Position numbers and translations under genes: made by a program
Part shown: positions 1 through 64,000 of the stretch, piece by piece
Layout: every line of letters begins with the position of its first letter
Position numbering within the stretch: the stretch's first letter is position 1
Assembly: GCF_947503465.1 (NCBI RefSeq)
Contig: NZ_CANNDN010000002.1
Span: 248,001-312,000 of the forward strand
Length of the DNA: 64,000 nt
Direction: 5' to 3'
Origin: an uncultured Tateyamaria sp.
Lineage (GTDB): Bacteria > Pseudomonadota > Alphaproteobacteria > Rhodobacterales > Rhodobacteraceae
Notes under the pieces: model-generated
Seen by the model: only the letters and a program-made list of their open reading frames with translations
What the model was told of the DNA's origin: nothing
Database searches by the model: none

Positions 1-352
1 TCCCGTCCTGGGCTGCGGCCATGACCATCAGTTCCAGAAAGCATCCCAGTCCCACCACGATCTGGCGGCTGAAGGGATCGGTATGCGGCAGCAGGCGATC
101 CGTATCGACGCGCAGGGTCACCTCGCCCTCTGTGCGCAGATCCACCTGCCAGGGCTGCCGGTTGTGCGGGTTGGGGGCCAGAATGGCATAGGACAGGGCC
201 CGCATGCGCGGCTCTGTATAGGTGCCGGCCTGTGCCCAGGGCTGCAACGCCGTTTGCGGCGTGCGGGTCACCGCATAGGCGCCCGCGCCAGATGCTGCGA
301 GGATCGATCCGCCCCCAAGCAGGGCCAGGGTTTTGCGACGGGAAAAAGACAT
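1..352 (-). CDS. Exported nitroreductase-like oxidoreductase, N-terminal part (runs off the window)
   Basis: Only the first 117 codons are inside the window; the gene continues to the left. The protein begins MSFSRRKTLALLGGGSILAA, a twin-arginine-type leader (SRRKTLALL) with a hydrophobic stretch to about residue 27, so it is probably exported folded with a cofactor. After it comes NPHNRQPW (about residues 62-69), a motif found where FMN binds in Acg/nitroreductase-type flavoproteins. The family reduces nitro or quinone compounds, but the substrate is unknown. It is divergent from lldD, and a large inverted repeat (366-410) lies 14 bases upstream of this start, so an operator controlling this gene is likely. 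The family call rests on a fragment. Confidence 0.7.
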   Translation of the reverse strand, partial: MSFSRRKTLALLGGGSILAASGAGAYAVTRTPQTALQPWAQAGTYTEPRMRALSYAILAPNPHNRQPWQVDLRTEGEVTLRVDTDRLLPHTDPFSRQIVVGLGCFLELMVMAAAQDG

Positions 353-365
353 GGGTCACTCCATT

Positions 366-410
366 GGTGCGATTTCGAACTATAACGTGAATATAGTACG
401 ATTCCGCACC
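366..410. promoter_or_regulatory. Imperfect inverted repeat, probable operator of the divergent nitroreductase-like gene
   Basis: Arms 366-385 and 391-410 are inverted copies matching at 15 of 20 positions around a 5-base spacer (386-390). The outer blocks GGTGCG and the inner blocks ACTATA are the conserved parts. A further half-site-like CTATTTCGCAC follows at 420-430. The repeat begins 14 bases from the start of the minus-strand gene at 352, where a bound regulator would block transcription. The regulator is not in the window. Confidence 0.6.
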
Positions 411-473
411 AAACAAGTCCTATTTCGCACTTGATTGCCTGCGTCACAACTTCTCTTGCCTGAAATCGGTCTA

Positions 474-496
474 ATTGGTAAGCAAACCTAACCAAT
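474..496. promoter_or_regulatory. ATTGGT/ACCAAT inverted repeat upstream of lldD, GntR-like operator candidate
   Basis: ATTGGTAAG (474-482) and CTAACCAAT (488-496) are inverted repeats matching at 8 of 9 positions with a 5-base spacer, ending 14 bases before the lldD start. TTGGT/ACCAA half-sites are typical of the FadR branch of GntR regulators, which includes the lactate regulator LldR and the pyruvate regulator PdhR. The half-site spacing here is wider than in the classical TTGGT-N3-ACCAA sites, so the assignment to that family is an inference. Confidence 0.45.
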
Positions 497-510
497 ATCG
501 GAAGTTTGCC

Positions 511-1674
511 ATGCCCGTCATCACCACCATCGACGATCTGAAACGCATCTATGAACGGCGCGTGCCGCGGATGTTCTATGATTACTGCGAATCCGGCAGT
601 TGGACCGAGCAGACGTTTCGCGACAATTCCTCGGACTTCGATGCGATCCGCCTGCGCCAGCGCGTGGCGGTCGACATGTCGGGCCGGTCTACCCAAAGCC
701 AGATGATCGGACAGGATGTGGCGATGCCCGTGGCCCTTGCCCCTGTGGGCCTCACGGGGATGCAGCATGCCGATGGCGAAATGAAGGCCGCGCGGGCGGC
801 AGAGAAATTCGGCGTGCCGTTTACCCTGTCCACCATGTCCATCAACTCGATCGAGGATGTGGCGGGCCATACCGACGCGCCCTTCTGGTTCCAGCTCTAT
901 ACGATGAAGGATCAGGACTATGTCAGCCGCCTGATCCAGCGGGCCAAGGATGCCAAGTGCTCGGCGCTTGTCATCACGCTCGATTTGCAGATCCTCGGCC
1001 AGCGCCACAAGGACCTGAAAAACGGCCTGTCCGCACCGCCCAAGCTGACGGCCAGGACCATCGCGAACCTGGCCACCAAATGGGCCTGGGGGATCGAGAT
1101 GCTGTCGGCCAAGCGCCGCGAATTCGGCAACATCGTGGGCCATGTGGACGGCATCAGCGATGCATCTTCGCTGGGGGCCTGGACCGCCGAACAGTTCGAC
1201 CCGACACTGGACTGGGCCAAGGTCGCGAAGCTGAAGGAACAATGGGGCGGCAAGGTCATCCTCAAAGGTATTCTGGACGCCGATGATGCCAGGATGGCCC
1301 TGAAAGTGGGCGCCGATGCCATCGTGGTGTCGAACCATGGCGGCCGACAGCTCGACGGCGCGCTCAGTTCCATTCGCGCCCTGCCCTCGATCCTGGATGC
1401 GGTGGGCGATCAGGTCGAGGTACATCTGGACAGCGGCATCCGGTCCGGTCAGGACGTGCTCAAGGCGCTCGGTCTCGGGGCCAAGGGCACCTATATCGGC
1501 CGCGCCTTTGTTTACGGACTGGGTGCGATGGGGCAGGCCGGTGTCACCGAAGCCCTGACTGTCATCCACAAGGAACTGGATACAACCATGGCGCTGTGCG
1601 GCGAGACCAGCGTGGCCAATCTTGGGCGCCACAACCTGCTGGTGCCCGAGGATTTCGGCGGGCGGTGGCAATAA
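511..1674 (+). CDS. lldD: FMN-dependent L-lactate dehydrogenase
   Basis: 387 residues, usual for the family. It oxidises L-lactate to pyruvate at the membrane face and passes electrons to the respiratory chain through FMN. The TIM-barrel alpha-hydroxy-acid dehydrogenase signature SNHGGRQLDG is present, with catalytic His276 and Arg279. The flavin phosphate site GRAFVYGLGAMG is near residue 330, and the N-terminal RRVPRMFYDYCESGSW block is typical of LldD. The start at 511 (ATG, preceded by GGAAG) is preferred over the in-frame TTG at 475, which would add 12 unconserved residues and run through the inverted repeat at 474-496. Glycolate or mandelate oxidation is a less likely alternative within the same fold. 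Confidence 0.9.
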   Translation: MPVITTIDDLKRIYERRVPRMFYDYCESGSWTEQTFRDNSSDFDAIRLRQRVAVDMSGRSTQSQMIGQDVAMPVALAPVGLTGMQHADGEMKAARAAEKFGVPFTLSTMSINSIEDVAGHTDAPFWFQLYTMKDQDYVSRLIQRAKDAKCSALVITLDLQILGQRHKDLKNGLSAPPKLTARTIANLATKWAWGIEMLSAKRREFGNIVGHVDGISDASSLGAWTAEQFDPTLDWAKVAKLKEQWGGKVILKGILDADDARMALKVGADAIVVSNHGGRQLDGALSSIRALPSILDAVGDQVEVHLDSGIRSGQDVLKALGLGAKGTYIGRAFVYGLGAMGQAGVTEALTVIHKELDTTMALCGETSVANLGRHNLLVPEDFGGRWQ

Positions 1675-1680
1675 GGGGTT

Positions 1681-1702
1681 TCGCCGCAGCGCGCTGCGGC
1701 GA
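1681..1702 (+). terminator. Perfect 22-bp palindrome after lldD, probable terminator hairpin
   Basis: TCGCCGCAGC followed by its exact inverted copy (1681-1702), seven bases after the lldD stop. It can form a strong GC-rich stem but lacks a following T-run, and is followed at once by the repeat element at 1707-1750, which supplies a second hairpin and a TATTTT stretch. Confidence 0.5.
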
Positions 1703-1706
1703 CCGG

Positions 1707-1750
1707 CTGGGGCTCTGCCCCAGACCCCGTCGTATTTTCAGTCGGAAGAA
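1707..1750 (+). repeat. Intergenic hairpin repeat, copy A
   Basis: Hairpin CTGGGG-CTCTG-CCCCAG (707-712 with 718-723 of this kilobase), then ACCCCGTCGTATTTTCAGTCGGAAGAAAC. The same layout (GC hairpin, short ACCCC run, TATTT, AGAAGAA-like tail) occurs at 19737, 40610, 53716 and 60968. The last four codons and the stop of the MFS gene (ends 1738) are written inside this element. Confidence 0.65.
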
Positions 1751-2910
1751 ACGGCAGGTGCGGCGCGCTGTGAGAGCATGCGCCCCCATGCGGGCAGCAA
1801 GAGCGCGGCCACCGCAAACATGATGCCCGCGATCACGTAGAACGACACACGCAGGCCGAACCCTTCGGCCACGAAGCCCATGATGACAGGCCCCAGAAAG
1901 AACGCCGCATAGCCAAGCGCCGCGGCCTGACTGATGGCTGCCAGCCGGTGTTTCGGCCGCACCGCCTGCCCCACAAGACCAAGGGCCAAAGGCCCTACCA
2001 CGGACACGCCCAGCCCGCCCAGAAGAAAGCCGACATACGCCACGGGCAAGCCCGGGGCCACACCGGCCAGCGCCAGGCCGCCCCCTGCAATGCACGACGC
2101 CAGGACCATCACCCGAAACGGCGGCCAGCCCGCCCCGAAGACATGCGCCCCCAACCGGCCTACGGCCATCCCTGTGGCCAAAAGCGCGGGGCCCAACGCC
2201 CCTTCGGCGGGGCCGCCGCCCAATGTGCGTTCCACATGCAGCGCTGACCAGCCCTCGGACGCGGCCTCGCCCAGAAAGGCCGCCAGCACGACCAGCCCGC
2301 CCACCCATACCAGGGCGCGGGGCATCCCGGCGGCGTCGCCCGTTTCCTCTGCATCCACCGGGCGGTCCGGCAAGATCATCCACGGTGCCAACACCGCCAC
2401 GGCCAGCGCCATCGCGGCAAAGACCGCCACGGGGCCGAACCCGTCTTCGCGGGCCACACCCACGGCGATGGCCGCCACCGCATAGGCAACGGAAAACAGG
2501 CCGTGGTTGAGGTTCATGAGACTGCGGCCCGTCTCGGCCTCGGCCTCGCTCACTTCGGCATTTGCCAGCACATCGGCCACCCCGGACCCGCCAGCGGCCA
2601 GAAACAGGGCGATCCCGATCGTCAGGGGCATATGGGCTGCACCGGCCAGCAAGAAACCCGCCACCATGCCTGCGGCGCCCACCATGAGGGCCCAGCGGCC
2701 ACACAGCCGGTACACCAGCGGGGCCAGCCACATCGCCATCAGCGCGCCGGTCGATCCGATCAGAACCAATGTGCCCCAGGCCCCGTCACCGACACCCACC
2801 TGCGCCTTGATCACCGGCATCTGGGCCGAAAACGCAGCCCATCCAAAGCCCACCGTGACAAAACCCGCCAGAGCCCGCCGCGAGGCCAGAAGATCGTTCA
2901 AAAGCCGCAT
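1738..2910 (-). CDS. MFS transporter, YbjJ-like
   Basis: 390 residues with about twelve hydrophobic segments, so an inner-membrane permease of the major facilitator superfamily. The stretch GVADVLANAEVSEAEAETG followed by SLMNLNHGLFS (about residues 110-140) resembles the conserved loop of YbjJ-type proteins. The substrate is unknown. It is convergent with lldD and its last residues (VSSD, stop) fall inside hairpin repeat A. The start at 2910 is the first Met of a good TM1 (residues about 10-30). Confidence 0.8.
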   Translation of the reverse strand: MRLLNDLLASRRALAGFVTVGFGWAAFSAQMPVIKAQVGVGDGAWGTLVLIGSTGALMAMWLAPLVYRLCGRWALMVGAAGMVAGFLLAGAAHMPLTIGIALFLAAGGSGVADVLANAEVSEAEAETGRSLMNLNHGLFSVAYAVAAIAVGVAREDGFGPVAVFAAMALAVAVLAPWMILPDRPVDAEETGDAAGMPRALVWVGGLVVLAAFLGEAASEGWSALHVERTLGGGPAEGALGPALLATGMAVGRLGAHVFGAGWPPFRVMVLASCIAGGGLALAGVAPGLPVAYVGFLLGGLGVSVVGPLALGLVGQAVRPKHRLAAISQAAALGYAAFFLGPVIMGFVAEGFGLRVSFYVIAGIMFAVAALLLPAWGRMLSQRAAPAVSSD

Positions 2911-3058
2911 CCGTCAGCGGTGCCATGGGCGCGCAGGGCCGTCCAGCCCAAACACGGCCATTTTGCGTCTTTTCATGGCGTAAAAACCGTTCTATAGCGC
3001 AGCCTTCACGTGGGGTGACAGCCTTGGAGGCACCCTGCCCTAACTTTGGAGAATTAAG

Positions 3059-3706
3059 ATGGCTGGAGAGATTCCTGATCTCGAAGCCCTGGAACGTACG
3101 GGGACAGGCAAGGGCGCCGCTCGTCAGGCCCGCCGCGACGGCATGGTTCCAGGGATTGTTTTTGGTGGCGACACGGATCCGCTGCCGATCAATCTGCCCT
3201 TCAACAAGCTGTTCAAGATGCTGAAGGCCGGTCGGTTCAAGTCGACGCTGTTCAACATGAAAGTCGAAGGCCATGAGGACGTGCGCGTCATCTGCCGCGA
3301 CGTGCAGCGCGACGTGGTCAAGGACCTGCCCACGCACGTGGACTTCATGCGGTTGCGCCGCACCACCAAGATCAACCTGTTCATCGGTGTTGACGTGGAA
3401 GGCGAAGATGTATCGCCCGGACTGAAAAAAGGCGGCGTGCTGTCGCTGGTCCGCCCCGAGGTGGAACTGATCGTGACCGCGGGCGACATCCCCGAGAGCA
3501 TTTCGATCGACGTGTCCGAAGCCGAAATCGGCGACAGCATCACCATTTCGTCGGTGACGCTGCCTGCCGGTGCCAAGCCCACCATCGACCGTGACTTTGT
3601 GATCGCCACAATCTCTGCTCCGTCCGGCCTGCGTTCGGCCGAAAGCGAAGACGATGACGCAGTCGAAGAGGGTGCAGAAGGCGAAGAGGCCTCGACCGAA
3701 GAATAA
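3059..3706 (+). CDS. rplY: 50S ribosomal protein L25 (CTC/TL5 long form)
   Basis: 215 residues. L25 binds 5S rRNA in the central protuberance of the large ribosomal subunit. It is the long, two-domain CTC type: an N-terminal L25 domain (about 1-95, with [20 protein letters not shown] near residue 17) and a C-terminal beta domain (about 96-190, [19 protein letters not shown]). A strongly acidic tail follows ([20 protein letters not shown]). The ATG at 3059 has a clear GGAGA ribosome-binding site 7 bases upstream. It is followed by a rho-independent terminator and then pth, the usual alphaproteobacterial rplY-pth order. Confidence 0.95.
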
Positions 3707-3737
3707 GCCCGGCAGCGCACAGCGCGCCAGGTAGCAA

Positions 3738-3766
3738 GGCCGCTCCGCTTCGGGGCGGCCTTTTTT
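3738..3766 (+). terminator. Rho-independent terminator of rplY
   Basis: Stem GGCCGCTCCG / GGGGCGGCC with a CTTC loop, followed by TTTTTTCTTT. It lies 32 bases after the rplY stop. Confidence 0.85.
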
Positions 3767-3850
3767 CTTTGTCCGCCGCGCGCGCGCGCCCCACTGGACC
3801 ACGACTCGGCGCACAACTATGCTGCGGCGCAACATCACAAGGGCGACCGC

Positions 3851-4534
3851 ATGAAACTGATTGTCGGCTTGGGAAATCCCGGCCCGAAATATGCGCGGAA
3901 CAGGCACAATATCGGCTTTATGGTGCTGGACCGCATCGCAGCGGATCATGGCTTTCCCCCTTGGAAATCCAAGCATCAGGGACGTGTGTCCGAAGGCCGG
4001 TTCGGATCGAATCGGGCGGTCCTGCTCAAGCCCGAGACATATATGAACAAATCCGGCGACAGCGTCGGCGCAGCCATGCGGTTTTACAAATTGGACGCCG
4101 ACGATGTCATTGTTCTGCATGATGAAATTGACCTCGCCCCGGCCAAGGTGCGGTGGAAGGTGGGCGGCGGCCATGCAGGCCATAACGGCCTGCGCTCCGT
4201 GCACGCGCATATCGGCGCGGACTATGCCCGCGTGCGGCTTGGGGTCGGCCATCCCGGCCACAAGGATGCGGTGCCGGGCTATGTTCTGCGCGACTTTCCC
4301 AAGGCGGACGACAGCTGGCTTGATGACGTGATCCGGGGCTGTTCGGACGGCGCGCCGCATCTTGCCGTAGGGGACGGGGCCAAGTTTATGAACGCCGTGG
4401 CCCTGCGCGTGGCACCGCCCCGCTCCAGCAAGACATCCAGAGCAGAGGAAACCGCAAAGCCGTCCACGCCCGAGCAAGGACCAGGGACCGACGCCCGGTC
4501 CCCCCTGCAAAAGCTGATGGACCGGTTCTCGTGA
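3851..4534 (+). CDS. pth: Peptidyl-tRNA hydrolase
   Basis: 227 residues. It hydrolyses peptidyl-tRNA released from stalled ribosomes so the tRNA can be reused (cytoplasm). The diagnostic GLGNPGPKYARNRHN is at residues 6-20 with catalytic His19. HDEIDL at 90-95 carries the conserved Asp91, and GGGHAGHNGLRS follows. Residues beyond about 190 form a polar, low-complexity tail (KTSRAEETAKPSTPEQGPG) ending LQKLMDRFS, so the protein is longer than the roughly 190-residue E. coli enzyme. The stop overlaps the GTG of the next gene by 4 bases. Confidence 0.95.
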   Translation: MKLIVGLGNPGPKYARNRHNIGFMVLDRIAADHGFPPWKSKHQGRVSEGRFGSNRAVLLKPETYMNKSGDSVGAAMRFYKLDADDVIVLHDEIDLAPAKVRWKVGGGHAGHNGLRSVHAHIGADYARVRLGVGHPGHKDAVPGYVLRDFPKADDSWLDDVIRGCSDGAPHLAVGDGAKFMNAVALRVAPPRSSKTSRAEETAKPSTPEQGPGTDARSPLQKLMDRFS

Positions 4535-5565
4535 CGCTGCGCCAGGCCTTTCTGGACCAGTCGGCGACCTGTGCCCGCATGGGGTCACCCCTGATGGGGC
4601 GCGTGCTGGGCATCCTGGCCGAACGGTGGGACCCCGACACCGCTCTTGGTCGGAAAATGGCGACATATGCGGGCGATATCGGCCCTGCCGGGCATTCGCT
4701 GCCGCTGCGGATAGGTGGCGGGCTGCACGCGCTGGTTCTACAAGGCCTCGACACCACGCTGGCGGCAACCTACCCGCCACACGAGGTTGATAATGAAACG
4801 CTTGAAGACGCCATCGTCAACGCACTGAAAACACACGAAACCTTCCTGCTTGACTGGACGCGGCACGCCCCGCAGACCAACGAGGTGCGGCGCAGTGCGG
4901 CCCTGATCGCGATGGCGCATGTCGCAACTGCCAAATTCGATCGGCCCATCGTGCTGTCGGAACTGGGGGCAAGCGGTGGTCTCAACCTGATGTGGGATCA
5001 CTTCGCGCTTGAGGTTGATGGCACACGGTTCGGCCCGGACACGGCGGCGTTAACCCTTGCGCCGGACTGGACGGGACCGCGCCCGCCGGCAAGTTATCCA
5101 CAGATTGTGGACAGATCAGGTGTGGACCTGAACCCCCTGAACTTGCACGATGAATCGGATCGTCTACGGTTGCTCTCGTACCTCTGGGCGGACCAGCCGC
5201 ACAGGGTCACGCTGACCCGGGCCGCAACATCGGTTCTGACGGCCCGCGTGGACAAGGGCGACGCCATCGACTGGCTGGCGCGGCGGTTGGACACTGTCCC
5301 CACCGGTCACATGCACATGATCCAGCACACCGTGGCGTGGCAATACTTCCCTGCGCATGCCCAGGCCCGGGGAACTTCGCTGATCGAAGCGGCGGGCGCG
5401 CGCGCCACGGCCGATACGCCACTCGCATGGATGCAGATGGAGACCGATGGCGACACGACGGGCGCCGTCGGGGCCGCGTTGACCTTGCGGCTCTGGCCCG
5501 GCGACCTCACCTTGAATCTGGGGCGCGCAGATTTTCATGGGCGTTGGATCAACTGGACCGGGTGA
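4531..5565 (+). CDS. DUF2332 family protein
   Basis: 344 residues, starting at a GTG that overlaps the pth stop (GTGA), so it is translationally coupled to pth. The sequence has the DUF2332 layout: N-terminal LRQAFLDQSATCARMGSPLM, a middle SELGASGGLNLMWDHFAL block (about residues 147-165), and a C-terminal VAWQYFP followed by a beta-rich end. No biochemical function is established for the family that I can name. The SELGASGGLNL block recalls a SAM- or nucleotide-binding glycine loop, but that is only a resemblance. Confidence 0.75.
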   Translation: MTLRQAFLDQSATCARMGSPLMGRVLGILAERWDPDTALGRKMATYAGDIGPAGHSLPLRIGGGLHALVLQGLDTTLAATYPPHEVDNETLEDAIVNALKTHETFLLDWTRHAPQTNEVRRSAALIAMAHVATAKFDRPIVLSELGASGGLNLMWDHFALEVDGTRFGPDTAALTLAPDWTGPRPPASYPQIVDRSGVDLNPLNLHDESDRLRLLSYLWADQPHRVTLTRAATSVLTARVDKGDAIDWLARRLDTVPTGHMHMIQHTVAWQYFPAHAQARGTSLIEAAGARATADTPLAWMQMETDGDTTGAVGAALTLRLWPGDLTLNLGRADFHGRWINWTG

Positions 5566-5630
5566 CGCACGGGCAAAGTTGCTTGCACCTGCAGTCCTGT
5601 GGATAGGTGTGTGCAAGGCGGAGGACAAAA

Positions 5631-6797
5631 ATGCGTGTTGTGCTGAAATGGATAGTTCGGGCGCTTCTGGCGTTGATAATTGCCGCAGTTGCGATCGGAT
5701 TGTGGAAGCGCGAAGAAATCACGCGCTTGCTTGCCGTGAACACTCTGTTCGACGAAAACCGCATTGTGTCGAATTTCTCCAACATGGACGGCGCATTTCT
5801 CCACAGAGAAATCCCCAAGGGCGACGGACCGACCAGCCCCCTGCCACAAGGTCCCGACATGGCCATGCCAGATGGGTACAGCGCTTGGGTGCAGGACCGG
5901 ACGGTCACCTCGATGCTGGTGCTCAAGGACGGCGAGATCGTGCACGAGGCCTACTATCAGGGCACGTCGGCGGAGGATCTGCGGATCAGTTGGTCCGTCG
6001 CCAAAAGCTATTTGTCGGCGCTGTTTGGCATACTGGTCGATGAGGGGGCGATTTCCTCGCTCGATGCGCCGGTCACGGACTATGCACCGACCCTCAAGGG
6101 CGGTGCTTATGACGGCGCCACGATCCGCAATGTCCTGCACATGTCGAGCGGGATCACCTTTGACGAGGATTATCTGGATTACGACAGCGATATCAATCGG
6201 ATGGGACGCGTTCTTGCCCTTGGCGGCAAGATGGATGACTTTGCCGCCGGTCTGACAGAGACGTTCGCGGATGCAGGGGACCGCTGGCAATACACCTCAA
6301 TCGACACGCATGTGGTGGGCATGGTGGCGCGCGGTGCCACGGGTCGCGACATCCCCGATCTGATGGCGGAAAAGCTGGTTGGACCGCTCGGGCTGGAACA
6401 ATCGCCCCTGTACCTGACCGATGGCGTCGGCGTTGCCTTTGTCCTTGGCGGGCTCAACGTCACCACCCGCGACTATGCGCGCTTCGGGCAGATGATCCTG
6501 CAAAACGGCGCATGGCAGGGCCAACAGGTTGTCCCGGCAGACTGGATTGCGGCATCGACCGACGCCAGCGCACCGACGCAACCCGGCAAAGTTGGCTACG
6601 GCTATCAGTGGTGGATCCCCGTGGGCGCGACCGAAGGACAATTCATGGGCCGTGGCATTTACGGCCAATACCTCTACATCGATCAGAAGGCGGGTGTGGT
6701 GATCGTGACAACCGCCGCGGACAGACACTTCCGCGAAGACGGTGTAAACGCCGGAAACATCGGCATGTTCCGCCGGATCGTGGACGCAACGGAGTGA
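5631..6797 (+). CDS. Membrane-anchored serine hydrolase of the beta-lactamase class C fold
   Basis: 388 residues. An N-terminal membrane segment (about 6-24) anchors the protein with its catalytic domain outside the cytoplasm. The SxxK motif SVAK gives nucleophile Ser122 and Lys125. A YTS triplet near residue 220 is in the place of the YxN motif, and GRGIYGQY near 340 replaces the KTG box. This pattern fits esterases and D-aminopeptidases of the class C superfamily better than true beta-lactamases. The ATG at 5631 follows GGAGGA by 5 bases; an upstream in-frame ATG at 5607 would put charged residues before the anchor. It is followed after 3 bases by the DUF2237 gene. Confidence 0.85.
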   Translation: MRVVLKWIVRALLALIIAAVAIGLWKREEITRLLAVNTLFDENRIVSNFSNMDGAFLHREIPKGDGPTSPLPQGPDMAMPDGYSAWVQDRTVTSMLVLKDGEIVHEAYYQGTSAEDLRISWSVAKSYLSALFGILVDEGAISSLDAPVTDYAPTLKGGAYDGATIRNVLHMSSGITFDEDYLDYDSDINRMGRVLALGGKMDDFAAGLTETFADAGDRWQYTSIDTHVVGMVARGATGRDIPDLMAEKLVGPLGLEQSPLYLTDGVGVAFVLGGLNVTTRDYARFGQMILQNGAWQGQQVVPADWIAASTDASAPTQPGKVGYGYQWWIPVGATEGQFMGRGIYGQYLYIDQKAGVVIVTTAADRHFREDGVNAGNIGMFRRIVDATE

Positions 6798-6800
6798 CGC

Positions 6801-7169
6801 ATGGAACCTGATGACAGCATCAATGTCCTGGGCACGGCACTGCAACTGTGCGGCCTGGATCCGGTCACCGGCTTCTTCCGGGACGGGCATTGCAACACCT
6901 GCGACGCAGACCAGGGCAGTCACACGGTCTGTGCCGTTATGACGGCCGAATTCCTTGCCTATTCAAAATATGTGGGCAACGACCTCAGCACGCCCCGCCC
7001 TGAATTCCGTTTCAAGGGTCTGGAACCGGGGGATCGCTGGTGCCTGTGTGCGTCACGTTTCCTGCAGGCCCATGACGAAGGATGCGCACCCAGGGTCAGT
7101 CTGGAAGGCACACATCAGCGGGCACTTGAAATCGTCCCGCTTGACGTATTGGAACAATACGCCGCCTGA
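6801..7169 (+). CDS. DUF2237 family protein
   Basis: 122 residues with seven Cys. The conserved family pattern is visible: NVLGTALQLCGLDPVTGFFR at the start, CNTCDADQGSHTVCA (about 32-46), then FKGLEPGDRWCLCASRF and a final ALEIVPLDVLEQYA. The family is small, cytosolic and of unknown function; the clustered Cys suggest metal binding or redox chemistry. It starts three bases after the serine hydrolase stop and is convergent with the LuxR gene (stops one base apart). Confidence 0.85.
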   Translation: MEPDDSINVLGTALQLCGLDPVTGFFRDGHCNTCDADQGSHTVCAVMTAEFLAYSKYVGNDLSTPRPEFRFKGLEPGDRWCLCASRFLQAHDEGCAPRVSLEGTHQRALEIVPLDVLEQYAA

Positions 7170-7170
7170 C

Positions 7171-7698
7171 CTACCCCAGCGGCCCCTCCATCAGGTCGTC
7201 AATGAACAGGCTCAGAAGTTGCGGGCGGCCCGACACGCCCGCCTTGCGGTAGATGGCGTTTGTCTGTGCCTTTACAGTACCTTCCGAGGTTTCGCGCAAC
7301 GCCGCGATGTCCTGCGTGCTCAAACCCTTGATCGAAAACAGTGCGACATCGCGTTCCGCCGGGGTCAGGGCCCAGCTGTCGAACTTGTCTTCCAACAGCT
7401 CCATGAACGCGCCCGACGCCGCGCGCAGCTGGCTTTCCACATGATCTGATCGCCGCACTGCCGCGCGCAGCATATAGGCCCCGACCCCGACCCCCAGCAG
7501 CAGACCAACGGCGGCTGCGATCTCGATCAGTTCGTGGACCTGCCAACTGATCGGTGCAATGGGCAGGCCCAACAGGGACACCAGGATTTCCGAGACGAAG
7601 AACACCGCGCAAAGAGTCTGAACGATCAGAACGGCCACAAACACCAATGTCCTGCGCGACAGGCCCGCGACATGGCGGCGGTCAGTCATCGTCGCCAT
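7171..7698 (-). CDS. Membrane-anchored LuxR-type transcription regulator
   Basis: 175 residues. Two hydrophobic segments (about 17-40 and 55-77) are followed by a short helical linker and a C-terminal LuxR/GerE helix-turn-helix (about 110-172). The HTH is LTPAERDVALFSIKGLS then TQDIAALRETSEGTVKAQ, with the usual recognition helix. A DNA-binding domain tethered to the inner membrane implies sensing at the envelope. The ATG at 7698 follows GGGAGG and lies inside the 3' end of the upstream Asp-rich gene; an ATG at 7689 is also possible. It is the last gene of a three-gene cassette with two aspartate-rich secreted proteins. Confidence 0.8.
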   Translation of the reverse strand: MATMTDRRHVAGLSRRTLVFVAVLIVQTLCAVFFVSEILVSLLGLPIAPISWQVHELIEIAAAVGLLLGVGVGAYMLRAAVRRSDHVESQLRAASGAFMELLEDKFDSWALTPAERDVALFSIKGLSTQDIAALRETSEGTVKAQTNAIYRKAGVSGRPQLLSLFIDDLMEGPLG

Positions 7699-8107
7699 CG
7701 TCGCCTCCCTCTCCGTCGCCGCTGTCGCCCCCATCGCCATCGTCGCCGCCATCATCATCATCACGGTCGTCATCGTCATCATCGTCATCATCGTCGCGGT
7801 CGTCGTCCACACCTTGCCCGCTGCCCGGGTTTGACGGATCCACAATGCGGGTGCCGCGCCCGTCACCGCCCAATTCGCGCCAAAAATCGCGCAGGATTTC
7901 CCCGGTGACAGGGTTCACCACAATCTCGCGGTACAGATCCGTGCTGCGCGCCACGATCCGGGACCGCCCCAGCAGGGTGCGGCGGACGTCGATCTGCGAA
8001 AACCCCTGTTCCCGCAACTGGCGCACGATGCTGTCTTCGATGGGTCCCGCAGCGCCCGGCAGCGCCAGAACACCCGCCAGAACCGCCGACAAGAGTAACG
8101 TCTTCAT
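7682..8107 (-). CDS. Secreted PepSY-like protein with long aspartate-rich tail
   Basis: 141 residues. A Sec signal peptide (MKTLLLSAVLAGVLALPGAAG) is followed by a PepSY-like unit at about 22-75: DSIVRQLREQGFSQIDVRRT then REIVVNPVTGEILRDFW. The last 50 or so residues are almost all Asp and Gly with a few Arg, a tail that would be intensely acidic and could bind calcium or other cations. The ATG at 8107 is chosen because it opens the signal peptide; the frame is open further upstream but without homology. It is preceded by another Asp-rich gene and overlaps the LuxR gene. The function is not known. Confidence 0.75.
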   Translation of the reverse strand: MKTLLLSAVLAGVLALPGAAGPIEDSIVRQLREQGFSQIDVRRTLLGRSRIVARSTDLYREIVVNPVTGEILRDFWRELGGDGRGTRIVDPSNPGSGQGVDDDRDDDDDDDDDDRDDDDGGDDGDGGDSGDGEGGDDGDDD

Positions 8108-8126
8108 ATCCTGTCCCCCTGACAGG

Positions 8127-8151
8127 GAAGGCCCGCGCACGGCGGGCCTTC
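8127..8151 (-). terminator. Ten-bp perfect hairpin between the two Asp-rich genes
   Basis: GAAGGCCCGC and its exact inverted copy (8127-8136 and 8142-8151) with a 5-base loop, between the stop at 8180 and the start at 8107. There is no T-run, so it may act as an mRNA processing or stability element rather than a full terminator, leaving the downstream genes expressed at a lower level. Confidence 0.5.
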
Positions 8152-8179
8152 GCACAGATGTATCACATGCGGCGCGCGA

Positions 8180-8470
8180 TCAATCGTCGTCGCCGTCGTC
8201 GTCCCCCCCATCGTCGTCGCGGTCATCGTCATGGTCGTCATCCTCGTCTTCGTCGTCGTCCCCATCGTCGTCGCGATCATCATACCGGTCATCCCGGTCA
8301 TCGTCGTCATCGCGATCTCCGCCGGTCAGCGACGCCCAAAGCGGGCTCTGCTCGATCTGTTCAAACACGTTTGCTACCTGAAACGACCCGTCCGAGGTGC
8401 GGTCCGTTTCGGCGATGGCAGTCGTGCCCAGCAGCAGGGCGGCGGCGGTCAGGGTCAGTGTCTGTTTCAT
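8180..8470 (-). CDS. Small secreted aspartate-rich protein
   Basis: 96 residues. The signal peptide MKQTLTLTAAALLLGTTAIA is followed by a short unique stretch (about 21-55, SFQVANVFEQIEQSPLWASL). The last 40 residues or so are made almost only of Asp with Arg, Gly, Glu and His. The ATG at 8470 follows AGAAAGGA; an upstream Met at 8494 has no ribosome-binding site. The tail is encoded by imperfect GAC/GAT repeats. It is first of the three-gene cassette ending in the membrane LuxR regulator. No known family is recognised beyond the acidic repeat; cation binding in the periplasm is an inference. Confidence 0.7.
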   Translation of the reverse strand: MKQTLTLTAAALLLGTTAIAETDRTSDGSFQVANVFEQIEQSPLWASLTGGDRDDDDDRDDRYDDRDDDGDDDEDEDDDHDDDRDDDGGDDDGDDD

Positions 8471-8661
8471 GTCGTAGTCCTTTCTGTTGCACATGCACGG
8501 CGGAATGCCGCGTCGTGCTTACAAAAAGGGCCAAGGTGCGCAGCGCGGCTATGGACTACGGGTTTATCTGCGGGTCTGTAAACACATGGTCCACGGCTCT
8601 AAACCTGAGTTTATGCCGTCATGCGCCGGGGTCCGCCCGTCTCCACACAGGGTTTATGCAC

Positions 8662-8687
8662 AAAAAAGGCGGGCCAAAGCCCGCCTT
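8662..8687 (-). terminator. Rho-independent terminator of trpB
   Basis: On the minus strand, stem GGCGGGC-TTTG-GCCCGCC (8668-8685) is followed by TTTTTT. It lies just after the trpB stop at 8710. Confidence 0.85.
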
Positions 8688-8709
8688 CGCAGCGCGTGCC
8701 ATGTCGCAC

Positions 8710-9954
8710 TTATTCGACGTTGCGCCCTTCCGGACCGGTCATGTCAAAGCCCAGGTGACGGGCCACGGTAAAGATGTCCTTGTCGCCGCGCCCGCACATG
8801 TTCATGCAGATGATGTGATCCGACGGCAGCGTTGGCGCGATCTTCATCACATGGGCCAACGCGTGGCTCGGCTCAAGTGCCGGAATGATCCCTTCGGTCG
8901 TACAGCACAGCTGGAACGCCTCCAGCGCCTCCACATCCGTGATCGACACGTATTTGGCGCGGCCAATGTCATGCAGCCACGCATGCTCTGGCCCGATGCC
9001 GGGATAATCCAGACCGGCCGAGATCGAAAATCCTTCGAGGATCTGCCCGTCATCGTCCTGCAACAGATACGTCCGGTTGCCGTGCAGCACGCCCGGACGC
9101 CCCCCCGTCAGCGACGCGCAATGCTCCATCTTGGCATTCACACCCTTGCCGCCCGCCTCGACGCCGATGATGCCGACCTCCTTGTCGTCGAGAAAGGGAT
9201 AGAACAGGCCCATCGCGTTCGACCCGCCGCCGATGGCCGCGATCAACGTATCGGGAAACCGCCCTTCGGCCGCCGTCATCTGCTCGCGGACTTCCTTGCC
9301 GATGATGCTTTGGAAATCACGCACCATGGCCGGATACGGGTGCGGCCCGGCAACGGTGCCGATGCAATAGAACGTGTCGCGCACATTGGTGACCCAATCG
9401 CGAAGCGCGTCGTTCATCGCGTCCTTCAACGTACCACGGCCAGAGGTCACAGGGATGACTTCCGCGCCCAGCAGCTTCATGCGGAACACGTTGGGGGCCT
9501 GACGTTCAACGTCATGGGATCCCATGTAGACCACGCATTTCAAACCGAACTTGGCACAGACTGTCGCCGTGGCGACACCGTGCTGCCCCGCGCCGGTTTC
9601 TGCAATGATCCGGGTCTTGCCCATGCGACGGGCCAGGATGATCTGACCCAGCACATTGTTGATCTTGTGCGCGCCGGTGTGGTTCAGCTCGTCCCGCTTC
9701 ATATAGATCTTGGCGCCGCCCAGATGATCCGTCAGGCGTTCCGCGAAATACAGCGGGCTGGGTCGGCCCACATAATGCGTCCAGAGATGGTTCATCTCGG
9801 CCCAGAAGCTGTCGTCGGTCTTGGCCTTTTCGTATTCCTCTTCCAGCGCCAGGATCAGCGGCATCAGCGTCTCGGACACGAAGCGCCCGCCAAAGTCACC
9901 AAAGCGCCCGTTTTCATCGGGGCCGGTCATGAAGGAATTGAAAAGGTCGTTCAT
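8710..9954 (-). CDS. trpB: Tryptophan synthase beta subunit
   Basis: 414 residues. It condenses indole with L-serine to give L-tryptophan, using PLP, as a complex with TrpA. The PLP lysine is Lys97 in [16 protein letters not shown], and a GGGSNAMG phosphate loop follows in the middle of the protein. The N-terminal [15 protein letters not shown] block is typical of TrpB. trpF lies upstream on the same strand (with a small gene between); trpA is not in the window. It is terminated by a strong hairpin at 8662-8687. Confidence 0.97.
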
Positions 9955-10010
9955 CGCCGCACTCCCTAGCTACAGAGGCAGGGTTTAGCGCCGCGCACGC
10001 GCCGGGTAAA

Positions 10011-10030
10011 GCGATCCTTTCAAGGATCGC
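10011..10030. repeat. Perfect 20-bp palindrome, first of a tandem pair
   Basis: GCGATCCTTTCAAGGATCGC is its own inverse except for the two central bases. It lies between trpB and the small gene upstream, 5 bases from a second palindrome with the same TTC/CAAG centre. Confidence 0.75.
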
Positions 10031-10035
10031 CCAAC

Positions 10036-10056
10036 GGCAATTCTTCAAGAATTGCC
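10036..10056. repeat. Perfect 21-bp palindrome, second of a tandem pair
   Basis: GGCAATTCTT-C-AAGAATTGCC, ten perfect pairs around one base. Together with 10011-10030 it can form two adjacent hairpins in the mRNA between the small gene and trpB, or two protein-binding sites on DNA. Confidence 0.75.
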
Positions 10057-10065
10057 CCGCCCACA

Positions 10066-10296
10066 TCACTCGAACAGGCGCAGCGCATCCCGGTTACAGA
10101 AGATCACAAAGTTCCCGCTGTTTTCGATGGCGCGGTAGCCGCGACGCCGCAGTTCGTCCCGAAACAGGGGACGGCCAACAAAGCGTTCGACATCGCGCAC
10201 TTTCCGGCGCACCACACCGCCTTGCAGCGCGGACTTCGAACTAAAGATATGGTCCAGCCATTGATGTGGCGTCATGTAGTCGGGCAAAACATCCAT
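10066..10296 (-). CDS. Small hypothetical protein between trpF and trpB
   Basis: 76 residues, basic, no signal or membrane segment. Visible features are an aromatic/acidic N terminus (MDVLPDYMTPHQWLDHIF), a basic middle (VVRRKVRDVERFVGR) and ELRRRGYRAIENSGNFVIFC near the end. It lies 23 bases downstream of trpF on the same strand and its codon use matches its neighbours, so it is likely a real gene. I do not recognise a family and no function is proposed. Confidence 0.6.
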   Translation of the reverse strand: MDVLPDYMTPHQWLDHIFSSKSALQGGVVRRKVRDVERFVGRPLFRDELRRRGYRAIENSGNFVIFCNRDALRLFE

Positions 10297-10319
10297 GCCC
10301 CGAACATGCGCACGCGTGG

Positions 10320-10964
10320 TTAACGGGTGTTTACCGCAGCCATGAATTTCCGGATCAGCCCACTGTCCTTTTCGCCCGGCGCAGTCTCCACCGCAGAACT
10401 CAGGTCAATCTGTCGCGCCCCGGTCTGTGCAATCGCCGCGCCCACATTGTCAGCCGTCAAGCCGCCCGCCAGCATCCAAGGCACAGGCCAGCGGCGGCCG
10501 GAAATCAAGGACCAGTCAAAGGTCAGCCCATTTCCGCCCGGCAGGTCGGCGTCCTTGGACGGCTTCGCATCCACCAGTATTTGATCAGCCACGTGGGTGT
10601 AGGCATCCAGCTTGGGCAAGTCTTCCACCCCCGCGATGCCCACGGCCTTCATCACCGGCAAGCCATAGCGCGCCTTGATCTCTGCCACCCGCGCAGGGCT
10701 TTCGGCCCCGTGAAGCTGCAGCATATCCAGCGGCACAGCATCCGTCAGCGCATCAAGGAACGCATCGTCGGCGTTGACCACCAATGCCACCTTGGCCACG
10801 CCCGGGGGGACGTCCAAGGCAAGGGTGCGCGCGTCCGCGATACTGATGTTGCGCGGGGATTTCGGAAAAAACACAAACCCGACATATGTGGCACCGGCCT
10901 CGACCGCCGCAGCCACGTGTTCGGGGCGGCGCAGGCCGCAGATCTTTACAGACACTTCTGACAT
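10320..10964 (-). CDS. trpF: Phosphoribosylanthranilate isomerase
   Basis: 214 residues, one TIM barrel. It performs the Amadori rearrangement of N-(5-phosphoribosyl)anthranilate to CdRP in tryptophan synthesis. The active-site KICGL motif with general base Cys9 opens the protein, the general acid is Asp132 in ILVDAKP, and [14 protein letters not shown] plus IDLSSAVE form the phosphate site. It is co-directional with lapA and ihfB upstream and trpB downstream, an order common in Rhodobacterales. Confidence 0.96.
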
Positions 10965-10973
10965 GGGTCGGGC

Positions 10974-11324
10974 TTAGCTGGCCTCGTCCAAAAGGGCCAG
11001 CACCTCGTCCTTGCCCTCGTGCTTTTCGGACTTGAGGCGTTTGACCTCGCGTTCCAAGCGACGCATCTCGCGGGCGTTGCGCGCGCTCTCCGCACGGATG
11101 TTATGCTCGCGCAGCCATTCCCAGACGAAACCAACCAGCAGCCCGGCAACGATGCCGCCAAAGATGACGACAAACAGCGGCAATTCGACTGTGGGGGCCA
11201 CCGCAAACAGGCCCGCAATCTCGTCCGGCAACAGTTTGAGCGTCACCAAACCGCGGTTGGCCAGCGCAACCGCGATCAACGCCACGGCAAAGATGGCAAT
11301 GCAGGCATAGCGTATGTAGCGCAT
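10974..11324 (-). CDS. LapA-domain inner-membrane protein
   Basis: 116 residues. Two membrane segments (about 5-24 and 45-68) are followed by a charged cytoplasmic coiled coil (AREMRRLEREVKRLKSEK, about 80-105), the layout of lipopolysaccharide-assembly protein A family members. Its start overlaps the ihfB stop by one base (TGATG), so the two are translationally coupled. A role in envelope assembly is inferred from the family only. Confidence 0.8.
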   Translation of the reverse strand: MRYIRYACIAIFAVALIAVALANRGLVTLKLLPDEIAGLFAVAPTVELPLFVVIFGGIVAGLLVGFVWEWLREHNIRAESARNAREMRRLEREVKRLKSEKHEGKDEVLALLDEAS

Positions 11325-11608
11325 CAGGCTTTCCCGTTCAGACGATCACGCAGCAGCTTGCCGGTCTTGAAGAACGGCACATGCTTTTCTTCCACTTCAA
11401 CGGTCTCACCGGTCCTTGGGTTCCGCCCGGTACGCGCGTCCCGCTTCTTGACCGAAAACGCACCGAAACCGCGCAACTCGACCCGGTCGCCGCGCGACAT
11501 GGCGTTGGTCACTTCGTCGAAGATGGTGTTCACGATCCGCTCCACGTCTCTTTGGTACAGGTGTGGATTTTCGTCTGCGATCTTCTGGATCAGCTCTGAC
11601 CGGATCAT
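11324..11608 (-). CDS. ihfB: Integration host factor beta subunit
   Basis: 94 residues. It forms the IHF heterodimer with IhfA and bends DNA sharply at promoters and recombination sites. The family pattern is complete: [17 protein letters not shown], then [17 protein letters not shown] and the DNA-inserting arm [20 protein letters not shown], ending [12 protein letters not shown]. The ATG at 11608 has a strong GGGAGGAA site. It lies downstream of rpsA, as in most alphaproteobacteria, with a terminator between. Confidence 0.96.
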
Positions 11609-11834
11609 CTTGAATTCCTCCCGAGGGACTCGGTGCTTTTTTCATTATGCGTCCGGTAACTATAGGAACAAACGCGCCTTTCGGGAATAGCCGCATTTTG
11701 GGCTCGGCCGGTTTTTTTACCAATCGGAAAGGTCCATGGCATGAAAATCAGCGTTGCCCAGCCGCCGTGCGTGCCTATGCACCATTGTGCACAGCTTGCG
11801 TCGCGGATGATTCGATGCGTCCCGTGACACAGCA

Positions 11835-11860
11835 AAAGGGGCCCCGCAGGGCCCCTTTCT
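11835..11860 (-). terminator. Terminator hairpin downstream of rpsA
   Basis: AAAGGGGCCC and its inverted copy (11835-11844 and 11849-11858) around a 4-base loop, with short T-runs on either strand, 32 bases beyond the rpsA stop. It would end rpsA mRNA, so ihfB probably uses its own promoter in 11609-11834. Confidence 0.75.
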
Positions 11861-11891
11861 TGTCGTCAGTGTCATTGGACTGACGCGATAC

Positions 11892-13568
11892 TTATTCGTC
11901 ACCCTTGAGCGCGGCGCCCAGGATATCACCCAGCGATGCACCACTGTCGGACGAACCGTACTGTTCCACGGCCTCTTTCTCTTCGGCGATTTCGCGTGCC
12001 TTGATCGAGACACCCAGACGGCGGGTCTTGCTGTCGATGTTGGTGATGCGGACATCAACCTTGTCACCGACCGAGAACCGCTCGGGGCGCTGTTCGGCAC
12101 GATCCCGCGACAGGTCGGAGCGGCGGATGAAGGATTTCATGCCTTCGTATTCCACTTCGACGCCACCATCTTCGATGGCTGTCACTTCGACCGTCACGAT
12201 CGACCCGCGCTTCACGCCGCCCACCGCTTCTGCGAACTTGTCGCCGCCGATGGCCTTGATCGAGAGCGAGATGCGCTCTTTCTCGACGTCCACTTCGGAC
12301 ACAACAGCCTGCACCATGTCGCCCTTGCGGTAATCCTGGATGGCTTCTTCGCCACGCTGGTCCCACGACAGGTCGGACAGGTGCACCATGCCGTCGATGT
12401 CGCCTTCGAGGCCAACAAACAGGCCGAATTCGGTGATGTTCTTGACTTCGCCTTCGACTTCCGTGCCCTCGGGGTGTGTTTCTGCAAACACTTCCCACGG
12501 GTTGCGCATGGTCTGTTTCAGGCCCAGGGACACGCGGCGCTTGGCACCGTCGATTTCCAGAACCATGACTTCGACTTCCTGGCTGGTCGACACGATCTTG
12601 CCGGGGTGCACGTTCTTCTTGGTCCAGGACATTTCGGACACGTGGACCAGACCCTCGACACCGGGTTCCAGCTCAACAAACGCACCGTAGTCGGTGATGT
12701 TGGTCACGCGGCCCGTGTGGGTGCTTTCCAGCGGGTACTTGGCAGCCACCAGATCCCATGGATCTTCTTGCAGTTGCTTCATGCCCAGCGAAATGCGGTG
12801 GGTTTCCTTGTTGATCTTGATGACCTGCACCTTGATCGTCTCACCGATGGTGAGGATCTCGGACGGGTGGTTCACGCGGCGCCATGCCATGTCCGTGACG
12901 TGCAGCAGACCGTCAACACCGCCAAGGTCAACAAACGCACCGTATTCGGTGATGTTCTTGACCACGCCGTCGACGTTCTGACCTTCGGTCAGGTTGCCGA
13001 TGACTTCGGCGCGCTGTTCAGCACGCGATTCTTCGAGGATCGCACGGCGCGACACAACGATGTTGCCACGGCGACGGTCCATTTTCAGGATCTGGAACGG
13101 CTGCTTGAGACCCATCAGGGGGCCCGCGTCACGCACGGGGCGCACGTCAACCTGCGAGCCGGGCAAGAAGGCCACGGCACCGCCGAGGTCGACCGTGAAG
13201 CCACCCTTGACGCGGCCAAAGATGGCCCCTTCGACGCGGGCGTCGTCGGCATAAGCTTTTTCCAGGCGATCCCAGGCTTCTTCGCGGCGGGCCATCTCGC
13301 GCGAGATGACGGCTTCGCCACGGGCGTTCTCGGCGGCGCGCAGGTACACTTCGACCTCGTCCCCGACAGAGATTTCGGGCGCTTCACCGGGATTTGCGAA
13401 TTCTTTGAGCTCGACGCGGCCTTCCATCTTGTAGCCTACGTCGATGATGGCTTGACCTGCCTCGATGGCGAGGACCTTGCCTTTGACAACTGACCCCTCT
13501 TCGGGCGTGTCCATTTCGAAGCTTTCTTGCAGGAGGGCTTCGAATTCCTCCATCATTTTATCGGCCAT
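11892..13568 (-). CDS. rpsA: 30S ribosomal protein S1
   Basis: 558 residues, the usual six-S1-domain length. It binds mRNA on the 30S subunit and helps unfold leaders for initiation. Repeated S1 signatures are clear, for example VVKNITEYGAFVDLGGVDGL, VTNITDYGAFVELEPGVEGL and VKNITEFGLFVGLEGDIDGM. The last domain is followed by a short acidic/Ser tail (SSDSGASLGDILGAALKGDE). Unlike many alphaproteobacteria, no cmk gene lies directly upstream; a 480-base gap with hairpins precedes it. Confidence 0.97.
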   Translation of the reverse strand: MADKMMEEFEALLQESFEMDTPEEGSVVKGKVLAIEAGQAIIDVGYKMEGRVELKEFANPGEAPEISVGDEVEVYLRAAENARGEAVISREMARREEAWDRLEKAYADDARVEGAIFGRVKGGFTVDLGGAVAFLPGSQVDVRPVRDAGPLMGLKQPFQILKMDRRRGNIVVSRRAILEESRAEQRAEVIGNLTEGQNVDGVVKNITEYGAFVDLGGVDGLLHVTDMAWRRVNHPSEILTIGETIKVQVIKINKETHRISLGMKQLQEDPWDLVAAKYPLESTHTGRVTNITDYGAFVELEPGVEGLVHVSEMSWTKKNVHPGKIVSTSQEVEVMVLEIDGAKRRVSLGLKQTMRNPWEVFAETHPEGTEVEGEVKNITEFGLFVGLEGDIDGMVHLSDLSWDQRGEEAIQDYRKGDMVQAVVSEVDVEKERISLSIKAIGGDKFAEAVGGVKRGSIVTVEVTAIEDGGVEVEYEGMKSFIRRSDLSRDRAEQRPERFSVGDKVDVRITNIDSKTRRLGVSIKAREIAEEKEAVEQYGSSDSGASLGDILGAALKGDE

Positions 13569-13667
13569 GTGGCGTCGTTATCCTAACTGTGTTCGGTTTT
13601 TCGGGCCGTGCGGTTGTCTCCGCCGGTCTTCAAGGTTTCGTTGGTCAGGTGCGCACTCCGTCTGCAA

Positions 13668-13695
13668 AACAAAGAGGGCCGGATGGTTCCGACCC
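13668..13695 (-). terminator. Attenuator-like hairpin in the rpsA leader
   Basis: On the minus strand GGGTCGG-AACCAT-CCGGCCC (one G-T pair) is followed by TCTTTGTTTT. It lies about 100 bases upstream of the rpsA start. No upstream minus-strand gene needs terminating here, so a leader attenuator is possible. Confidence 0.4.
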
Positions 13696-13825
13696 TGCTC
13701 ATCTCGATGTTCTGCGGTGTTTACACCTTGTCGACGGACGCGCGTATAGCGGGCGTTGCGACAAAGGGCAAGCGTTTGGCGCTTTTGGGCGCGTTTCCGG
13801 CGGGTGTCCCCGGTTTTTTCAGGTT

Positions 13826-13841
13826 TGTCCCCGCGGGGACA
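13826..13841. promoter_or_regulatory. Perfect 16-bp GC-rich palindrome upstream of rpsA
   Basis: TGTCCCCGCGGGGACA, an exact palindrome with a further TGTCCCCGG copy 21 bases to the left. It lies about 260 bases from the rpsA start, compatible with an operator or a hairpin in a long leader. No known regulator is assigned. Confidence 0.4.
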
Positions 13842-14048
13842 GCGTGTTCGTCGGGTTTACGCGATATTCACCTGTCTGAAATTGTCGCGACGCTGCACGG
13901 ATATAGCGCGCCGCACGGTCCGGTAGCGGATATTAACCACCTGTTTGGCACCCTGTTGCCCGAAGGCGGGCGGTCGCAGCGCGGCCCGGTTTGGTCGCCG
14001 TTGCAAAAGACATGGCATCTGGCGATTCAAACATGATATCGCAGCCGC

Positions 14049-14795
14049 ATGGACAATGGCGGCGCATTTACGGATCGACTGTTCGCTCAGGCGCATATCC
14101 CCCGGGGGGCAACGGCGCTTGATGTCGGATGTGGCAGCGGCGTGGTCACGTTCCGATTGTCGCAGGCCGTCGGTGACGACGGCGATGTTGTCGGGATTGA
14201 CCTGAATGCCAAGGCGCTGGACCTGGCACGGCAAACGGCCGATGAACTGGGACTGACCAACACCCGCTTCGTCGATCGTGACCTGATGGATCTTGCGCAG
14301 GAGGGTACCCGGTTCGACGTCATCACGTGCAGGCGGGTCCTGATGTACCTGCCCGATCAGGCCGCTGCGGCCAAGGCGTTCCACACCCTGCTGAAGCCGG
14401 ACGGCGTTCTGATCCTACAGGAACACGATGCGACGCTGCAGCATTCCACGTCGGCACGCCCACTGGCCGATCAGGCGCGTGATTGGATCTGGAAAACGGT
14501 GCAGGCCGAGGGCGCCAATCCCGGCACGGGGTTTCACCTGCATCATTTGCTGACAGAGGCCGGTTTCGACGACATCCGACTTTTGGCGGAGGCGATTGTC
14601 GAAACGCCCGATCAACCCGCGCCGACGGCTGATATAGTCAGGGCCATGCTGCCCAGGATCGAAGCTGCGGGGATTGCGACCGCGAAAGAGATCGACATCG
14701 ATACGCTGGACGCGCGGCTGGCCGCGGAACGCGCCGTTGCGCGGTCGACGTCGGTCTCGGAAATGATGTTCGGTGCACTTGCCAGACGGACCTGA
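14049..14795 (+). CDS. Class I SAM-dependent methyltransferase
   Basis: 248 residues. Motif I ALDVGCGSGVVTFRLS (about 23-38), the acidic SAM-ribose loop VVGIDLNAKAL, and motif IV/post-I blocks FDVITCRRVLMYLPD and LLKPDGVLILQEHD are all present. The rest is a mainly helical lid. The substrate is not evident. The ATG at 14049 has no strong ribosome-binding site, and no better in-frame start is visible. It stands alone between rpsA (divergent) and the YbjN-like gene (convergent). Confidence 0.8.
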   Translation: MDNGGAFTDRLFAQAHIPRGATALDVGCGSGVVTFRLSQAVGDDGDVVGIDLNAKALDLARQTADELGLTNTRFVDRDLMDLAQEGTRFDVITCRRVLMYLPDQAAAAKAFHTLLKPDGVLILQEHDATLQHSTSARPLADQARDWIWKTVQAEGANPGTGFHLHHLLTEAGFDDIRLLAEAIVETPDQPAPTADIVRAMLPRIEAAGIATAKEIDIDTLDARLAAERAVARSTSVSEMMFGALARRT

Positions 14796-14822
14796 CCGGC
14801 CGCAGCGCGATGCGGGACTGCG

Positions 14823-15419
14823 CTAGATCTCTTCCCCCAGTTCCCGCAATTCTTGCAGCAGTTCCTGGTAGATCCCGTTGCTGTCACCGCCGCCAAAGAC
14901 GGTGGCGCCCCCGGAATAGGTTTGTCCGTAGGTGCGGGCCACGTTGATCGTCTGCACGAAGGCCGACAGCAGTTGATCCTTTTCCAGCGGGCTGAGCGGG
15001 TGGATGTACACCCCCCAAAGCCGCCCCTGTGCCACCGCATAGCGGGCGTCGAGTGCACTGTCGAAATTGGCCTGCATCAGGCGCATCAGTTCTTCGGCGC
15101 TGATGCCGTCGGCGGATCGGATCGGGACCATGGCGCGCATCCGGTCCGCCACCGGATCGGCGATCACGATGATCGGAATGTCGTCCAGCGTGAACTGGAT
15201 GGCGTTGCCGGCTGGCTGCGCCTCGGGATCGATGGCGCGGATGATCTCGGCCATGCGCAGCAATGTCATCGGGGGTTCCAGCCGGGCCTGCGGCAGCGTT
15301 TCCGCGTCGGGCAGCACCTCTGCGTCGGATCCATTGTCCGGCGTGGTCTGGGCATGTGCGCCGTAGATGGCCGTGCACGCCAGAACAGTAACCATCAATG
15401 CGGTGCGAACGAATACCAT
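14823..15419 (-). CDS. Secreted YbjN-like (CesT-fold) protein
   Basis: 198 residues. A signal peptide (about 1-24, ending in AHA) and a low-complexity acidic linker come first. A domain from about 50 to 160 resembles YbjN/type III chaperone-like folds: FTLDDIPIIVIADPVADRMR, ELMRLMQANFDSALDARYAV and LWGVYIHPLSPLEKDQLLSA. The ATG at 15419 follows AAGGAAAGG; an earlier in-frame Met at 15473 would bury the signal peptide. Periplasmic location is inferred. Function is unknown. Confidence 0.65.
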   Translation of the reverse strand: MVFVRTALMVTVLACTAIYGAHAQTTPDNGSDAEVLPDAETLPQARLEPPMTLLRMAEIIRAIDPEAQPAGNAIQFTLDDIPIIVIADPVADRMRAMVPIRSADGISAEELMRLMQANFDSALDARYAVAQGRLWGVYIHPLSPLEKDQLLSAFVQTINVARTYGQTYSGGATVFGGGDSNGIYQELLQELRELGEEI

Positions 15420-15506
15420 GGCCGGTGCCTTTCCTTGCGATCTGCAACAAAAGCTAGGCCAGCCATGGTTCAATTGCCAAGCACCGTTTGGTGATCTGGT
15501 GTAACA

Positions 15507-15528
15507 GGCGCAGGTGGACCCCTGCGCC
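15507..15528 (-). terminator. Hairpin downstream of metK
   Basis: GGCGCAGG-6 bases-CCTGCGCC, 12 bases beyond the metK stop. It has no clear T-run, so termination there is plausible but weakly supported. Confidence 0.45.
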
Positions 15529-15539
15529 CGTCGGGGTCC

Positions 15540-16721
15540 TTAGACCGCGGCCTTGAGCGCGTCGGCCAGATCGGTGCGTTCCCAGCTGAACCCGCCATCC
15601 GCATCAGGCGCGCGGCCAAAGTGACCATAGGCCGCCGTGCGCTGGTAGATCGGCTTGTTCAGCGACAGGTGTTCGCGAATGCCGCGCGGCGTCAGGTCCA
15701 TGGCCTGCGCCACAGCCGTTTCGATCGCTGAATCCTTGACCTGGCCGGTGCCGAACGTGTCGCAATAGATCGACAGGGGTTTCGACACGCCGATGGCGTA
15801 GCTGAGCTGGATCGTGCACTTGTCCGCCAGACCGGCGGCCACGACGTTCTTCGCCAGATAGCGCGCGGCATAGGCGGCCGAGCGGTCCACCTTGGTCGGG
15901 TCCTTGCCCGAGAACGCGCCGCCACCGTGCGGGGCCGCGCCACCGTATGTATCCACGATGATCTTGCGCCCCGTCAGGCCCGCGTCCCCGTCCGGGCCGC
16001 CGATCACGAACTTGCCCGTTGGGTTCACGTGCCATTCGGTTTCGTCTGTCAACCAACCGTCGGGCAGCACCTCTTGGATATAGGGGGTGACCATGGCGCG
16101 GATGTCGTCGCTGGTCAGGCTTTCATCAAGGTGCTGGGTCGACAGCACGAGGCTGCTGACGCCCACGGGCTTGCCGTCCTTGTAGATCACCGAAAGCTGC
16201 GACTTGGCGTCGGGACCAAGCGCGGGTTCGGTGCCGTTCTTGCGCACTTCGGCCAGACGCCGCAGCATGGCGTGGGCATAGTGGATGGGGGCGGGCATCA
16301 GTTCGGGCGTTTCGTTGGTGGCAAAACCAAACATGATGCCCTGATCGCCTGCCCCTTCGTCCTTGTTGTCGGCCGCATCCACGCCTTGCGCGATATGGGC
16401 CGATTGTTCGTGCAGAAGGTTGGTCACCTCGCAGGTCGCGTGGTGGAACTTGTCCTGCTCGTAGCCGATGTCCTTGATGCAGGCGCGCGCGATCTCGTCG
16501 ATCTTGCCCATGTAATCGTGCAGCGTGTCCTGATCGCTCAGGCCCACCTCGCCGCCGATGACGACGCGGTTGGTGGTGGCGAAGGTTTCGCAGGCGACGC
16601 GGGCTTCGGGTTCTTCGGCAAGAAAGGCGTCCAGCACGGCATCAGAGATGCGGTCGCAGACTTTATCGGGGTGGCCTTCGGACACGGATTCCGAGGTGAA
16701 GGTGTAATTCTGACGGGACAT
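15540..16721 (-). CDS. metK: S-adenosylmethionine synthetase
   Basis: 393 residues. It makes SAM from methionine and ATP in the cytoplasm. [10 protein letters not shown] (11-20) carries the ATP-binding His17 and Asp19; [10 protein letters not shown] and [16 protein letters not shown] are the two family signatures. The start at 16721 is fixed by the [17 protein letters not shown] terminus and by a TGGAGC ribosome-binding site that is part of a SAM/SAH riboswitch (16722-16772). An in-frame Met at 16751 would run through the riboswitch and is rejected. It lies downstream of lnt. Confidence 0.97.
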
Positions 16722-16772
16722 GAGCGCTCCATTACAGGTTATCCGCGCCACGTCAGGAAGCCGTTGTGGCGG
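16722..16772 (-). ncRNA. SAM/SAH riboswitch controlling metK translation
   Basis: Reading the minus strand, GCCACAACGGCTTCCTGACG and the closing TGGC (16747-16770) form a stem with the conserved ACAACGGCTTCCTG.CGTGG core. TAATGGAGC follows, immediately before the metK ATG. This matches the SAM/SAH riboswitch known from Rhodobacterales metK leaders, a small H-type pseudoknot in which the 3' strand includes the ribosome-binding site. Ligand binding would hide TGGAG and lower MetK synthesis. The match is from memory of the class consensus, not a covariance search. Confidence 0.85.
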
Positions 16773-16784
16773 GTCCGGGACGCC

Positions 16785-18302
16785 TTACGCGTCGGGGGTG
16801 CCTGCGTCAATGGGTGCCGTGCGGCGGGTGCGCGCGCGGTGCAAAATGGCTGCAATCAACCCTGTCAGAACCAGCAGCACCCACGGCAAGTCGCCCGTGC
16901 GGCTGTAGAGCGTCGGAGCCCCGGGAGCGGGCAGGACGGCATCGACATACCCCGCCTCGTTCAGGCCCAGTGACGCGGTGATCCGCCCCCTGGGGTCGAT
17001 CACGGCGGAGATGCCCGTGTTGGCCGCCCGGATCAGCGGAAGCCCCTGTTCGATGGCGCGCATCTGCGCATGCGCCAGATGCTGCTGCGGACCCGAACGC
17101 ATGCCGAACCACGCGTCATTTGTCAGTTGCATCAGGAAATCGGGCCGCGTGGGGGCGGCGCCCACGTCATGGGCAAAGACCGCCTCGTAACAGATGAGCG
17201 GCAGCGCGGTGCCCAGCGGCCCCATGTCCAGCACTTGCGGGCCTGGCCCGCGCGCGTATCCGACATCTGCCCGCTCGGCGAGGGCCCGCACGCCCAGGCT
17301 GCGAAACAGGGCCGGCAGGGGCATGTATTCCCCGAACGGGACCAGGTGGTGCTTGTCGTAGGTCTGCCCGACCTGCCCCGCATCATCCAGCGCGACCAGG
17401 CTGTTGTAGTAGCGCCCCGAGGCGTCGCGTCGCTGGATCCCAAGCACAACGGGTGCGCCGCGTGCGGCATCGGCGATCACGTCAAAGGCGGGTTGGGCGT
17501 TCTCGAGAAGGTAGGGCAACGCCGTTTCGGGCCAGACGATCAGATCGGGCACGTCCCCGGCGGCGGTGAAGTCAATCTGGCGGTTGACGAAGACAGGGAT
17601 GCGCGCGGGGTCCCATTTTTCGTCCTGCGGCGCGTTGGGCTGGATCAGGCGCACGGTCTGATCCGTGAGCGGCGCCGGTCCGGTGTCGAGCGGGCGCAGC
17701 ATCAGACCGGCAAGGATCACCACGGGGATCACGGCCCAGGCCCCGCGCCGCGGCAGCGCCGCGGGTCCCGCGATCACGGCGCACATGGCGGCCATCAGAC
17801 CGTGCGGCCCAAGCCACGCCAGCCCCTGGCCCGCAAGCGTGTGCACAAGCGCCTGTGGCGGTGTGGCCCATGGAAATCCGGTCAGCAGGTAGGCCCGCAA
17901 CAGTTCGGCCCCCGTCCAGGCCACCACGAGCACCCAGACCCGGCCGCCTGCCCAGCGGGCAAAGGCCACGGCCCCGCCCCAGAACAGCCCCATGCCAAGC
18001 GCCAGCAGCACCAGCGCAAACGGGGCCATCCATCCGGTTGCGGCCGCATCGACCCGGAAAGGTTCCGTGATCCAGGTCATCGTCAGCCCGAAATACCCGG
18101 CCCCCAGGGCCAGCCCGAGCGCAAAGGCGCGCAGCGGCGCCGTGCCGACCCGCAGCGCCAGCACCCCGCCAAGAAGCGGCAGGACAATCGCCGGTGCAAA
18201 GAGAAACGGCGCATGCGCGCCCGCACCCGCCGCCCCGAAAGCAATTGCCAGAAGCACCTGCACCCAGAACGGCAAGGCCTGCAGGCGCGGGACAAGGGTC
18301 AT
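16785..18302 (-). CDS. lnt: Apolipoprotein N-acyltransferase
   Basis: 505 residues. It transfers an acyl chain from phospholipid to the N-terminal Cys of lipoproteins at the inner membrane. The N-terminal half has about six to eight membrane segments, followed by a periplasmic nitrilase domain. The triad is visible as Glu in VWPETALPY, Lys in YDKHHLVPFGEY and Cys in LPLICYEAVF, and the C terminus has one more membrane segment. Its start overlaps the end of corC by 4 bases. Confidence 0.95.
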   Translation of the reverse strand: MTLVPRLQALPFWVQVLLAIAFGAAGAGAHAPFLFAPAIVLPLLGGVLALRVGTAPLRAFALGLALGAGYFGLTMTWITEPFRVDAAATGWMAPFALVLLALGMGLFWGGAVAFARWAGGRVWVLVVAWTGAELLRAYLLTGFPWATPPQALVHTLAGQGLAWLGPHGLMAAMCAVIAGPAALPRRGAWAVIPVVILAGLMLRPLDTGPAPLTDQTVRLIQPNAPQDEKWDPARIPVFVNRQIDFTAAGDVPDLIVWPETALPYLLENAQPAFDVIADAARGAPVVLGIQRRDASGRYYNSLVALDDAGQVGQTYDKHHLVPFGEYMPLPALFRSLGVRALAERADVGYARGPGPQVLDMGPLGTALPLICYEAVFAHDVGAAPTRPDFLMQLTNDAWFGMRSGPQQHLAHAQMRAIEQGLPLIRAANTGISAVIDPRGRITASLGLNEAGYVDAVLPAPGAPTLYSRTGDLPWVLLVLTGLIAAILHRARTRRTAPIDAGTPDA

Positions 18303-19186
18303 TCAGCGGGCTCCGGCCCTTTCAGACGGACGCGCAGCCGCTTGATCCGGCGGGGGTCGGCATCGATGACCTCGAACTGGGCCCCGTCGGGGTGCAGCAC
18401 CACCTCGCCGCGCGCGGGCACGCGGCCTGCCAGCATGAAGACGAGGCCGCCCAGCGTGTCGATCTCTTCTTCGTCCACGTCATCGTGGGTGGTCAGCGAC
18501 ACGCCGATCTCGGCCTCGAATTCCTCGAGCGGGGTCTTGGCCAGCGCAAGATAGCACCCCGTCTTTTCGCGGGTAAAGAGGATGCCCTCGTCCACGTCGT
18601 GCTCATCCTCGATCTCGCCCACGACTTGTTCGATCAGGTCCTCGATCGTGACCAGCCCGTCGACGCCGCCATATTCATCGATGACAAGCGCCATGTGCCG
18701 CCGTTCCGTCTGCATCTTGGTCAGCAGGACACCGATGGTCATCGAGGGCGGCACGAAGAGCAGCGGGCGCAGGCGCGCGCGCAGATCGAAATCCGCCCCG
18801 TCGCCGTTGAACCCGTGTTGCAGGGCGACATCCTTGAGGTGGGCAAAGCCGATGGGCGTGTCGAGCGTCCCCTCGAACACCGGCAGGCGGGTATAGCCGC
18901 TGTCCTTGAACACCTGCACCAATTCATCCAGCGACACGGTGTCGGGGACGGCGGTGATGTCCGCATTCGGTACTGCCACGTCCTCGACCCGGAGGCGCCG
19001 CAGGTTGATCATGCCGTGCGATTGCGGCCGGGGACTGGGTGTCTCGGGGGGGGTGGTGTCATTACCTGGCGGGCTGAGCGCGCCAATCACGCGCGACAGG
19101 AAACCACCACTTTGCGAAGGTTCGGTCGTGTCAGTGCCTGACTGCGCGCGCTGCGCCGCGTCAGACGATCCGTCGGTGTCGCCCAT
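18299..19186 (-). CDS. CBS-domain / CorC_HlyC transporter-associated protein
   Basis: 295 residues. A polar N-terminal extension (about 1-60) precedes two CBS motifs (about 70-190, with YTRLPVFEG and ALVIDEYGGVDGLVTIEDLIEQVVGEIEDEHD). A C-terminal CorC_HlyC domain follows (about 205-290). There is no DUF21 membrane domain, so it is the soluble CorC-type partner of a Mg/Co efflux system or an envelope-associated protein. It stands between ybeY and lnt, the widely conserved phoH-ybeY-corC-lnt cluster. Confidence 0.9.
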   Translation of the reverse strand: MGDTDGSSDAAQRAQSGTDTTEPSQSGGFLSRVIGALSPPGNDTTPPETPSPRPQSHGMINLRRLRVEDVAVPNADITAVPDTVSLDELVQVFKDSGYTRLPVFEGTLDTPIGFAHLKDVALQHGFNGDGADFDLRARLRPLLFVPPSMTIGVLLTKMQTERRHMALVIDEYGGVDGLVTIEDLIEQVVGEIEDEHDVDEGILFTREKTGCYLALAKTPLEEFEAEIGVSLTTHDDVDEEEIDTLGGLVFMLAGRVPARGEVVLHPDGAQFEVIDADPRRIKRLRVRLKGPEPAE

Positions 19187-19232
19187 TGGCTCCTATCCAA
19201 GTCACATGCGGGGCATCGCCCCTTGATGGGCC

Positions 19233-19727
19233 TCAATATGGGTCAGGCAGGCCCAGTTTGCCAAGTATTTCGACCTCCAATGCCTCCATCCGCGTGGCGT
19301 CTGTGTCACTTATGTGGTCATAGCCCAACAGATGTAACGTTCCGTGAACCAGCAAATGGGTCACGTGATCGCCCATCGGCATGGCCCGGTCGGCGGCTTC
19401 GCGGGCGCAGGTGTCGTAGGCAATGGCGATGTCGCCAAGGCTGAGGGTGCCGCCGGGATCCGGTCGCGGCGCACGCGGGGCGGCGCCGTGTGCTGCGGCC
19501 GACAGATCCTCTTCGGGCCAGCTGAGGACGTTTGTGGGGGTGGGTTTGTCGCGGAAGTCGCCATTCAGACTGGCAATGCGTGCATCATCACAGGCCAGTA
19601 CCGACAGTTCGGCAGGTCCGAGGCCCAGATGGTCGAGCGTTGCATCAATGGCGCGCCGTGCCAGTGCGGGAAGGTCTGCATCCTGCCAGCGGCTGTCTTC
19701 GATCAGGATGTCGATGTCGTGTGGCAG
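19233..19727 (-). CDS. ybeY: Endoribonuclease YbeY (no ATG start; CTG proposed)
   Basis: 164 residues from the proposed start. It is a zinc-dependent endoribonuclease acting in 16S rRNA maturation and ribosome quality control. [11 protein letters not shown] gives zinc ligands His128, His132 and His138. The body is normal ([28 protein letters not shown]). The homologous N terminus should begin near [11 protein letters not shown], but the frame has no ATG, GTG or TTG until far inside phoH. A CTG at 19727 gives a normal-length protein. Hairpin repeat B occupies the place where the usual leader would be, so insertion of the repeat may have removed the original start. Confidence 0.85.
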
Positions 19728-19736
19728 ATGTCTGAA

Positions 19737-19787
19737 CCGGGGGCCAGCCCCCGGACCCCCGGAGTTTACTTGGCAAAGTGAAAGAGG
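19737..19787 (+). repeat. Intergenic hairpin repeat, copy B
   Basis: Hairpin CCGGGGG-CCAG-CCCCCGG (19737-19754) followed by ACCCCCGGAG, then TTTACTTGGCAAAGTGAAAGAG. It has the same overall layout as the other copies but a different AT-rich tail. It lies between the phoH stop and the ybeY start. Confidence 0.6.
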
Positions 19788-19788
19788 A

Positions 19789-20781
19789 TCATTGCGCCTC
19801 CGTGTCCGCCTCGTAGGCTTCGATGATGGCGGCCACAAGCGGGTGGCGGACGACATCCTTGGATGTGAAGTAGTTGAAGCTGATGTTGGGAATGCTCTTG
19901 AGCAGGCGTTCCGCATCCCAGAGGCCCGATGCCACGCCGCGCGGCAGGTCGATCTGGGTGCGGTCCCCGGTGATCACCATGCGCGAGCCTTCGCCAAGGC
20001 GCGTCAGGAACATCTTCATCTGCATGGTGGTGGCGTTTTGCGCCTCGTCCAGCACCACGAAGGCGCGGCTGAGCGTGCGGCCGCGCATGAACGCGAGGGG
20101 CGCGATTTCGATGGTCTTTTCCTCTTTCAACTTGGCCAGTTGCTTGCCCGGCAGGAAGTCGTTCAGCGCATCGTAAAGCGGCTGCATGTAGGGATCGACT
20201 TTTTCCTCTTGGGTGCCGGGCAGGAAACCCAGCCGTTCGCCTGCCTCGACCGCGGGCCGGCAGAGGATGATCCGGTCCACATGGCCCGAGATGAACATCG
20301 ACACACCCACGGCAACGGCAAGGTAGGTCTTGCCCGTGCCCGCGGGGCCGATGCCAAAGGCCATTTCATTGTCGAATAGCGACTGCACATAGGCCTTCTG
20401 CGCGTCCGTGCGCGGCTCAACCAGTTTCTTTCGGGTCTTGATTTCGATCCGGTTGCCGACCGCCATTTCCAATTGATCGCCCTGACGCGCGCCTGTCCCC
20501 ACTTCGGATTGGCCCATGCGCAGCTCGCGATCGACATCTGCCGGTTCGACGTCCTTGCCGGTCTCAAGCCGCAGGTAGAGCGCGTTCAGCACGGCGCCCG
20601 CCCGTTTCTGGGCCCCGTCCTCCCCCAGCACCGCCAGCACATTTCCCCGTCGCACGATCTGCACGTCCAGCGCGGATTCTATCGCCGTCAAATGGCTGTC
20701 ATAAGGGCCGCACAGGTCGATCAGCAGACGGTTGTCGGGAAATTCCAGGACCATCTCCTGGGACGGTTGGTCTAGGGTCAA
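19789..20781 (-). CDS. PhoH-like ATPase (YbeZ type)
   Basis: 330 residues. Walker [12 protein letters not shown] (about residue 142), the [15 protein letters not shown] loop and Walker B-like FVVLDEAQN are present, giving an RNA-linked ATPase of the PhoH/YbeZ family that works with YbeY in rRNA processing. The start is a TTG at 20781, chosen because AAGGAG lies 6 bases upstream. An in-frame TTG at 20820 and an ATG (MVLEFPDN) about 9 codons further in lack such a site. The stop at 19789 is followed by hairpin repeat B. Confidence 0.92.
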
Positions 20782-20871
20782 ATGCTGCTCCTTGAGTCTC
20801 GTTTCCTGATAGCGTCGCAAGTTCGCACAAGGGGCGCAACGGGCTGGGACGTGATTTCATGCAAATGAAAC

Positions 20872-20903
20872 AAAAAAGGCCGGGGCGCTTGTGCGCTCCG
20901 GCC
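20872..20903 (-). terminator. Rho-independent terminator of the lipoprotein/OmpA pair
   Basis: On the minus strand GGCCGGAGCGC-ACAA-GCGCCCCGGCC is followed by TTTTTTG. It lies 24 bases beyond the lipoprotein stop at 20927. Confidence 0.85.
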
Positions 20904-20926
20904 CCTGGATACGGCTGGGTGCGGGA

Positions 20927-21229
20927 TCAGTTGGGGTCCCCGATCCGCGAACCACCCTTGAAGTCGCCCGCCGTGCGCGTGGGTTCGGCCACGCCCGAGC
21001 AGACCGGCTTGCCAAAGGGATCGAGCCGCGCGGACAGGTATCCCTCGACCCCGTCGTCGATGATCCAGTGGTCGCAGCCATTGGGATCCACCCAGATACC
21101 GGCCTGAAGCTGGCTGAGGTCCTTGCGGTCGGTGCCCCGGTCCACCGTCTTGTCCGGGGGCAGGCCATCACCACAGGCCGCCAGGGCCAATCCTGCGATC
21201 GCAAGCGGGACGAATTTCAACTTGGTCAT
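20927..21229 (-). CDS. Small lipoprotein with WVDPxGCxHW motif
   Basis: 100 residues. A lipoprotein signal (PLAIAGLALAAC, lipobox Cys about residue 18) places it in the envelope. The mature part has IWVDPNGCDHWIIDDGVEGY (about 45-64), a block repeated almost unchanged in the adjacent OmpA-family protein, and a second Cys in GKPVCSG. The ATG at 21229 opens the signal peptide. It is the last gene before a strong terminator and lies 10 bases after the OmpA gene. No named family is recognised; the shared block suggests a partner or duplicated domain. Confidence 0.75.
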   Translation of the reverse strand: MTKLKFVPLAIAGLALAACGDGLPPDKTVDRGTDRKDLSQLQAGIWVDPNGCDHWIIDDGVEGYLSARLDPFGKPVCSGVAEPTRTAGDFKGGSRIGDPN

Positions 21230-21239
21230 GATACGCCCC

Positions 21240-21839
21240 TTACTGAATGCAGATGATTTCGACACGGCGATTGGCTGCCATGCCTTTGGCTGTGTTGTTG
21301 GGTTGCGCGGGCAGGCGTTCGCCATAGCCGCGCACATCCGCGATGCGGGCGCCCGACCGCTGTGCCACGGCTGCCACCGCATTGGCCCGGTTCAGCGACA
21401 GACGCAGGTTGTAGGCATCGCTGGCGCGGCTGTCGGTGTGACCGGTGATGATGAACGCCTGCGCGGTCGAGTTGCTGAAGAATTCGCTGAGGCGTTGCTG
21501 CCCTGCCGCATGAATGCGTGCGCTGTCCGTCTGGAAGAACTGGTCCGAGTTCATCACGCCGCACAGGTTGCCCCGGCGGCAGACCGGGATGCCCTTGCGG
21601 TTGACGTGCGGGGTCATGTAGCCCTCTGCCCCGTCATCCATCACCCAGTGTTCGCACCCATCCGGGTCGACCCAGATTGTCGGGATGTATTGTCCCTGGT
21701 CGCGCCCCTGTTGCGACCGCGTGTCGGTGCTGAACGTCTGCGCAGATACATCCGCCGCCATCAGCGACGTCAGTGCCACTGCGGTGGCAGCCGCGGTGGT
21801 CAGAAGCCTATCAACTGTTTTCGAAAAGAATTTCGCCAC
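21240..21839 (-). CDS. OmpA-family protein with N-terminal WVDPxGCxHW module
   Basis: 199 residues. The signal peptide ends near AQT (about residue 35). Next comes TIWVDPDGCEHWVMDDGAEG (about 53-72), followed by KGIPVCRRGNLCGVM. The C-terminal OmpA peptidoglycan-binding domain (about 95-199) has FIITGHTDSRASDAYNLRLS and a closing NRRVEIICIQ, which fits non-covalent attachment to the cell wall. There is no beta-barrel. The first half shares its Cys-containing block with the downstream lipoprotein. Outer-membrane or periplasmic location is inferred. Confidence 0.85.
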   Translation of the reverse strand: MAKFFSKTVDRLLTTAAATAVALTSLMAADVSAQTFSTDTRSQQGRDQGQYIPTIWVDPDGCEHWVMDDGAEGYMTPHVNRKGIPVCRRGNLCGVMNSDQFFQTDSARIHAAGQQRLSEFFSNSTAQAFIITGHTDSRASDAYNLRLSLNRANAVAAVAQRSGARIADVRGYGERLPAQPNNTAKGMAANRRVEIICIQ

Positions 21840-22037
21840 AGCCCTGTCCCTTTTTGTTGGTCCCCCGCAAGGATCACCAACATGCCCGGAAACAGGCCGA
21901 CCCTCGCCACTCTGCGCAAAAGCGTAGGGAAAAATTAACGGTCTGTGAACCCGTTTTTACCAGATATTGTGCCTTAAATCGGCCCACTTACAATTGGGCC
22001 GGGCAATTTTGGCACGAATTGTCGGCAAAGCGTCGGA

Positions 22038-23360
22038 TCAGTCGATCACACCGGCCAGGGAATTGGCTGCGGCCTCGACGATTCTGACTGGCGCGATGTC
22101 GCCGACCTTGACCGGGGCATCGTCCACGTGCACGGCGTGCAAATAGTCGCTTTTGCCACCCATCTGGCCAGGACGGCGCCCGGGTTTTTCGAACAGGACG
22201 TTGACCGTGCGGCCCACCATGCTGTCCTGAATGGCCCGCTGCTGGCGTGTGATCAGGGATTGCAGGCGTTGCAGGCGGTCGTCGGCCTGGGCCGGATCAA
22301 CCTGCGCGCGTTCCGCGGCAGGCGTGCCGGGGCGGGTCGAGTATTTGAAGCTGTAGGCGTAGCCGTAATTCACTTCTTCCACCAGATCGAGCGTGGCCTG
22401 GAAATCCTCTTCGGTTTCTTCGGGAAAGCCCACGATGAAATCGCCCGACATCAAGATGTCGGGGCGGGCGGCGCGGATGCGTTCGATCAGGCGCAGATAG
22501 CTTTCGGCGGTGTGGCTGCGGTTCATCCGTTTCAGGATGCGGTCGCTGCCCGACTGCACGGGCAGGTGCAGGTAGGGCATCAGCTTGGAACAGGTGCCAT
22601 GCGCCTCGATCAGGTCGTCGGTCATGTCATTGGGGTGGCTGGTGGTGAAGCGGATGCGTTCAAGCCCATCGACCTTGTCCAGATCCCAGATCAGCCGCGC
22701 CAGCGTATAGTCCGCCCCGTCGGGGCCGGCACCGTGATAGGCGTTGACGTTCTGGCCCAGCAGGGTGATTTCGCGCACGCCGCGTTCGACCAGATCGCGG
22801 GCTTCGGTCAGGATGCGGTCCACCGGACGGCTGACCTCGGCCCCGCGGGTGTAGGGCACCACGCAGAACGCGCAGAACTTGTCGCATCCTTCCTGCACCG
22901 TCAGGAACGCGGTGGGACCGCGTTGCGCCTTGGGACGGTTTTTTAGCTTTTCGAACTTGTCTTCCTCGGGGAAGTCGGTGTCGAGCGCCTTTTCGCCGGC
23001 CTGGGTCCTGGCCTCCATTTCGGGAAGGCGGTGATAGCTTTGGGGGCCGACCACCAGATCCACCATGGGCTGGCGGCGCATGATTTCCTGGCCTTCGGCC
23101 TGGGCCACGCACCCTGCCACGCCGATCTTGAGGTCCGGGTTCGCGGCCTTGAGCCCCTTGAACCGGCCCAGTTCGGAATAGACCTTTTCGGCGGCCTTTT
23201 CACGGATGTGGCAGGTGTTCAGCAGGATCATGTCGGCGTCATCGGGCGTCGACGTTTCGACATAGCCCTGCCCGCCCAGCGCTTCGGCCATGCGTTCACT
23301 GTCATAGACGTTCATCTGACAGCCATAGGTCTTGATAAAGAGCTTTTTGGGCGTCGACAT
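22038..23360 (-). CDS. miaB: tRNA-2-methylthio-N6-dimethylallyladenosine synthase
   Basis: 440 residues. It adds the methylthio group at A37 of tRNAs using two iron-sulfur clusters. The UPF0004 domain opens [19 protein letters not shown], the radical-SAM cluster motif is [13 protein letters not shown], and a C-terminal TRAM domain ends the protein ([20 protein letters not shown]). The start at 23360 fits the family; an in-frame Met at 23417 adds 19 residues without homology. Beyond the stop lies a weak hairpin (21981-22000). Confidence 0.96.
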
Positions 23361-23477
23361 GGGGCGCGGTCCCGAATGGTGCGGATGGAGAGCGCCGCTT
23401 ACCAGCCCCACCCGCATCTTGCAATGCGGCGCCGATTAACCGAAATTTGACCGCAAGACCGCCACAAGGGGCACGAC

Positions 23478-24344
23478 ATGCAGTTCGACAGTCTGAGCAG
23501 TTTCATCGCCGACAAGGAGGCGGTTCCGAAAAAGGGGCCGGTGGCCGTTGTCCTGGCCGAAGATGATGTGGAACTGGAAACCACCCTGCGCCACCATCAA
23601 CAGGCCGGGTTTGCGCATGTGATCGCGTTCATGCCCGAACGGTTCGGTCTGGCGCGCGACCTGCAGGACAGTGTCATTCGAATTGCCTGCAACACCTCGG
23701 CCCCCGATGCGCTGGAAACCGCCGTAAACGGAGTGATCGGGGCGGTGCCCGCCGGGACATGGATGTTCTACTGCTACAACGCCGAATTCCTGTTCCATCC
23801 CTTTTGCGAAACCCGGTCGGTGGGCGAAATGCTGGCCTTTCACACCGAAGAACGGCGCAATGCGATGCTGACCTATGTGGTCGACCTTTATGCCGAAGAC
23901 CTGTGGGCCAACCCCAACGCGGTGTCGTTGGACGGCGCCCATCTGGACAAGTCGGGGTATTACGCGTTGGCCCGGCCCGGCGCGAACGGGCATCCCAAGG
24001 AACGGCAGCTGAACTTCTATGGCGGGCTGCGCTGGCGGTTCGAGGAACATGTGCCCGAAGCCCGGCGCAAGATCGACCGCATTTCGCTGTTCAAGACCAA
24101 GCCCGGCCTGAAGCTGCGCGACGATCACACCTTCAATGACGAAGAATACAACACCTTTGCCTGCGAATGGCACCACAACCTGACGGCTGCGATCTGTTCC
24201 TTCCGCACCGCCAAGGCGCTGAAGCTGAACCCCGGAAGCACCTTTGATATCGACACGTTCAAATGGCACAACTCTGCCCCGTTCGAATGGCATTCGCGCC
24301 AGCTTCTGGATCTGGGGCTTATGGAACCGGGCCAGTGGTTCTGA
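23478..24344 (+). CDS. Uncharacterised protein, possibly glycosyltransferase-related
   Basis: 288 residues, no signal or membrane segment. The N terminus (PVAVVLAEDDVELETTLRHH, about 21-40) reads like the first beta-alpha unit of a GT-A glycosyltransferase. It is followed by WMFYCYNAEFLFHPFCETRS and HTEERRNAMLTYVVDLYAED near the centre and many aromatic residues toward the end. A DxD-like pair is not obvious, so enzymatic activity is unproven. It is divergent from miaB and ends in a hairpin directly after the stop. Confidence 0.55.
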   Translation: MQFDSLSSFIADKEAVPKKGPVAVVLAEDDVELETTLRHHQQAGFAHVIAFMPERFGLARDLQDSVIRIACNTSAPDALETAVNGVIGAVPAGTWMFYCYNAEFLFHPFCETRSVGEMLAFHTEERRNAMLTYVVDLYAEDLWANPNAVSLDGAHLDKSGYYALARPGANGHPKERQLNFYGGLRWRFEEHVPEARRKIDRISLFKTKPGLKLRDDHTFNDEEYNTFACEWHHNLTAAICSFRTAKALKLNPGSTFDIDTFKWHNSAPFEWHSRQLLDLGLMEPGQWF

Positions 24345-24364
24345 GGGTTACCCACGGGTAACCC
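24345..24364 (+). terminator. Hairpin directly after the stop at 24344
   Basis: GGGTTACC-CACG-GGTAACCC begins with the base after the TGA. It has no T-run; it may protect the mRNA end or serve as a weak terminator. Confidence 0.4.
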
Positions 24365-24418
24365 CATGGAATATTAACACAAATTAAGAGATCGTTACCG
24401 CATCGCGCGGTGCGCGGC

Positions 24419-25156
24419 TTACATCCTGTCGGTCAGGTCGCGCACGGTTCTGGTGACCGTCGCTGCCGAGGTCTGGATCGCTTCGGACATGGCCTTGACC
24501 TCGGACGCGATGACGCCGAATGCGCGCCCGGCGTCACCCGCGCGCACCGCTTCGACGGACGCGTTCAGCGAAATCAGGCGCACCATCCTGCTGACCGAGG
24601 TGATGTCGGCCACCGCGGCGTCCGCCTTTGCGTGCATTTCCGCCGCATAGCGCACGCGGGTCTGTTCCTGATCCTCGACCTCGGCATTCAGGATGCCGAG
24701 CAGACCGACAATCTCGGGTCCGAGATGGGTCATGATGTAGTGGGACGTGTCCCGATGCACCTGTTTCAGCGACATGTGCCCGTCTGTCGCCACCGCCTGC
24801 AGGTCGTAAAGCATCCGCGCCGTCACCCGAAACGGGTCCGCCTTTTGCGGCGCGCGGTTCAGGCAGGCGCGAAACCACGCGAGCGCCTGTGGATCATAGT
24901 CGGGAATGTCCGCCGTCAGGTCGAAATACCGCATGACCTGTTCCAGACCGGCGCGCGCGCGTGCCATGTCCTCGATCACGCGGTCCCGATCATCGGGATC
25001 GTCCAGATGCGGCAGCAAGGCGCAATCATAGTTCAGCCACGTGCCCACGGCCCGAAATTCATGCGGAACAGCCGCAAGGGCCCGGCATTGCAATTGCAGG
25101 GCACGGGTCAGGGGCGCATCCGTCGCGTCCTGATCCGGACGATCAATGTCAAACAC
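24419..25156 (-). CDS. Short cytoplasmic chemoreceptor-like protein
   Basis: 245 residues, soluble. The last 100 residues carry a chemoreceptor signalling segment: ISLNASVEAVRAGDAGRAFG and VIASEVKAMSEAIQTSA, the hairpin region that contacts CheA/CheW in methyl-accepting proteins. The segment is cut short and the descending helix is missing most heptads. The N-terminal 150 residues are helical with many His and Asp, with no recognised sensor domain. No che genes are nearby. It could be a soluble sensor or a decaying chemoreceptor. Confidence 0.65.
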   Translation of the reverse strand: MFDIDRPDQDATDAPLTRALQLQCRALAAVPHEFRAVGTWLNYDCALLPHLDDPDDRDRVIEDMARARAGLEQVMRYFDLTADIPDYDPQALAWFRACLNRAPQKADPFRVTARMLYDLQAVATDGHMSLKQVHRDTSHYIMTHLGPEIVGLLGILNAEVEDQEQTRVRYAAEMHAKADAAVADITSVSRMVRLISLNASVEAVRAGDAGRAFGVIASEVKAMSEAIQTSAATVTRTVRDLTDRM

Positions 25157-25227
25157 AGTGTCTCTCCAACAGGGTGCCTGCCACAGAGCTATGCAAAATG
25201 TCTTAGATGTTGGTAAAGGCCCGCGCC

Positions 25228-25647
25228 CTAACCCTTGCGGCGCAGTCGGATCACCACGTCGACCGACGCGATTTCCGCCCCGTCCGGTGCATCGGGCAGT
25301 TGCGCGATCACCAGTTGGTCCGATGGTGCATCGGTCAGCTTTGCCTCGTCTTCCCAGAAGAAGTGCGGGTGGTCGTGGGTGTTCGTGTCGAAATAGCTTT
25401 TCGATCCATCCACCGTCACCTCTTGCATCAGGCCCGCATCGCAGAAGGCGCGCAACGTGTTGTAGACCGTGGCCAGCGACACCGCTTCGCCCTGATCCTT
25501 GGCCGCCTCGAACAGGCTTTCTGCCGTGACATGGCGGTGCTGGCCGTCACCGATCAGCAATGCGGCCAGCGTGACCCGCTGTCGCGTGGGGCGAAGTCCG
25601 GCTCCGGAGAGCCAGGCGCTTCCTACATCGTGCTGCGTTTCCGTCAT
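25228..25647 (-). CDS. irr: Iron-responsive regulator Irr (Fur family)
   Basis: 139 residues. Fur-fold winged helix: GLRPTRQRVTLAALL then HVTAESLFEAAKDQGEAVSL and ATVYNTLRAFCDAGLMQEVT. The metal/heme region has THDHPHFFWEDEAKL, the His-rich stretch seen in Irr rather than Fur or Zur. Irr senses heme-linked iron status and represses or activates iron genes in alphaproteobacteria. A nearby inverted repeat (25686-25710) lies upstream. Its placement beside fabA, fabB and fabI is typical of the group. Confidence 0.88.
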   Translation of the reverse strand: MTETQHDVGSAWLSGAGLRPTRQRVTLAALLIGDGQHRHVTAESLFEAAKDQGEAVSLATVYNTLRAFCDAGLMQEVTVDGSKSYFDTNTHDHPHFFWEDEAKLTDAPSDQLVIAQLPDAPDGAEIASVDVVIRLRRKG

Positions 25648-25685
25648 CGGGTCCTCGTAGCGTTACAGTACTTATAAAGGACCAT

Positions 25686-25710
25686 CGTTTTGCAATTCAA
25701 TCGCAAAACG
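25686..25710. promoter_or_regulatory. CGTTTTGC/GCAAAACG inverted repeat upstream of irr
   Basis: Eight-base perfect arms (25686-25693 and 25703-25710) with a 9-base spacer, between the 2OG-oxygenase stop (25722) and irr (start 25647). A candidate promoter for irr, TTGAAT (25700-25695) and TTATAA (25677-25672) 17 bases apart on the minus strand, overlaps it. It could be an operator or the terminator hairpin of the oxygenase gene; the T-run TTTT inside the arm favours neither. Confidence 0.4.
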
Positions 25711-25721
25711 GGATCGGTGCA

Positions 25722-26507
25722 TTATGCCACACGTCCGAAAAAGCCCATCTGTTCTTGTGGCGTGAAGGCGCGACCCGGTGTGTCGTAATGCGACAGCACC
25801 GCCACGATCCGCGATGTGCCGGGCCCCACGGTCGATACCCTGTGGGCGGTGTTGACGCCCAGGAACACGTTCAGTGTCCCTGCGGCCTGCGTCAGTTGTG
25901 TCGGCGTGATCCGCCCTTCCAGCAGGTCCGCGATGCCCGCGTGATTGGGGTCATCCGTGCTGCGCAGATCCTTGGCATACTCAAAAAGCCCGCCCTCCGT
26001 CGCCTCTTGCAGCAGCAACGTGGTGGTGAATATGGAGCGGTCGAAATGCCAGTTCAACGCCTCGCCCGGGCGGTATTCAAGCACGTTCAGACCGGCCAGC
26101 GCATCGTCCATGATGTAGAGCTGATCCTTGTCCATGACCGCGGCAAGGAAGCCCGCAAAGTCGGGCCATTGGTAGATCTTGTCCAGCGCCGTGCCCCGCA
26201 TCTGGTCGTGGCATAATGTGTGGTTGGCCGTTTCGACCTTGCGCAGCGCGGGGTCGTCAGGGGCCAGCCCGTCCACCGTATCCCTGAAGTAGATGTTGTG
26301 GGCCCGGCGGTGATGAAAGCTGTGGCGTGCCATGCGGGGGTGCACATGGTTCAATACGGTGGTCAGCGCCTCCTGCCGGATGAAACCGGGCAGGTTGAAA
26401 AGCCCGTCGCGCGCAAGCCCGGCCTTGGCGTGGGCCACAAGCGCATCCCACGCATCCGTATGGGGCTGGTGCAGGGGATAGCGGTCAAGGTCGATGATCT
26501 GGTCCAT
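25722..26507 (-). CDS. 2-oxoglutarate/Fe(II)-dependent oxygenase
   Basis: 261 residues, single double-stranded beta-helix domain. Iron ligands are seen as His and Asp in NWHFDRS, and a distal His in NTAHRVSTV. The Arg of GPGTSRIVAVL would hold 2-oxoglutarate. The intact HxD argues for hydroxylation rather than halogenation. The ATG at 26507 is used; the Met at 26543 adds an unconserved 12-residue lead. Upstream is the divergent fabA and downstream is irr. The substrate is unknown, possibly an amino acid or small molecule judging from single-domain relatives. Confidence 0.75.
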   Translation of the reverse strand: MDQIIDLDRYPLHQPHTDAWDALVAHAKAGLARDGLFNLPGFIRQEALTTVLNHVHPRMARHSFHHRRAHNIYFRDTVDGLAPDDPALRKVETANHTLCHDQMRGTALDKIYQWPDFAGFLAAVMDKDQLYIMDDALAGLNVLEYRPGEALNWHFDRSIFTTTLLLQEATEGGLFEYAKDLRSTDDPNHAGIADLLEGRITPTQLTQAAGTLNVFLGVNTAHRVSTVGPGTSRIVAVLSHYDTPGRAFTPQEQMGFFGRVA

Positions 26508-26636
26508 GCACAGGACCCTGCCCCAACGGCCCTGACCTGACAAGGGACCGGCCCGACCCTTGCACCCGTTGCCCGGCGGGTGCTAGAGGGGCCGAAACCC
26601 GGCGACGGGTCACGAGGCGCGAAAAACGAGGCGACA

Positions 26637-27146
26637 ATGGCAGAGTACCCGACACATTTTGACAAGGACGATCTGTTGAAATGCGCCCGCGGCGAGCTTT
26701 TTGGCCCCGGCAATGCCCAACTGCCCGAACCGCCCATGCTGATGATGGACCGCATCACGGACGTGTCGGCCGATGGCGGTGCCCATGGCAAGGGCCATAT
26801 CTTGGCCGAGTTCGATATCACGCCGGACCTGTGGTTCTTTGACTGCCATTTCCCCGGCAACCCGATCATGCCCGGCTGTCTTGGTCTGGACGGTCTGTGG
26901 CAATTGACCGGGTTCAACCTAGGTTGGCGCGGCTGGACCGGGCGCGGCTATGCCTTGGGTGTGGGCGAGGTCAAGCTGAAGGGCATGGTGCGTCCGGACC
27001 GCAAGATGCTGACCTATACGATCGACTTTACCAAGGCCGTGCAGACCCGTCGCCTGACGATGGGCGTGGCCGACGGCATCGTCGAGGCCGATGGCGAGGT
27101 CATCTATGAAGTGAAGGACATGAAGGTCGCGCTCAGCGAAAGCTGA
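26637..27146 (+). CDS. fabA: 3-hydroxydecanoyl-ACP dehydratase/isomerase
   Basis: 169 residues. It dehydrates 3-hydroxydecanoyl-ACP and isomerises trans-2 to cis-3, starting unsaturated fatty acid synthesis. The hot-dog fold active site [18 protein letters not shown] has His71 and Asp85. The start at 26637 follows GAGGCG and gives the family N terminus. fabB and fabI lie about 1.3 and 2.5 kb downstream in the same direction, but a minus-strand hydrolase gene separates fabA from them. Confidence 0.96.
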
Positions 27147-27158
27147 TCGCGCACTGAT

Positions 27159-28202
27159 CTACTTGTTCGGAGCGGGCAGGACCGCGACGTCCTGATCCGC
27201 CGGGCAGAGCGCCGTTCCGTTCACATCGATGGTCTGGAAGGGTTCTTCCAACCACAAAAGGCAGATTTTGCGGTCCTTGCGTGCATTGTGATCTGCCACG
27301 ATCTTGCCCAGCGTCCTTCGGACGGCCGCGACATCCTCGACGATGCGCGGGGGCGTGCGAAACGGCTCGCCTTGTGTCAGTTCCCTGAAGAAATTGTCCC
27401 AGTGGATCGGCACAACAGTCGTGGCCTGGACCGCGTCGACCGTTTCGGACCAGTAGGTTTCGATGAAGTTGGGATTGCCCCGTCCGGCCTCCCTTCGGTG
27501 CGCGGAATTCAGCCCCCCGATCCCAAGGAACACCGTGTCGGCCCGGTATCGGTCGGGCCACAGTTTTCCGGGCAGATAATTGCCGCCCGGAACGACCAGC
27601 ACGGAACTGCGTCCGTTGCGGATCAGGAACGAGTAGTTTTCGTTCGCGAGAAAGTCACGCATGCGCTGGGGCGTCTTGAATCCGGGCCGCAATTCGCCGG
27701 GAAAGCGGTTGGGCCACCCGTGGGGCGTGTAGATGGCGGTGACGGTGTAATTGCCCACCCGGTACGTGCGTTCATCGTGCAGCAGCGTGAACTCGAGCGC
27801 CGGATCCCCGGCAGGCCGCCTGAACGCCTTTGCCACCGCGCGCGTGGACCTTGACCCAAAGACACGTGCCCCGAGCTTGTGCGCCACGAACCCGGCATCT
27901 AGGGCGTGATCGAAATGGGCATGCGCCACAAAGATGGCGGCGGCCGAGGTGACCCTGGCACTGTCCAGCGCGCGGTTCACCCGCCCCGTGTCGGTTTCGA
28001 TCTTTATGCCCAGCGCATAGTTGTGCAGCCCCGGCCGGGACAGGAACCCGTCTGTCAGAATGACATCCGTGCCGTCGTCAAACACGATCGTGGTGTTGCC
28101 GAGAAACTGGGCCGTCATGTCGGCATGGGCCAACCTGGCCACGCATAGGACGGAGAGGACGAACAGCAGCGAAATGCGCCGCAGATGCGTGATCGAATAC
28201 AT
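27159..28202 (-). CDS. Exported metallo-beta-lactamase-fold hydrolase
   Basis: 347 residues with a signal peptide (about 1-27, ISLLFVLSVLCVARLAHA). The metal motif is VAHAHFDHALDAG, an HxHxDH site. Later His residues (YTPHGWPNRFPG, VVPIHWDNFF) complete a probable two-metal centre. This makes it a periplasmic hydrolase of the MBL superfamily, related to the UlaG/RomA-type enzymes that cleave phospho- or ester bonds. The ATG at 28202 opens the signal peptide. It is convergent with fabA (12-base gap) and divergent from fabB, an intruder between the fab genes. Confidence 0.8.
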   Translation of the reverse strand: MYSITHLRRISLLFVLSVLCVARLAHADMTAQFLGNTTIVFDDGTDVILTDGFLSRPGLHNYALGIKIETDTGRVNRALDSARVTSAAAIFVAHAHFDHALDAGFVAHKLGARVFGSRSTRAVAKAFRRPAGDPALEFTLLHDERTYRVGNYTVTAIYTPHGWPNRFPGELRPGFKTPQRMRDFLANENYSFLIRNGRSSVLVVPGGNYLPGKLWPDRYRADTVFLGIGGLNSAHRREAGRGNPNFIETYWSETVDAVQATTVVPIHWDNFFRELTQGEPFRTPPRIVEDVAAVRRTLGKIVADHNARKDRKICLLWLEEPFQTIDVNGTALCPADQDVAVLPAPNK

Positions 28203-28404
28203 CTGAGAAAGACCTTGGTGTGACGTGCATCCCACTAGAACGGACCCTGTGACCTGACGCAATGCTGACGTGATCCGGAGCAGGTTTTGCGCTTCAATTT
28301 CAACATCGAAACCGGTGATTGTCGGGCAAGAGCGCCGCATACCGCCTTGCGCCCCCGGTCCCCGCCGTCCTACATACGCGTGATCCAACCCAAGGAGTGC
28401 GCGC

Positions 28405-28437
28405 GTGCGTCGCGTCAAACCAGAGGTTTGCACATGA
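28405..28437 (+). CDS. Possible 10-codon leader ORF overlapping the fabB start
   Basis: GTG CGT CGC GTC AAA CCA GAG GTT TGC ACA TGA: ten codons with an AAGGAG site 7 bases upstream (28392-28397). The TGA overlaps the fabB ATG (ACATGA). The peptide itself looks meaningless; the arrangement suggests translational coupling into fabB. Confidence 0.35.
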
Positions 28438-29663
28438 AAAGAGTCGTCGTGACGGGCCTTGGCATCGTCTCATCCATCGGAAACAACGCGGACGAGGTTC
28501 TGGCCTCGCTCAAATCCGGGACATCCGGGATCGAAGCCAGTGCCGAGATGGCCGAGCACGGTTTTCGCAGTCAGGTGGCGGGGACCATCGATCTGGATGT
28601 CAAAGAGCTTGTGGACAAGCGCGCCCTGCGCTTCATGGGGCCCGGAGCCGCCTATGCCCACATCGCAATGACCCAGGCGATTGCGGATGCGGGCCTCGAG
28701 GAAAGCGACATCGTGAACCCGCGCACCGGTCTGGTGGCCGGGTCCGGCGGGCCGTCTACGTCCGCCATGCTGACCGCGCATCAGACAGTGTTGAAGACCG
28801 GCGCGACCAAGCGCATCGGTCCCTTTGCGGTGCCGAAGTGCATGTCGTCGACCATCAGCGCGAACCTGGCAACCGGGTTCCGCATCAAAGGCATCAACTA
28901 TTCCATCACGAGCGCCTGTTCGACCTCGCTGCATTGCATCGGCAACGCTGCGGAACAGATCATGCTGGGCAAGCAGGACGTGATGTTTGCCGGTGGCGCG
29001 GAAGAACTGGACTGGACCCTGTCGTGCCTGTTTGACGCGATGGGGGCGATGTCGTCCAAGTACAACGACACCCCGGCGCGGGCCAGCCGCGCCTTTGACG
29101 CCGACCGCGACGGGTTCGTCATCTCTGGCGGTGGTGGTATCGTGGTGCTGGAAGAGCTTGAGCATGCCCGCGCACGCGGCGCCAAAATCTACGCCGAAGT
29201 CACAGGCTATGCCGCCACGTCCGACGGTCATGATATGGTGGCCCCGTCGGGCGAAGGCGGCGAACGGGCGATGCGGGCCGCCCTTGAAACCCTGCCCGAA
29301 GGGCGCACCGTCAGCTACATCAACGCGCATGGCACCTCGACCCCGGTGGGGGACGTGGGAGAGATCGAAGCCGTGCGCCGCGTCTTTGGCGAAGGCACAA
29401 CCCCGCCCGTCAGTTCCACGAAGTCGATGACCGGCCACGCCCAGGGCGCGGCGGGCGCGCTTGAGGCGATCTTCAGCCTGCTGATGCTTGACAACGACTT
29501 TATCACGCCGTCCATCAACGTCGAAACGCTTGATCCGGCCCTTGATCCGGCCGAGATCGCGACCCAGATGCGGGCCGATGCCGGTCTTGATTCGGTCATG
29601 ACCAACTCGTTTGGCTTTGGCGGCACCAATGGATCGATGATCCTTTCCAGATTTCACGGGTAA
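28434..29663 (+). CDS. fabB: 3-oxoacyl-ACP synthase I
   Basis: 409 residues. It condenses malonyl-ACP with acyl-ACP, including the cis-3-decenoyl-ACP made by FabA. Active-site Cys162 is in [15 protein letters not shown], with His299 in [11 protein letters not shown] and His335 in TGHAQGAAG, matching the Cys-His-His arrangement of FabB. The start at 28434 gives [17 protein letters not shown] as in the family. A short leader ORF (28405-28437) runs into this start. It is followed by fabI after 9 bases. Confidence 0.96.
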
Positions 29664-29672
29664 GAATTGAGT

Positions 29673-30464
29673 ATGACGGGATTGCTTGCAGGAAAACGCG
29701 GCCTTGTGATGGGAGTCGCAAATGACCGGTCCATTGCGTGGGGTATTGCCAAGGCATTGCACGAGGCCGGGGCGGACCTGGCGTTCAGCTATCAGGGCGA
29801 GGCCTTTGGCAAACGGCTGGAGCCGCTGGCCGCCAGCGTCGGATCCGACTTCATGGTGGATGTCGATGTCACCGACGACGCGTCGCTGGATGCCGCGTTC
29901 GAGGCCTTGGAAGCCCGTTGGCCCACGATTGACTTCCTGATCCATGCCATCGCGTTTTCGGACAAGTCCGAACTGACCGGCCGGTTCCTGAACACCAGCC
30001 GCGCCAACTTCAAGCATTCGATGGATATTTCGGCCTATTCCTACATCGAAGTCGCCCGCCGCGCGCATCCGATGATGGTGGACAATGGCGGGTCCCTGAT
30101 CACGCTGACCTATCTGGGATCGAACCGTGTCGTGCCCAATTACAACGTGATGGGCGTGGCCAAGGCCGCGCTCGAATCCGCCACCCGCTATCTGGCGAAC
30201 GATCTGGGACCGGACGGTATTCGCGTGAATGCCATCTCGCCCGGGCCGATGAAGACGCTGGCCGGGTCGGCCATTGCCGGGGCCCGCAAGACCTACAAGC
30301 ACACCGACCAGAATGCGCCCTTGCGGTCAAACGCGACGCTTGAGGCCGTGGGGGGTACGGCTGTGTACCTGTGTTCCGATGCGGGCGCCTGCACCACGGG
30401 CGAGATCATTCGCGTCGATGGCGGGTTCCACGTTCTGGGGATGCCGCAACCGGATCACCTGTAG
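29673..30464 (+). CDS. fabI: Enoyl-ACP reductase (NADH)
   Basis: 263 residues. It reduces trans-2-enoyl-ACP in the last step of each fatty acid elongation cycle. The catalytic Tyr157 and Lys164 lie in YNVMGVAK, Tyr147 is in TYLGSNRV, and the cofactor loop is GKRGLVMGVANDRSIAWG. The start is taken as the ATG at 29673, which gives residue numbers one above those of E. coli FabI; a TTG two codons earlier is possible. It is co-directional with fabB. Confidence 0.95.
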   Translation: MTGLLAGKRGLVMGVANDRSIAWGIAKALHEAGADLAFSYQGEAFGKRLEPLAASVGSDFMVDVDVTDDASLDAAFEALEARWPTIDFLIHAIAFSDKSELTGRFLNTSRANFKHSMDISAYSYIEVARRAHPMMVDNGGSLITLTYLGSNRVVPNYNVMGVAKAALESATRYLANDLGPDGIRVNAISPGPMKTLAGSAIAGARKTYKHTDQNAPLRSNATLEAVGGTAVYLCSDAGACTTGEIIRVDGGFHVLGMPQPDHL

Positions 30465-30497
30465 CCCTCGTTTCCACCTCGCCGCTGCGCCTGCGTG

Positions 30498-31301
30498 TCA
30501 CATCCAGGACAGCTTGCGCCCGAGGTATGCCTCAAGCCGCGCGTTGTACGGCGCAAAAAGATCACGCAATTCGGCTTCTTCCTGAGCGGACACGCCGCCG
30601 CGCGCGTGTGCGTTTTCTTGCCGTGTCGAATCAACACGCAGACCGGGCACGCAAAGAAAGTCCGTTACCTGATCCACGACGCTTTGTGGGCTGTCGCAGA
30701 GATCCTGGAAATCGAGCACCAGGAATCGATCCTTGGGGAACAGTTTTGTCCATGTCTGTAACTGGTCGATGTAGTGCCCGCGCCGGACGTAACTGAACCA
30801 TTTTAGTTCCGGGCTATGCACCAAAGCGCGTGTCTTGACCTGCGCATACAGCTTGTCGGTCCGCGATGACTCCAGGCCTATGGCCTCTGCAAACGGGAGA
30901 GTCTCGCGACGGGTGCGCAGCATGTGATGGTAATGCGACACACATCGGTCGACCGGATCGCGCAGGATGATCAGGAACTTCGCGTCCGGTAACGTGGCCT
31001 GCACGCGGTAGCCTGTATCAGGTTCGAACAGATAGGCCGGTGTGGTTTCAAAACATATCCGGCCTTGCGCTGCATCAAAATGACCAGCGTACCAAGGCAG
31101 CCCTTTCAGGAAATGCTGGTTGAAAAAGTGCAGTTCTTTTGGGTGCGGCGCAAACAGATCCGGGTGCGATGCAAGATGCGCGTGCAGGGTGGTTGTGCCG
31201 GACTTCATGGCCCCAAGGATCAGAAAAGTGGGCAGCGTCCAGTCAGAGGCAAGGGTGTTGCACCTTTCAATCTCCTGCTCGATCTTTTGCGCGATGCTCA
31301 T
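30498..31301 (-). CDS. Sulfotransferase domain protein
   Basis: 267 residues, soluble. The PAPS-binding loop LILGAMKSGTTTLHAHL (about 27-43) and the 3'-phosphate motif LRDPVDRCVSHYHHML (about 113-128) mark a PAPS-dependent sulfotransferase, similar to heparan or Nod-factor type enzymes. The acceptor is unknown. Base composition looks slightly less GC-rich than the neighbours and the gene stands alone, which would fit acquisition by transfer. It is convergent with fabI. Confidence 0.85.
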   Translation of the reverse strand: MSIAQKIEQEIERCNTLASDWTLPTFLILGAMKSGTTTLHAHLASHPDLFAPHPKELHFFNQHFLKGLPWYAGHFDAAQGRICFETTPAYLFEPDTGYRVQATLPDAKFLIILRDPVDRCVSHYHHMLRTRRETLPFAEAIGLESSRTDKLYAQVKTRALVHSPELKWFSYVRRGHYIDQLQTWTKLFPKDRFLVLDFQDLCDSPQSVVDQVTDFLCVPGLRVDSTRQENAHARGGVSAQEEAELRDLFAPYNARLEAYLGRKLSWM

Positions 31302-31457
31302 CTGCGCTCCTGCTTGATGAAAGCTTTAACTGCAGATGCGCAACACATCCCAGCTCGACAAAGATGTGGCGCGTTTCGATCCTTTTAGCCATCCATTAAC
31401 GGAAATGTCCCACACTTTGCCAAAGTATCGCCCGTTTGACCTGATAGGCCAGACACC

Positions 31458-31826
31458 ATGTCAAAGGAACGCCTTGATCCAGAGCGCCACGCGCGCATCC
31501 TGAACCGCCGCGCCGCGCGCGCGCGCCGGTCCAAATGGCTGGGACGGCTGTTGTTTTCAATGTCCGGCATGGGCCTGCTTTTGCTGTTGCGGATGAACCC
31601 CGGCATTGTCGAAGATGTCGTGGCGCTGGCCCATGACGTGCCGCCACGCACGCAAACAGCCAGCTTTGACGCACCACAAAGCGTGAATGTCCGACAGATG
31701 CCCGGCGATGCCGTCCCCGTGCGCCGTGGTGGCACCCTGCCCCAGGCGACCCGCGCGCCGGATGATACGCAGGCGCAGGCCGATGCCGTCGCGCGCACGC
31801 TGCGCGCCCTCAATCCGGGCGGGTGA
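31458..31826 (+). CDS. Small single-pass membrane protein, hypothetical
   Basis: 122 residues. A very basic N terminus (HARILNRRAARARRSKWLGR) precedes one membrane segment (about 31-46, LLFSMSGMGLLLLLRM), so the rest probably faces the periplasm. The tail is polar with no cysteine and no recognised domain. The start is preceded by a poor ribosome-binding site. It is convergent with the FKBP gene. It could be real or a chance frame; the basic-then-hydrophobic pattern favours real. Confidence 0.5.
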   Translation: MSKERLDPERHARILNRRAARARRSKWLGRLLFSMSGMGLLLLLRMNPGIVEDVVALAHDVPPRTQTASFDAPQSVNVRQMPGDAVPVRRGGTLPQATRAPDDTQAQADAVARTLRALNPGG

Positions 31827-31871
31827 CGGGACGGGGGGTGGGGCGTCGTTCCGCGCAAGCCGGAACGCGCG

Positions 31872-32306
31872 TCAGCCAGCGTCGATGGACACGATCTCGA
31901 AATCGAAAACGAGGTCCTTGCCAGCCAGTGGGTGATTGGCGTCCAGCATGACCTCTTCCTCGCCAATCTCAACCACCATCACGGGCATCGGTTGCCCTTG
32001 TGGTGTCTGCATCTGCAATTGCAGGCCAACTTCCAGCGGGATGTCCTCGGGGATTGCGTCGCGCGGCACGCCTTGACGCAATGCGGGGTTGAGCGGCCCA
32101 TAGGCATCCGCGCAGGCGATATTCACCTGCTTCTTTTCACCCTGGGTCATACCTGGCAAGGCGGCGTCCAATCCGGGAATGATCTGACCCGACCCCACGA
32201 CGAATTCCAGAGGGTCCCGCCCATCCGAACTGTCAAAGACGGAGCCATCCAGCAAAGTCCCTGTGTAATGGATGCGCACCGTGTCGCCGTCCTTGATTGC
32301 TGTCAT
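31872..32306 (-). CDS. FKBP-type peptidyl-prolyl isomerase, SlyD-like
   Basis: 144 residues, cytosolic. The FKBP half (MTAIKDGDTVRIHYTGTLLD, GRDPLEFVVGSGQIIPGLDAAL) and an inserted IF flap (about 70-125) fit the SlyD subgroup of FKBP isomerase/chaperones. The His-rich metal tail of E. coli SlyD is absent. The ATG at 32306 has GGGAGAGGA just upstream. The open frame continues far upstream across the HAD gene, but only this part is a protein. Confidence 0.9.
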   Translation of the reverse strand: MTAIKDGDTVRIHYTGTLLDGSVFDSSDGRDPLEFVVGSGQIIPGLDAALPGMTQGEKKQVNIACADAYGPLNPALRQGVPRDAIPEDIPLEVGLQLQMQTPQGQPMPVMVVEIGEEEVMLDANHPLAGKDLVFDFEIVSIDAG

Positions 32307-32438
32307 GGTTCCTCTCCCAACATGATCGTCTACACGACGAGTGCCCCACCCTGCCTGTCCGCGCCAGTAGGGTAAACCCCACCTCTGCCCTTTTCGTCGG
32401 GCCCGCCCCGTGCCAGTCTGCGCCCAAAGGAGTGTGCC

Positions 32439-33125
32439 ATGCCCATCACCACCTGTATCTTCGACGCCTATGGCACACTGTTCGACGTGGCCGCCGCCGC
32501 CCGCATTGCCGCCGCCGAGCCCGATTTCCCGCGATTGAAAGACACCTGGCCCGCCGTGGCCGAACACTGGCGTCTGAAGCAACTGCAATACACGTGGCTG
32601 CGCGCCATCACCGGCGCGCACACGGATTTTTGGGAGGTCACCCAAGACGGTCTGGACTGGGCGCTCGACCGCAATGGGCTGGGCGATGACACGGCGCTGC
32701 GCGCGCGTCTTCTGGCGCTCTATTGGGAATTGCAGCCCTATCCGGAGGTGCCTGCCATGCTGCATGCCCTCAAGGGTCAGGGTTTGAACACCGCGATCCT
32801 GTCCAACGGCTCGCCCGACATGCTGAACGGCGCGGTGCAGTCCGCAGGCATCGGGAATGTCTTGGACGACTGCCTGAGCGTCGAAAGCGTGGGCATCTTC
32901 AAGCCGGATGCGCGGGTCTATGACCTGGTGGGGACACGGTTCGACTGCACGCCGGACCAGGTGCTGTTCGTATCCTCGAACGGCTGGGATGCGGCAGGGG
33001 CCTCCGGGTATGGCTTTGTCACCGCCTGGGTCAACCGCGCACAAGAGCCTGTGGACCGCCTGCCCTGGACACCCGCGCACATCCTGCCGGACCTGACCGG
33101 TATTCCGGGACTTGCTGCCGCATGA
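32439..33125 (+). CDS. Haloacid dehalogenase type II (L-2-haloacid dehalogenase-like)
   Basis: 228 residues. HAD motifs: CIFDAYGTLFDV with nucleophile Asp9, AILSNGSPDML, FKPDARVY with the Lys, and SSNGWDAAGASGYG, which is typical of L-2-haloacid dehalogenases rather than generic phosphatases. The reaction would be hydrolytic release of halide from 2-haloacids with inversion. It is the first gene of the plus-strand run to 41908 and overlaps the next gene by 4 bases (ATGA). Confidence 0.85.
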   Translation: MPITTCIFDAYGTLFDVAAAARIAAAEPDFPRLKDTWPAVAEHWRLKQLQYTWLRAITGAHTDFWEVTQDGLDWALDRNGLGDDTALRARLLALYWELQPYPEVPAMLHALKGQGLNTAILSNGSPDMLNGAVQSAGIGNVLDDCLSVESVGIFKPDARVYDLVGTRFDCTPDQVLFVSSNGWDAAGASGYGFVTAWVNRAQEPVDRLPWTPAHILPDLTGIPGLAAA

Positions 33126-33940
33126 GCACGTTCCAGACGTCCGATGGGTTGACCCTGTACTTCGAGGACGCGGGCGAAGGCCTGCCGCTGTTGTGCCTGC
33201 CGGGGCTGACGCGCACGACACGAGACTTCCAGTATGTGACCCCCCATTTGCCCCCCTGCCGGCTGATCAAGATGGACTATCGCGGGCGCGGCCAGTCGCA
33301 ATGGGATCCGACCTGGCAAACCTACAGCCTGCCTGTCGAGATACGCGATGTGATGGAGTTGATGGATCACCTGTCGCTGGCGTCCGTCGCCATTCTGGGC
33401 ACGTCGCGCGGCGGGTTGAACGCCATGGGACTGGCCGCCGCCGCGCCCGAACGTGTGCTGGGTGCGGCATTGAATGACGTGGGCCCCGAATTGGATGCGG
33501 ACGGATTGGCGGGCATCATGGCCTATCTGGGTCGTCGCCCGGCGGCCCGCACGCATGCCGAGGCTGCGGCGGCTCTGCCCCATGTCCTCAAAGGGTTCAG
33601 GGACGTGCCGCCAGAGCGTTGGCTGCACGAGGCAAGGACGCATTTTGTCGAAACGGAAAACGGGCTGGACATCACCTATGACCCGCGCCTGCGCGACGCG
33701 GTCGAGGCAGGCGGCGCGGTGCCGGACCTGTGGCCCTTCTTCGATGCGCTTGCAGGCAAACCCCTTGCCCTGATCCGGGGGGCCGGGTCCGACTTGCTGC
33801 GGGCCGAGACGGCCCGAAAGATGCAGGACCGCCGCCCCGACATGGTCTATGCCGAGGTGCCGGGACGCGGGCACGTACCGTTCCTGGATGAACCTGCCGT
33901 CGTGAACGCCATACGCACGTGGATGGGAATGCTGACGTGA
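33122..33940 (+). CDS. Alpha/beta-hydrolase
   Basis: 272 residues. Nucleophile Ser95 sits in ILGTSRGGLNAMG, the oxyanion region is LLCLPGLTRTTRDF, and the His is in VPGRGHVPFLDEP near the C terminus. The acidic member is probably in the preceding loop. No cap domain signature identifies the substrate; esters or lactones are likely. The start and stop overlap both neighbours by 4 bases, so it is expressed with the HAD and dehydratase-like genes. Confidence 0.82.
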   Translation: MSTFQTSDGLTLYFEDAGEGLPLLCLPGLTRTTRDFQYVTPHLPPCRLIKMDYRGRGQSQWDPTWQTYSLPVEIRDVMELMDHLSLASVAILGTSRGGLNAMGLAAAAPERVLGAALNDVGPELDADGLAGIMAYLGRRPAARTHAEAAAALPHVLKGFRDVPPERWLHEARTHFVETENGLDITYDPRLRDAVEAGGAVPDLWPFFDALAGKPLALIRGAGSDLLRAETARKMQDRRPDMVYAEVPGRGHVPFLDEPAVVNAIRTWMGMLT

Positions 33941-34908
33941 ACATCGAGATGATCCGCGCCGCCGCCACGCGGCTGAACGGCCATGCGCGCGTGACACCGC
34001 TGCTGAACACGCCCTTTCTGGACGATATTGCGGGTCGTCGTGTCTGGATCAAACCCGAATGCCTGCAGCATACGGGCAGTTTCAAGTTCAGGGGGGCATG
34101 GTCTGCGGTGTCGGCGCTGGACGCCGCCACCCGCAGCGCCGGTGTCATCGCCTTTTCCAGCGGCAATCACGCCCAAGGCGTCGCCCTGGCCGCGCAGTTG
34201 CACGGGGTGGCGGCGGTGATCGTGATGCCCAGCGACGCCCCTGCCCTGAAGATCGAAAACACGCGGGCGTTGGGGGCCGAGGTCGTGCTGTACGATCGCA
34301 GCACCGGAGACCGCGATGCGATCGGCGCACAATTGGCCCAGGACCGCGGTCTGACCCTGATCAAACCCTTTGACGAGCCGCTGGTGATTGCCGGCCAGGG
34401 CACCACCGGCCTTGAGATTGCGCAGCAGGCCGCCGCCGTGGGTGTGGTGGCCGCCGACGTGATCGTGTGCTGCGGCGGCGGCGGACTGACCAGCGGCATC
34501 GCCCTTGCCCTTGAGGCCGACGCGCCGGGTCTGCGGGTGCGCCCGGCCGAACCCGAAGGGTTTGATGACGTGGCCCGGTCGCTGCGCTCCGGCGGGATCG
34601 AACGCAACACCGCGACCTCGGGCAATATCTGCGACGCGATCATCACGCCGCAGCCGGGCAACCTGACCTTTCCCATCATGCACCGGCTGTGCGGTCCCGG
34701 GCTGGTCGTCGGCGAAGACGAGGCCTTGTACGCCATGGCGCAGGCATTCCTGCGCCTCAAGCTTGTAGCCGAACCCGGCGGTGCGGTGGCCCTTGCTGCC
34801 GCCCTGTGTCGGCAGGACCAGATAGAGGGGGATGACGTGATCGTCACGATTTCAGGCGGAAACGTGGACCCAGACATCTTCCAACGCGCATTGGATTTAC
34901 CTGCATGA
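33937..34908 (+). CDS. PLP-dependent threonine/serine dehydratase-like enzyme
   Basis: 323 residues, fold type II. The PLP lysine is Lys50 in HTGSFKFRGA, the glycine-rich phosphate loop is CCGGGGLTSG, and SSGNHAQGVALAAQ is characteristic of threonine dehydratase or serine racemase. There is no ACT regulatory domain, so it is the catabolic form. The GTG at 33937 overlaps the preceding stop. An upstream in-frame ATG at 33919 lies inside the hydrolase gene. It overlaps the EEP gene by 4 bases. Confidence 0.87.
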   Translation: MNIEMIRAAATRLNGHARVTPLLNTPFLDDIAGRRVWIKPECLQHTGSFKFRGAWSAVSALDAATRSAGVIAFSSGNHAQGVALAAQLHGVAAVIVMPSDAPALKIENTRALGAEVVLYDRSTGDRDAIGAQLAQDRGLTLIKPFDEPLVIAGQGTTGLEIAQQAAAVGVVAADVIVCCGGGGLTSGIALALEADAPGLRVRPAEPEGFDDVARSLRSGGIERNTATSGNICDAIITPQPGNLTFPIMHRLCGPGLVVGEDEALYAMAQAFLRLKLVAEPGGAVALAAALCRQDQIEGDDVIVTISGGNVDPDIFQRALDLPA

Positions 34909-36095
34909 CCGACTTCACCATCGCCAGTTTCAACGTCAAGAACCTGATTGGCCCCGATCAGGAATACTACCGTTTTCAACAGTATACGCCCGAGGAATAC
35001 GCCTGGAAGGTCGATTGGCTGTCCGAAAAGGTGCAGACCATGGACACCGACATCGTGGGCTTTCAGGAGATTTTCGAGGAACGCGCCCTGCGCGATGTCA
35101 TCGCGGCCGCCGATGCCGAAGGTATGGCCGACAACGCCCAGCACATTCCCGGCCCGGACAAGCGATATCGCCGCAAGGCCATCTTTCGCAAACTGGCCTA
35201 CCGCCCCTACACCGATGCGGCGCTGGCCGTCGCACCCAATGCAAATGATGGTGGTCCGGGCCAGCGTCGCCCCGGCGTCGCGATCCTGTCGCGCTTTGGG
35301 TTTGTCGGCGCACCGGAGGTCATTCAGGATCTGCCGCACCCTGTCGACATCGACTTTGGCCCGATGGGCCCGGATGGCGGCGGCAGCTTTCGACTGACCC
35401 GGCTGAGCCGCCCGATCCTGAAAGTGCGTGTGCCCGTGGGCCAGCACGTGATCACCGTTTTCAATTGTCACTTGAAATCCAAACTGGGCGAGTACCTGCG
35501 TCCCGCAGGTGCGCCGTTTCCGCCCGAGGTCGATCTGACACGCTATGATGCCGTGGGCCGCGCGTTGGGCGGTGTCCGGTCCGCCTTGCGCCGGATGGCC
35601 GAGGCCTGGGTTCTGCGCCGCGCCATCGTCGCGGAATTGCAGGCCGGGCATCCGGTCATGGTCATGGGCGATTTCAATGACGGCGAACATGCCGTAAGCT
35701 CCGAGATCATCAGCGGCGAACACCCGTTCAAGAATTATGCCTGGATGCTGCGCCATGACGCCGAAACCCCGCGCGACCGGTACTCTGAAGACGAAGATGC
35801 CCAGATCCGCACGGACATCGAGGCCGTGCGCCTGCATTCCGCCGAAAAGCAGTTCATCCGCAAATCAACGCGCGACATGGTCTATACGGCTGCGTTTGGT
35901 GGCGTGTATGAAAGCATCGATCAGATCTTTATGTCGCGCCACTTTCTGGCTGACGCACCGGAAAGCATTGGGCACATGGACTATTTCAGCGTGTTGAACG
36001 ATCATTTGACCGATGGCAGCCATGCCGAGGCGCCCTACAACAAGCTGGCCTCGGATCACGGGCAGATCATCGCGCATATGCGACTGAAGGATTAA
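34905..36095 (+). CDS. Endonuclease/exonuclease/phosphatase family protein
   Basis: 396 residues, no signal peptide. EEP motifs: IASFNVKNLIGPDQ, VGFQEIFEERALRD, MVMGDFNDGEH and ASDHGQIIAHM, which carry the Asn, Glu, Asp-x-Asn and Asp-His residues of the Mg-dependent fold. The unusual length comes from an insert at about 130-230. Substrates in the fold range from DNA to inositol and sphingomyelin phosphates, so no specific reaction is given. It is 5 bases before pcaD. Confidence 0.8.
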   Translation: MTDFTIASFNVKNLIGPDQEYYRFQQYTPEEYAWKVDWLSEKVQTMDTDIVGFQEIFEERALRDVIAAADAEGMADNAQHIPGPDKRYRRKAIFRKLAYRPYTDAALAVAPNANDGGPGQRRPGVAILSRFGFVGAPEVIQDLPHPVDIDFGPMGPDGGGSFRLTRLSRPILKVRVPVGQHVITVFNCHLKSKLGEYLRPAGAPFPPEVDLTRYDAVGRALGGVRSALRRMAEAWVLRRAIVAELQAGHPVMVMGDFNDGEHAVSSEIISGEHPFKNYAWMLRHDAETPRDRYSEDEDAQIRTDIEAVRLHSAEKQFIRKSTRDMVYTAAFGGVYESIDQIFMSRHFLADAPESIGHMDYFSVLNDHLTDGSHAEAPYNKLASDHGQIIAHMRLKD

Positions 36096-36100
36096 GCAAA

Positions 36101-36889
36101 ATGCACATGGCAGATCTGGGCGACGTCCGCCTGCACTACCGCATCGACGGGCCGGACGATGGCGCGCCGGTCGTGTTCGTGAACTCTCTGGGTACGGATA
36201 TGCGGTTGTGGGACCCGATCCTGTCTATGCTGCCCGCAGGCCTGCGCATCCTGCGCTTTGACAAGCGCGGACACGGCCTGTCGACATGTCCGCCTGCGCC
36301 ATATTCCATGGGTCAGCTGGTCAGTGACTGTGAACAGATGATGGACATGCACGGGTTCAAGGATGCGATGTTCGTGGGCCTGTCCATCGGCGGCATGATC
36401 GCCCAGGGCCTGGCCGTCAAGCGCCTGGACCTGATGCGCGCGATGGTGCTGTCCAACACGGGTGCCAAGATCGGCACCAAGGAGATGTGGGCAGACCGCA
36501 TTCAGGACGTGAACACCGGTGGCATAGAAAAGCTGGCCGATGCCGTCATGGACCGCTGGTTTTCCCGCGACTTTCACCACGGGGTGGAATTGGAGCTGTG
36601 GCGCAACATGCTGACCCGGCAGGACGACGAAGGCTATGCCGGATGCTCTGCCGCGATCTCGGGCACCGATTTCTTTACCACCACGGCCAAGCTGCGCCTG
36701 CCGACCCTGGGCATTGCGGGGTCCGAAGACGGGTCGACACCGCCCGACGTGGTGCGTGAAACCGTCGACCTGATCCCCGGCAGCCGGTTCCACTTGATCC
36801 GCAAGGCGGGCCACCTGCCCTGCGTCGAACAGCCCGAGGAATACGCCTGCGTGCTGACCGATTTCATGGTCGCGACCCGGCATATCTGA
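36101..36889 (+). CDS. pcaD: 3-oxoadipate enol-lactonase
   Basis: 262 residues, alpha/beta-hydrolase. It converts 3-oxoadipate enol-lactone to 3-oxoadipate in the protocatechuate branch of the beta-ketoadipate pathway. Nucleophile Ser95 in VGLSIGGMIAQG, catalytic His238 in KAGHLPCVEQ and the FDKRGHGLST block are as in PcaD. pcaB follows after 3 bases. pcaC, pcaHG and the pcaQ regulator are not in the window, so the pathway would have to be completed elsewhere. Confidence 0.88.
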   Translation: MHMADLGDVRLHYRIDGPDDGAPVVFVNSLGTDMRLWDPILSMLPAGLRILRFDKRGHGLSTCPPAPYSMGQLVSDCEQMMDMHGFKDAMFVGLSIGGMIAQGLAVKRLDLMRAMVLSNTGAKIGTKEMWADRIQDVNTGGIEKLADAVMDRWFSRDFHHGVELELWRNMLTRQDDEGYAGCSAAISGTDFFTTTAKLRLPTLGIAGSEDGSTPPDVVRETVDLIPGSRFHLIRKAGHLPCVEQPEEYACVLTDFMVATRHI

Positions 36890-36892
36890 TCG

Positions 36893-38215
36893 ATGGCGGC
36901 TTCGGTCTTTTCCTCGTCGCTTTATGCGCAACTGTTCCCGACGGGCGAGGTCGGGCGGCTGTGGTCCGACAGCGCCGAAGTGCGCGCGATGCTGCTGGTG
37001 GAGGGGGCCCTTGCCAAGGTGCAAGGCGCGCAAGGGATGATCCCGGACCTGAGCGCGGCGTTTATTCACAGGTCATCGCTGGAGGTGCAGATTGATCCGG
37101 CGGGATTGGCCGATGCGACGGGGCGGAACGGTGTCAGCGTGCCCGCCCTCGTGGCCGAATTCCGCAAGGCGATGGAGGCCCCGGAACATGCGCAATTCGC
37201 CCATTGGGGGGCGACAAGCCAGGACATTATCGACACCGCCCTGATGCTGCGTATGCGCCAGACATTGGCGGTGCAGCGGGACACGCTGGTCACATTGCTG
37301 AAGACGTTGGGTGCGCAGGCCAGCACCCATGCCGCAACACCGATGGTCGCGCGCACGTATGGTCAGCATGCGACGCCCACAAGTTGGGGCAGCGTGCTGG
37401 CGCAATGGGGGCACCCGTTGGCAGACGCGCTGGACGATCTTTCGCGCGTACAGGAGGCATCTTTGTGGGTCTCTCTCAGCGGTGCGTCTGGCACGGCTTC
37501 AGCCCTTGGACCAAAGCCGGATGCAACGCGCGCGGCCTTGGCAGACGCGTTGAACCTGAACGATCCGGGGCGCAGCTGGCATACGGACCGTGGTCCGGTA
37601 TTGCGCATTGCCGACTGGATGGGCCGGGTTGTCGCAACGCTGGCGGGCATGGGCGACAGCGCCGTGGCGCTGGCCGCGACCGACTGTCAGGACCTGACCC
37701 TTGGCGCGGCGGGATCGTCATCGACCATGCCACAGAAACACAACCCGGTCGGACCGTCGGCGCTGGTGGCTTTGGGCCACCAGGTGGCGGGGCTGCGCGC
37801 CTCGTTGCAGGCAGCGGCGGCGCATCAACATCAGCGCGACGGGGCGGCGTGGTTCACCGAATGGATGGTGCTTCCGCAGATTGCCCTGTCCTGCGCGGCG
37901 GCGATCAACCTGGCCCACGTCATGGTGCGGGACTGGTCACCCGACGTGGACGCCATGGCCGCCAAATTTGACGGTCTGGGCGGGGCACATGCCGAGGCAC
38001 TGAGCTTTGCGCTGGCCGCCAAGATGCCCCGACCAGAGGCGCAAGAAGCCACCAAGGTGTTGATCGCCGAGGCCATGGCACAGCGGCAATCGCTGGCCGA
38101 TATTGCCCGCGCAGCCCATCCCGATCTGCCCCGGGACCTGTTTGACCCGGCGTCCCAGATGGGCACCGCCCCTGCGCACGCACGCGCCTTTGCCCAGAGG
38201 GTAGCCGCCCTGTGA
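36893..38215 (+). CDS. pcaB: 3-carboxy-cis,cis-muconate cycloisomerase
   Basis: 440 residues, fumarase/aspartase superfamily. It cyclises 3-carboxy-cis,cis-muconate to gamma-carboxymuconolactone. The superfamily signature GSSSTMPQKHNPVGPSAL starts at residue 274, and HWGATSQDIIDTALMLR is the upstream active-site block. Its length equals that of bacterial PcaB, and its place next to pcaD supports this over adenylosuccinate or argininosuccinate lyase. It overlaps the MFS gene by 4 bases. Confidence 0.9.
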   Translation: MAASVFSSSLYAQLFPTGEVGRLWSDSAEVRAMLLVEGALAKVQGAQGMIPDLSAAFIHRSSLEVQIDPAGLADATGRNGVSVPALVAEFRKAMEAPEHAQFAHWGATSQDIIDTALMLRMRQTLAVQRDTLVTLLKTLGAQASTHAATPMVARTYGQHATPTSWGSVLAQWGHPLADALDDLSRVQEASLWVSLSGASGTASALGPKPDATRAALADALNLNDPGRSWHTDRGPVLRIADWMGRVVATLAGMGDSAVALAATDCQDLTLGAAGSSSTMPQKHNPVGPSALVALGHQVAGLRASLQAAAAHQHQRDGAAWFTEWMVLPQIALSCAAAINLAHVMVRDWSPDVDAMAAKFDGLGGAHAEALSFALAAKMPRPEAQEATKVLIAEAMAQRQSLADIARAAHPDLPRDLFDPASQMGTAPAHARAFAQRVAAL

Positions 38216-39441
38216 AGCTGCCCATCGTCTTCATCCTGTTGACGGTGATGATCGACGCCATGGGCATCGGCCTGATCGTGCCCGTGATGCCCGACCTGAT
38301 CCAGGAGGTGCGCGGCATGGGGATCGGCACCGCGGCCCTGTGGGGCGGGGTTCTGTCGACCAGTTTCGCCGCCATGCAGTTCCTGTTCGGCCCTTTACTG
38401 GGTGCGCTGTCCGACAGGTATGGTCGTCGCCCGATCCTGTTGGTGTCGTTGGTGGTGCTGGCGCTGGACTATCTGGTGATGGCCGTGGCCGGCACCATCT
38501 GGCTGCTTCTGGCCGGGCGCGTCGTCGGGGGCATCACCGCGGCCACCCAGTCCACGGCCAACGCTTACATGGCTGACATTTCAAAGCCCGAGGAGAAGGC
38601 CGCCAATTTCGGGTTGATCGGCGCGGCATTCGGCCTTGGATTTGTCGCGGGCCCCGCCCTGGGCGGATTTCTGGCCGAATACGGCACCCGCGCGCCGTTT
38701 TATGCGGCGGCGGCATTGGCCGCGGGAAATGCCGTCTTCGGTTATGTCGTGCTGAAGGAAACCGTAGATGACCGCATTCGCCGCCCCTTCGCCTGGTCGC
38801 GCGCCAATCCTTTTGGGCTGTTCAAGCACCTGGGCAGGTTGCCGGGTCTTGGACCGCTCTTGCTGGTCTTCTTCATCTACCAGGTCGCGTTTACCGTCTA
38901 TCCGGCGGTCTGGGCCTACTATACGTCCGAACGCTTTGACTGGTCACCGGGTATGGTTGGTCTGTCTCTGTCCCTGTTCGGCATTGCGATGGCGCTGGTG
39001 CAGGGCGGGTTGATCCGGCCCATGCTGCGCCTGATGGGCGAACGCGGTGCCGTGATTTACGGGCATGTGGCGGATGTGGGGGTGTTCCTGCTGATCGGAT
39101 TTGTCAGCTCGGGCACCTGGCTTCTGATCCTGACGCCTCTGGCCGCCTTGCCTGCCGTCATCACCCCTGCGTTGCAGGGCATCATGTCCAAGGCGGTGGG
39201 TGACGACGAACAGGGTGAATTGCAGGGGGCGCTGGTGTCTATCTCTGCCCTGGCCATGATCCTGTCCCCCTTGCTGATGACATCCACGTTCTACACGTTC
39301 ACCAAGCCCGAGACGTCCGTTTACCTGCCGGGTGCCCCCTTCCTTCTGGCAGCGGTTCTGATCGCCATTGCCCTGATGGTTTTTGTCCGAAGCGGAGGCG
39401 CAGGCAGATCACCCGACGTCAGCGGATCATCTGCGCCATAA
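38212..39441 (+). CDS. MFS transporter, TetA/TCR-like
   Basis: 409 residues with twelve membrane segments. Motif A GALSDRYGRRPILL in the 2-3 loop, preceded by DAMGIGLIVPVMPDL in TM1, are the marks of the DHA1 multidrug/tetracycline antiporters. The substrate is uncertain, and in this run of catabolic genes an aromatic or acid exporter is as likely as a drug pump. The GTG at 38212 overlaps the pcaB stop. Confidence 0.82.
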   Translation: MKLPIVFILLTVMIDAMGIGLIVPVMPDLIQEVRGMGIGTAALWGGVLSTSFAAMQFLFGPLLGALSDRYGRRPILLVSLVVLALDYLVMAVAGTIWLLLAGRVVGGITAATQSTANAYMADISKPEEKAANFGLIGAAFGLGFVAGPALGGFLAEYGTRAPFYAAAALAAGNAVFGYVVLKETVDDRIRRPFAWSRANPFGLFKHLGRLPGLGPLLLVFFIYQVAFTVYPAVWAYYTSERFDWSPGMVGLSLSLFGIAMALVQGGLIRPMLRLMGERGAVIYGHVADVGVFLLIGFVSSGTWLLILTPLAALPAVITPALQGIMSKAVGDDEQGELQGALVSISALAMILSPLLMTSTFYTFTKPETSVYLPGAPFLLAAVLIAIALMVFVRSGGAGRSPDVSGSSAP

Positions 39442-39515
39442 GGGCGTCGTTTTCCGACTTGCCTGTGCGCCTGCGCTGCGCCACCGTCCGGGGCAAGACA
39501 ATGGAAGGGACGGAT

Positions 39516-40607
39516 ATGCAAACCATCAAAGCCGCCGTGTGCCACGACTTTGGCGCGCCCCTCGTGGTCGAGGATATCCTGATCCGTGCACCCGAGATGG
39601 GCGAGGTCGAAGTGACGCTGGACGCGGTTGCCATCTGTCATTCGGACATTTCCTTTGCCGAAGGGGCCTGGGGCGGCAGCCTGCCTGCGGTATACGGGCA
39701 CGAGGCGGCGGGGATTGTCAGCGCGGTGGGCCCCGGCGTCACGGGGCTGGCCGAAGGCGACAGCGTGGTCGTGACTCTGATCCGTGCCTGCGGCACCTGC
39801 CCGTCCTGCGCCAGCGGCAAACCGACGGTATGCGAGACGCCCTATGACGGCGACAAGGGCCCGATCCGTACGGCCGAGGATGGCAAGCTGCATCAGGCCA
39901 TGGCCTGCGGCGCCTTTGCCGAGAAGGTCGTCGTGGACCAGAAGCAGTTGGTGAAAATCCCGGCAGACATGTCCAAGGAGGCCGCGAGCCTGATCGCCTG
40001 CGGCGTGATCACCGGCGTCGGGGCCGTGGTGAATGCGGCGGGTCTGCGCGCCGGGCAGGATGTTGTGGTCATCGGTGCGGGCGGCGTCGGGTTGAACGCC
40101 ATTCAAGGTGCCCGGATCGCCGGTGCGCGCCGCATCGTGGCCGTCGACATGACCGAAGAAAAACTGGAAGACGCCAAGGCCTTTGGCGCAACCCATGGCG
40201 TACTGGCAACCGGCGCGTCGCCCTGGCGGTCCAGCTACAAGGCGCTGGGTGGCAAGGGGGCCGAGGCGGTGATTGTCACCGTCGGGGCCGTCCCGGCCTA
40301 TGCGCAAGCGCCCAGGTATCTGGGCAACGGCGGCAAGGTCATCATGGTCGGCATGCCCCATTCCGGGGCCAAGGCAGAGTATGAACCCGTCATCCTGGCC
40401 GCGACCGGTCAGGGCATGGTCGGATCGAAGATGGGAGACGTCGTGATCCAGCGCGACATTCCATGGATGGTCGACCTGTATCAGCAGGGGCGATTGCAAC
40501 TGGACAGCCTGATTTCGGGCCGTTGGTCGCTGGACCAGATCAACGACGCCATCGCCGACACCAAGACCGGCACGGCACGGCGGAACGTCATCCTGTTCGA
40601 CAGGTAG
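39516..40607 (+). CDS. Zinc-dependent alcohol dehydrogenase
   Basis: 363 residues, MDR superfamily. Catalytic zinc ligands Cys41 (ICHSD) and His62 (YGHEAAG); the four structural-zinc Cys are in CGTCPSCASGKPTVC. The Rossmann loop is VIGAGGVGLNAIQG. It oxidises an alcohol with NAD(P)+; the substrate is unknown. The ATG at 39516 follows GGAAGGGACGG; in-frame ATG 39501 gives five extra residues. Repeat C lies between this gene and the next. Confidence 0.85.
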   Translation: MQTIKAAVCHDFGAPLVVEDILIRAPEMGEVEVTLDAVAICHSDISFAEGAWGGSLPAVYGHEAAGIVSAVGPGVTGLAEGDSVVVTLIRACGTCPSCASGKPTVCETPYDGDKGPIRTAEDGKLHQAMACGAFAEKVVVDQKQLVKIPADMSKEAASLIACGVITGVGAVVNAAGLRAGQDVVVIGAGGVGLNAIQGARIAGARRIVAVDMTEEKLEDAKAFGATHGVLATGASPWRSSYKALGGKGAEAVIVTVGAVPAYAQAPRYLGNGGKVIMVGMPHSGAKAEYEPVILAATGQGMVGSKMGDVVIQRDIPWMVDLYQQGRLQLDSLISGRWSLDQINDAIADTKTGTARRNVILFDR

Positions 40608-40609
40608 AA

Positions 40610-40667
40610 GGGGGCCAGCCCCGCCCTGCGCCGCCGCCGCCCAGTATTTTTTTAAACGGAAAAGAGG
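40610..40667 (+). repeat. Intergenic hairpin repeat, copy C
   Basis: GGGG-CCAG-CCCC (40611-40622) and a GC-rich GCCGCCGCC stretch are followed by CCAGTATTTTTTTAAACGG and AAAAGAGG. The element fills the gap between the alcohol dehydrogenase stop and the start of the next gene, and its end supplies the GAGGG that precedes the start codon. Confidence 0.6.
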
Positions 40668-40675
40668 GACCAAAG

Positions 40676-41908
40676 ATGCAACTGAAGGACCTCGATATCA
40701 TCGTGACCGCCCCGCCTGCGCCGGGTTGGGGTGGGCGGTACTGGTGCCTTGTCAAGGTGACGACCGACACCGGGATTGTGGGATGGGGCGAATGCTATGC
40801 CTCGTCCGTGGGGCCGGATGCCATGCGCGCCGTGATCACGGACGTGTTTGAACGGCACATGGCGGGCGAAAACCCCGAGAACGTCGAACTGATGTTTCGC
40901 CGCGCTTATTCCTCGGGCTTTACCCAGCGGCCGGATCTGACAGTCATGGGGGCGTTTTCCGGGCTCGAGATTGCATGCTGGGACATTCTGGGCAAGGCAC
41001 GCGAGCGGCCCGTATGGGCGCTGTTGGGCGGAAAGATGAATGACCGCATTCGCGCCTATACCTATCTTTATCCCCTGCCCCATCACGGGCTGGACGCGTT
41101 CTGGACCTCGCCCGTGTTGGCGGCGGAGGCCGCGCTTGACTGTGTGGACCGTGGCTATACCGCGGTAAAGTTTGACCCGGCGGGCCCTTACACTCTGCGC
41201 GGGGGTCACATGCCGGGGATGCGCGACATCTCGCAATCCGTCGCGTTCTGCAAGACCATCCGCGAGGCGGTGGGCGACAGGGCCGATCTGCTGTTTGGCA
41301 CGCATGGGCAGTTCACCACCGCAGGGGCGATCCGTTTGGGCCAGGCACTGGAACCCTATTCCCCGCTCTGGTTCGAAGAACCCATTCCGCCGGACGCCGT
41401 TGAGGAGATGGCCAAGGTGGCCCGTGCGGTGCGTATCCCGGTGGCAACAGGCGAACGGTTGACCACCAAGGCCGAATTCGCGCCTGTCCTGCGCAGCGGG
41501 GCCGCGACGATCCTGCAACCGGCTCTGGGCCGCGCGGGCGGTATCTGGGAGATGAAGAAGGTGGCCGCCTTGGCCGAGGTTTATAACGCACAGATGGCCC
41601 CGCATCTGTACGCGGGACCGGTGGAATGGGCGGCCAACGTCCATCTGGCCACTTCCATCCCCAACCTGCTGATGTGCGAAACAATCGAAACACCGTTTCA
41701 TGACCAGTTGATCAAGGGCAGCATCCGCGTCGAGAACGGGTTCATCACGCCCCCCGAAGCGCCCGGGCTGGGTATAGAAGTGGACGAAGACCTGGCGCGC
41801 GCGCACCCCTACACCGGTGATGGTCTGCACCTGCAGATGCAGGAGGCGCCCTGCGATTACGAACGTGGCAACAGCTTTGAAGGCGGTGCGCCTGCGCCGC
41901 GTGACTAG
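40676..41908 (+). CDS. Mandelate racemase/enolase-superfamily enzyme, probable acid-sugar dehydratase
   Basis: 410 residues. An N-terminal capping domain and C-terminal barrel are visible. KFDP in TAVKFDPAGP, the His of LFGTHGQFTT, the metal-ligand region WFEEPIPPDAVEEM, then VATGERLTTKAE and QMAPHLYAGPVEW, are the pattern of D-galactonate/gluconate-type dehydratases more than of muconate cycloisomerases. The substrate is probably a six-carbon acid sugar. It is the last gene of the plus run; its stop codon overlaps the stop of the convergent CIA30-like gene. Confidence 0.82.
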   Translation: MQLKDLDIIVTAPPAPGWGGRYWCLVKVTTDTGIVGWGECYASSVGPDAMRAVITDVFERHMAGENPENVELMFRRAYSSGFTQRPDLTVMGAFSGLEIACWDILGKARERPVWALLGGKMNDRIRAYTYLYPLPHHGLDAFWTSPVLAAEAALDCVDRGYTAVKFDPAGPYTLRGGHMPGMRDISQSVAFCKTIREAVGDRADLLFGTHGQFTTAGAIRLGQALEPYSPLWFEEPIPPDAVEEMAKVARAVRIPVATGERLTTKAEFAPVLRSGAATILQPALGRAGGIWEMKKVAALAEVYNAQMAPHLYAGPVEWAANVHLATSIPNLLMCETIETPFHDQLIKGSIRVENGFITPPEAPGLGIEVDEDLARAHPYTGDGLHLQMQEAPCDYERGNSFEGGAPAPRD

Positions 41909-42429
41909 CGGATCAGGCGCACTGCTGCGACCGCGACATCGGCGTCCATCTCGCGTCCGATGGCCAGGATGCCGATGCGCCGCAATCCCGCTGGATCGAA
42001 AACCGCCTCAGTCCGATGCGGCTTGAATGCAGTGAACGGCAGGTCGATGGTGGTCCACACGGCGGGCGCCGTGAACGTGGTCCGAAAGGACTGCCACGGC
42101 CGGGTAAGCGCATCGGTGCGCAGCCTCAGGTCATACTCCGCGCCATTGCCAAAAACATCAAGCGCGATACCGGTGTAACCGCTTGCGTCAAAGGGTTCGC
42201 CCCCTGCCAGATCAAAGGCGATCTGCACAAAGCCGCCATTGTTGTCGAGCGACACGGTGCCAGTCAGCCGCGTCGCCGCGCGCCCGGCCAGCGCAACTTC
42301 CCGCGCCTGCCCGCGCGACACACCGCCCATCACCGTGTCGGCCACATACTCCCATTCGGGGGTCAGTTCGAAATCATCCGCCATGACAGGCTGACATAGC
42401 AGCGCAACGGCGATTGCCCAGCGGATCAC
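41905..42429 (-). CDS. CIA30-domain secreted protein
   Basis: 174 residues. A signal peptide (about 1-17) precedes one CIA30-like beta domain: WEYVADTVMGGVSRGQ near residue 27, GFVQIAFDLAGGEPFDASGY in the middle and VWTTIDLPFTAFKP later. In eukaryotes CIA30 helps assemble respiratory complex I; bacterial members are mostly exported and of unknown role. The GTG start at 42429 overlaps the preceding stop (GTGA). It is the last gene of the long minus run. Confidence 0.8.
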   Translation of the reverse strand: MIRWAIAVALLCQPVMADDFELTPEWEYVADTVMGGVSRGQAREVALAGRAATRLTGTVSLDNNGGFVQIAFDLAGGEPFDASGYTGIALDVFGNGAEYDLRLRTDALTRPWQSFRTTFTAPAVWTTIDLPFTAFKPHRTEAVFDPAGLRRIGILAIGREMDADVAVAAVRLIR

Positions 42430-43118
42430 GTGCGCGCAGCCTCGAACGCGGCCCAGACGGTTTCGAACTGTTCAAAGTCAATCTGCTTGCCCTTCACCGC
42501 ATCAAATACGATCTTTTCCGACCGCATCAGCGTGGCGATGGCATCCGCCAGCGCCGGGATCACATCCGCAGGGACCACCACGGCCCCGTGCCGGTCGGCA
42601 TGCACCAGATCACCCGGGCGGATGTCGAGCCCGTGGATACGCACCGGCTGGTCATAGTCGATCACATGTACAAAACCGTGGCTGGGGCCGATGGACCCGG
42701 CCACCACCGGATACCCGTCCGCCAGATCACCAAGGTCCCGCATCACCCCATCCGTCAGCGTTCCGGCCAGGCCAAACGCCTTGTGGATATTGGTGTTCAC
42801 CTCGCCCCAATAGGCACCGATGGCATTTGGCACGTCGAGGTCCTGCACCACGCAAACGGACGGGCGCGGGCCTTCTGACATGTACCTGTAGTAGGCCATG
42901 CGCCGCGCCTTGATCACGTCCGGGGCCTCGGTCGGCGGGGCAAGCGCGCGGATGCGGGCCGTGCGCGCATAGCCGACGATCACCCCATCCGGATCGGAGG
43001 CAAGCATCGTACCACGGGTAAACGCGTTGAACCCCCGCTTGCCCTGCGCAACTTCGATGGCGTTGCAGACCGTGGGGGTGTCGACCGACCGCAAAAGGTC
43101 GTGCAGGGCGTTGTCCAT
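42426..43118 (-). CDS. RraA-family protein (HMG/CHA aldolase-like)
   Basis: 230 residues. The RraA/aldolase fold is recognised by the central ALADGYPVVAGSIGPSHGFV and GLDIRPGDLVHADRHGAVVV blocks. The Asp of HADRHG binds the metal in the 4-hydroxy-4-methyl-2-oxoglutarate aldolase group. It may retro-aldol cleave an oxo-acid to pyruvate or oxaloacetate. It is 3 bases upstream of the CIA30 gene and 3 bases downstream of the MetE-like gene. Confidence 0.82.
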   Translation of the reverse strand: MDNALHDLLRSVDTPTVCNAIEVAQGKRGFNAFTRGTMLASDPDGVIVGYARTARIRALAPPTEAPDVIKARRMAYYRYMSEGPRPSVCVVQDLDVPNAIGAYWGEVNTNIHKAFGLAGTLTDGVMRDLGDLADGYPVVAGSIGPSHGFVHVIDYDQPVRIHGLDIRPGDLVHADRHGAVVVPADVIPALADAIATLMRSEKIVFDAVKGKQIDFEQFETVWAAFEAART

Positions 43119-43121
43119 GGC

Positions 43122-44246
43122 CTAGCCCTTTGCCATGGCCGCGCCTTCGGACAGCGCGGTCAGTTTTGCATAGGCGATCTCGGGGTCCACGGACCCAAAG
43201 CCTGCGAAGGTCCCAAAGCCGCAGTCGCTGCCCGCGATCACGCGGTCCGCGCCCACGATATCTGTGAACCTGTCGATGCGCTGGCGCACAACTTCGGGGT
43301 GTTCGACAAAGTTGGTGGTGGTATCGACCACGCCCGGCACCAGAACCTTGTCATCGGGGATTTCGGACTTGCGGTCACGGAACACGGTCCATTCGTGCGC
43401 ATGGCGCGGGTTCGAGGTCTCGAACAGGACATAGCGCGCCTTGGTCGCCATCAGCGTCGGGAACACCGTGTCCATGGGAACGTCGCAGGTATGCGGCCCC
43501 TCGTAATTGCCCCAGCAGATATGCACCCGCACCTTTTCGGCGGGCACATCCGCCAGCGCGTGATTCAGCGCCTCGACATGGGCGTCCGCGATCTTGAGAA
43601 ATTCCGCATCGCTCAGGTCATTGAACAGCATGTGACGCGACAGGGCCAGATCCGGGCAATCCAGTTGCAGGTCCAGACCCGCGCCGACGATGGTTTCGTA
43701 TTCCGCCTTCATCGCATCGGCGAGGGCTGCCAGATAGGCATCGCGGGTCGGGTAGAAATCGTTTTGCAGGAACAGGGAAATCACGCCGGGCGAGGCCGCG
43801 TTCATGAACCCGCGATCCACGCCATGCTTCGCCATCGCCGCCTTGAGGTTGGCAATGTCCTTTTCCAGCTCGCCCTGCCCCTTGCTGCGCACGTCGCCCG
43901 TGCACATCGGTCGGGCATATTGGGGCGTGCCGCCATCGTCGGCCAGCCGCTTGAGGAAGCTTGGAAACTGCTTGAGGTCGGCGGGCGCGTTGCGCGGGCT
44001 GTCGCCGGAAAAGCCGGTATACCGGTCTTTGACATAGGTGGCATAGCTGATCTTGGACGTCTCGCCATCGCTGACGATGTCCACGCCTGCCGCAACCTGC
44101 CTGGCCACGGTATCATCCACGGCGTCCGCCATCGCGGCGTCGAACGCCACCTGGTCATAGGCCTCTTCCCGTTCGCGGGCAAAGATGAAGTCGACGACCT
44201 TCTGCGTGCGGGGCAAGGACCCGACATGGGTGGTGGTCACGGGCAT
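43122..44246 (-). CDS. Cobalamin-independent methionine synthase-like protein (MetE C-terminal type)
   Basis: 374 residues, the length of stand-alone MetE-core or epoxyalkane-coenzyme M transferase type proteins, half that of true MetE. It opens MPVTTTHVGSLPRTQKVVDF. HICWGNYEGPHTCD (the zinc His-x-Cys) and AGSDCGFGTFAGFG near the C terminus are the metal-site blocks. It probably transfers a methyl or alkyl group to or from a thiol. True methionine synthesis is unlikely because the N-terminal folate half is missing. Confidence 0.78.
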   Translation of the reverse strand: MPVTTTHVGSLPRTQKVVDFIFAREREEAYDQVAFDAAMADAVDDTVARQVAAGVDIVSDGETSKISYATYVKDRYTGFSGDSPRNAPADLKQFPSFLKRLADDGGTPQYARPMCTGDVRSKGQGELEKDIANLKAAMAKHGVDRGFMNAASPGVISLFLQNDFYPTRDAYLAALADAMKAEYETIVGAGLDLQLDCPDLALSRHMLFNDLSDAEFLKIADAHVEALNHALADVPAEKVRVHICWGNYEGPHTCDVPMDTVFPTLMATKARYVLFETSNPRHAHEWTVFRDRKSEIPDDKVLVPGVVDTTTNFVEHPEVVRQRIDRFTDIVGADRVIAGSDCGFGTFAGFGSVDPEIAYAKLTALSEGAAMAKG

Positions 44247-44258
44247 TCTAGGTCTCCT

Positions 44259-44870
44259 TCAGATCTTGCGCGCCATCAGGACGGAATGGCGGTTCGTTTC
44301 AGGGTCTTCGGCCAGAAAGCCGGTCAGACGCAGGCCGTTGGCCTCAAAGCATGTGGCATATTCGGCAGGCGACAGCGAGGCATGATAAACAGGTTCGTCT
44401 CCGACGGTGCCCTGCGCCTCGCCCGCGTCGGGGCCCACGGTCAGCATCAGGACACCGCCGGTCACAAGGTGCCGGGCCATGCGCGCGATGCACGTGCGCT
44501 GCGCCTCCGCCGTCAGGTGGAAAAAGCTGTTCCAGGCGATGATGCCGTCAAACACCTCGCCCAGATCAAAGTCGCGCATGTCGGCCTGGCGCCAATCGCC
44601 ATCGGGCCAGCGGGTGCGCGCGATGTTCAGCATGGGTTCGGAAAAATCGACACCCGTCACCACGAACCCTTCGGCCTTGAACCAGCGTGCGATGGGTTCA
44701 CCCGTACCACAGCCAAGGTCCAGGACACGCGCACCGTCCGGCAGCCCTGCGGCAAAGCGCGCCAGCCAGCGCGCCTCGAACAGGGCGCGCGAGCGTTGGG
44801 CGTCATAGACCGCCGCCTGACGGTCATAGACGCCCTGAATATCGTCGGGCGTGCCGCTCATCCCATCCAC
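44259..44870 (-). CDS. Class I SAM-dependent methyltransferase
   Basis: 203 residues. VLDLGCGTGEPIARWF is the SAM loop, VTGVDFSEPMLNIAR the acidic ribose-binding loop, and FDGIIAWNSFFHLT and LVTGGVLMLTVGPD follow as motifs IV and post-IV. It is unrelated in sequence to the methyltransferase at 14049. It ends 12 bases before the MetE-like gene and overlaps the cupin gene by 13 bases, so it is expressed within the minus run. The acceptor is not known. Confidence 0.82.
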   Translation of the reverse strand: MDGMSGTPDDIQGVYDRQAAVYDAQRSRALFEARWLARFAAGLPDGARVLDLGCGTGEPIARWFKAEGFVVTGVDFSEPMLNIARTRWPDGDWRQADMRDFDLGEVFDGIIAWNSFFHLTAEAQRTCIARMARHLVTGGVLMLTVGPDAGEAQGTVGDEPVYHASLSPAEYATCFEANGLRLTGFLAEDPETNRHSVLMARKI

Positions 44871-45823
44871 GTTGGGCCGGCAGGATCTTCGGTGCCGACG
44901 ATATGATACAGGGATGCCTCGCCCGTCATCGAGGGCACAGCATTGTGGGCCAGGTTCTCAGGCACGCTCATGGTGTCGCCGGGGGCCAGCGTGGTGCTGC
45001 CGCCCTCCCATGTGACCTTCCAGTGTCCGCGCATGGGCATCAGGACCGATGGCGTGTCGTGGCTGTGCATGTCCTCAGACGCGCTTGATCTTGTGATCAG
45101 GTCCACTTCGAATCCCGGCTTGTCACGGATGATCCCCGTCTCACCTATCACCTTGCACGGCGTGTCCTTGGCCAATGCCACCATGTCCCAATACCGACGC
45201 ACGCCGTAGCCCACCACCTGCATCGGGGTCATCTCCGGGAACTCGTTCAGCGCCTCGTCGCTGAGCAGCGGCATGGGACCTATGCCCTCAGGCAGGCTCT
45301 CGCCCTTCTTGCTGTCGTAAAGGCTGCCGTTTTCACCAAGCACCAGGCCATGGGCGCTGGCATCCTCGATCACCTGCGGGGCCCAGATCACACCGCCACC
45401 GGCATCGTCACCGCCAAGAATCGCCATGATCATCCCGTAATCCGTGCCGATATTTTCAAACCCGCGGAAGATGCCCGTGGGGATGTTGATGATGTCGCCC
45501 TCTTCCAGCACCACCTCGCCCGCGTCGCCCCAACGGCCCCAGAAGAACCGCCAGCGGCCCGACAGGACAAAGAACACCTCGGCCGTGCGGTGGCTGTGCA
45601 GGCTGTTGCGGCATTTGGGGGGCTGGCCCGCCGCCCCGATGTTGAAACCGTGGGGGATGCCGATGTGCACATGCTGATCGGGGGATTCCGACACACCACC
45701 GCCGATGATTGTGAAGTTTTCCTTCTGGTCCGACCCCGGCGTGTGCGCGTCGATGAACGCGGTCTTGCAGGGCATCAATTCGCCGTAACGCACGATGCGC
45801 GGCTCCATCTCGGCGGGGGTCAT
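44858..45823 (-). CDS. Double-cupin domain protein
   Basis: 321 residues, two cupin barrels. First: RNSLHSHRTAEVFFVLSG (about 65-82) with EEGDIINIPTGIFRGFEN. Second: EDMHSHDTPSVLMPMRGHW (about 245-262) with APGDTMSVPENLAHN. The paired His suggest a metal-binding dioxygenase or isomerase of the bicupin class, for example gentisate- or homogentisate-like. It overlaps its upstream neighbour by 4 bases and the methyltransferase by 13. Confidence 0.78.
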   Translation of the reverse strand: MTPAEMEPRIVRYGELMPCKTAFIDAHTPGSDQKENFTIIGGGVSESPDQHVHIGIPHGFNIGAAGQPPKCRNSLHSHRTAEVFFVLSGRWRFFWGRWGDAGEVVLEEGDIINIPTGIFRGFENIGTDYGMIMAILGGDDAGGGVIWAPQVIEDASAHGLVLGENGSLYDSKKGESLPEGIGPMPLLSDEALNEFPEMTPMQVVGYGVRRYWDMVALAKDTPCKVIGETGIIRDKPGFEVDLITRSSASEDMHSHDTPSVLMPMRGHWKVTWEGGSTTLAPGDTMSVPENLAHNAVPSMTGEASLYHIVGTEDPAGPTWMG

Positions 45824-46356
45824 TGGGTGGTCCTTTCAAATGGAAGTGTTGGATCGGGCAGCGCGGTGCCCGGTGTGGACTGAGTGACATCGGCGTGGAT
45901 CCAGACCATACGGTCCACGAACCAGACCTTGGGCAGGATGGTCGCGATCAGGCCCAGCACCGTGGCCCACGGGTTCAGAACGATCAGCCCATAGATCAGG
46001 GGCAATGCGCCCATCGCCGACAGCGCCGTCAGCACATGTGCCGCGCGGATATGATGCGGGGCGACGTCGTATTCGGCACGTGCAAGGAAAATCCGTTCGC
46101 CCAACGTGCCCCGCGATGCCCACGACCCGAAATCCTCTGGCGGCCGGAAGGCACGCGGGTTGACCCATGTCCAAACCGCCGCCAACAGGACCAGGGGCAG
46201 CGCCCACCACCCGATCCACTGACGCGCATATATCGCCAGAACCAGAAGCGGCAAACACGTGAACCGCGTCCAGACGCTCAGCGGGTTGGCATGGCGCCGC
46301 CAGTCCGTGTCCTGCATGCCCATCAGACGTTCAGCGGCGCGGTAGATGTCCATCAT
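45820..46356 (-). CDS. Conserved membrane protein (DUF6653-like)
   Basis: 178 residues with about four membrane segments (about 30-45, 49-65, 105-125 and 128-145). The RHANPLSVWTRF and WTWVNPRAFRPPEDFGSWAS blocks resemble the DUF6653 group, though I am unsure of the family number. It overlaps the PPOX gene (4 bases) and the cupin gene (4 bases). The function is unknown. Confidence 0.6.
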   Translation of the reverse strand: MMDIYRAAERLMGMQDTDWRRHANPLSVWTRFTCLPLLVLAIYARQWIGWWALPLVLLAAVWTWVNPRAFRPPEDFGSWASRGTLGERIFLARAEYDVAPHHIRAAHVLTALSAMGALPLIYGLIVLNPWATVLGLIATILPKVWFVDRMVWIHADVTQSTPGTALPDPTLPFERTTQ

Positions 46357-46967
46357 CCCTGCCCCTTCACTGCGGCCAGTTCCGCCTCAAGCGCGGCTAT
46401 GCGGGCGGCTTGCTTGTCCAACTCGGGACCGACAAGCTGCGCGATCTCGGACGCATCGAACCGTGGCGTGATGAATTGCGGACAGTTCCAGTCAAACGCC
46501 TCCACGGCGATGGTGACAACCCGCTCGACCCGGCCCTGCCCATCGACTGCGACCTGTTCGGCAAGCGCCGCAGTGTCACAGGCATTCTGGAACGTGGCGC
46601 GGCCCTGCACCTTCATCCGGGCCTTGCGCGGGTAGTCCATCAGAAACAGCGACACGCGGTTGTCACCCGCCACGTTGCCTTCGGAAATGTGCTGCTTGTT
46701 GCCACGATAATCGGCAAAGGCCAGCGTATGATCGTCCAGCACGGTCAGGAACCCGGCAGGCCCGCCGCGATGTTGGATGTAAGGCCAGCCGGTCTCGGAC
46801 ACCGTGGCCATGTAGAACGACGTGCGCGCGGCGATGAACGCCAGCTCATCAGGGCCAAGCGCGCGGGTGCGCGCGCCGTAGCTGCGCGCATACATGTCCG
46901 CAGAGCCGTCGGCCTCCTGCAACGCTTTCACAGCGTCCGTGAACATGATGTCGTCGTAGCGTTTCAC
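46353..46967 (-). CDS. Pyridoxamine 5'-phosphate oxidase-fold flavoprotein
   Basis: 204 residues. The PPOX split barrel is evident: SFYMATVSETGWPYIQHRGG (about 50-69), FADYRGNKQHISEGNVAGDN (flavin phosphate site) and VSLFLMDYPRKARMKVQGRA. The last 40 residues form a coiled coil (LDKQAARIAALEAELAAVK). Members reduce or oxidise small molecules with FMN; a role in vitamin B6 synthesis is not implied. It lies 45 bases downstream of a SnoaL-like gene. Confidence 0.82.
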   Translation of the reverse strand: MKRYDDIMFTDAVKALQEADGSADMYARSYGARTRALGPDELAFIAARTSFYMATVSETGWPYIQHRGGPAGFLTVLDDHTLAFADYRGNKQHISEGNVAGDNRVSLFLMDYPRKARMKVQGRATFQNACDTAALAEQVAVDGQGRVERVVTIAVEAFDWNCPQFITPRFDASEIAQLVGPELDKQAARIAALEAELAAVKGQG

Positions 46968-47011
46968 ACCCCTAAACCTTCATTGTTCCAAAAATATGCA
47001 AAATCCCGACC

Positions 47012-47980
47012 TCAGCCCGTCTGCAACAGGATCTGCTTCCAGATCGCCGTCTCGTCAAACAGCGTGTATTCGCGGCGCAGGCCCCAGGGGCCGAACTCGG
47101 CATGGGAAATCCCCAGCACGTACACCTCGGCCCCCGTCGGCGCACCGAAATAGCCCCAGCCGTCATGTTTGCCATGCAGCGCCCAGCGGATGGCGGCGCG
47201 CGGCGGCATCAAATCATCATCGCGGCCAATCTGGTGGTCGATAGTGAATGTCGCGTCGGGAAAGGACGCCCGCAGGCCCATCCAGAACCGGTCAACCGGG
47301 CCGTGACTGTGGCCCGTCACGCCGCCCGGATATTCGGATTGGACGGCGCGGTCATACTCTGCCGGGATGACCGCCATGTCTGCGCCCATGATCCGGGTCA
47401 GGATATCCGCATAGGTCTGGCCCCAGGCGTTGTCATTGCCACGGCCCTTGTAGGGGCCGGGTTTATCGGTGGCGGGTGTGAGCGGGCGCACCGCGTTCTC
47501 TCCCCCGCCCTCTCGTTCGATCAGGTCGGCGGCATATTCCTTGGCGTCCCAGCCGATCTGGTTCACGATGGCGGTCTGATCCCGGATCAGCCACTCGTCA
47601 TTGATCTGGTCGTTGATCGCATGGCAGTCCGCAATGATCCGGTAGGTCAGCTTCTTGCCCGATGCCTTGCCGTAAACGCCGTCGGCCATGTGGGTCGCGG
47701 TCGACAGCAGCCGGTGCGACGACAGCATCCCCTCTTCCGGTGTCCCGCTCCAGATCACATCCTCGCCCAACAGCGTCCGGTCCGGGAACTCGGCCAAGGT
47801 CGCCATCGTGGCCCCAATGACCTTTTCGTTGCCTATGACCACAGATGCGGGCGACCGCACCACGATGTCGGGGCTGTAGTAATGATGCAGGGTCGCAATG
47901 CCGCGATCTTCCCAGATCTCCTTGGTGATGCCGATGATGTAGTCGGGGAAATCCTTCCACCGGTTCGAAAAACCCTTCAT
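47012..47980 (-). CDS. Long SnoaL/NTF2-like protein (two-domain type), divergent member
   Basis: 322 residues. It begins MKGFSNRWKDFPDYIIGITK and has two NTF2-like halves (about 10-130 and 180-315), the second with DATFTIDHQIGRDDDL and HAEFGPWGLRREYTLFDE. It is the most diverged of the four long SnoaL-like proteins of the locus. The ATG at 47980 overlaps the LacI stop (ATGA); an ATG three codons earlier is within the LacI gene. The NTF2 fold includes polyketide cyclases, dehydratases and binding proteins, so the reaction is unknown. Confidence 0.68.
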   Translation of the reverse strand: MKGFSNRWKDFPDYIIGITKEIWEDRGIATLHHYYSPDIVVRSPASVVIGNEKVIGATMATLAEFPDRTLLGEDVIWSGTPEEGMLSSHRLLSTATHMADGVYGKASGKKLTYRIIADCHAINDQINDEWLIRDQTAIVNQIGWDAKEYAADLIEREGGGENAVRPLTPATDKPGPYKGRGNDNAWGQTYADILTRIMGADMAVIPAEYDRAVQSEYPGGVTGHSHGPVDRFWMGLRASFPDATFTIDHQIGRDDDLMPPRAAIRWALHGKHDGWGYFGAPTGAEVYVLGISHAEFGPWGLRREYTLFDETAIWKQILLQTG

Positions 47981-48993
47981 GTGGTCCATCCTTTGGGTAT
48001 GCGGGCCGACCCGCGCAGGACCAGCGGTCCATCCAGCGCAACGCGGCGGGGTTTGGTGTCTGGATCGGCCAGCCGGTCCATCAGAATATCGACAGTGGCC
48101 CTGGCCATCTGCCCGGCGGGTTGGCGCACGGTTGTCAGATCATAGCTGGGCCAGGCCGACAGGGTCACATCGTCATATCCCACGACCGACACGTCGCCCG
48201 GCACGCTCAGGCCCAGTTCGAACCGCAGCACGTCCATCACGGCAAAGGCCATGTGATCATTGGCACAAAACACCGCATCCGGCCGTTCAGCCTGTGCAAA
48301 CATCTCGCGTGCGACGCGTTTTGCCGTGTCGAAATTGAAGTCGCTCACGCCGCGCGCGCAAAGACGCTGCCCGGCGGCTTCGAGGCCGGCAACGAATCCG
48401 GCCTCGCGATCACGCTGGGTCGACGCGCCTTCCCACCCTGCGATATGCGCGATGCGGTCGTGCCCGCCCGCCACCAGGAATTCGGCCAGCTTGCGCCCGC
48501 CATGGTAGTTGTCCGAGGTCACCGACGACAGCCGATCATCATCCTGCGCCCGGTTGAACAGAACGATGGGAATACCCGCGGCCTCGCAGCGCTGCGTCAG
48601 ATCATTGGACATGCCGACGCTGGCGGCAATGATCCCATCCACCTGATAGTCCAGAAGCTCTCGCATCACCTCGTCGGCATCCTCGTTCGAGTTCGAGGAC
48701 ATGAACACCAGCACGTGATAGCCCTGGTCCTGCAACGCACGGCTCAGCCGTTCGATGGCTTCGGGATAAAAGTGGTTTTCAAGATAGGCGACCACCAGAC
48801 CGATGATGCGGCTGCGCCCGGTGATCAACGACCGGGCAAGCACATTGGGCCGATATCCCAGCGCATCCGCCGCCTGCCGCACCTTGTCGGCGGTGCGCTT
48901 GGACACCGACGCTCCGGGTGTAAACACACGGCTGACAGCCGACCGGGACACCCCCGCCCGTTCTGCCACATCCAGTGCTGTCACCTTGTCCGG
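47977..48993 (-). CDS. LacI-family transcription regulator
   Basis: 338 residues. The HTH VTALDVAERAGVSRSAVSRV (about 4-23) and a periplasmic-binding-protein-like sensor domain (about 60-330; RSRIIGLVVAYLENHFYPEA, DDVTLSAWPSYDLTTVRQP) are clear. Such regulators respond to sugars or related small molecules. The start at 48993, 13 bases after the SDR stop, is preferred to the Met at 49029 inside the SDR gene. Its probable target is the palindrome at 59956-59975, with the ABC importer and SnoaL genes as regulon. Confidence 0.88.
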   Translation of the reverse strand, partial: PDKVTALDVAERAGVSRSAVSRVFTPGASVSKRTADKVRQAADALGYRPNVLARSLITGRSRIIGLVVAYLENHFYPEAIERLSRALQDQGYHVLVFMSSNSNEDADEVMRELLDYQVDGIIAASVGMSNDLTQRCEAAGIPIVLFNRAQDDDRLSSVTSDNYHGGRKLAEFLVAGGHDRIAHIAGWEGASTQRDREAGFVAGLEAAGQRLCARGVSDFNFDTAKRVAREMFAQAERPDAVFCANDHMAFAVMDVLRFELGLSVPGDVSVVGYDDVTLSAWPSYDLTTVRQPAGQMARATVDILMDRLADPDTKPRRVALDGPLVLRGSARIPKGWTT

Positions 48994-49006
48994 CATCAGG
49001 CCCCCA

Positions 49007-49768
49007 TCAATCCGCAGTCCATCCGCCATCGATCAGCATGGACGTGCCCGTGACCATCGCAGAGGCGTCAGACGCCAGAAACAGGACCGCTCCCATGATG
49101 TCCTCGACCTCGCCCACGCGGGGCAGTTTGATCTTGTCCATGATCCAGGCATAGCGGTCCGGGTCTTCAAAGGTCTTTGCCGTCAGCGCCGTGCGGACAA
49201 ATGTCGGGCAGACCGTGTTGATACGGATGCTGGACTTGCCCCATTCGATGGCCATGGCCTTTACCATCCCCTCGACCCCGTGCTTGGTCGCACAATATAC
49301 CGCGCGGTCAATGCCACCCACGTGGCCCATCTGGGACGAGATATGGATGATCGACCCGGGCTTGCCCGCCTGTGTCAGGGCGCGTGCAGCGGCAGTCGAC
49401 AGGAAATAAGCCCCCTTGAGATTGATGCCCACGACCGCGTCAAAATCGTCCGGCTGCGTGTCCAAGGACGGGCCATGCCGCGCCAGCCCGGCCGAGTTCA
49501 GTACGATGTCGTATGGAGTATCAAAGGCCCCGTTCACGGCTGCGATGTCGGATTGGTCGAATTGCAGGGCTTCGGCGCTCCATCCTTCCGCGGTCATCGC
49601 GGCCACCACGTCGGCCAGCGCATCGGCCCGCCGTGCCGCACAGACGACATGCGCGCCCGCCTCGGCCAGGGCCACGGCACAGCCCAGCCCGATGCCAGAG
49701 GACGCACCCGTGACAAGCGCGCGTTTGCCCGTCAGATCAAAGGAGGGCGTGCGGGGCAAAGCGGTCAT
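49007..49768 (-). CDS. Short-chain dehydrogenase/reductase
   Basis: 253 residues, classical SDR. TGASSGIGLGCAVALAEAGA is the cofactor loop, the NSAGLARHG block replaces NNAG, and IIHISSQMGHVGG and YCATKHGVEGMVKAM hold the Ser-Tyr-Lys triad. The acidic or basic coenzyme determinant (AARRADAL) suggests NADP(H). It resembles 3-oxoacyl-ACP reductases and gluconate/polyol dehydrogenases. It overlaps the upstream SnoaL gene by 4 bases. Confidence 0.88.
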   Translation of the reverse strand: MTALPRTPSFDLTGKRALVTGASSGIGLGCAVALAEAGAHVVCAARRADALADVVAAMTAEGWSAEALQFDQSDIAAVNGAFDTPYDIVLNSAGLARHGPSLDTQPDDFDAVVGINLKGAYFLSTAAARALTQAGKPGSIIHISSQMGHVGGIDRAVYCATKHGVEGMVKAMAIEWGKSSIRINTVCPTFVRTALTAKTFEDPDRYAWIMDKIKLPRVGEVEDIMGAVLFLASDASAMVTGTSMLIDGGWTAD

Positions 49769-50814
49769 GGCGCCCGTCCCGTTTCCGGGTCAAAGCCCGC
49801 CCGGGCCTTGTTGAATTCGCGCATGCGCGCCAGCACGTCGACACCAATCTGGTCATACATCTGCAACATATCCACCATCACCCAATTCTCCCGTATCAGT
49901 CCGTTCTCAAGGCGCCAGAAATCAAGGGACCGCATCTCGATCCGCCTGTGCGTGGGTGGCAGGCCCAGCCAGCCCCCGTGCGTGATCGTCTGATACATGT
50001 CCGGCCAGCCGGTGACAGCAGCATAAGCACCGTCGCCAAAGAAGTGGTACACGATCTCATCCACATATTGCCCGCGATCGGGCATGCCGTTCAGGAACGG
50101 GATCTGGTGCCAGTTGCGAAAGCCCGCGATGCCGCGGCCGGACCCGATGCCACTGGGTCCGTACCACATCATCTTCGGATGCCAGAACCGCTCCATCTCC
50201 ATCACCTCGGGACCGCCCTGGCTGGGATGTTTCTTGAGATGGGCCAGCATATCGATGATGTGCCGGCAGGACTCTTCGGACGCGGCGGTGTCACGGGGTC
50301 CGGGCACAAGGCCATCGCAAGATGCCGGACCCGGCACGTGCCATTCGCGCCCCAGGCTGGGCACCATCGGCCAGGCCCCCGCCTGCATCATCACTTCGGG
50401 GATGTCCCACAACGCCTGCATCTCGACGATCTTGCCGTTCTCAAAGCGATAGAACTCGTGAAAGCGCATATGTGCGATGTGCCCCGTGGGCGGGATATCA
50501 AGCCACGGTGCCACAAAGGTACCGGTGTAGTATCCGCCGCATCCAACCCAGTCGGCCCCCTCGGGCGTGGGACCCGCCATCACGATATGATCGCGCCGTT
50601 CGATATCCGGCATGGCCCTGAGCAAGGGCGCGAGCGCGGCCTCAACAAAGGTTCCGACACCCGCCATGCTTTCAAACGGGAACGCAAGGCGGAACACCAC
50701 CTCCGGCGCGCACAGGTCGTCCAGCACGCGGCGCACCGCATCCACGTCGAAATCATAAAGGGCGGCCCGCAGCGGCGCGAGCCGTGCCTTGTGGGTGCTG
50801 TGCGGATCGGTCAT
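49765..50814 (-). CDS. Two-domain SnoaL/NTF2-like protein
   Basis: 349 residues, two NTF2 halves (about 5-160 and 190-335). The second half shares WYGPSGIG, FLNGMPDRG, DFWRLENGLIRENWVMVD and QIGVDVLARMRE with its neighbour at 50811 and with the divergent gene at 59995. SnoaL-type polyketide cyclases act on ring closure of polyketides, but the fold is used for many small-molecule reactions and no substrate is assigned. It overlaps both neighbours by 4 bases. Confidence 0.78.
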   Translation of the reverse strand: MTDPHSTHKARLAPLRAALYDFDVDAVRRVLDDLCAPEVVFRLAFPFESMAGVGTFVEAALAPLLRAMPDIERRDHIVMAGPTPEGADWVGCGGYYTGTFVAPWLDIPPTGHIAHMRFHEFYRFENGKIVEMQALWDIPEVMMQAGAWPMVPSLGREWHVPGPASCDGLVPGPRDTAASEESCRHIIDMLAHLKKHPSQGGPEVMEMERFWHPKMMWYGPSGIGSGRGIAGFRNWHQIPFLNGMPDRGQYVDEIVYHFFGDGAYAAVTGWPDMYQTITHGGWLGLPPTHRRIEMRSLDFWRLENGLIRENWVMVDMLQMYDQIGVDVLARMREFNKARAGFDPETGRAP

Positions 50815-51815
50815 GCGGCCTCGCGCATTCGGGCGAACAGGTCCACGCCCATCTGCTGAAACAGGTGGATCATGTCGACAAACACCCAGTTTTCCGTGAA
50901 TTGCCCGCCTGTGCGCAGCCAGAAATCAAGGCCGGACACCTCGATGCGTGCGCCGGTCGCGGGGTGGCCCAGATAGGTCCCGCCATGGGTGCCGACGACG
51001 CCCCTGGGGCCAGAGGCGGCAAGCATCCTGTCTTCGGCGAAAAGGCTTTCCAGGTACATGACCTTGCGGTCGGGAAAGGCAACCAGCCACGGTTCCTGGT
51101 GCAGGGTCTCGAACTCGTGCAGGCACAGGCACGCGCCGATCCCGCCGGGGCCATACCATTTGACATTCGGGTGAAAGAACCGCGCCATCCCCATACTCGA
51201 CAGGTCGTTTTCGTCGAATTGGTTCAGACCGCCAAAGATAAACTCGCGGCCAAAGGCGCGGGTGCGTGCGCCCTCGTCCTCGGACTGCGGACGGGTCAGC
51301 ACGCCGTCATAGGCCGTCGGCGCGGGATAGACATGCACGGCCCCGCGCGGGGGCGGGAGGGCGGGCAGGCCGATCTGGTCAAACCAGTCGACGAAATCCC
51401 AGATCGTCTGGGCATAGGTGATCTGCCCCGCCGCATCAAAGCGCAGGAATTCGCCCCACCGGATGCGCAGGTCATGGCCCGTCGCGGGGATACCGAACAC
51501 ATCCGCCACGGCCCGCCCGCTGTAGTACCCCGTGCCTGCCACCCAACAGGCGTCATCGGCCCGCCCGTCTTCATGGGCGGATGATTGCCCCCCCATGAAG
51601 ATATGTGTGTGCCGCCGCAAGTTGGGGATGGCCGCGCGCAAGGGCGCAAACAGCTGGCCGATGATCGCATCGGCGCTGCCCTGCATGCCGATGGGCGCAG
51701 GTCCGTGCCAGCCCTGCAACGCCGGCAGCAACGCCGCCGCGCTGTCCGGGGCGCGATCAAGGGCCGCCCACAGCGTCAGCGCCGTGGCCTTGTTGCGTTG
51801 GTTCTGGTTGCTCAC
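50811..51815 (-). CDS. Two-domain SnoaL/NTF2-like protein
   Basis: 334 residues, two NTF2 halves. Conserved second-half motifs: WYGPGGIGACLCLHEFETLH, WLVAFPDRKVMY, LDFWLRTGGQFTENWVFVDM and QQMGVDLFARMRE, the same order as in the genes at 49765 and 59995. There is no signal peptide. It lies 3 bases after the HisD-family gene. A ligand pocket lined by the aromatic motif residues is likely from the family, but catalysis is unproven. Confidence 0.78.
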   Translation of the reverse strand: MSNQNQRNKATALTLWAALDRAPDSAAALLPALQGWHGPAPIGMQGSADAIIGQLFAPLRAAIPNLRRHTHIFMGGQSSAHEDGRADDACWVAGTGYYSGRAVADVFGIPATGHDLRIRWGEFLRFDAAGQITYAQTIWDFVDWFDQIGLPALPPPRGAVHVYPAPTAYDGVLTRPQSEDEGARTRAFGREFIFGGLNQFDENDLSSMGMARFFHPNVKWYGPGGIGACLCLHEFETLHQEPWLVAFPDRKVMYLESLFAEDRMLAASGPRGVVGTHGGTYLGHPATGARIEVSGLDFWLRTGGQFTENWVFVDMIHLFQQMGVDLFARMREAA

Positions 51816-51818
51816 GGT

Positions 51819-53147
51819 CTACTCCGCTGCGTCGCGCGCAGGGGCCCCCTCGCCATAGGGCACGTTCACCCCGCCGTAGCGGCGGACTCGCAGATTGCAC
51901 TGCTCGGCATGGCCCACGAACCCTTCGAGCATACACAGCCGCGAACCATAGGCCCCGATCTCGGCTGCCGCCTCGTCCGTGGTGACCTTTTGATAGCTGT
52001 GCGTCTTGAGGTACTTGCCGACCCACAGCCCACCCGTATACCGCCCCGCCTTCCTGGTGGGCAGGGTGTGGTTGGTGCCGATCACCTTGTCGCCATTGGC
52101 CACGTTCGTGCGGGGACCAAGGAACAGCGCGCCATAGCAGGTCATGTGTTCCAGGAACCAGTCGTCGCGATCCGTCATCACCTGCACATGCTCGGATGCC
52201 ACGTCATCGGCGACCTCCAGCATCTCCTCATAGGTATCGCACAAGATGATCTCGCCATAATCCTCCCAGCTTTTGCGGGCGGTATCCGCGGTGGGCAGAA
52301 TTTTCAAAATTCTGTCCACCTCGTTGATCGTCTCTTCGGCCAGCTTGCGGGAGTTGGTGAGCAGAACCGCCGGTGAATTGTAGCCGTGTTCGGCCTGACC
52401 CAGCAGATCGGTGGCGCACATTTCGGCATCCACGGTCTCGTCAACAATGACCATCGTCTCGGTCGGCCCGGCGAAGAGGTCGATGCCCACGCGGCCAAAA
52501 AGCTGGCGCTTGGCCTCGGCCACGAAGGCGTTGCCGGGGCCGACCAGCATGTGGACGGAATCAATCGTCTGGGTCCCGATGGCCATGGCGCCCACGGCCT
52601 GGATACCGCCCATGACATAGATTTCATGCGCACCGCCCAGATGCATGGCCGCGATCACGGCGGCATTGGGCTTGCCCTGCCACGGCGGTGTGCAGGCGAT
52701 GATGCGGGGCACACCGGCAACACTGGCCGTGGCGACGGACATGTGGGCCGACGCAACCATGGGGAACTTGCCCCCCGGCACGTAGCAGCCCACGGACTGC
52801 ACGGGGATGTTCTTGTGGCCCAGGATGACGCCCGGCATCGTCTCGACCTCGATGTCCAGCATCGAGTCGCGCTGTGCCTGCGCGAAGTCGCGGACCTGCT
52901 GTTGGGCGAACTTGATGTCCTCCAGCTCGCGCGGGGTCAGCTCGGCGATCAGCGCGTCGATCTCGGCCTGGGTCAGGCGGAAGCTGTCGGGGCTGTAGCT
53001 GTCGAACTTCTCCGACAACGCGCGCACGGCGGCATCGCCGCGCTCTTCTATGTCCGCCAGCGTCGCCTCAACGATGGCGCGGGTCTTGGCGTCATCCTCG
53101 GCCCGCTCGGCTTCGGGTTTGCCACGCTTCAAGTATTCAATCGTCAT
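51819..53147 (-). CDS. HisD-family NAD-dependent dehydrogenase (HpsN-like)
   Basis: 442 residues. It has the histidinol dehydrogenase fold ([52 protein letters not shown] with Gln/His metal ligands) but no histidine genes nearby. The sequence is closer to catabolic relatives such as sulfopropanediol 3-dehydrogenase (HpsN) of marine bacteria than to histidine-biosynthetic HisD. It probably oxidises an alcohol in two steps to an acid. It lies 9 bases after the short SnoaL gene. Confidence 0.8.
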
Positions 53148-53156
53148 GTCCTCACC

Positions 53157-53687
53157 TCATGCGTCGGGGCGCGGCGGGGTCTTCTCGCCGCGATCGAAGG
53201 CCTCCCAGCCTTCACCATCAAAAACATCCCGCCCCAACTGGGCGAGCACGTGGGGAAAATCGACCATCACGTAATTGTCGGTGATGCGACCGTCTTCCAC
53301 TTTCCAGAAATCCATGTACCGGATCTCGATCCGTTTGCCGGTGGGGGCGATGCCCATGAACGTGCCGGCATGGGTGGCCTCCTGCCGCCCAAAGGCCGCG
53401 GCCCATTCGCCCATGTACAGCCGCGCCTCGTCCACGCAGACCTTGTCCGCAAACGCCGCCTGAAAGGGGCGCTGCCAATTGTCCTGGAACTCTTGCAGGC
53501 CCGTCTTGGTGCCACAGCCCGTATTGCCCATCCAGCGAAAGGACTGGGCAAAGAACTGGCCGATATCATCGATGCGATGGTCATTCAGGCCATCCACCAT
53601 ACCTTCGATCACCGCGCGGGTTGCGTCGGTCTTGGTCATGTCTGTGTCGCGGGTCAGAACCGCTTGTTCGGGTCGTGACCCTCTCAT
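53157..53687 (-). CDS. Single-domain SnoaL/NTF2-like protein
   Basis: 176 residues, one NTF2 domain. APTGKRIEIRYMDFWKVEDG and RITDNYVMVDFPHVLAQLG match the second halves of the long SnoaL-like proteins. The start at 53687 has a GAGAG site 7 bases upstream; an inner ATG at 53639 has none. Its gene starts 29 bases before repeat D, which separates it from the permease gene upstream, so a new transcript or read-through is needed to express it. Confidence 0.78.
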   Translation of the reverse strand: MRGSRPEQAVLTRDTDMTKTDATRAVIEGMVDGLNDHRIDDIGQFFAQSFRWMGNTGCGTKTGLQEFQDNWQRPFQAAFADKVCVDEARLYMGEWAAAFGRQEATHAGTFMGIAPTGKRIEIRYMDFWKVEDGRITDNYVMVDFPHVLAQLGRDVFDGEGWEAFDRGEKTPPRPDA

Positions 53688-53715
53688 GTTCGTACTCTCT
53701 GTTTGATCCGCAGGA

Positions 53716-53760
53716 CCGGGGCGCTGCCCCGGACCCCGAAGTATTTCTAGCCAGAAGAAG
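53716..53760 (+). repeat. Intergenic hairpin repeat, copy D
   Basis: Hairpin CCGGGGC-GCT-GCCCCGG (53716-53732), then ACCCCGAAG and TATTTCTAGCCAGAAGAAG. The last 19 bases are identical, in inverted orientation, to copy E at 60968. It lies 3 bases after the permease stop. Confidence 0.7.
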
Positions 53761-53763
53761 ACA

Positions 53764-54915
53764 TCAGCCCTTCACCGCACCTGCTGTGAGGCCCGACACG
53801 ATCTGGCGCTGGAACACCATCACAAGCAGGAACAGGGGGGCGGTGATGGACACGGCGGCGGCAACCGCCTCGACCTGGTCGGTCGTGGTGGTTTCACGGT
53901 TGAAGTAGCCCGCGATGGCCGGAACCATCGTCTGGTTCTGCGCATCCAGCAGCAGGGCGGTCACCAGAAAGTCGTTGTACCCCAACAGGAAGCTGAAGAG
54001 ACCCGTCGTGATTACCCCGGGCCACATGACCGGCATGATCACGCGGCGGAACGCCTGGAAGTGCGAACAGCCGTCGACCCGCGCCGCCTCGTCCAGTTCG
54101 GACGGGATGTTCTGGAAGAACGAGCGCAGCATCCAGATCGTGAAGGGCTGGTTGATCGCCACCAGCACCGCGATGATCGCCCAGGGCTGGCCATAGAGCG
54201 TCGGGCTGAGGTCGCCCAGGATCGGACGCAGGATTTCGGCCGAATTGATGAACCACGGCAGGTACCCCGCCACCAGGACCGAATGCGGCAGGGCGCGGAA
54301 GACAAGCGCGATGATCAGAAGCCAGAAGGCCAGGTTCGAGCCCGAGCGGGCCAGCCCGTAGCCCGCGAGCGTGCCCACCGTCAGCGACACCGTCACAACA
54401 CCCGCCGTCACGATCATGGAGTTCATGAAGTTGCGGTAGAACTGGTTTTCGCCCCAGACCGCCACGTAATGTTCCGTCGTCAGGCCCAGAATCGGGGTGC
54501 CCAACGGTCCGGCAATGCCGTTCAGTGCACCCGAGATGTAGGGCAGCGCGCCCAGGAAGATCAGCACGAACAGAAGGCCATAGACCGCCGCCCCCACCAG
54601 CCAGCCCAGCACGATCCATCCCGGCGGCGAAAACTGCTGAACCAGCCCCGGAAGTCGGGTGAAGGCCCAGCGGATGGCCAGGTAGAGCACGACCAGCCCC
54701 AGCAGGATGTCGAGGAAGCTGAGACCGTTGCCGGCGGCCCGTGTGGCCGGCCCGGTGATCACGTTCCACGCGCTGGCATCAAAGGCGTCGCGCGGGGATT
54801 TCACGCTCATCACGGCGATCCAGACGATCGGAAAGGCCGCGATCAGGCACCAGAAGGCAAGGAACGCGCCCGATGCGACCTTGAGCGACAAGGGCTGTGC
54901 GGTGGCTTTACTCAT
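53764..54915 (-). CDS. Sugar-type ABC transporter permease (MalG-like) with extra membrane segments
   Basis: 383 residues, about 100 more than usual. The EAA loop ELDEAARVDGCSHFQAFRR, which contacts the ATPase, is near residue 285. After TM1 an unusual insertion (about 55-125) adds two hydrophobic segments, FLDILLGLVVLYLAIRWAF and WIVLGWLVGAAVYGLLFVL. The core TMs follow. It is paired with the permease at 54943 and served by the ATPase at 58844. It imports the substrate bound by the protein at 57527. Confidence 0.9.
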   Translation of the reverse strand: MSKATAQPLSLKVASGAFLAFWCLIAAFPIVWIAVMSVKSPRDAFDASAWNVITGPATRAAGNGLSFLDILLGLVVLYLAIRWAFTRLPGLVQQFSPPGWIVLGWLVGAAVYGLLFVLIFLGALPYISGALNGIAGPLGTPILGLTTEHYVAVWGENQFYRNFMNSMIVTAGVVTVSLTVGTLAGYGLARSGSNLAFWLLIIALVFRALPHSVLVAGYLPWFINSAEILRPILGDLSPTLYGQPWAIIAVLVAINQPFTIWMLRSFFQNIPSELDEAARVDGCSHFQAFRRVIMPVMWPGVITTGLFSFLLGYNDFLVTALLLDAQNQTMVPAIAGYFNRETTTTDQVEAVAAAVSITAPLFLLVMVFQRQIVSGLTAGAVKG

Positions 54916-54942
54916 TGCTGTTTTCCTTTGGAAAAACGGACA

Positions 54943-55971
54943 TCAATGCGCCCCCCCTTTGTGGTCGCGCCAGGTGCGGCGCAGTGGCAGGATCAGCAGG
55001 ATCACGATGCCTACCATGGTCAGCATGGCGCTGGCGGCGGCCCGGCTGATGGCCCGGTTGCCTGCGTCATCCGGTGTCAGGAAATCGAAGGTCAGCCATT
55101 GCAGGGAAATGACATGCGCCTGGCTGCGGAAGCCGATGATCTCGTCAAAGACGCGGTAGCAGTCCATCAGGTGGATCAGCGCGATGAAGATGATCAGCGG
55201 CATCAGGTGCGGCACGATCACATAGCGCAGACGCTCGAACCGGTTGGCGCCGTCGATGATGGCGCTCTCCAGCGTGTCCATGTTCACCGTTTGCAGGCCC
55301 GCATAGAAGATCACGAAGGCAAAGGGCGCCACGTGCCAGACGCGGTAGAAATACATCAGCAACTCGATCGTCCAGGCCTGCGCGAACATGGCAATGTCCT
55401 GACCCGTCCAGCGTTCCAGCGTGGCGGTCAGAATGCCGTCGCCCACGAACAGCCAGTAGATCGACAGCGACCCGATCACGGGCGTGATGATAAAGGGCAG
55501 AAGCGACACGAAGATCACCGGGCCGCGCAGCGACTTGGCCGCGTTGTTCACGGCCAGCGCGATCATCAACCCCACCCCGACCACCAACGGCAGCGTCACC
55601 AGCGTGAACATGAGCGTGAAGCGCAGCGCCTTCCAGAAGTCGATCTGCAGGATCTCGCCCCAATTGCCCGACCCGATGGCGGCCCAGAACTTATCCATCT
55701 GCAGCACGTTCTGGTAGCTTTGAAAGCCCACCCATTCCGTGGTGGTCTGGGTCCTGCCCGTTTCCTCGTCAATGATGGGAACCGTCTTGACCTCTGTCAC
55801 GCAGGTCTGAGTCAGGAAGCCCGGCGTGCAGGTCTCGACCTCGATCTGCTGCATGACGGGCTGCGTGATCTGAAAGGACTGGATAAAGACCGAAATCAGC
55901 GGTGCCGCGATAAAGAGCAGCATCATGAAGACCGACGGGGCCACGAACCAGAAGAACGTCTTGAACTTCAT
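54943..55971 (-). CDS. Sugar-type ABC transporter permease (MalF-like)
   Basis: 342 residues. TM1 (about 7-25) is followed by a long periplasmic loop with two Cys (TCTPGFLTQTC, about 45-55) and then GFQSYQNVLQMDKFW, as in MalF/UgpA types. Five further membrane segments and the EAA motif ESAIIDGANRFERLRYVIVP follow. The start at 55971 overlaps the GMC stop by 4 bases (ATGA); the frame is open further upstream but that part is not a protein. Confidence 0.9.
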   Translation of the reverse strand: MKFKTFFWFVAPSVFMMLLFIAAPLISVFIQSFQITQPVMQQIEVETCTPGFLTQTCVTEVKTVPIIDEETGRTQTTTEWVGFQSYQNVLQMDKFWAAIGSGNWGEILQIDFWKALRFTLMFTLVTLPLVVGVGLMIALAVNNAAKSLRGPVIFVSLLPFIITPVIGSLSIYWLFVGDGILTATLERWTGQDIAMFAQAWTIELLMYFYRVWHVAPFAFVIFYAGLQTVNMDTLESAIIDGANRFERLRYVIVPHLMPLIIFIALIHLMDCYRVFDEIIGFRSQAHVISLQWLTFDFLTPDDAGNRAISRAAASAMLTMVGIVILLILPLRRTWRDHKGGAH

Positions 55972-57473
55972 GCTGCTTTCCTTTCCGCAGCGGCGGCCAC
56001 ATGGCCACCGATTTGCCACCCGATCATCATGGACGGGGCATTGGTGTTGGCGGATGTGATGCGCGGCATGACCGATGCGTCCGCAACCCACAGGTTCCCG
56101 ATCCCCCTGACGGCCCCGTGCGCATCAAGCGGGCCGCCCAGGGCCACGGTGCCAACGGGATGATAGGCCGTGCCCGCGCGCGTGCGGATCGCCTCGCGCA
56201 ACGCGTCACCAGTCACGGCCTTGCCGGGGAACCCTTCCGGGGCGCGGCGCGCGCCAAACGGCGCCGTATCCAACACTTGGCGCAGGCGTTCGACCCCCTT
56301 GACCATCATGTCCAGGTCCCACGCATCGCCAAAAAGGTTCAGATCGATAAGCGGTTTGTACCTGTCCCTGCCCATCGCCAGACGGCCGCGCGACCGCGGT
56401 TGGCACAGGCACACATCCGCGAAATACCCCGATCCCCAGATGATCGCCCGGCCCTGCCAGCCCATCAGGAAGGGCAGGAAATGGGTCTGGATGTCGGGCA
56501 CGGCGCTGTCGGTCACGCTGTAGAAGGCGCCCGCCTCGACCGTGTTCGATGTCAGACGGCCCGTGCGGGTCAGCAGCCATTGCAGCGGCGACAGGGCCCA
56601 CGCGGGCAGCTGGCCCAGCGTCAGGCCATAGCCGGACCCGCGCCCTTTGAAATGCAGGCCAAAGCCCGGGTGATCATGCAGGTTTGCGCCGACACCCGGC
56701 GCATCGATACGCACGTCAATGCCGTTGCGTGTCAGGTCCGCACCCGGACCAATGCCCGAGCGCATCAGGATCATCGGGCTTTCAATGCTGCCTGCGGACA
56801 GCACCACGCCCGCACGCGCTTGCAGGGCCCGCCCGTCACGCAGCACCACACCGGTGACGCGGTCCCCGTCAAAGGTCAGGTGATCCACTTCCGCATCCGT
56901 GACGACATCGGCCCCGGAGGGTCGCAGGAAGCCGTCCGCCGCAGACCAGCGCGCGCCGTTGCGCATGTTGGTGTGAAAGACGCCCGCGCTCTGGCGTTCG
57001 GGTGTGGGCGGCGCCTGTGGATCATTGGCGGGAAACACGCGGCCGAATGCGTCGGACAGGGGATGCGGATGCGGCAACCGCGCGGGGGTCATCCGCGCTT
57101 CCACCGCCTCGAAGGCGCGCCAGACCGTGTCGCTGTCCCAACCGGGCAGGCCCCAGGCGTCGAAATCGGCACGCGTCCCGCGAAACCAGACCATGGAGTT
57201 GATCGACCCCGATCCACCCAGCATACGCCCGCGCGGCACGGAAACGCGACGGTCCCCGGCGGCGGCCATGGGCACTGTCTCGCGCTTCCAGTTGCGGACA
57301 TCCGACCGCATCAGGTTCACCAGACCAAAGGGCACCTTCACCCGAATGTCGCGATCCGATGGGCCCGCTTCGATCACGCAGACCCTTGCATTTGGTCGTT
57401 CGGCAAGACGCGCTGCCACCGCGCATCCAGCAGAGCCACCGCCCACAACGATATGATCGTAGTCCCGTGTCAT
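55968..57473 (-). CDS. GMC-family FAD oxidoreductase
   Basis: 501 residues. The FAD loop VVGGGSAGCAVAARLAERP starts near residue 9. VPRGRMLGGSGSINSMVWFR is the GMC signature 1, and GTAYHPVGTVALGG and NTNAPSMMIG at the C terminus hold the catalytic His and Asn. Relatives oxidise alcohols such as choline, polyethylene glycol or sugar alcohols. A place between the binding protein and the permeases points to the imported molecule as substrate. The start at 57473 follows a GGGGG site. Confidence 0.9.
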   Translation of the reverse strand: MTRDYDHIVVGGGSAGCAVAARLAERPNARVCVIEAGPSDRDIRVKVPFGLVNLMRSDVRNWKRETVPMAAAGDRRVSVPRGRMLGGSGSINSMVWFRGTRADFDAWGLPGWDSDTVWRAFEAVEARMTPARLPHPHPLSDAFGRVFPANDPQAPPTPERQSAGVFHTNMRNGARWSAADGFLRPSGADVVTDAEVDHLTFDGDRVTGVVLRDGRALQARAGVVLSAGSIESPMILMRSGIGPGADLTRNGIDVRIDAPGVGANLHDHPGFGLHFKGRGSGYGLTLGQLPAWALSPLQWLLTRTGRLTSNTVEAGAFYSVTDSAVPDIQTHFLPFLMGWQGRAIIWGSGYFADVCLCQPRSRGRLAMGRDRYKPLIDLNLFGDAWDLDMMVKGVERLRQVLDTAPFGARRAPEGFPGKAVTGDALREAIRTRAGTAYHPVGTVALGGPLDAHGAVRGIGNLWVADASVMPRITSANTNAPSMMIGWQIGGHVAAAAERKAA

Positions 57474-57526
57474 CTGTCCCCCTCGAAAGCGGCTGGCCAG
57501 GGACACCCCCGGCCAGCCGATTTTGC

Positions 57527-58747
57527 TTACTCCAGCACGCCGGCTTCCTTGGCCGAGGTCGTGTAGGCCTCGGTCACGGCAACAAGCGTTGCTTCCGCGT
57601 CACGCTCGCCCGTCAGGAAGGCAGGCAGCTCGTTGCCCAGCGCGGTGTGCAGCAGACCCATCTGCGTGGTCGACGGGTATGCAGGCGGGGCCGGGTTCGC
57701 CGTTGCGGTTGCAATCGCACCTTCGGCCAGCGGGCCGGGCTCATACCCGTTCACAAGCCAGATGGCCGCTTCGTTGTTGGCGGTGACCATGTCGCTGTCC
57801 AACCCTTCCATCGCCAGACGGAACGCCGCATCGGCTTCCTCGTCCGTGATGTTGGCGGCGATCACGATACCGTCCCACCACAGCGTGGTGGCAGGCGCGC
57901 CGCCATCCATCGCCACGGGGGCCGCGGCCATCTTGACCTTGCCCACGACCTGGCTTTCTGCCTCGTCATTCATCGCACCGGCGCGGCTCGCCCACAGGTT
58001 CGCCATGGCGATCTTGCCCTGCTGGAACTGCTGCTGCACATAGGTGCTGTCACTGACCAGCACTTCGGGATCGGTGAACTCAAGCGTGGCCTTCATGGTC
58101 TCCAGCGCCTTCATCCCGGCGTCGGAATTCACGGCGGTGGTGTTGTCGTCATTGAAGAACGCGCCACCAAAGCCGGGGTACATGTTCACGAATTCCTGGG
58201 CCAGGTTCCAGCCGGATTTCATGGTGGCACCAATGGCGTGGTCCACGACACCGGCGGCTTCGATCTTCTCGGCCGCGGCAAACACTTCGGTCCACGTGGT
58301 GGGCGTGTCGATGCCCAGATCGCTGAAGATATCCTCGCGGTACATCAGGTGCTGGGTGTTCACCATCATGGCGACGGCCATGATCTTGCCATCCACGCGG
58401 ATCAGCTGGTTGGGCGACAGGTTCTCACCATATTTCGCGACCAGATCGTCCAGCGGACGGATGGTGCCCGCGTTCAGCAGCGGGGTGATGGTCCCGTTCG
58501 ACACGCCGCCGATATGGTACAGCGACGGGTTGGCTTCGAATGCCGCAGGTTGCTTGGTGCGGAATTCCTGATCCAGTTCGGCCTGGAAATTGCCGCACTC
58601 GGCCATGGCATCCGTCACCGCTTTCCAGGCTTCAAACCCGGCAGACAGCGACTTCAGCGGCACGTCATTTTCATAGGAACACGCGGCAAAGGCCGTGGTC
58701 CCCAAAAGCGAGATCGCGCCCGCAAGTGCCAGTTTCTTCAAATACAT
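57527..58747 (-). CDS. ABC transporter substrate-binding protein, sugar type
   Basis: 406 residues. A Sec signal peptide (MYLKKLALAGAISLLGTTAF, cleavage near residue 21) is followed by a cluster-B-like binding protein: DEEFRTK-type early block, MVNTQHLMYREDIFSDLGID and WWDGIVIAANITDEE. It captures the solute in the periplasm. The ligand cannot be deduced, but the family handles sugars and polyols. The ATG at 58747 has GGGAG 8 bases upstream. It is the second gene of the transporter operon, after the ATPase. Confidence 0.9.
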   Translation of the reverse strand: MYLKKLALAGAISLLGTTAFAACSYENDVPLKSLSAGFEAWKAVTDAMAECGNFQAELDQEFRTKQPAAFEANPSLYHIGGVSNGTITPLLNAGTIRPLDDLVAKYGENLSPNQLIRVDGKIMAVAMMVNTQHLMYREDIFSDLGIDTPTTWTEVFAAAEKIEAAGVVDHAIGATMKSGWNLAQEFVNMYPGFGGAFFNDDNTTAVNSDAGMKALETMKATLEFTDPEVLVSDSTYVQQQFQQGKIAMANLWASRAGAMNDEAESQVVGKVKMAAAPVAMDGGAPATTLWWDGIVIAANITDEEADAAFRLAMEGLDSDMVTANNEAAIWLVNGYEPGPLAEGAIATATANPAPPAYPSTTQMGLLHTALGNELPAFLTGERDAEATLVAVTEAYTTSAKEAGVLE

Positions 58748-58843
58748 ATGCAAACTCCCTGTTGCGTTTTGCGCCAGTGCATCTTGCAAGTCTGCACCGG
58801 CCTGATTTGGGCAATCCGGGTGCCCCCGGACCGCCGGCTTCCC

Positions 58844-59890
58844 TCAGGCGAGACGTTCGCCTGACTCGGAATCGAAGGCGTGGCAGATGCCCGCCGGGAC
58901 CGAAAACGACACGCTGTCGCCAATCTCGGCCCGAAACTCCTTGTGCGCCTTGATCGACACCAGTTGCCCGCCCGCGCGCACGGTCAGCATGGTGGCATCG
59001 CCCAAAAGCTCGATGGTGTAGATGGGGGCCGTGATCTGGCCGCCCGTGTCGGCCAGGGCGGCGTCTTCGGCGCGAAACCCCAGGGTCGTCGGGCCGTCAG
59101 GGGCGGTCAGGCCGCTGATCGACACATTGACACCGGTAAAGGTACCGCCGGCCATCGTGCCCTCCATCAGGTTCATCGCCGGAGAGCCGATGAAGCTGGC
59201 CACGAAGGTGTTGGCGGGCCGGTCATAGATTTCGGTCGGCGTGCCGACCTGCTGCACCTTGCCCTGCTTCATCACCACCACGCGGTCGGCCAGCGTCATG
59301 GCCTCGATCTGGTCATGGGTCACATAGACGGTGGTGACCTTCAATTCGTGGCTGAGGTTCTTGATCTGCGCCCGCGTCGACACCCGCAGCTTGGCATCCA
59401 GGTTCGACAGCGGCTCGTCCATCAGAAACACGTTGGGCTCGCGCACGATAGCGCGGGCCAGGGCCACGCGCTGGCGCTGCCCCCCCGACAGTTCGGCAGG
59501 CTTGCGATGCAGGAAATCATCCAGCTCGACCATGGCGCTGGCGCGGCGCACCTTCTCGTCATGGGTGGCCGGGTCAACCTTGCGCACCTTCAGCGGAAAG
59601 CGGATGTTCTCGTAGACATTCAGGTGCGGGTACAGACCATAGGACTGGAACACCATCGCCACATCGCGGTCCTTGGGGTCCAGATCGTTGACGCGCTTGC
59701 CGTCGATGACAATGTCCCCTTCGGTGGCGTCTTCCAGGCCTGCGATCATCCGCATCGTGGTGGTCTTGCCACAGCCCGACGGGCCCAGCAGCACCAGGAA
59801 CTCTTCATCCGCGATGGTCAGGTCGAAATTGTCGACCCCCACAAAGGACCCCCAACGCTTGTTGATGTTGCGCAGCTGAATCTCTGCCAT
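58844..59890 (-). CDS. ABC transporter ATPase, UgpC/MalK type
   Basis: 348 residues. Walker A GPSGCGKTT begins at residue 36, the signature LSGGQRQRVALARAI is near 135, Walker B VFLMDEPLSNLDAKLR is next, and the switch His is in VYVTHDQIEAM. A C-terminal TOBE/OB regulatory domain (about 240-348) marks the sugar-importer group. It is the first gene of the minus-strand operon and is divergent from the SnoaL gene at 59995. Confidence 0.94.
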   Translation of the reverse strand: MAEIQLRNINKRWGSFVGVDNFDLTIADEEFLVLLGPSGCGKTTTMRMIAGLEDATEGDIVIDGKRVNDLDPKDRDVAMVFQSYGLYPHLNVYENIRFPLKVRKVDPATHDEKVRRASAMVELDDFLHRKPAELSGGQRQRVALARAIVREPNVFLMDEPLSNLDAKLRVSTRAQIKNLSHELKVTTVYVTHDQIEAMTLADRVVVMKQGKVQQVGTPTEIYDRPANTFVASFIGSPAMNLMEGTMAGGTFTGVNVSISGLTAPDGPTTLGFRAEDAALADTGGQITAPIYTIELLGDATMLTVRAGGQLVSIKAHKEFRAEIGDSVSFSVPAGICHAFDSESGERLA

Positions 59891-59955
59891 GGGACCCCCC
59901 GTCCGATAGGTTGATGAATAAGGCTAGACATCCGCCCCGCGACTTGGCAACTCTT

Positions 59956-59975
59956 TTTTGCACACGTGTGCAAAA
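59956..59975. promoter_or_regulatory. Perfect 20-bp palindrome, probable LacI-type operator
   Basis: TTTTGCACACGTGTGCAAAA is an exact palindrome with the central CG step usual for LacI-family operators. It lies in the 104-base region between the ATPase gene (start 59890) and the divergent SnoaL gene (start 59995), so one site could control both. A LacI regulator is encoded in the same locus (47977-48993). Confidence 0.75.
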
Positions 59976-59994
59976 TCAACCGGGCACAGGTCAC

Positions 59995-60981
59995 ATGACA
60001 TCAGATATCTCCGCAGTGCGACAGGGGTTGCACGCCATTTGGGCCGCCGAGGATGCCGCAGCGCAGCAGGCGTTCAGAACCTGTTTTGCACCTGATTGCG
60101 CTTTCTTTTTCTCGCATCCGGTGAACACGCCGCAAGACGCCTGGGCCGATGTCTATGCCCCGGTTCGCGCTGCACTGCGGCACGCGCGGCGCCGCGATGA
60201 AATTTTCATCTCCGGTCAAAACCGCCGCGCGGTGGGCGGCACCTGGATCGCGTCCTTCACCCACTATGTCGGCACCTTTTCCGCGCCATTATGGGGCCTC
60301 ACCCCATCGAATCGCCTCGCCTTCCTGCGCGCGGGTGAATTCTACCGGGTCGATGGCGACACGATCATCGAGGCACGGATCATCCTCGACCTGCCGGACC
60401 TGATGCGCCAGGCCGGGCGCGATCCGTTCGGCGGGCGCCTGGGGACCGAGATGCTGTTTCCCGGTCCCGCCACCCATGACGGGATATTGCCCATGGGCAA
60501 CGGCACGCAAAGCCTTGATTTAATTGAATCCATGCTGGGCGACCTGCATGTCTACGACCCCGAAACCGGCGCCTCCAAAGGGCAGACGGGCCGGGACGGA
60601 TACTGGGCAGATGACATGCTGTGGTACGGGCCGGGCGGGATCGGATCGAATTACCGCTGGGACGGGTTTGTCAAAGACCACCGCGCACCGTTCCTTGCCG
60701 CCTTTCCCGACCGCAAGGGCGGCAACCACTATGCCCGCATCGGCATGGGCAACTACGCCGCCATCTCGGGCTGGCCGTCGATGACAATGACACATCGCGG
60801 CCCCTATCTGGGCGTCGCCGCAACAGGCAGGGACCTGACGCTGCGCGTGATGGACTTCTATCGCTGCGCCGACGGTCAGATCGCCGAAAACTGGGTGATG
60901 CTTGATTACATGGACCTGTTTCGGCAAATGGGCGTCGACCTCATCGCACGATCAAACGCCCTGCCCCCTTCTTCTGGCTAG
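59995..60981 (+). CDS. Two-domain SnoaL/NTF2-like protein, divergent from the ABC operon
   Basis: 328 residues with two NTF2 halves (about 5-145 and 180-318). The second half has WYGPGGIGSNYRWDGFVKDH, FLAAFPDRKGG, VMDFYRCADGQIAENWVMLD and RQMGVDLIARSNA, the same order as at 49765 and 50811. The ATG at 59995 has only a weak AGG site. The last residues PPSSG and the TAG stop are written in the hairpin repeat E that follows. It shares the 59956-59975 palindrome with the transporter operon. Confidence 0.8.
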   Translation: MTSDISAVRQGLHAIWAAEDAAAQQAFRTCFAPDCAFFFSHPVNTPQDAWADVYAPVRAALRHARRRDEIFISGQNRRAVGGTWIASFTHYVGTFSAPLWGLTPSNRLAFLRAGEFYRVDGDTIIEARIILDLPDLMRQAGRDPFGGRLGTEMLFPGPATHDGILPMGNGTQSLDLIESMLGDLHVYDPETGASKGQTGRDGYWADDMLWYGPGGIGSNYRWDGFVKDHRAPFLAAFPDRKGGNHYARIGMGNYAAISGWPSMTMTHRGPYLGVAATGRDLTLRVMDFYRCADGQIAENWVMLDYMDLFRQMGVDLIARSNALPPSSG

Positions 60982-61014
60982 AAATATCCCGGGGGTCTGG
61001 GGGCTGGCCCCCAG
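60968..61014 (-). repeat. Intergenic hairpin repeat, copy E
   Basis: Read on the minus strand: hairpin CTGGGGG-CCAG-CCCCCAG (61014-60997), ACCCCCGG, then TATTTCTAGCCAGAAGAAG. The last 19 bases are identical to copy D in inverted orientation. It provides the stop codon and last codons of the SnoaL gene at 59995, and lies just after the gcdH stop. Confidence 0.7.
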
Positions 61015-61022
61015 TCCGGCGC

Positions 61023-62246
61023 TCAGAAAAACGCCTGCAATCCGGTCTGAGCGCGGCCCAGGATCAACGCATGCACGTCATGCGTCCCCTCATAGGTGTT
61101 GACCGTCTCCAGGTTGACCATATGGCGCATGACCTGAAACTCACCCGAAATCCCGTTGCCGCCATGCATGTCGCGCGCCGCCCGCGCGATCTCCAGCGCC
61201 TTGCCGCAATTGTTGCGTTTCACGATGGAAATCATCTCGGGCGCGGCCTGTGCCGCATCCATCAGCCGCCCGACCTGCAAGGAGGCCTGCAGGCCCAGCG
61301 TGATCTCGGTCTGCATGTCCGCCAGCTTCTTCTGGAACAGCTGCGTCTGCGCCAGCGGCTTGCCGAACTGCTTGCGGTCCAGCCCGTATTGACGCGCGGC
61401 GTGCCAGCAGAACTCGGCCGCCCCCATCGCCCCCCAGGAAATGCCATAGCGCGCGCGGTTCAGACAGCCGAACGGCCCTTTCAACCCCTGCACATCCGGC
61501 AACAGCGCATCCTCGCCCACCTCGACCCCGTCCATCACGATCTCGCCCGTGATGGAGGCGCGCAGCGACAGCTTGTTCTCGATCTTCGGCGCAGACAGCC
61601 CCGCCATGCCCTTTTCCAGGACAAAGCCCCGGATCTTGCCACCATGGGCGTCCGACTTGGCCCAGATCACGAACACATCCGCGATAGGCGCGTTCGAAAT
61701 CCACATCTTCGATCCGTTCAGCACATAGCCGCTGTCCGTCTTGCGCGCGGTTGTCTTCATGCCCGCCGGGTCGCTGCCCGCGTCGGGTTCGGTCAGGCCA
61801 AAACACCCGATCCACGCGCCCGAGGCGAGTTTGGGCAGGTATTTCTGCCGCTGCTCTTCCGACCCGTAGGCATAGATCGGATAGATCACGAGGGACGACT
61901 GCACCGACATCATCGACCGGTACCCGCTGTCGATGCGCTCGACCTCGCGGGCGACCAGACCGTAGGACACATAAGAGCCGCCCAGACCGCCGTAGTCTTC
62001 CGGCAGCGTCACGCCCAAGAGGCCCATCTCTCCCATCTCGCGGAAGATGTCGGGGTCGGTGGCCTCCTCCGCAAAGGCGCTGACAACGCGCGGCGCCAGC
62101 TTTTCATGGGCATAGGCCTGCGCCGAGGCCTGGATCATCCGTTCGTCCTCATTCAGCTGGTCCGACAGGCGCAACGGGTCGGACCAGTCAAAGGACCCAA
62201 GGTCCGGCGCGTCCTTGGCCTTCAGGATCTTTGTCTCGACGTTCAT
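61023..62246 (-). CDS. gcdH: Glutaryl-CoA dehydrogenase
   Basis: 407 residues, acyl-CoA dehydrogenase fold with FAD. It oxidises and decarboxylates glutaryl-CoA to crotonyl-CoA in lysine, tryptophan and aromatic breakdown. [20 protein letters not shown] is the FAD/substrate block, and the catalytic Glu is in [19 protein letters not shown] near the C terminus. The start at 62246 is used; an upstream Met at 62285 adds 13 residues. Confidence 0.9.
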
Positions 62247-62452
62247 GCGGTCCTCCACCTGTCTTCCTGCATGCCCAAGCGGCACGGCTTGCTTATGTAC
62301 TTAATGTCCGACGCCGCCGGTGACCATGCGACATCCAAACAATGCGCCACAACCCGGCCCGGTCCATGCCTCATTTCAGCCGCAATCGGCGCGCATAGAC
62401 AGCATATACGATTCTGTCTTTCGGGTGGGGCCGAAGCAAAAGGAGTGCTGGC

Positions 62453-62803
62453 ATGAAGCGCGCAATGCAATTTGGGGCCGTTCTGGCGACGCTGACGGCG
62501 GCCACTGCTGTCTCGGCGGCTGAACACGAGATTCTGATCCTGCCCGACGCCTATTTCCCCTCCATCCTCTACCTGGATGAAGGCGACACGGTGAGGTTCA
62601 CCAACCTGACCGGAACCGAACACAACATCATCTCCAAACACGGCAGCTGGGCCCTGGGTCCGATCTCCGATCAGGCATCCGTGACGATGGTCGTGGACGA
62701 AACCGTTCAAACGACATTCTACGATGCCGACAACCTGTCGGAAGAGGACGGCTCCTACCTCGTGCAGGGCAACATCAGCTTTGCGGACGCGCCGCTCGAC
62801 TAA
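62453..62803 (+). CDS. Small secreted cupredoxin-like protein
   Basis: 116 residues. A signal peptide (about 1-22, ATAVSAAEHE) precedes a single beta-sandwich resembling cupredoxins: LYLDEGDTVRFTNLTGTEHN (about 39-58) and the last strand GNISFADAP. The copper set usually includes a Cys and a C-terminal His or Met; only the His of EHN is obvious, so electron transfer is doubtful. Its stop overlaps that of the convergent SRAP gene. Confidence 0.65.
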   Translation: MKRAMQFGAVLATLTAATAVSAAEHEILILPDAYFPSILYLDEGDTVRFTNLTGTEHNIISKHGSWALGPISDQASVTMVVDETVQTTFYDADNLSEEDGSYLVQGNISFADAPLD

Positions 62804-63471
62804 CCCGCGATCGGGTCGATCAGGCCGGGCCCCGCGGCCCGGTTGGAATTGACCGCCGTGTCGACACGGTGCCAGCACAGCGCATCATCGGGGGCGGCCC
62901 GCATCAGCGTGGCGGCCCCCTTGCCCTGTTCGCCCAGCCACAGGCCGATATCGTCCCGCTCCAGGATCACCGGCATGCGGTGATGGATGGCGGACATCGG
63001 CGCATTGGCCCCTGTGGTGACGATGGCGGCGGTCCGCATGGGCGGATCCTCCGCACCTTTCAGCATCCAGTCCTGCCACACGGCGGCAAAGGCCAGCGGC
63101 GCGCCATCCGAGCGGGTGATGTACCAGGGCAGCCGCGTATCCCCGTCGCGCGTCCATTCATAAAACCCTGTGGCCAGGATCACGGCCCGCCGTTCCCGGC
63201 AGGCCGCGCGAAAGGCCGGCTTTTCGGCAATCGTCTCGGCCCGCGCGTTGATCAGAAGCGGCCCGTCATTCGGCGTCTTGTACCAGTGCGGGATGAACCC
63301 CCAGCGCATGGGCGCAAGGCGGCGCTGCCCGTCCTGACTGCGCACGACATGAACGGCATCAGTGGGACAGACGTTGTAGTTGGGTACATCCGGCAGGTCA
63401 TTCGCGGGCACGGCCGCGAACAATTGCGCCATCGCGTCCTGGGGCAGGGTCACGGCAAAACGTCCACACAT
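62800..63471 (-). CDS. SOS-response-associated peptidase (SRAP/YedK)
   Basis: 223 residues. Catalytic Cys2 in MCGRF, the INARAETI block, ATGFYEW with its Glu, and HHRMPVIL with the active-site His are all present. The protein forms a thiazolidine crosslink with abasic sites in single-stranded DNA, shielding them during replication. The start must be 63471 so that Cys2 is the first residue after Met removal; the frame is open further upstream but without homology. Confidence 0.94.
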   Translation of the reverse strand: MCGRFAVTLPQDAMAQLFAAVPANDLPDVPNYNVCPTDAVHVVRSQDGQRRLAPMRWGFIPHWYKTPNDGPLLINARAETIAEKPAFRAACRERRAVILATGFYEWTRDGDTRLPWYITRSDGAPLAFAAVWQDWMLKGAEDPPMRTAAIVTTGANAPMSAIHHRMPVILERDDIGLWLGEQGKGAATLMRAAPDDALCWHRVDTAVNSNRAAGPGLIDPIAG

Positions 63472-63570
63472 GCCCGCATGGTTAACGCAGCAAAAGACAA
63501 ATCGTAAGGCGGATCTTGATCCGGCAAGGATCGTTCGCGCGCACCTTGCGCGCCCGCCCGACCCCAAGAA

Positions 63571-63600
63571 AAAAAGGCGAGGCCACGGCCCCGCCTTTTC
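63571..63600 (-). terminator. Terminator of the 5'-nucleotidase gene
   Basis: On the minus strand AAAAGGCGGGGCC then GGCCTCGCC, closing a GC-rich stem with one mismatch, and a run of seven T. It lies about 35 bases after the stop at 63635. Confidence 0.8.
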
Positions 63601-63634
63601 GACAGCATAGCGCGCAGACGGTCTGCGCCGCCGT

Positions 63635-64000
63635 TTACTTCGCCGTGATACGACCGTCGGTATAGGGCGTGAACGGCCCCTGTTCGGCCAGGTACTCGGC
63701 CGTCACGTCCGCCAGGTCGGGACCGAAGTCATAGGCATTGGCCGCATCCACGAACATGGCATAGCCGTCGCCGCCATTGCGGACATAGTTGTTGCTGACC
63801 ACGCCATAGATCTTGTCCATCTCGATGGGCGCACCGCCCACCATGACGTCGCTGACCCGCGCACCGGCCGGCTTGGCCTTGTCAAAGGCATAGCTCATGC
63901 CGGCCACCTGCGGGAACCGGCCCGCGCCATCCTCGATCTGGCCCACGCCGTTCTCAAGCGCCGCCACGATGGCCGCCCCCGACACCTGGAAGGTCGACAG
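63635..64000 (-). CDS. Metallophosphatase/5'-nucleotidase, C-terminal part (runs off the window)
   Basis: Only the last 121 codons are inside the window. The visible part is the C-terminal 5'-nucleotidase domain: LENGVGQIEDGAGRFPQVAG and MDKIYGVVSNNYVRNGGDGY, the block that binds the nucleoside base, followed by MFVDAANAYDFGPDLADV. The family hydrolyses nucleotides or UDP-sugars in the periplasm; a metallophosphatase domain should lie to the right of the window. Confidence 0.85.
   Translation of the reverse strand: MSTFQVSGAAIVAALENGVGQIEDGAGRFPQVAGMSYAFDKAKPAGARVSDVMVGGAPIEMDKIYGVVSNNYVRNGGDGYAMFVDAANAYDFGPDLADVTAEYLAEQGPFTPYTDGRITAK

Follow-up and report, generated by a model that had tools for sequence, protein, structure and literature searches.

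Introduction

Many algae, corals and cyanobacteria produce mycosporine-like amino acids (MAAs), which serve algae and cyanobacteria as sunscreens and whose core is a cyclohexenone bearing an O-methyl and a hydroxymethyl group. According to PMC3083659, citing Dunlap and Shick, Vibrio harveyi converts shinorine and porphyra-334, with mycosporine-glycine and 4-deoxygadusol as products. Our literature searches found no paper naming genes for MAA breakdown, nor a gene family for comparison. Two of the closest described systems concern enzymes related to those of the present locus: in HpsN, according to PMC11382572, His126 reads the sulfonate, and in P. inhibens, a mutant of the Mes-like gene PGA1_c27430 still has its lag shortened with DMSP (PMC12366255).

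Results

A conserved import and catabolism unit

In the window (the whole 64-kb stretch of DNA analysed here), open reading frames and a Pfam scan delimit a minus-strand unit of 19 genes (41905-59890) with a divergent SnoaL gene alongside (Table 1), in which adjacent genes overlap or are separated by gaps of at most about 80-125 bp. The genes named in an earlier note on this DNA, from CIA30 through the UgpC/MalK-type ATPase, were all recovered in their places by ORF and family scans. The ATPase scores 449 bits with the NCBIfam UgpC model (cut-off 432), the substrate-binding protein has 5iai as its top PDB match (E 5e-17) and splits into three identity classes across related loci, and the SDR has KduD as its top NCBIfam match, under the cut-off of that model.

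Table 1. Features of the locus, with their recurrence among 80 related loci
Feature	Coordinates	Strand	Status	Basis	Loci
ABC ATPase, UgpC/MalK type	58844..59890	-	core	Pfam ABC_tran	76/80
Substrate-binding protein SBP_bac_1	57527..58789	-	core	Pfam	75/80
GMC oxidoreductase	55968..57506	-	accessory	Pfam GMC N and C	7/80
ABC permease 1, sugar-type	54943..56091	-	core	Pfam	75/80
ABC permease 2, sugar-type	53764..54915	-	core	Pfam	76/80
Snoa4s, single-domain SnoaL	53157..53687	-	core	Pfam SnoaL, 65 bits	77/80
HisD-family dehydrogenase, third subfamily by motif	51819..53147	-	core	motif GK[FY]P[ML] + GDK	
Snoa3, two-domain SnoaL	50811..51815	-	variable/accessory	Pfam	
Snoa2, two-domain SnoaL	49765..50814	-	core	Pfam SnoaL, 85 bits	77/80
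SDR, KduD-like	49007..49768	-	core	Pfam adh_short_C2	77/80
LacI-family regulator	47977..49029	-	core	Pfam	80/80
Snoa1, two-domain SnoaL	47012..47989	-	core	Pfam	79/80
PPOX flavoprotein	46353..46967	-	accessory	Pfam	22/80
DUF6653	45820..46356	-	accessory	Pfam	13/80
Bicupin, candidate ring-cleaving dioxygenase	44858..45823	-	core		77/80
Class I SAM methyltransferase	44259..44870	-	accessory	Pfam	31/80
MetE-like Zn methyltransferase without folate domain	43122..44246	-	core	Pfam Meth_synt_2 only	70/80
RraA-family aldolase candidate	42426..43118	-	core	Pfam RraA-like	71/80
CIA30	41905..42429	-	accessory	Pfam	at least 12/80
Snoa5, divergent two-domain SnoaL	59911..60981	+	shares the operator region	Pfam SnoaL, 77 bits	
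LacI-type operator candidate, perfect palindrome TTGCACACGTGTGCAA	59958..59973	.	between Snoa5 and ATPase gene		

Lack of co-conservation had been named beforehand as a result that would refute the unit, and it did not: all 13 core genes were found, in a single order, in 67 of the 80 related loci. In 73 of 75 loci, TGCANNCGNNTGCA lies within 300 bp upstream of the ATPase gene, at a median distance of 46 bp. Since the full core keeps one order and the palindrome accompanies it so regularly, the gene set is a conserved unit and not a chance cluster. The palindrome, which stands before the first gene, is a candidate operator-like site for the LacI-type regulator; TTGCACACGTGTGCAA occurs once in the window and, with up to two mismatches allowed, finds only itself in its own genome (with none), the backward control likewise giving one match per strand. 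With its genes co-conserved and an operator-like site in common, the single import-and-catabolism unit that had been proposed stands.

Among 292 Rhodobacterales genomes, a Snoa2-like gene was found in 131, a MetE-like gene in 122 and the cupin in 134, with all three together in 120 and none of them in 155. The co-occurrence of Snoa2 with MetE gave a Fisher p of ~6e-66, a value that ignores the relatedness of the 292 genomes, and their best matches lie at most 20 kb apart in 95 of the 107 genomes for which both positions were taken (out of the 120 having Snoa2 and MetE). The locus is present in over 40% of these sampled genomes, and a rearranged version exists in distant proteobacteria.

The earlier note had put the genes on a par, which is right for the MetE-like gene as a core member but not for the accessories: GMC, PPOX and methyltransferase genes occur in 7, 22 and 31 of the 80 loci, and CIA30 in at least 12, a lower bound because the 10-kb flank of the loci limits the view. 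DUF6653 and Snoa3 are accessories as well. An L-fuconolactonase-like amidohydrolase and a PcaD-like hydrolase, both absent from the window's own unit, occur in 36 and 35 of the 80 loci, these calls being based on one scanned representative each with family matches under cut-off.

An unusual concentration of SnoaL/NTF2-like proteins

The SnoaL domain scores above the Pfam cut-off in all five SnoaL-type proteins of the locus, which hold about nine NTF2 domains as had been claimed: besides the divergent one, the minus-strand genes (at 47012, 49765, 50811 and 53157) encode three two-domain proteins and a single-domain one. The 4.1-Mb genome has 16 SnoaL_2 matches, 6 of them inside this 19-kb stretch. 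Five is correct here but is not the usual number, since four are typical (53/80 loci) and five are found in 10/80. Snoa2 has a predicted NTF2 fold (pLDDT 91), and the alignment of two-domain proteins holds one invariant Asp per domain (D136 and D314). Judging from a median identity of 33% for its best matches, Snoa3 has true orthologues in some loci only; Snoa5 has a match in 77 loci, and in 51 of them the best one is transcribed divergently from HisD (median identity 36%). With the SnoaL/DnrD methyl-ester cyclase model, Snoa4s reached 40 of 200 bits, under the cut-off, and the other four proteins had no match listed.

A new subfamily of the HisD family

The motif GK[FY]P[ML] plus GDK is present in 123/123 locus-type HisD sequences, and the place of HpsN His126 is taken by Met or Leu in all of them. 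The window's protein is 46% identical to the HpsN-type protein of its own genome and 36% to its own HisD, and it scores 383 bits against HpsN and 247 bits against histidinol dehydrogenase. A function as histidinol dehydrogenase was rejected, considering the distinct motif and a separate HisD in the same genome with the motif PGGLASYP and Tyr at the Lys353 place (L156). By its motifs, the locus HisD is a third, new subfamily of this family, and the retention of Lys353 together with the replacement of His126 makes an anionic group other than sulfonate likely.

MetE-like enzyme, cupin and candidate aldolase

At least 97% of 77 MetE-like sequences keep H242, C244, E276 and C342, which we take to be the Zn ligands (His/Cys/Glu/Cys), and S10, E62 and D196, presumably homocysteine residues; as in core-MetE, these residues stand in a catalytic domain alone. 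That this gene is core points to a methylated substrate. It is missing from L052, L068, L076 and L110 among the 80 loci, and from the stretches analysed for L140 and L149. Relatives with 51-53% identity lie in one Sphingobium and one Novosphingobium beside an NTF2 and an IclR gene, with aminomethyltransferase-type, MTHFR and purU genes within ~10 kb and ligAB in Novosphingobium, which is a methoxyl-C1 setting; no SnoaL neighbours were found at either of two haloarchaeal MetE-like loci examined. The P. inhibens gene PGA1_c27430 (PMC12366255) can almost certainly be equated with this MetE-like gene, within this same locus, since its published knock-out primers carry cupin, alpha/beta hydrolase and RraA sequence; no methyl donor is named for the published mutant. 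The methyl donor of the enzyme is probably outside those known.

The bicupin has H53, H76, H78, E82 and R120 in 86/86 sequences, so that the quercetinase-type 3-His-1-Glu site is incomplete, R120 standing for the fourth His throughout. Its predicted structure has two cupin domains and a fold nearest to quercetinase, with TM-scores of only ~0.5, and seed storage vicilins and salicylate dioxygenase rank near as well. In the RraA-family protein, E106, R127 and D128 are kept in at least 97% of 75 sequences and match acid-x20-Arg-Asp, which we take to be the metal and substrate site of CHA/HMG aldolases, with Glu as first acid where LigK presumably has Asp. It matches the CHA aldolase 3noj (E 0.0019) and does not reach the cut-off of the NCBIfam LigK equivalog (28.8 against 304.5 bits). 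Three distant loci (L147, L149 and L153) have no RraA and carry instead an HpaI/GarL-type aldolase (top family HpaI or GarL, under equivalog cut-offs) beside HisD, SDR, cupin and SnoaL genes; because an aldolase takes the place of RraA there, aldol cleavage is likely the last step. Of the oxidation and subsequent retro-aldol cleavage proposed earlier, the former is supported and the latter probable.

Discussion

We consider it highly likely that the locus is a single regulon, dedicated to the catabolism of some methylated compound and ending in aldol cleavage. As the earlier note had stated, no known pathway has this gene list: literature searches found no paper describing one.

As to the substrate, our preferred reading, which we infer from family chemistry and hold tentatively, is a LacI-controlled regulon that would import and mineralise MAAs or further C7 cyclitols of the gadusol type. 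The ABC importer would take up an MAA, and several SnoaL-fold proteins would hydrolyse its enaminone and imine C-N bonds, giving glycine, serine or threonine and 4-deoxygadusol. The MetE-like Zn enzyme would then demethylate this reductone ether, with homocysteine as acceptor of the O-methyl group, forming methionine and desmethyl-4-deoxygadusol, whose enediol ring the bicupin may cleave with O2 to 4-hydroxy-4-(hydroxymethyl)-2-oxoadipate. By our own chemical reasoning, oxidation of CH2OH to COOH on the tertiary carbinol by the HisD-family enzyme would yield 4-carboxy-4-hydroxy-2-oxoadipate (CHA), and cleavage of CHA by the RraA-family aldolase would leave pyruvate and oxaloacetate. As a set, MetE-like enzyme, cupin, HisD and aldolase fit the MAA core.

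Amino acid release from the substrate is favoured by an L-serine ammonia-lyase encoded close to a SnoaL gene, as seen by annotation in L143 and L163, in L151, and from the sequence start only in L150 and L152. L138 and L163 carry a sarcosine oxidase operon, which points the same way but may be an unrelated neighbour. The serine lyases mostly adjoin a different, HisD-less arrangement and none is found at L138, which counts against MAAs. So do the SBP, ABC and LacI proteins, whose nearest relatives are sugar-type; the amidohydrolase and PcaD-like hydrolase, which suit lactone or sugar-acid steps and, like the SDR, are not assigned to any step of the scheme; the cupin Arg and low TM-scores; the RraA score far below the CHA aldolase cut-off; and the haloarchaeal MetE-like loci lacking SnoaL neighbours together with the loci lacking MetE.

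The main rival substrate, although we think it unlikely, is a sugar or sugar acid carrying an O-methyl group. In its catabolism SDR or GMC would form a lactone, the amidohydrolase would open it, HisD would oxidise a terminal CH2OH beside CHOH, the MetE-like enzyme would take off a methyl, and a 2-keto-3-deoxy acid would be split by an aldolase of RraA or GarL type. The sugar-type SBP, ABC and LacI, the KduD-like SDR, the amidohydrolase in 36/80 loci, the GarL-type aldolase replacing RraA and a convergent gene that looks enolase-type (MR) in at least 12/80 loci (10-kb flank) all agree with it, but the 13 core genes include no known-family sugar-acid dehydratase and no sugar kinase. An unactivated alkyl methyl ether is moreover a poor methyl donor to homocysteine, and sugar pathways that include several SnoaL genes are not known to us.

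A methoxylated aromatic, demethylated by the MetE-like enzyme, opened by the cupin and finished by the RraA-family protein as CHA aldolase of the 4,5-cleavage/gallate route, seems improbable: RraA belongs to the CHA aldolase family, the two sphingomonad relatives lie near aminomethyltransferase-type genes (and ligAB in one), and the cupin fold is also near salicylate dioxygenase, but a LigAB-type gene did not turn up in the Pfam scan of the unit, the transporter, like the regulator, is of the sugar type, and HisD has, to our knowledge, no role in such routes. Catabolism of a C3 sulfonate such as 2,3-dihydroxypropanesulfonate (DHPS), with HisD as HpsN and SDR as HpsO, is very improbable. In its favour, the HisD scores nearer HpsN and retains Lys353, an SDR of PF13561, to which HpsO is assigned, is encoded three genes off, and what looks like a Zn-ADH lies at 39459-40607 (11 kb from HisD in the window; 3/80 loci, a count limited by the 10-kb flank). 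The sulfonate-like substrate suggested earlier is nevertheless left unsupported by the loss of His126 and by a separate HpsN-type gene in the genome, whose product (L155) retains His126 and after which comes a gene for a Zn alcohol dehydrogenase, the arrangement of hpsN-hpsP. Scanning of 20 genes at the locus, moreover, gave no match to a sulfolyase family.

If the locus degrades MAAs, the fate of this UV-absorbing, nitrogen-rich carbon pool could be tracked in metagenomes. That bacteria would here have their first known set of genes for breaking MAAs down completely, with SnoaL-fold C-N hydrolases, a bicupin opening the reductone ring oxidatively, a new HisD subfamily making CHA and a B12-/folate-independent O-demethylation to methionine, we suggest with somewhat more reserve than the substrate itself. 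Even with another substrate, it represents a widespread, conserved marine alphaproteobacterial pathway of which literature searches found no description, and the model strain P. inhibens DSM 17395 already offers a mutant whose disrupted gene almost certainly is the MetE-like one of this locus.

Comparison with known systems

The HisD shares family and Asp352 and Lys353 equivalents with HpsN (DHPS 3-dehydrogenase, 8v35, PMC11382572), but has Met/Leu for His126 and other gene neighbours. Like quercetin 2,3-dioxygenase and other bicupins, the cupin has two domains and an HxHx3E motif in domain 1, whereas it differs by the Arg for the fourth His and by domain 2 ligands that are not conserved. The RraA-family protein has the family and the acid-x20-Arg-Asp site of CHA/HMG aldolase (LigK, 3noj), with very low sequence similarity. 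An NTF2 fold and two fused domains are common to the SnoaL-type proteins, SnoaL-type cyclases and the two-domain NTF2 epoxide hydrolases Lsd19/MonB, but the locus proteins stand in a transporter-linked, catabolic setting, and the pair of domains, taken whole, does not superpose (TM ~0.3 of query). Finally, the MetE-like enzyme lacks the folate domain and keeps the Zn and homocysteine residues as do the core-MetE/Mes methionine synthases (PMC7857596), but, unlike theirs, its gene is fixed inside a catabolic operon.

A conserved SnoaL-rich gene unit

The minus-strand unit comprises 19 genes, from the ATPase gene of its importer to a CIA30 gene, and adjacent genes overlap or are closely spaced. 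The gene families listed for it in an earlier note were borne out by Pfam and NCBIfam, as was its count of five SnoaL proteins (four in the unit plus the divergent Snoa5); the genome has 16 SnoaL_2 matches in all, and 6 of them sit in this locus. The same genome has another two-domain SnoaL gene at a second place (L166), adjoining NtrY/NtrX-type regulators, and no transporter family was found among the seven proteins scanned there.

Coordinates of the SnoaL genes and of other features discussed in the text
Feature	Sequence	Position	Strand	Description
Snoa1	window	47012	-	SnoaL gene
Snoa2	window	49765	-	SnoaL gene
Snoa3	window	50811	-	SnoaL gene
Snoa4s	window	53157	-	SnoaL gene
Snoa5	window	59911-60981	divergent	SnoaL gene
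19-gene unit	window	59890 to 41905	-	ATPase gene to CIA30 gene
Palindrome	window	59958-59973		between Snoa5 and ATPase gene
Convergent genes	window	36893-41908	+	lyase, MFS, Zn-ADH, enolase-type MR (families by look)
Second SnoaL place	L166	7103-8119		two-domain SnoaL gene
Plasmid locus	L145	2584-21287		Octadecabacter arcticus
Second cluster type	L144	5094-12903		Phaeobacter piscinae plasmid
Triad	L158	12001-14291		MetE-like, single NTF2, IclR
Triad	L162	9001-11293		MetE-like, single NTF2, IclR
Overlapping pair	L159	8986-11183		Dietzia plasmid

For comparison across genomes, we used the best 80 of 462 confirmed HisD matches in GTDB genomes, a set biased toward near relatives and consisting mostly of roseobacters (e.g. 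Tateyamaria, Roseobacter, Ruegeria, Shimia, Sulfitobacter and Leisingera), and a gene was scored as present when at least half of the window gene was matched. The importer genes were found in 76 (ATPase), 75 (binding protein) and 75 and 76 (permeases) of these loci, the SnoaL genes Snoa4s, Snoa2 and Snoa1 in 77, 77 and 79, and the other core genes in 80 (HisD), 77 (SDR), 80 (LacI), 77 (cupin), 70 (MetE) and 71 (RraA). The earlier note had asked for a comparison of gene order, and all 67 loci holding the complete 13-gene core have it in identical order. Among the 13 incomplete loci, five are apparently clipped by the flank or contig end (L040, L042, L060, L094 and L095), MetE is the sole core gene absent from L052, L068, L076 and L110, RraA is the sole one absent from L105, and much of the core is absent from L071, L082 and L092. 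Accessory genes are rarer (methyltransferase 31, PPOX 22, DUF6653 13 and GMC 7 of 80); CIA30 occurs in at least 12 loci and is undercounted, like the genes past it, since loci extend 10 kb from HisD. A flank-limited count puts the MR gene of the convergent plus-strand group beside at least 12 of the 80 loci.

Searches of 292 Rhodobacterales genomes found Snoa2-like proteins in 131 (E to 1e-20), MetE-like proteins in 122 (1e-60) and the cupin in 134 (1e-40), with all three in 120 and none in 155, a less biased test than the 80 loci, with thresholds that let in paralogues elsewhere in the genome. The best Snoa2 and MetE matches lie at most 20 kb apart in 95 of the 107 genomes for which positions were compared. 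A draw across the phylum gave 22 genomes with Snoa2 relatives out of 398: 16 belong to the same family (including the source genome), one lies elsewhere in the class and five lie elsewhere in the phylum. Two rhizobial loci (L140 and L142) share the roseobacter form, L140 without MetE. The plasmid locus L145 lies amid transposase genes and has its ATPase gene in two fragments plus one intact copy.

Across the 80 loci, the binding protein and permease 1 fall into identity classes of about 80-95, 66-70 and 40%, and the ATPase stays near 76-96%, as if importer specificity had been exchanged between loci, perhaps by recombination.

A putative operator

When up to two mismatches are allowed, the genome has the perfect palindrome TTGCACACGTGTGCAA only at its site between Snoa5 and the ATPase gene, with 0 mismatches there. 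This uniqueness is weak evidence alone, because a backward control pattern likewise gave one match per strand; shuffles of the window averaged 0.34 matches when up to three mismatches were allowed. Conservation is the stronger support: 73 of 75 loci have TGCANNCGNNTGCA in the 300 bp ahead of their ATPase gene, at a median distance of 46 bp, and three further sites occur within those loci. We take the palindrome to be a putative operator of the unit's LacI protein.

A third subfamily of HisD-like dehydrogenases

The solved proteins closest to the locus HisD are DHPS dehydrogenases (383 bits), followed by histidinol dehydrogenases (247 bits). According to the available text of PMC11382572, His126 of CpHpsN reads the sulfonate, together with Lys353. 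The window protein has the motif GKFPM, and Met or Leu stands at the His126 place, with the Lys kept, in all 123 locus-type sequences (some genomes twice, the window's own copy included). The comparison of 125 sequences was completed by the genome's own HpsN-type protein (PGGRYSH), whose gene directly precedes one for a Zn alcohol dehydrogenase, and its own HisD (PGGLASYP, with Tyr). Replacement of His126 and the separate HpsN-type gene led us to reject a DHPS/HpsN identity, and the location of the genome's HisD elsewhere led us to reject a histidinol dehydrogenase identity. The three types also fell apart in a small tree, which, with 20 of 126 sequences and only one HpsN-type and one HisD protein, gives separation and not order of descent. 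By these motif counts, separate genes and tree separation, the locus enzyme is a third subfamily, and it probably oxidises a CH2OH that neighbours a Zn-bound hydroxyl, in an anion other than a sulfonate.

The MetE-like protein, the cupin and the aldolase

The MetE-like protein consists of the catalytic half only. Seven of its residues are kept in at least 97% of 77 sequences: H242, C244, E276 and C342, presumably Zn ligands, and S10, E62 and D196, presumably for homocysteine, both roles being assumed after MetE chemistry. A Mes-like gene of P. inhibens, PGA1_c27430, described in the available text of PMC12366255, is almost certainly this gene, because its knock-out primers translate to cupin (AFIDAH), alpha/beta hydrolase (PLLLL) and RraA (IGAYWG) sequence. 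Since that text reports that the lag of the mes-like mutant is still shortened with DMSP, DMSP is not a likely methyl donor. For the neighbouring PGA1_c27xxx genes (six tag stems) we found no published mention beyond PMC12366255, and a text search of the MesA-D paper (PMC7857596) gave nothing on the MetE-like family.

Relatives with 51-53% identity occur in one Sphingobium and one Novosphingobium, each together with an NTF2 and an IclR gene. Genes of aminomethyltransferase type, MTHFR and purU are close by, joined by ligAB in the Novosphingobium. These triads of two sphingomonads (L158 and L162), near methoxyl C1 genes, are possibly a second use of the MetE-like and NTF2 pair. MetE-like alone was rejected as a pathway marker, as no SnoaL neighbour was found at the two haloarchaeal loci examined or at the Dietzia one. 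At the latter, the MetE-like gene (47%) overlaps a 2-oxoglutarate/iron oxygenase-type gene.

In the cupin, H53, H76, H78, E82 and R120 are present in 86 of 86 sequences, and the domain 2 ligands are not conserved. Quercetin dioxygenase is nearest to its model (pLDDT 87.5), followed closely by MncA, vicilins, oxalate decarboxylase and salicylate dioxygenase, with a TM of about 0.5. Because several cupin types score so close together, the reaction cannot be read from the fold alone. The cupin is plausibly a candidate dioxygenase.

RraA keeps E106-x20-R127-D128 and has the CHA aldolase 3noj as a weak match, the last of four hits (E 0.0019). At three distant loci, L147, L149 and L153, neither RraA nor an ABC importer was found in the stretch retrieved, and an HpcH/HpaI-family aldolase adjoins HisD, SDR, cupin, LacI and SnoaL genes, its best models being HpaI and GarL, below their cut-offs. 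An SSS symporter is present in L147 (scanned) and in L149 and L153 (by eye), and a TonB receptor in two of the three (by eye). The strongest argument for an aldol last step is that two unrelated pyruvate-type aldolases occupy a single slot.

A tentative substrate and its alternatives

The substrate should be polar enough for a sugar-type importer, carry a methyl group movable by a Zn enzyme and a carbinol with CH2OH, be open to a ring-cleaving cupin and end as a 4-hydroxy-2-oxo acid. The core of the mycosporine-like amino acids (MAAs), 4-deoxygadusol, has all of these features, and, drawing on family chemistry, we tentatively propose that the locus may act on an MAA. Several SnoaL proteins would take off the variable amino acids, demethylation of 4-deoxygadusol would give an enediol ketone, and ring cleavage at C2-C3 would give 4-hydroxy-4-(hydroxymethyl)-2-oxoadipate, which HisD would oxidise to 4-carboxy-4-hydroxy-2-oxoadipate (CHA) for cleavage by a CHA aldolase into pyruvate and oxaloacetate.

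This scheme gives no fixed place to the SDR, nor to the lactonase-like amidohydrolase and the PcaD-like hydrolase that occur in 36 and 35 of the 80 loci, respectively; for these three an O-methyl sugar acid fits better as substrate. A quercetinase-like, CO-releasing cleavage, ending in citrate after HisD, was also considered, and the aldolase speaks against it.

Weakly in line with the MAA proposal are L-serine ammonia-lyases near SnoaL genes in L143, L151 and L163, and by sequence start also in L150 and L152 (none was found in L138), and Halobellus L139, a saltern haloarchaeal plasmid on which a MetE-like gene occurs with five SnoaL genes. This plasmid also carries a gene of the aldolase/citrate lyase family. 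In L143 (Vibrio europaeus), L150, L151 and L152, a two-domain SnoaL gene adjoins MFS and SSS-type transporters, a porin-like gene, LacI and the lyase. A sulfatase is also present in L150 (scanned) and L151 (by eye), and palythine-serine sulfate is a known MAA according to the available text of PMC3083659.

A second SnoaL/ABC/LacI cluster type (L144) places a sugar-type importer among three SnoaL genes; a gene for a selenium-binding protein adjoins it, and HisD is absent in the stretch.

In a literature with few subscription journals, where a published pathway could be missed, we found no paper combining SnoaL, histidinol dehydrogenase, ABC transporter and Roseobacter, or mycosporine and SnoaL. 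For MAA degradation, the matches listed in this literature were reviews and unrelated papers.

The SnoaL proteins and known structures

Four of the five SnoaL proteins hold two NTF2 domains and the remaining one holds one. SnoaL has a catalytic Asp, and 42 aligned sequences have one invariant Asp per domain (D136 and D314, alignment numbering). The nearest solved structures to the AlphaFold model of Snoa2 (mean pLDDT 91) are, by E-value, MonB and Lsd19, both epoxide hydrolases with two domains. The Snoa2 model superposes poorly on these overall, with a TM of about 0.3 of the query; single SnoaL proteins fit one Snoa2 domain, with a TM of the target of about 0.75-0.8.
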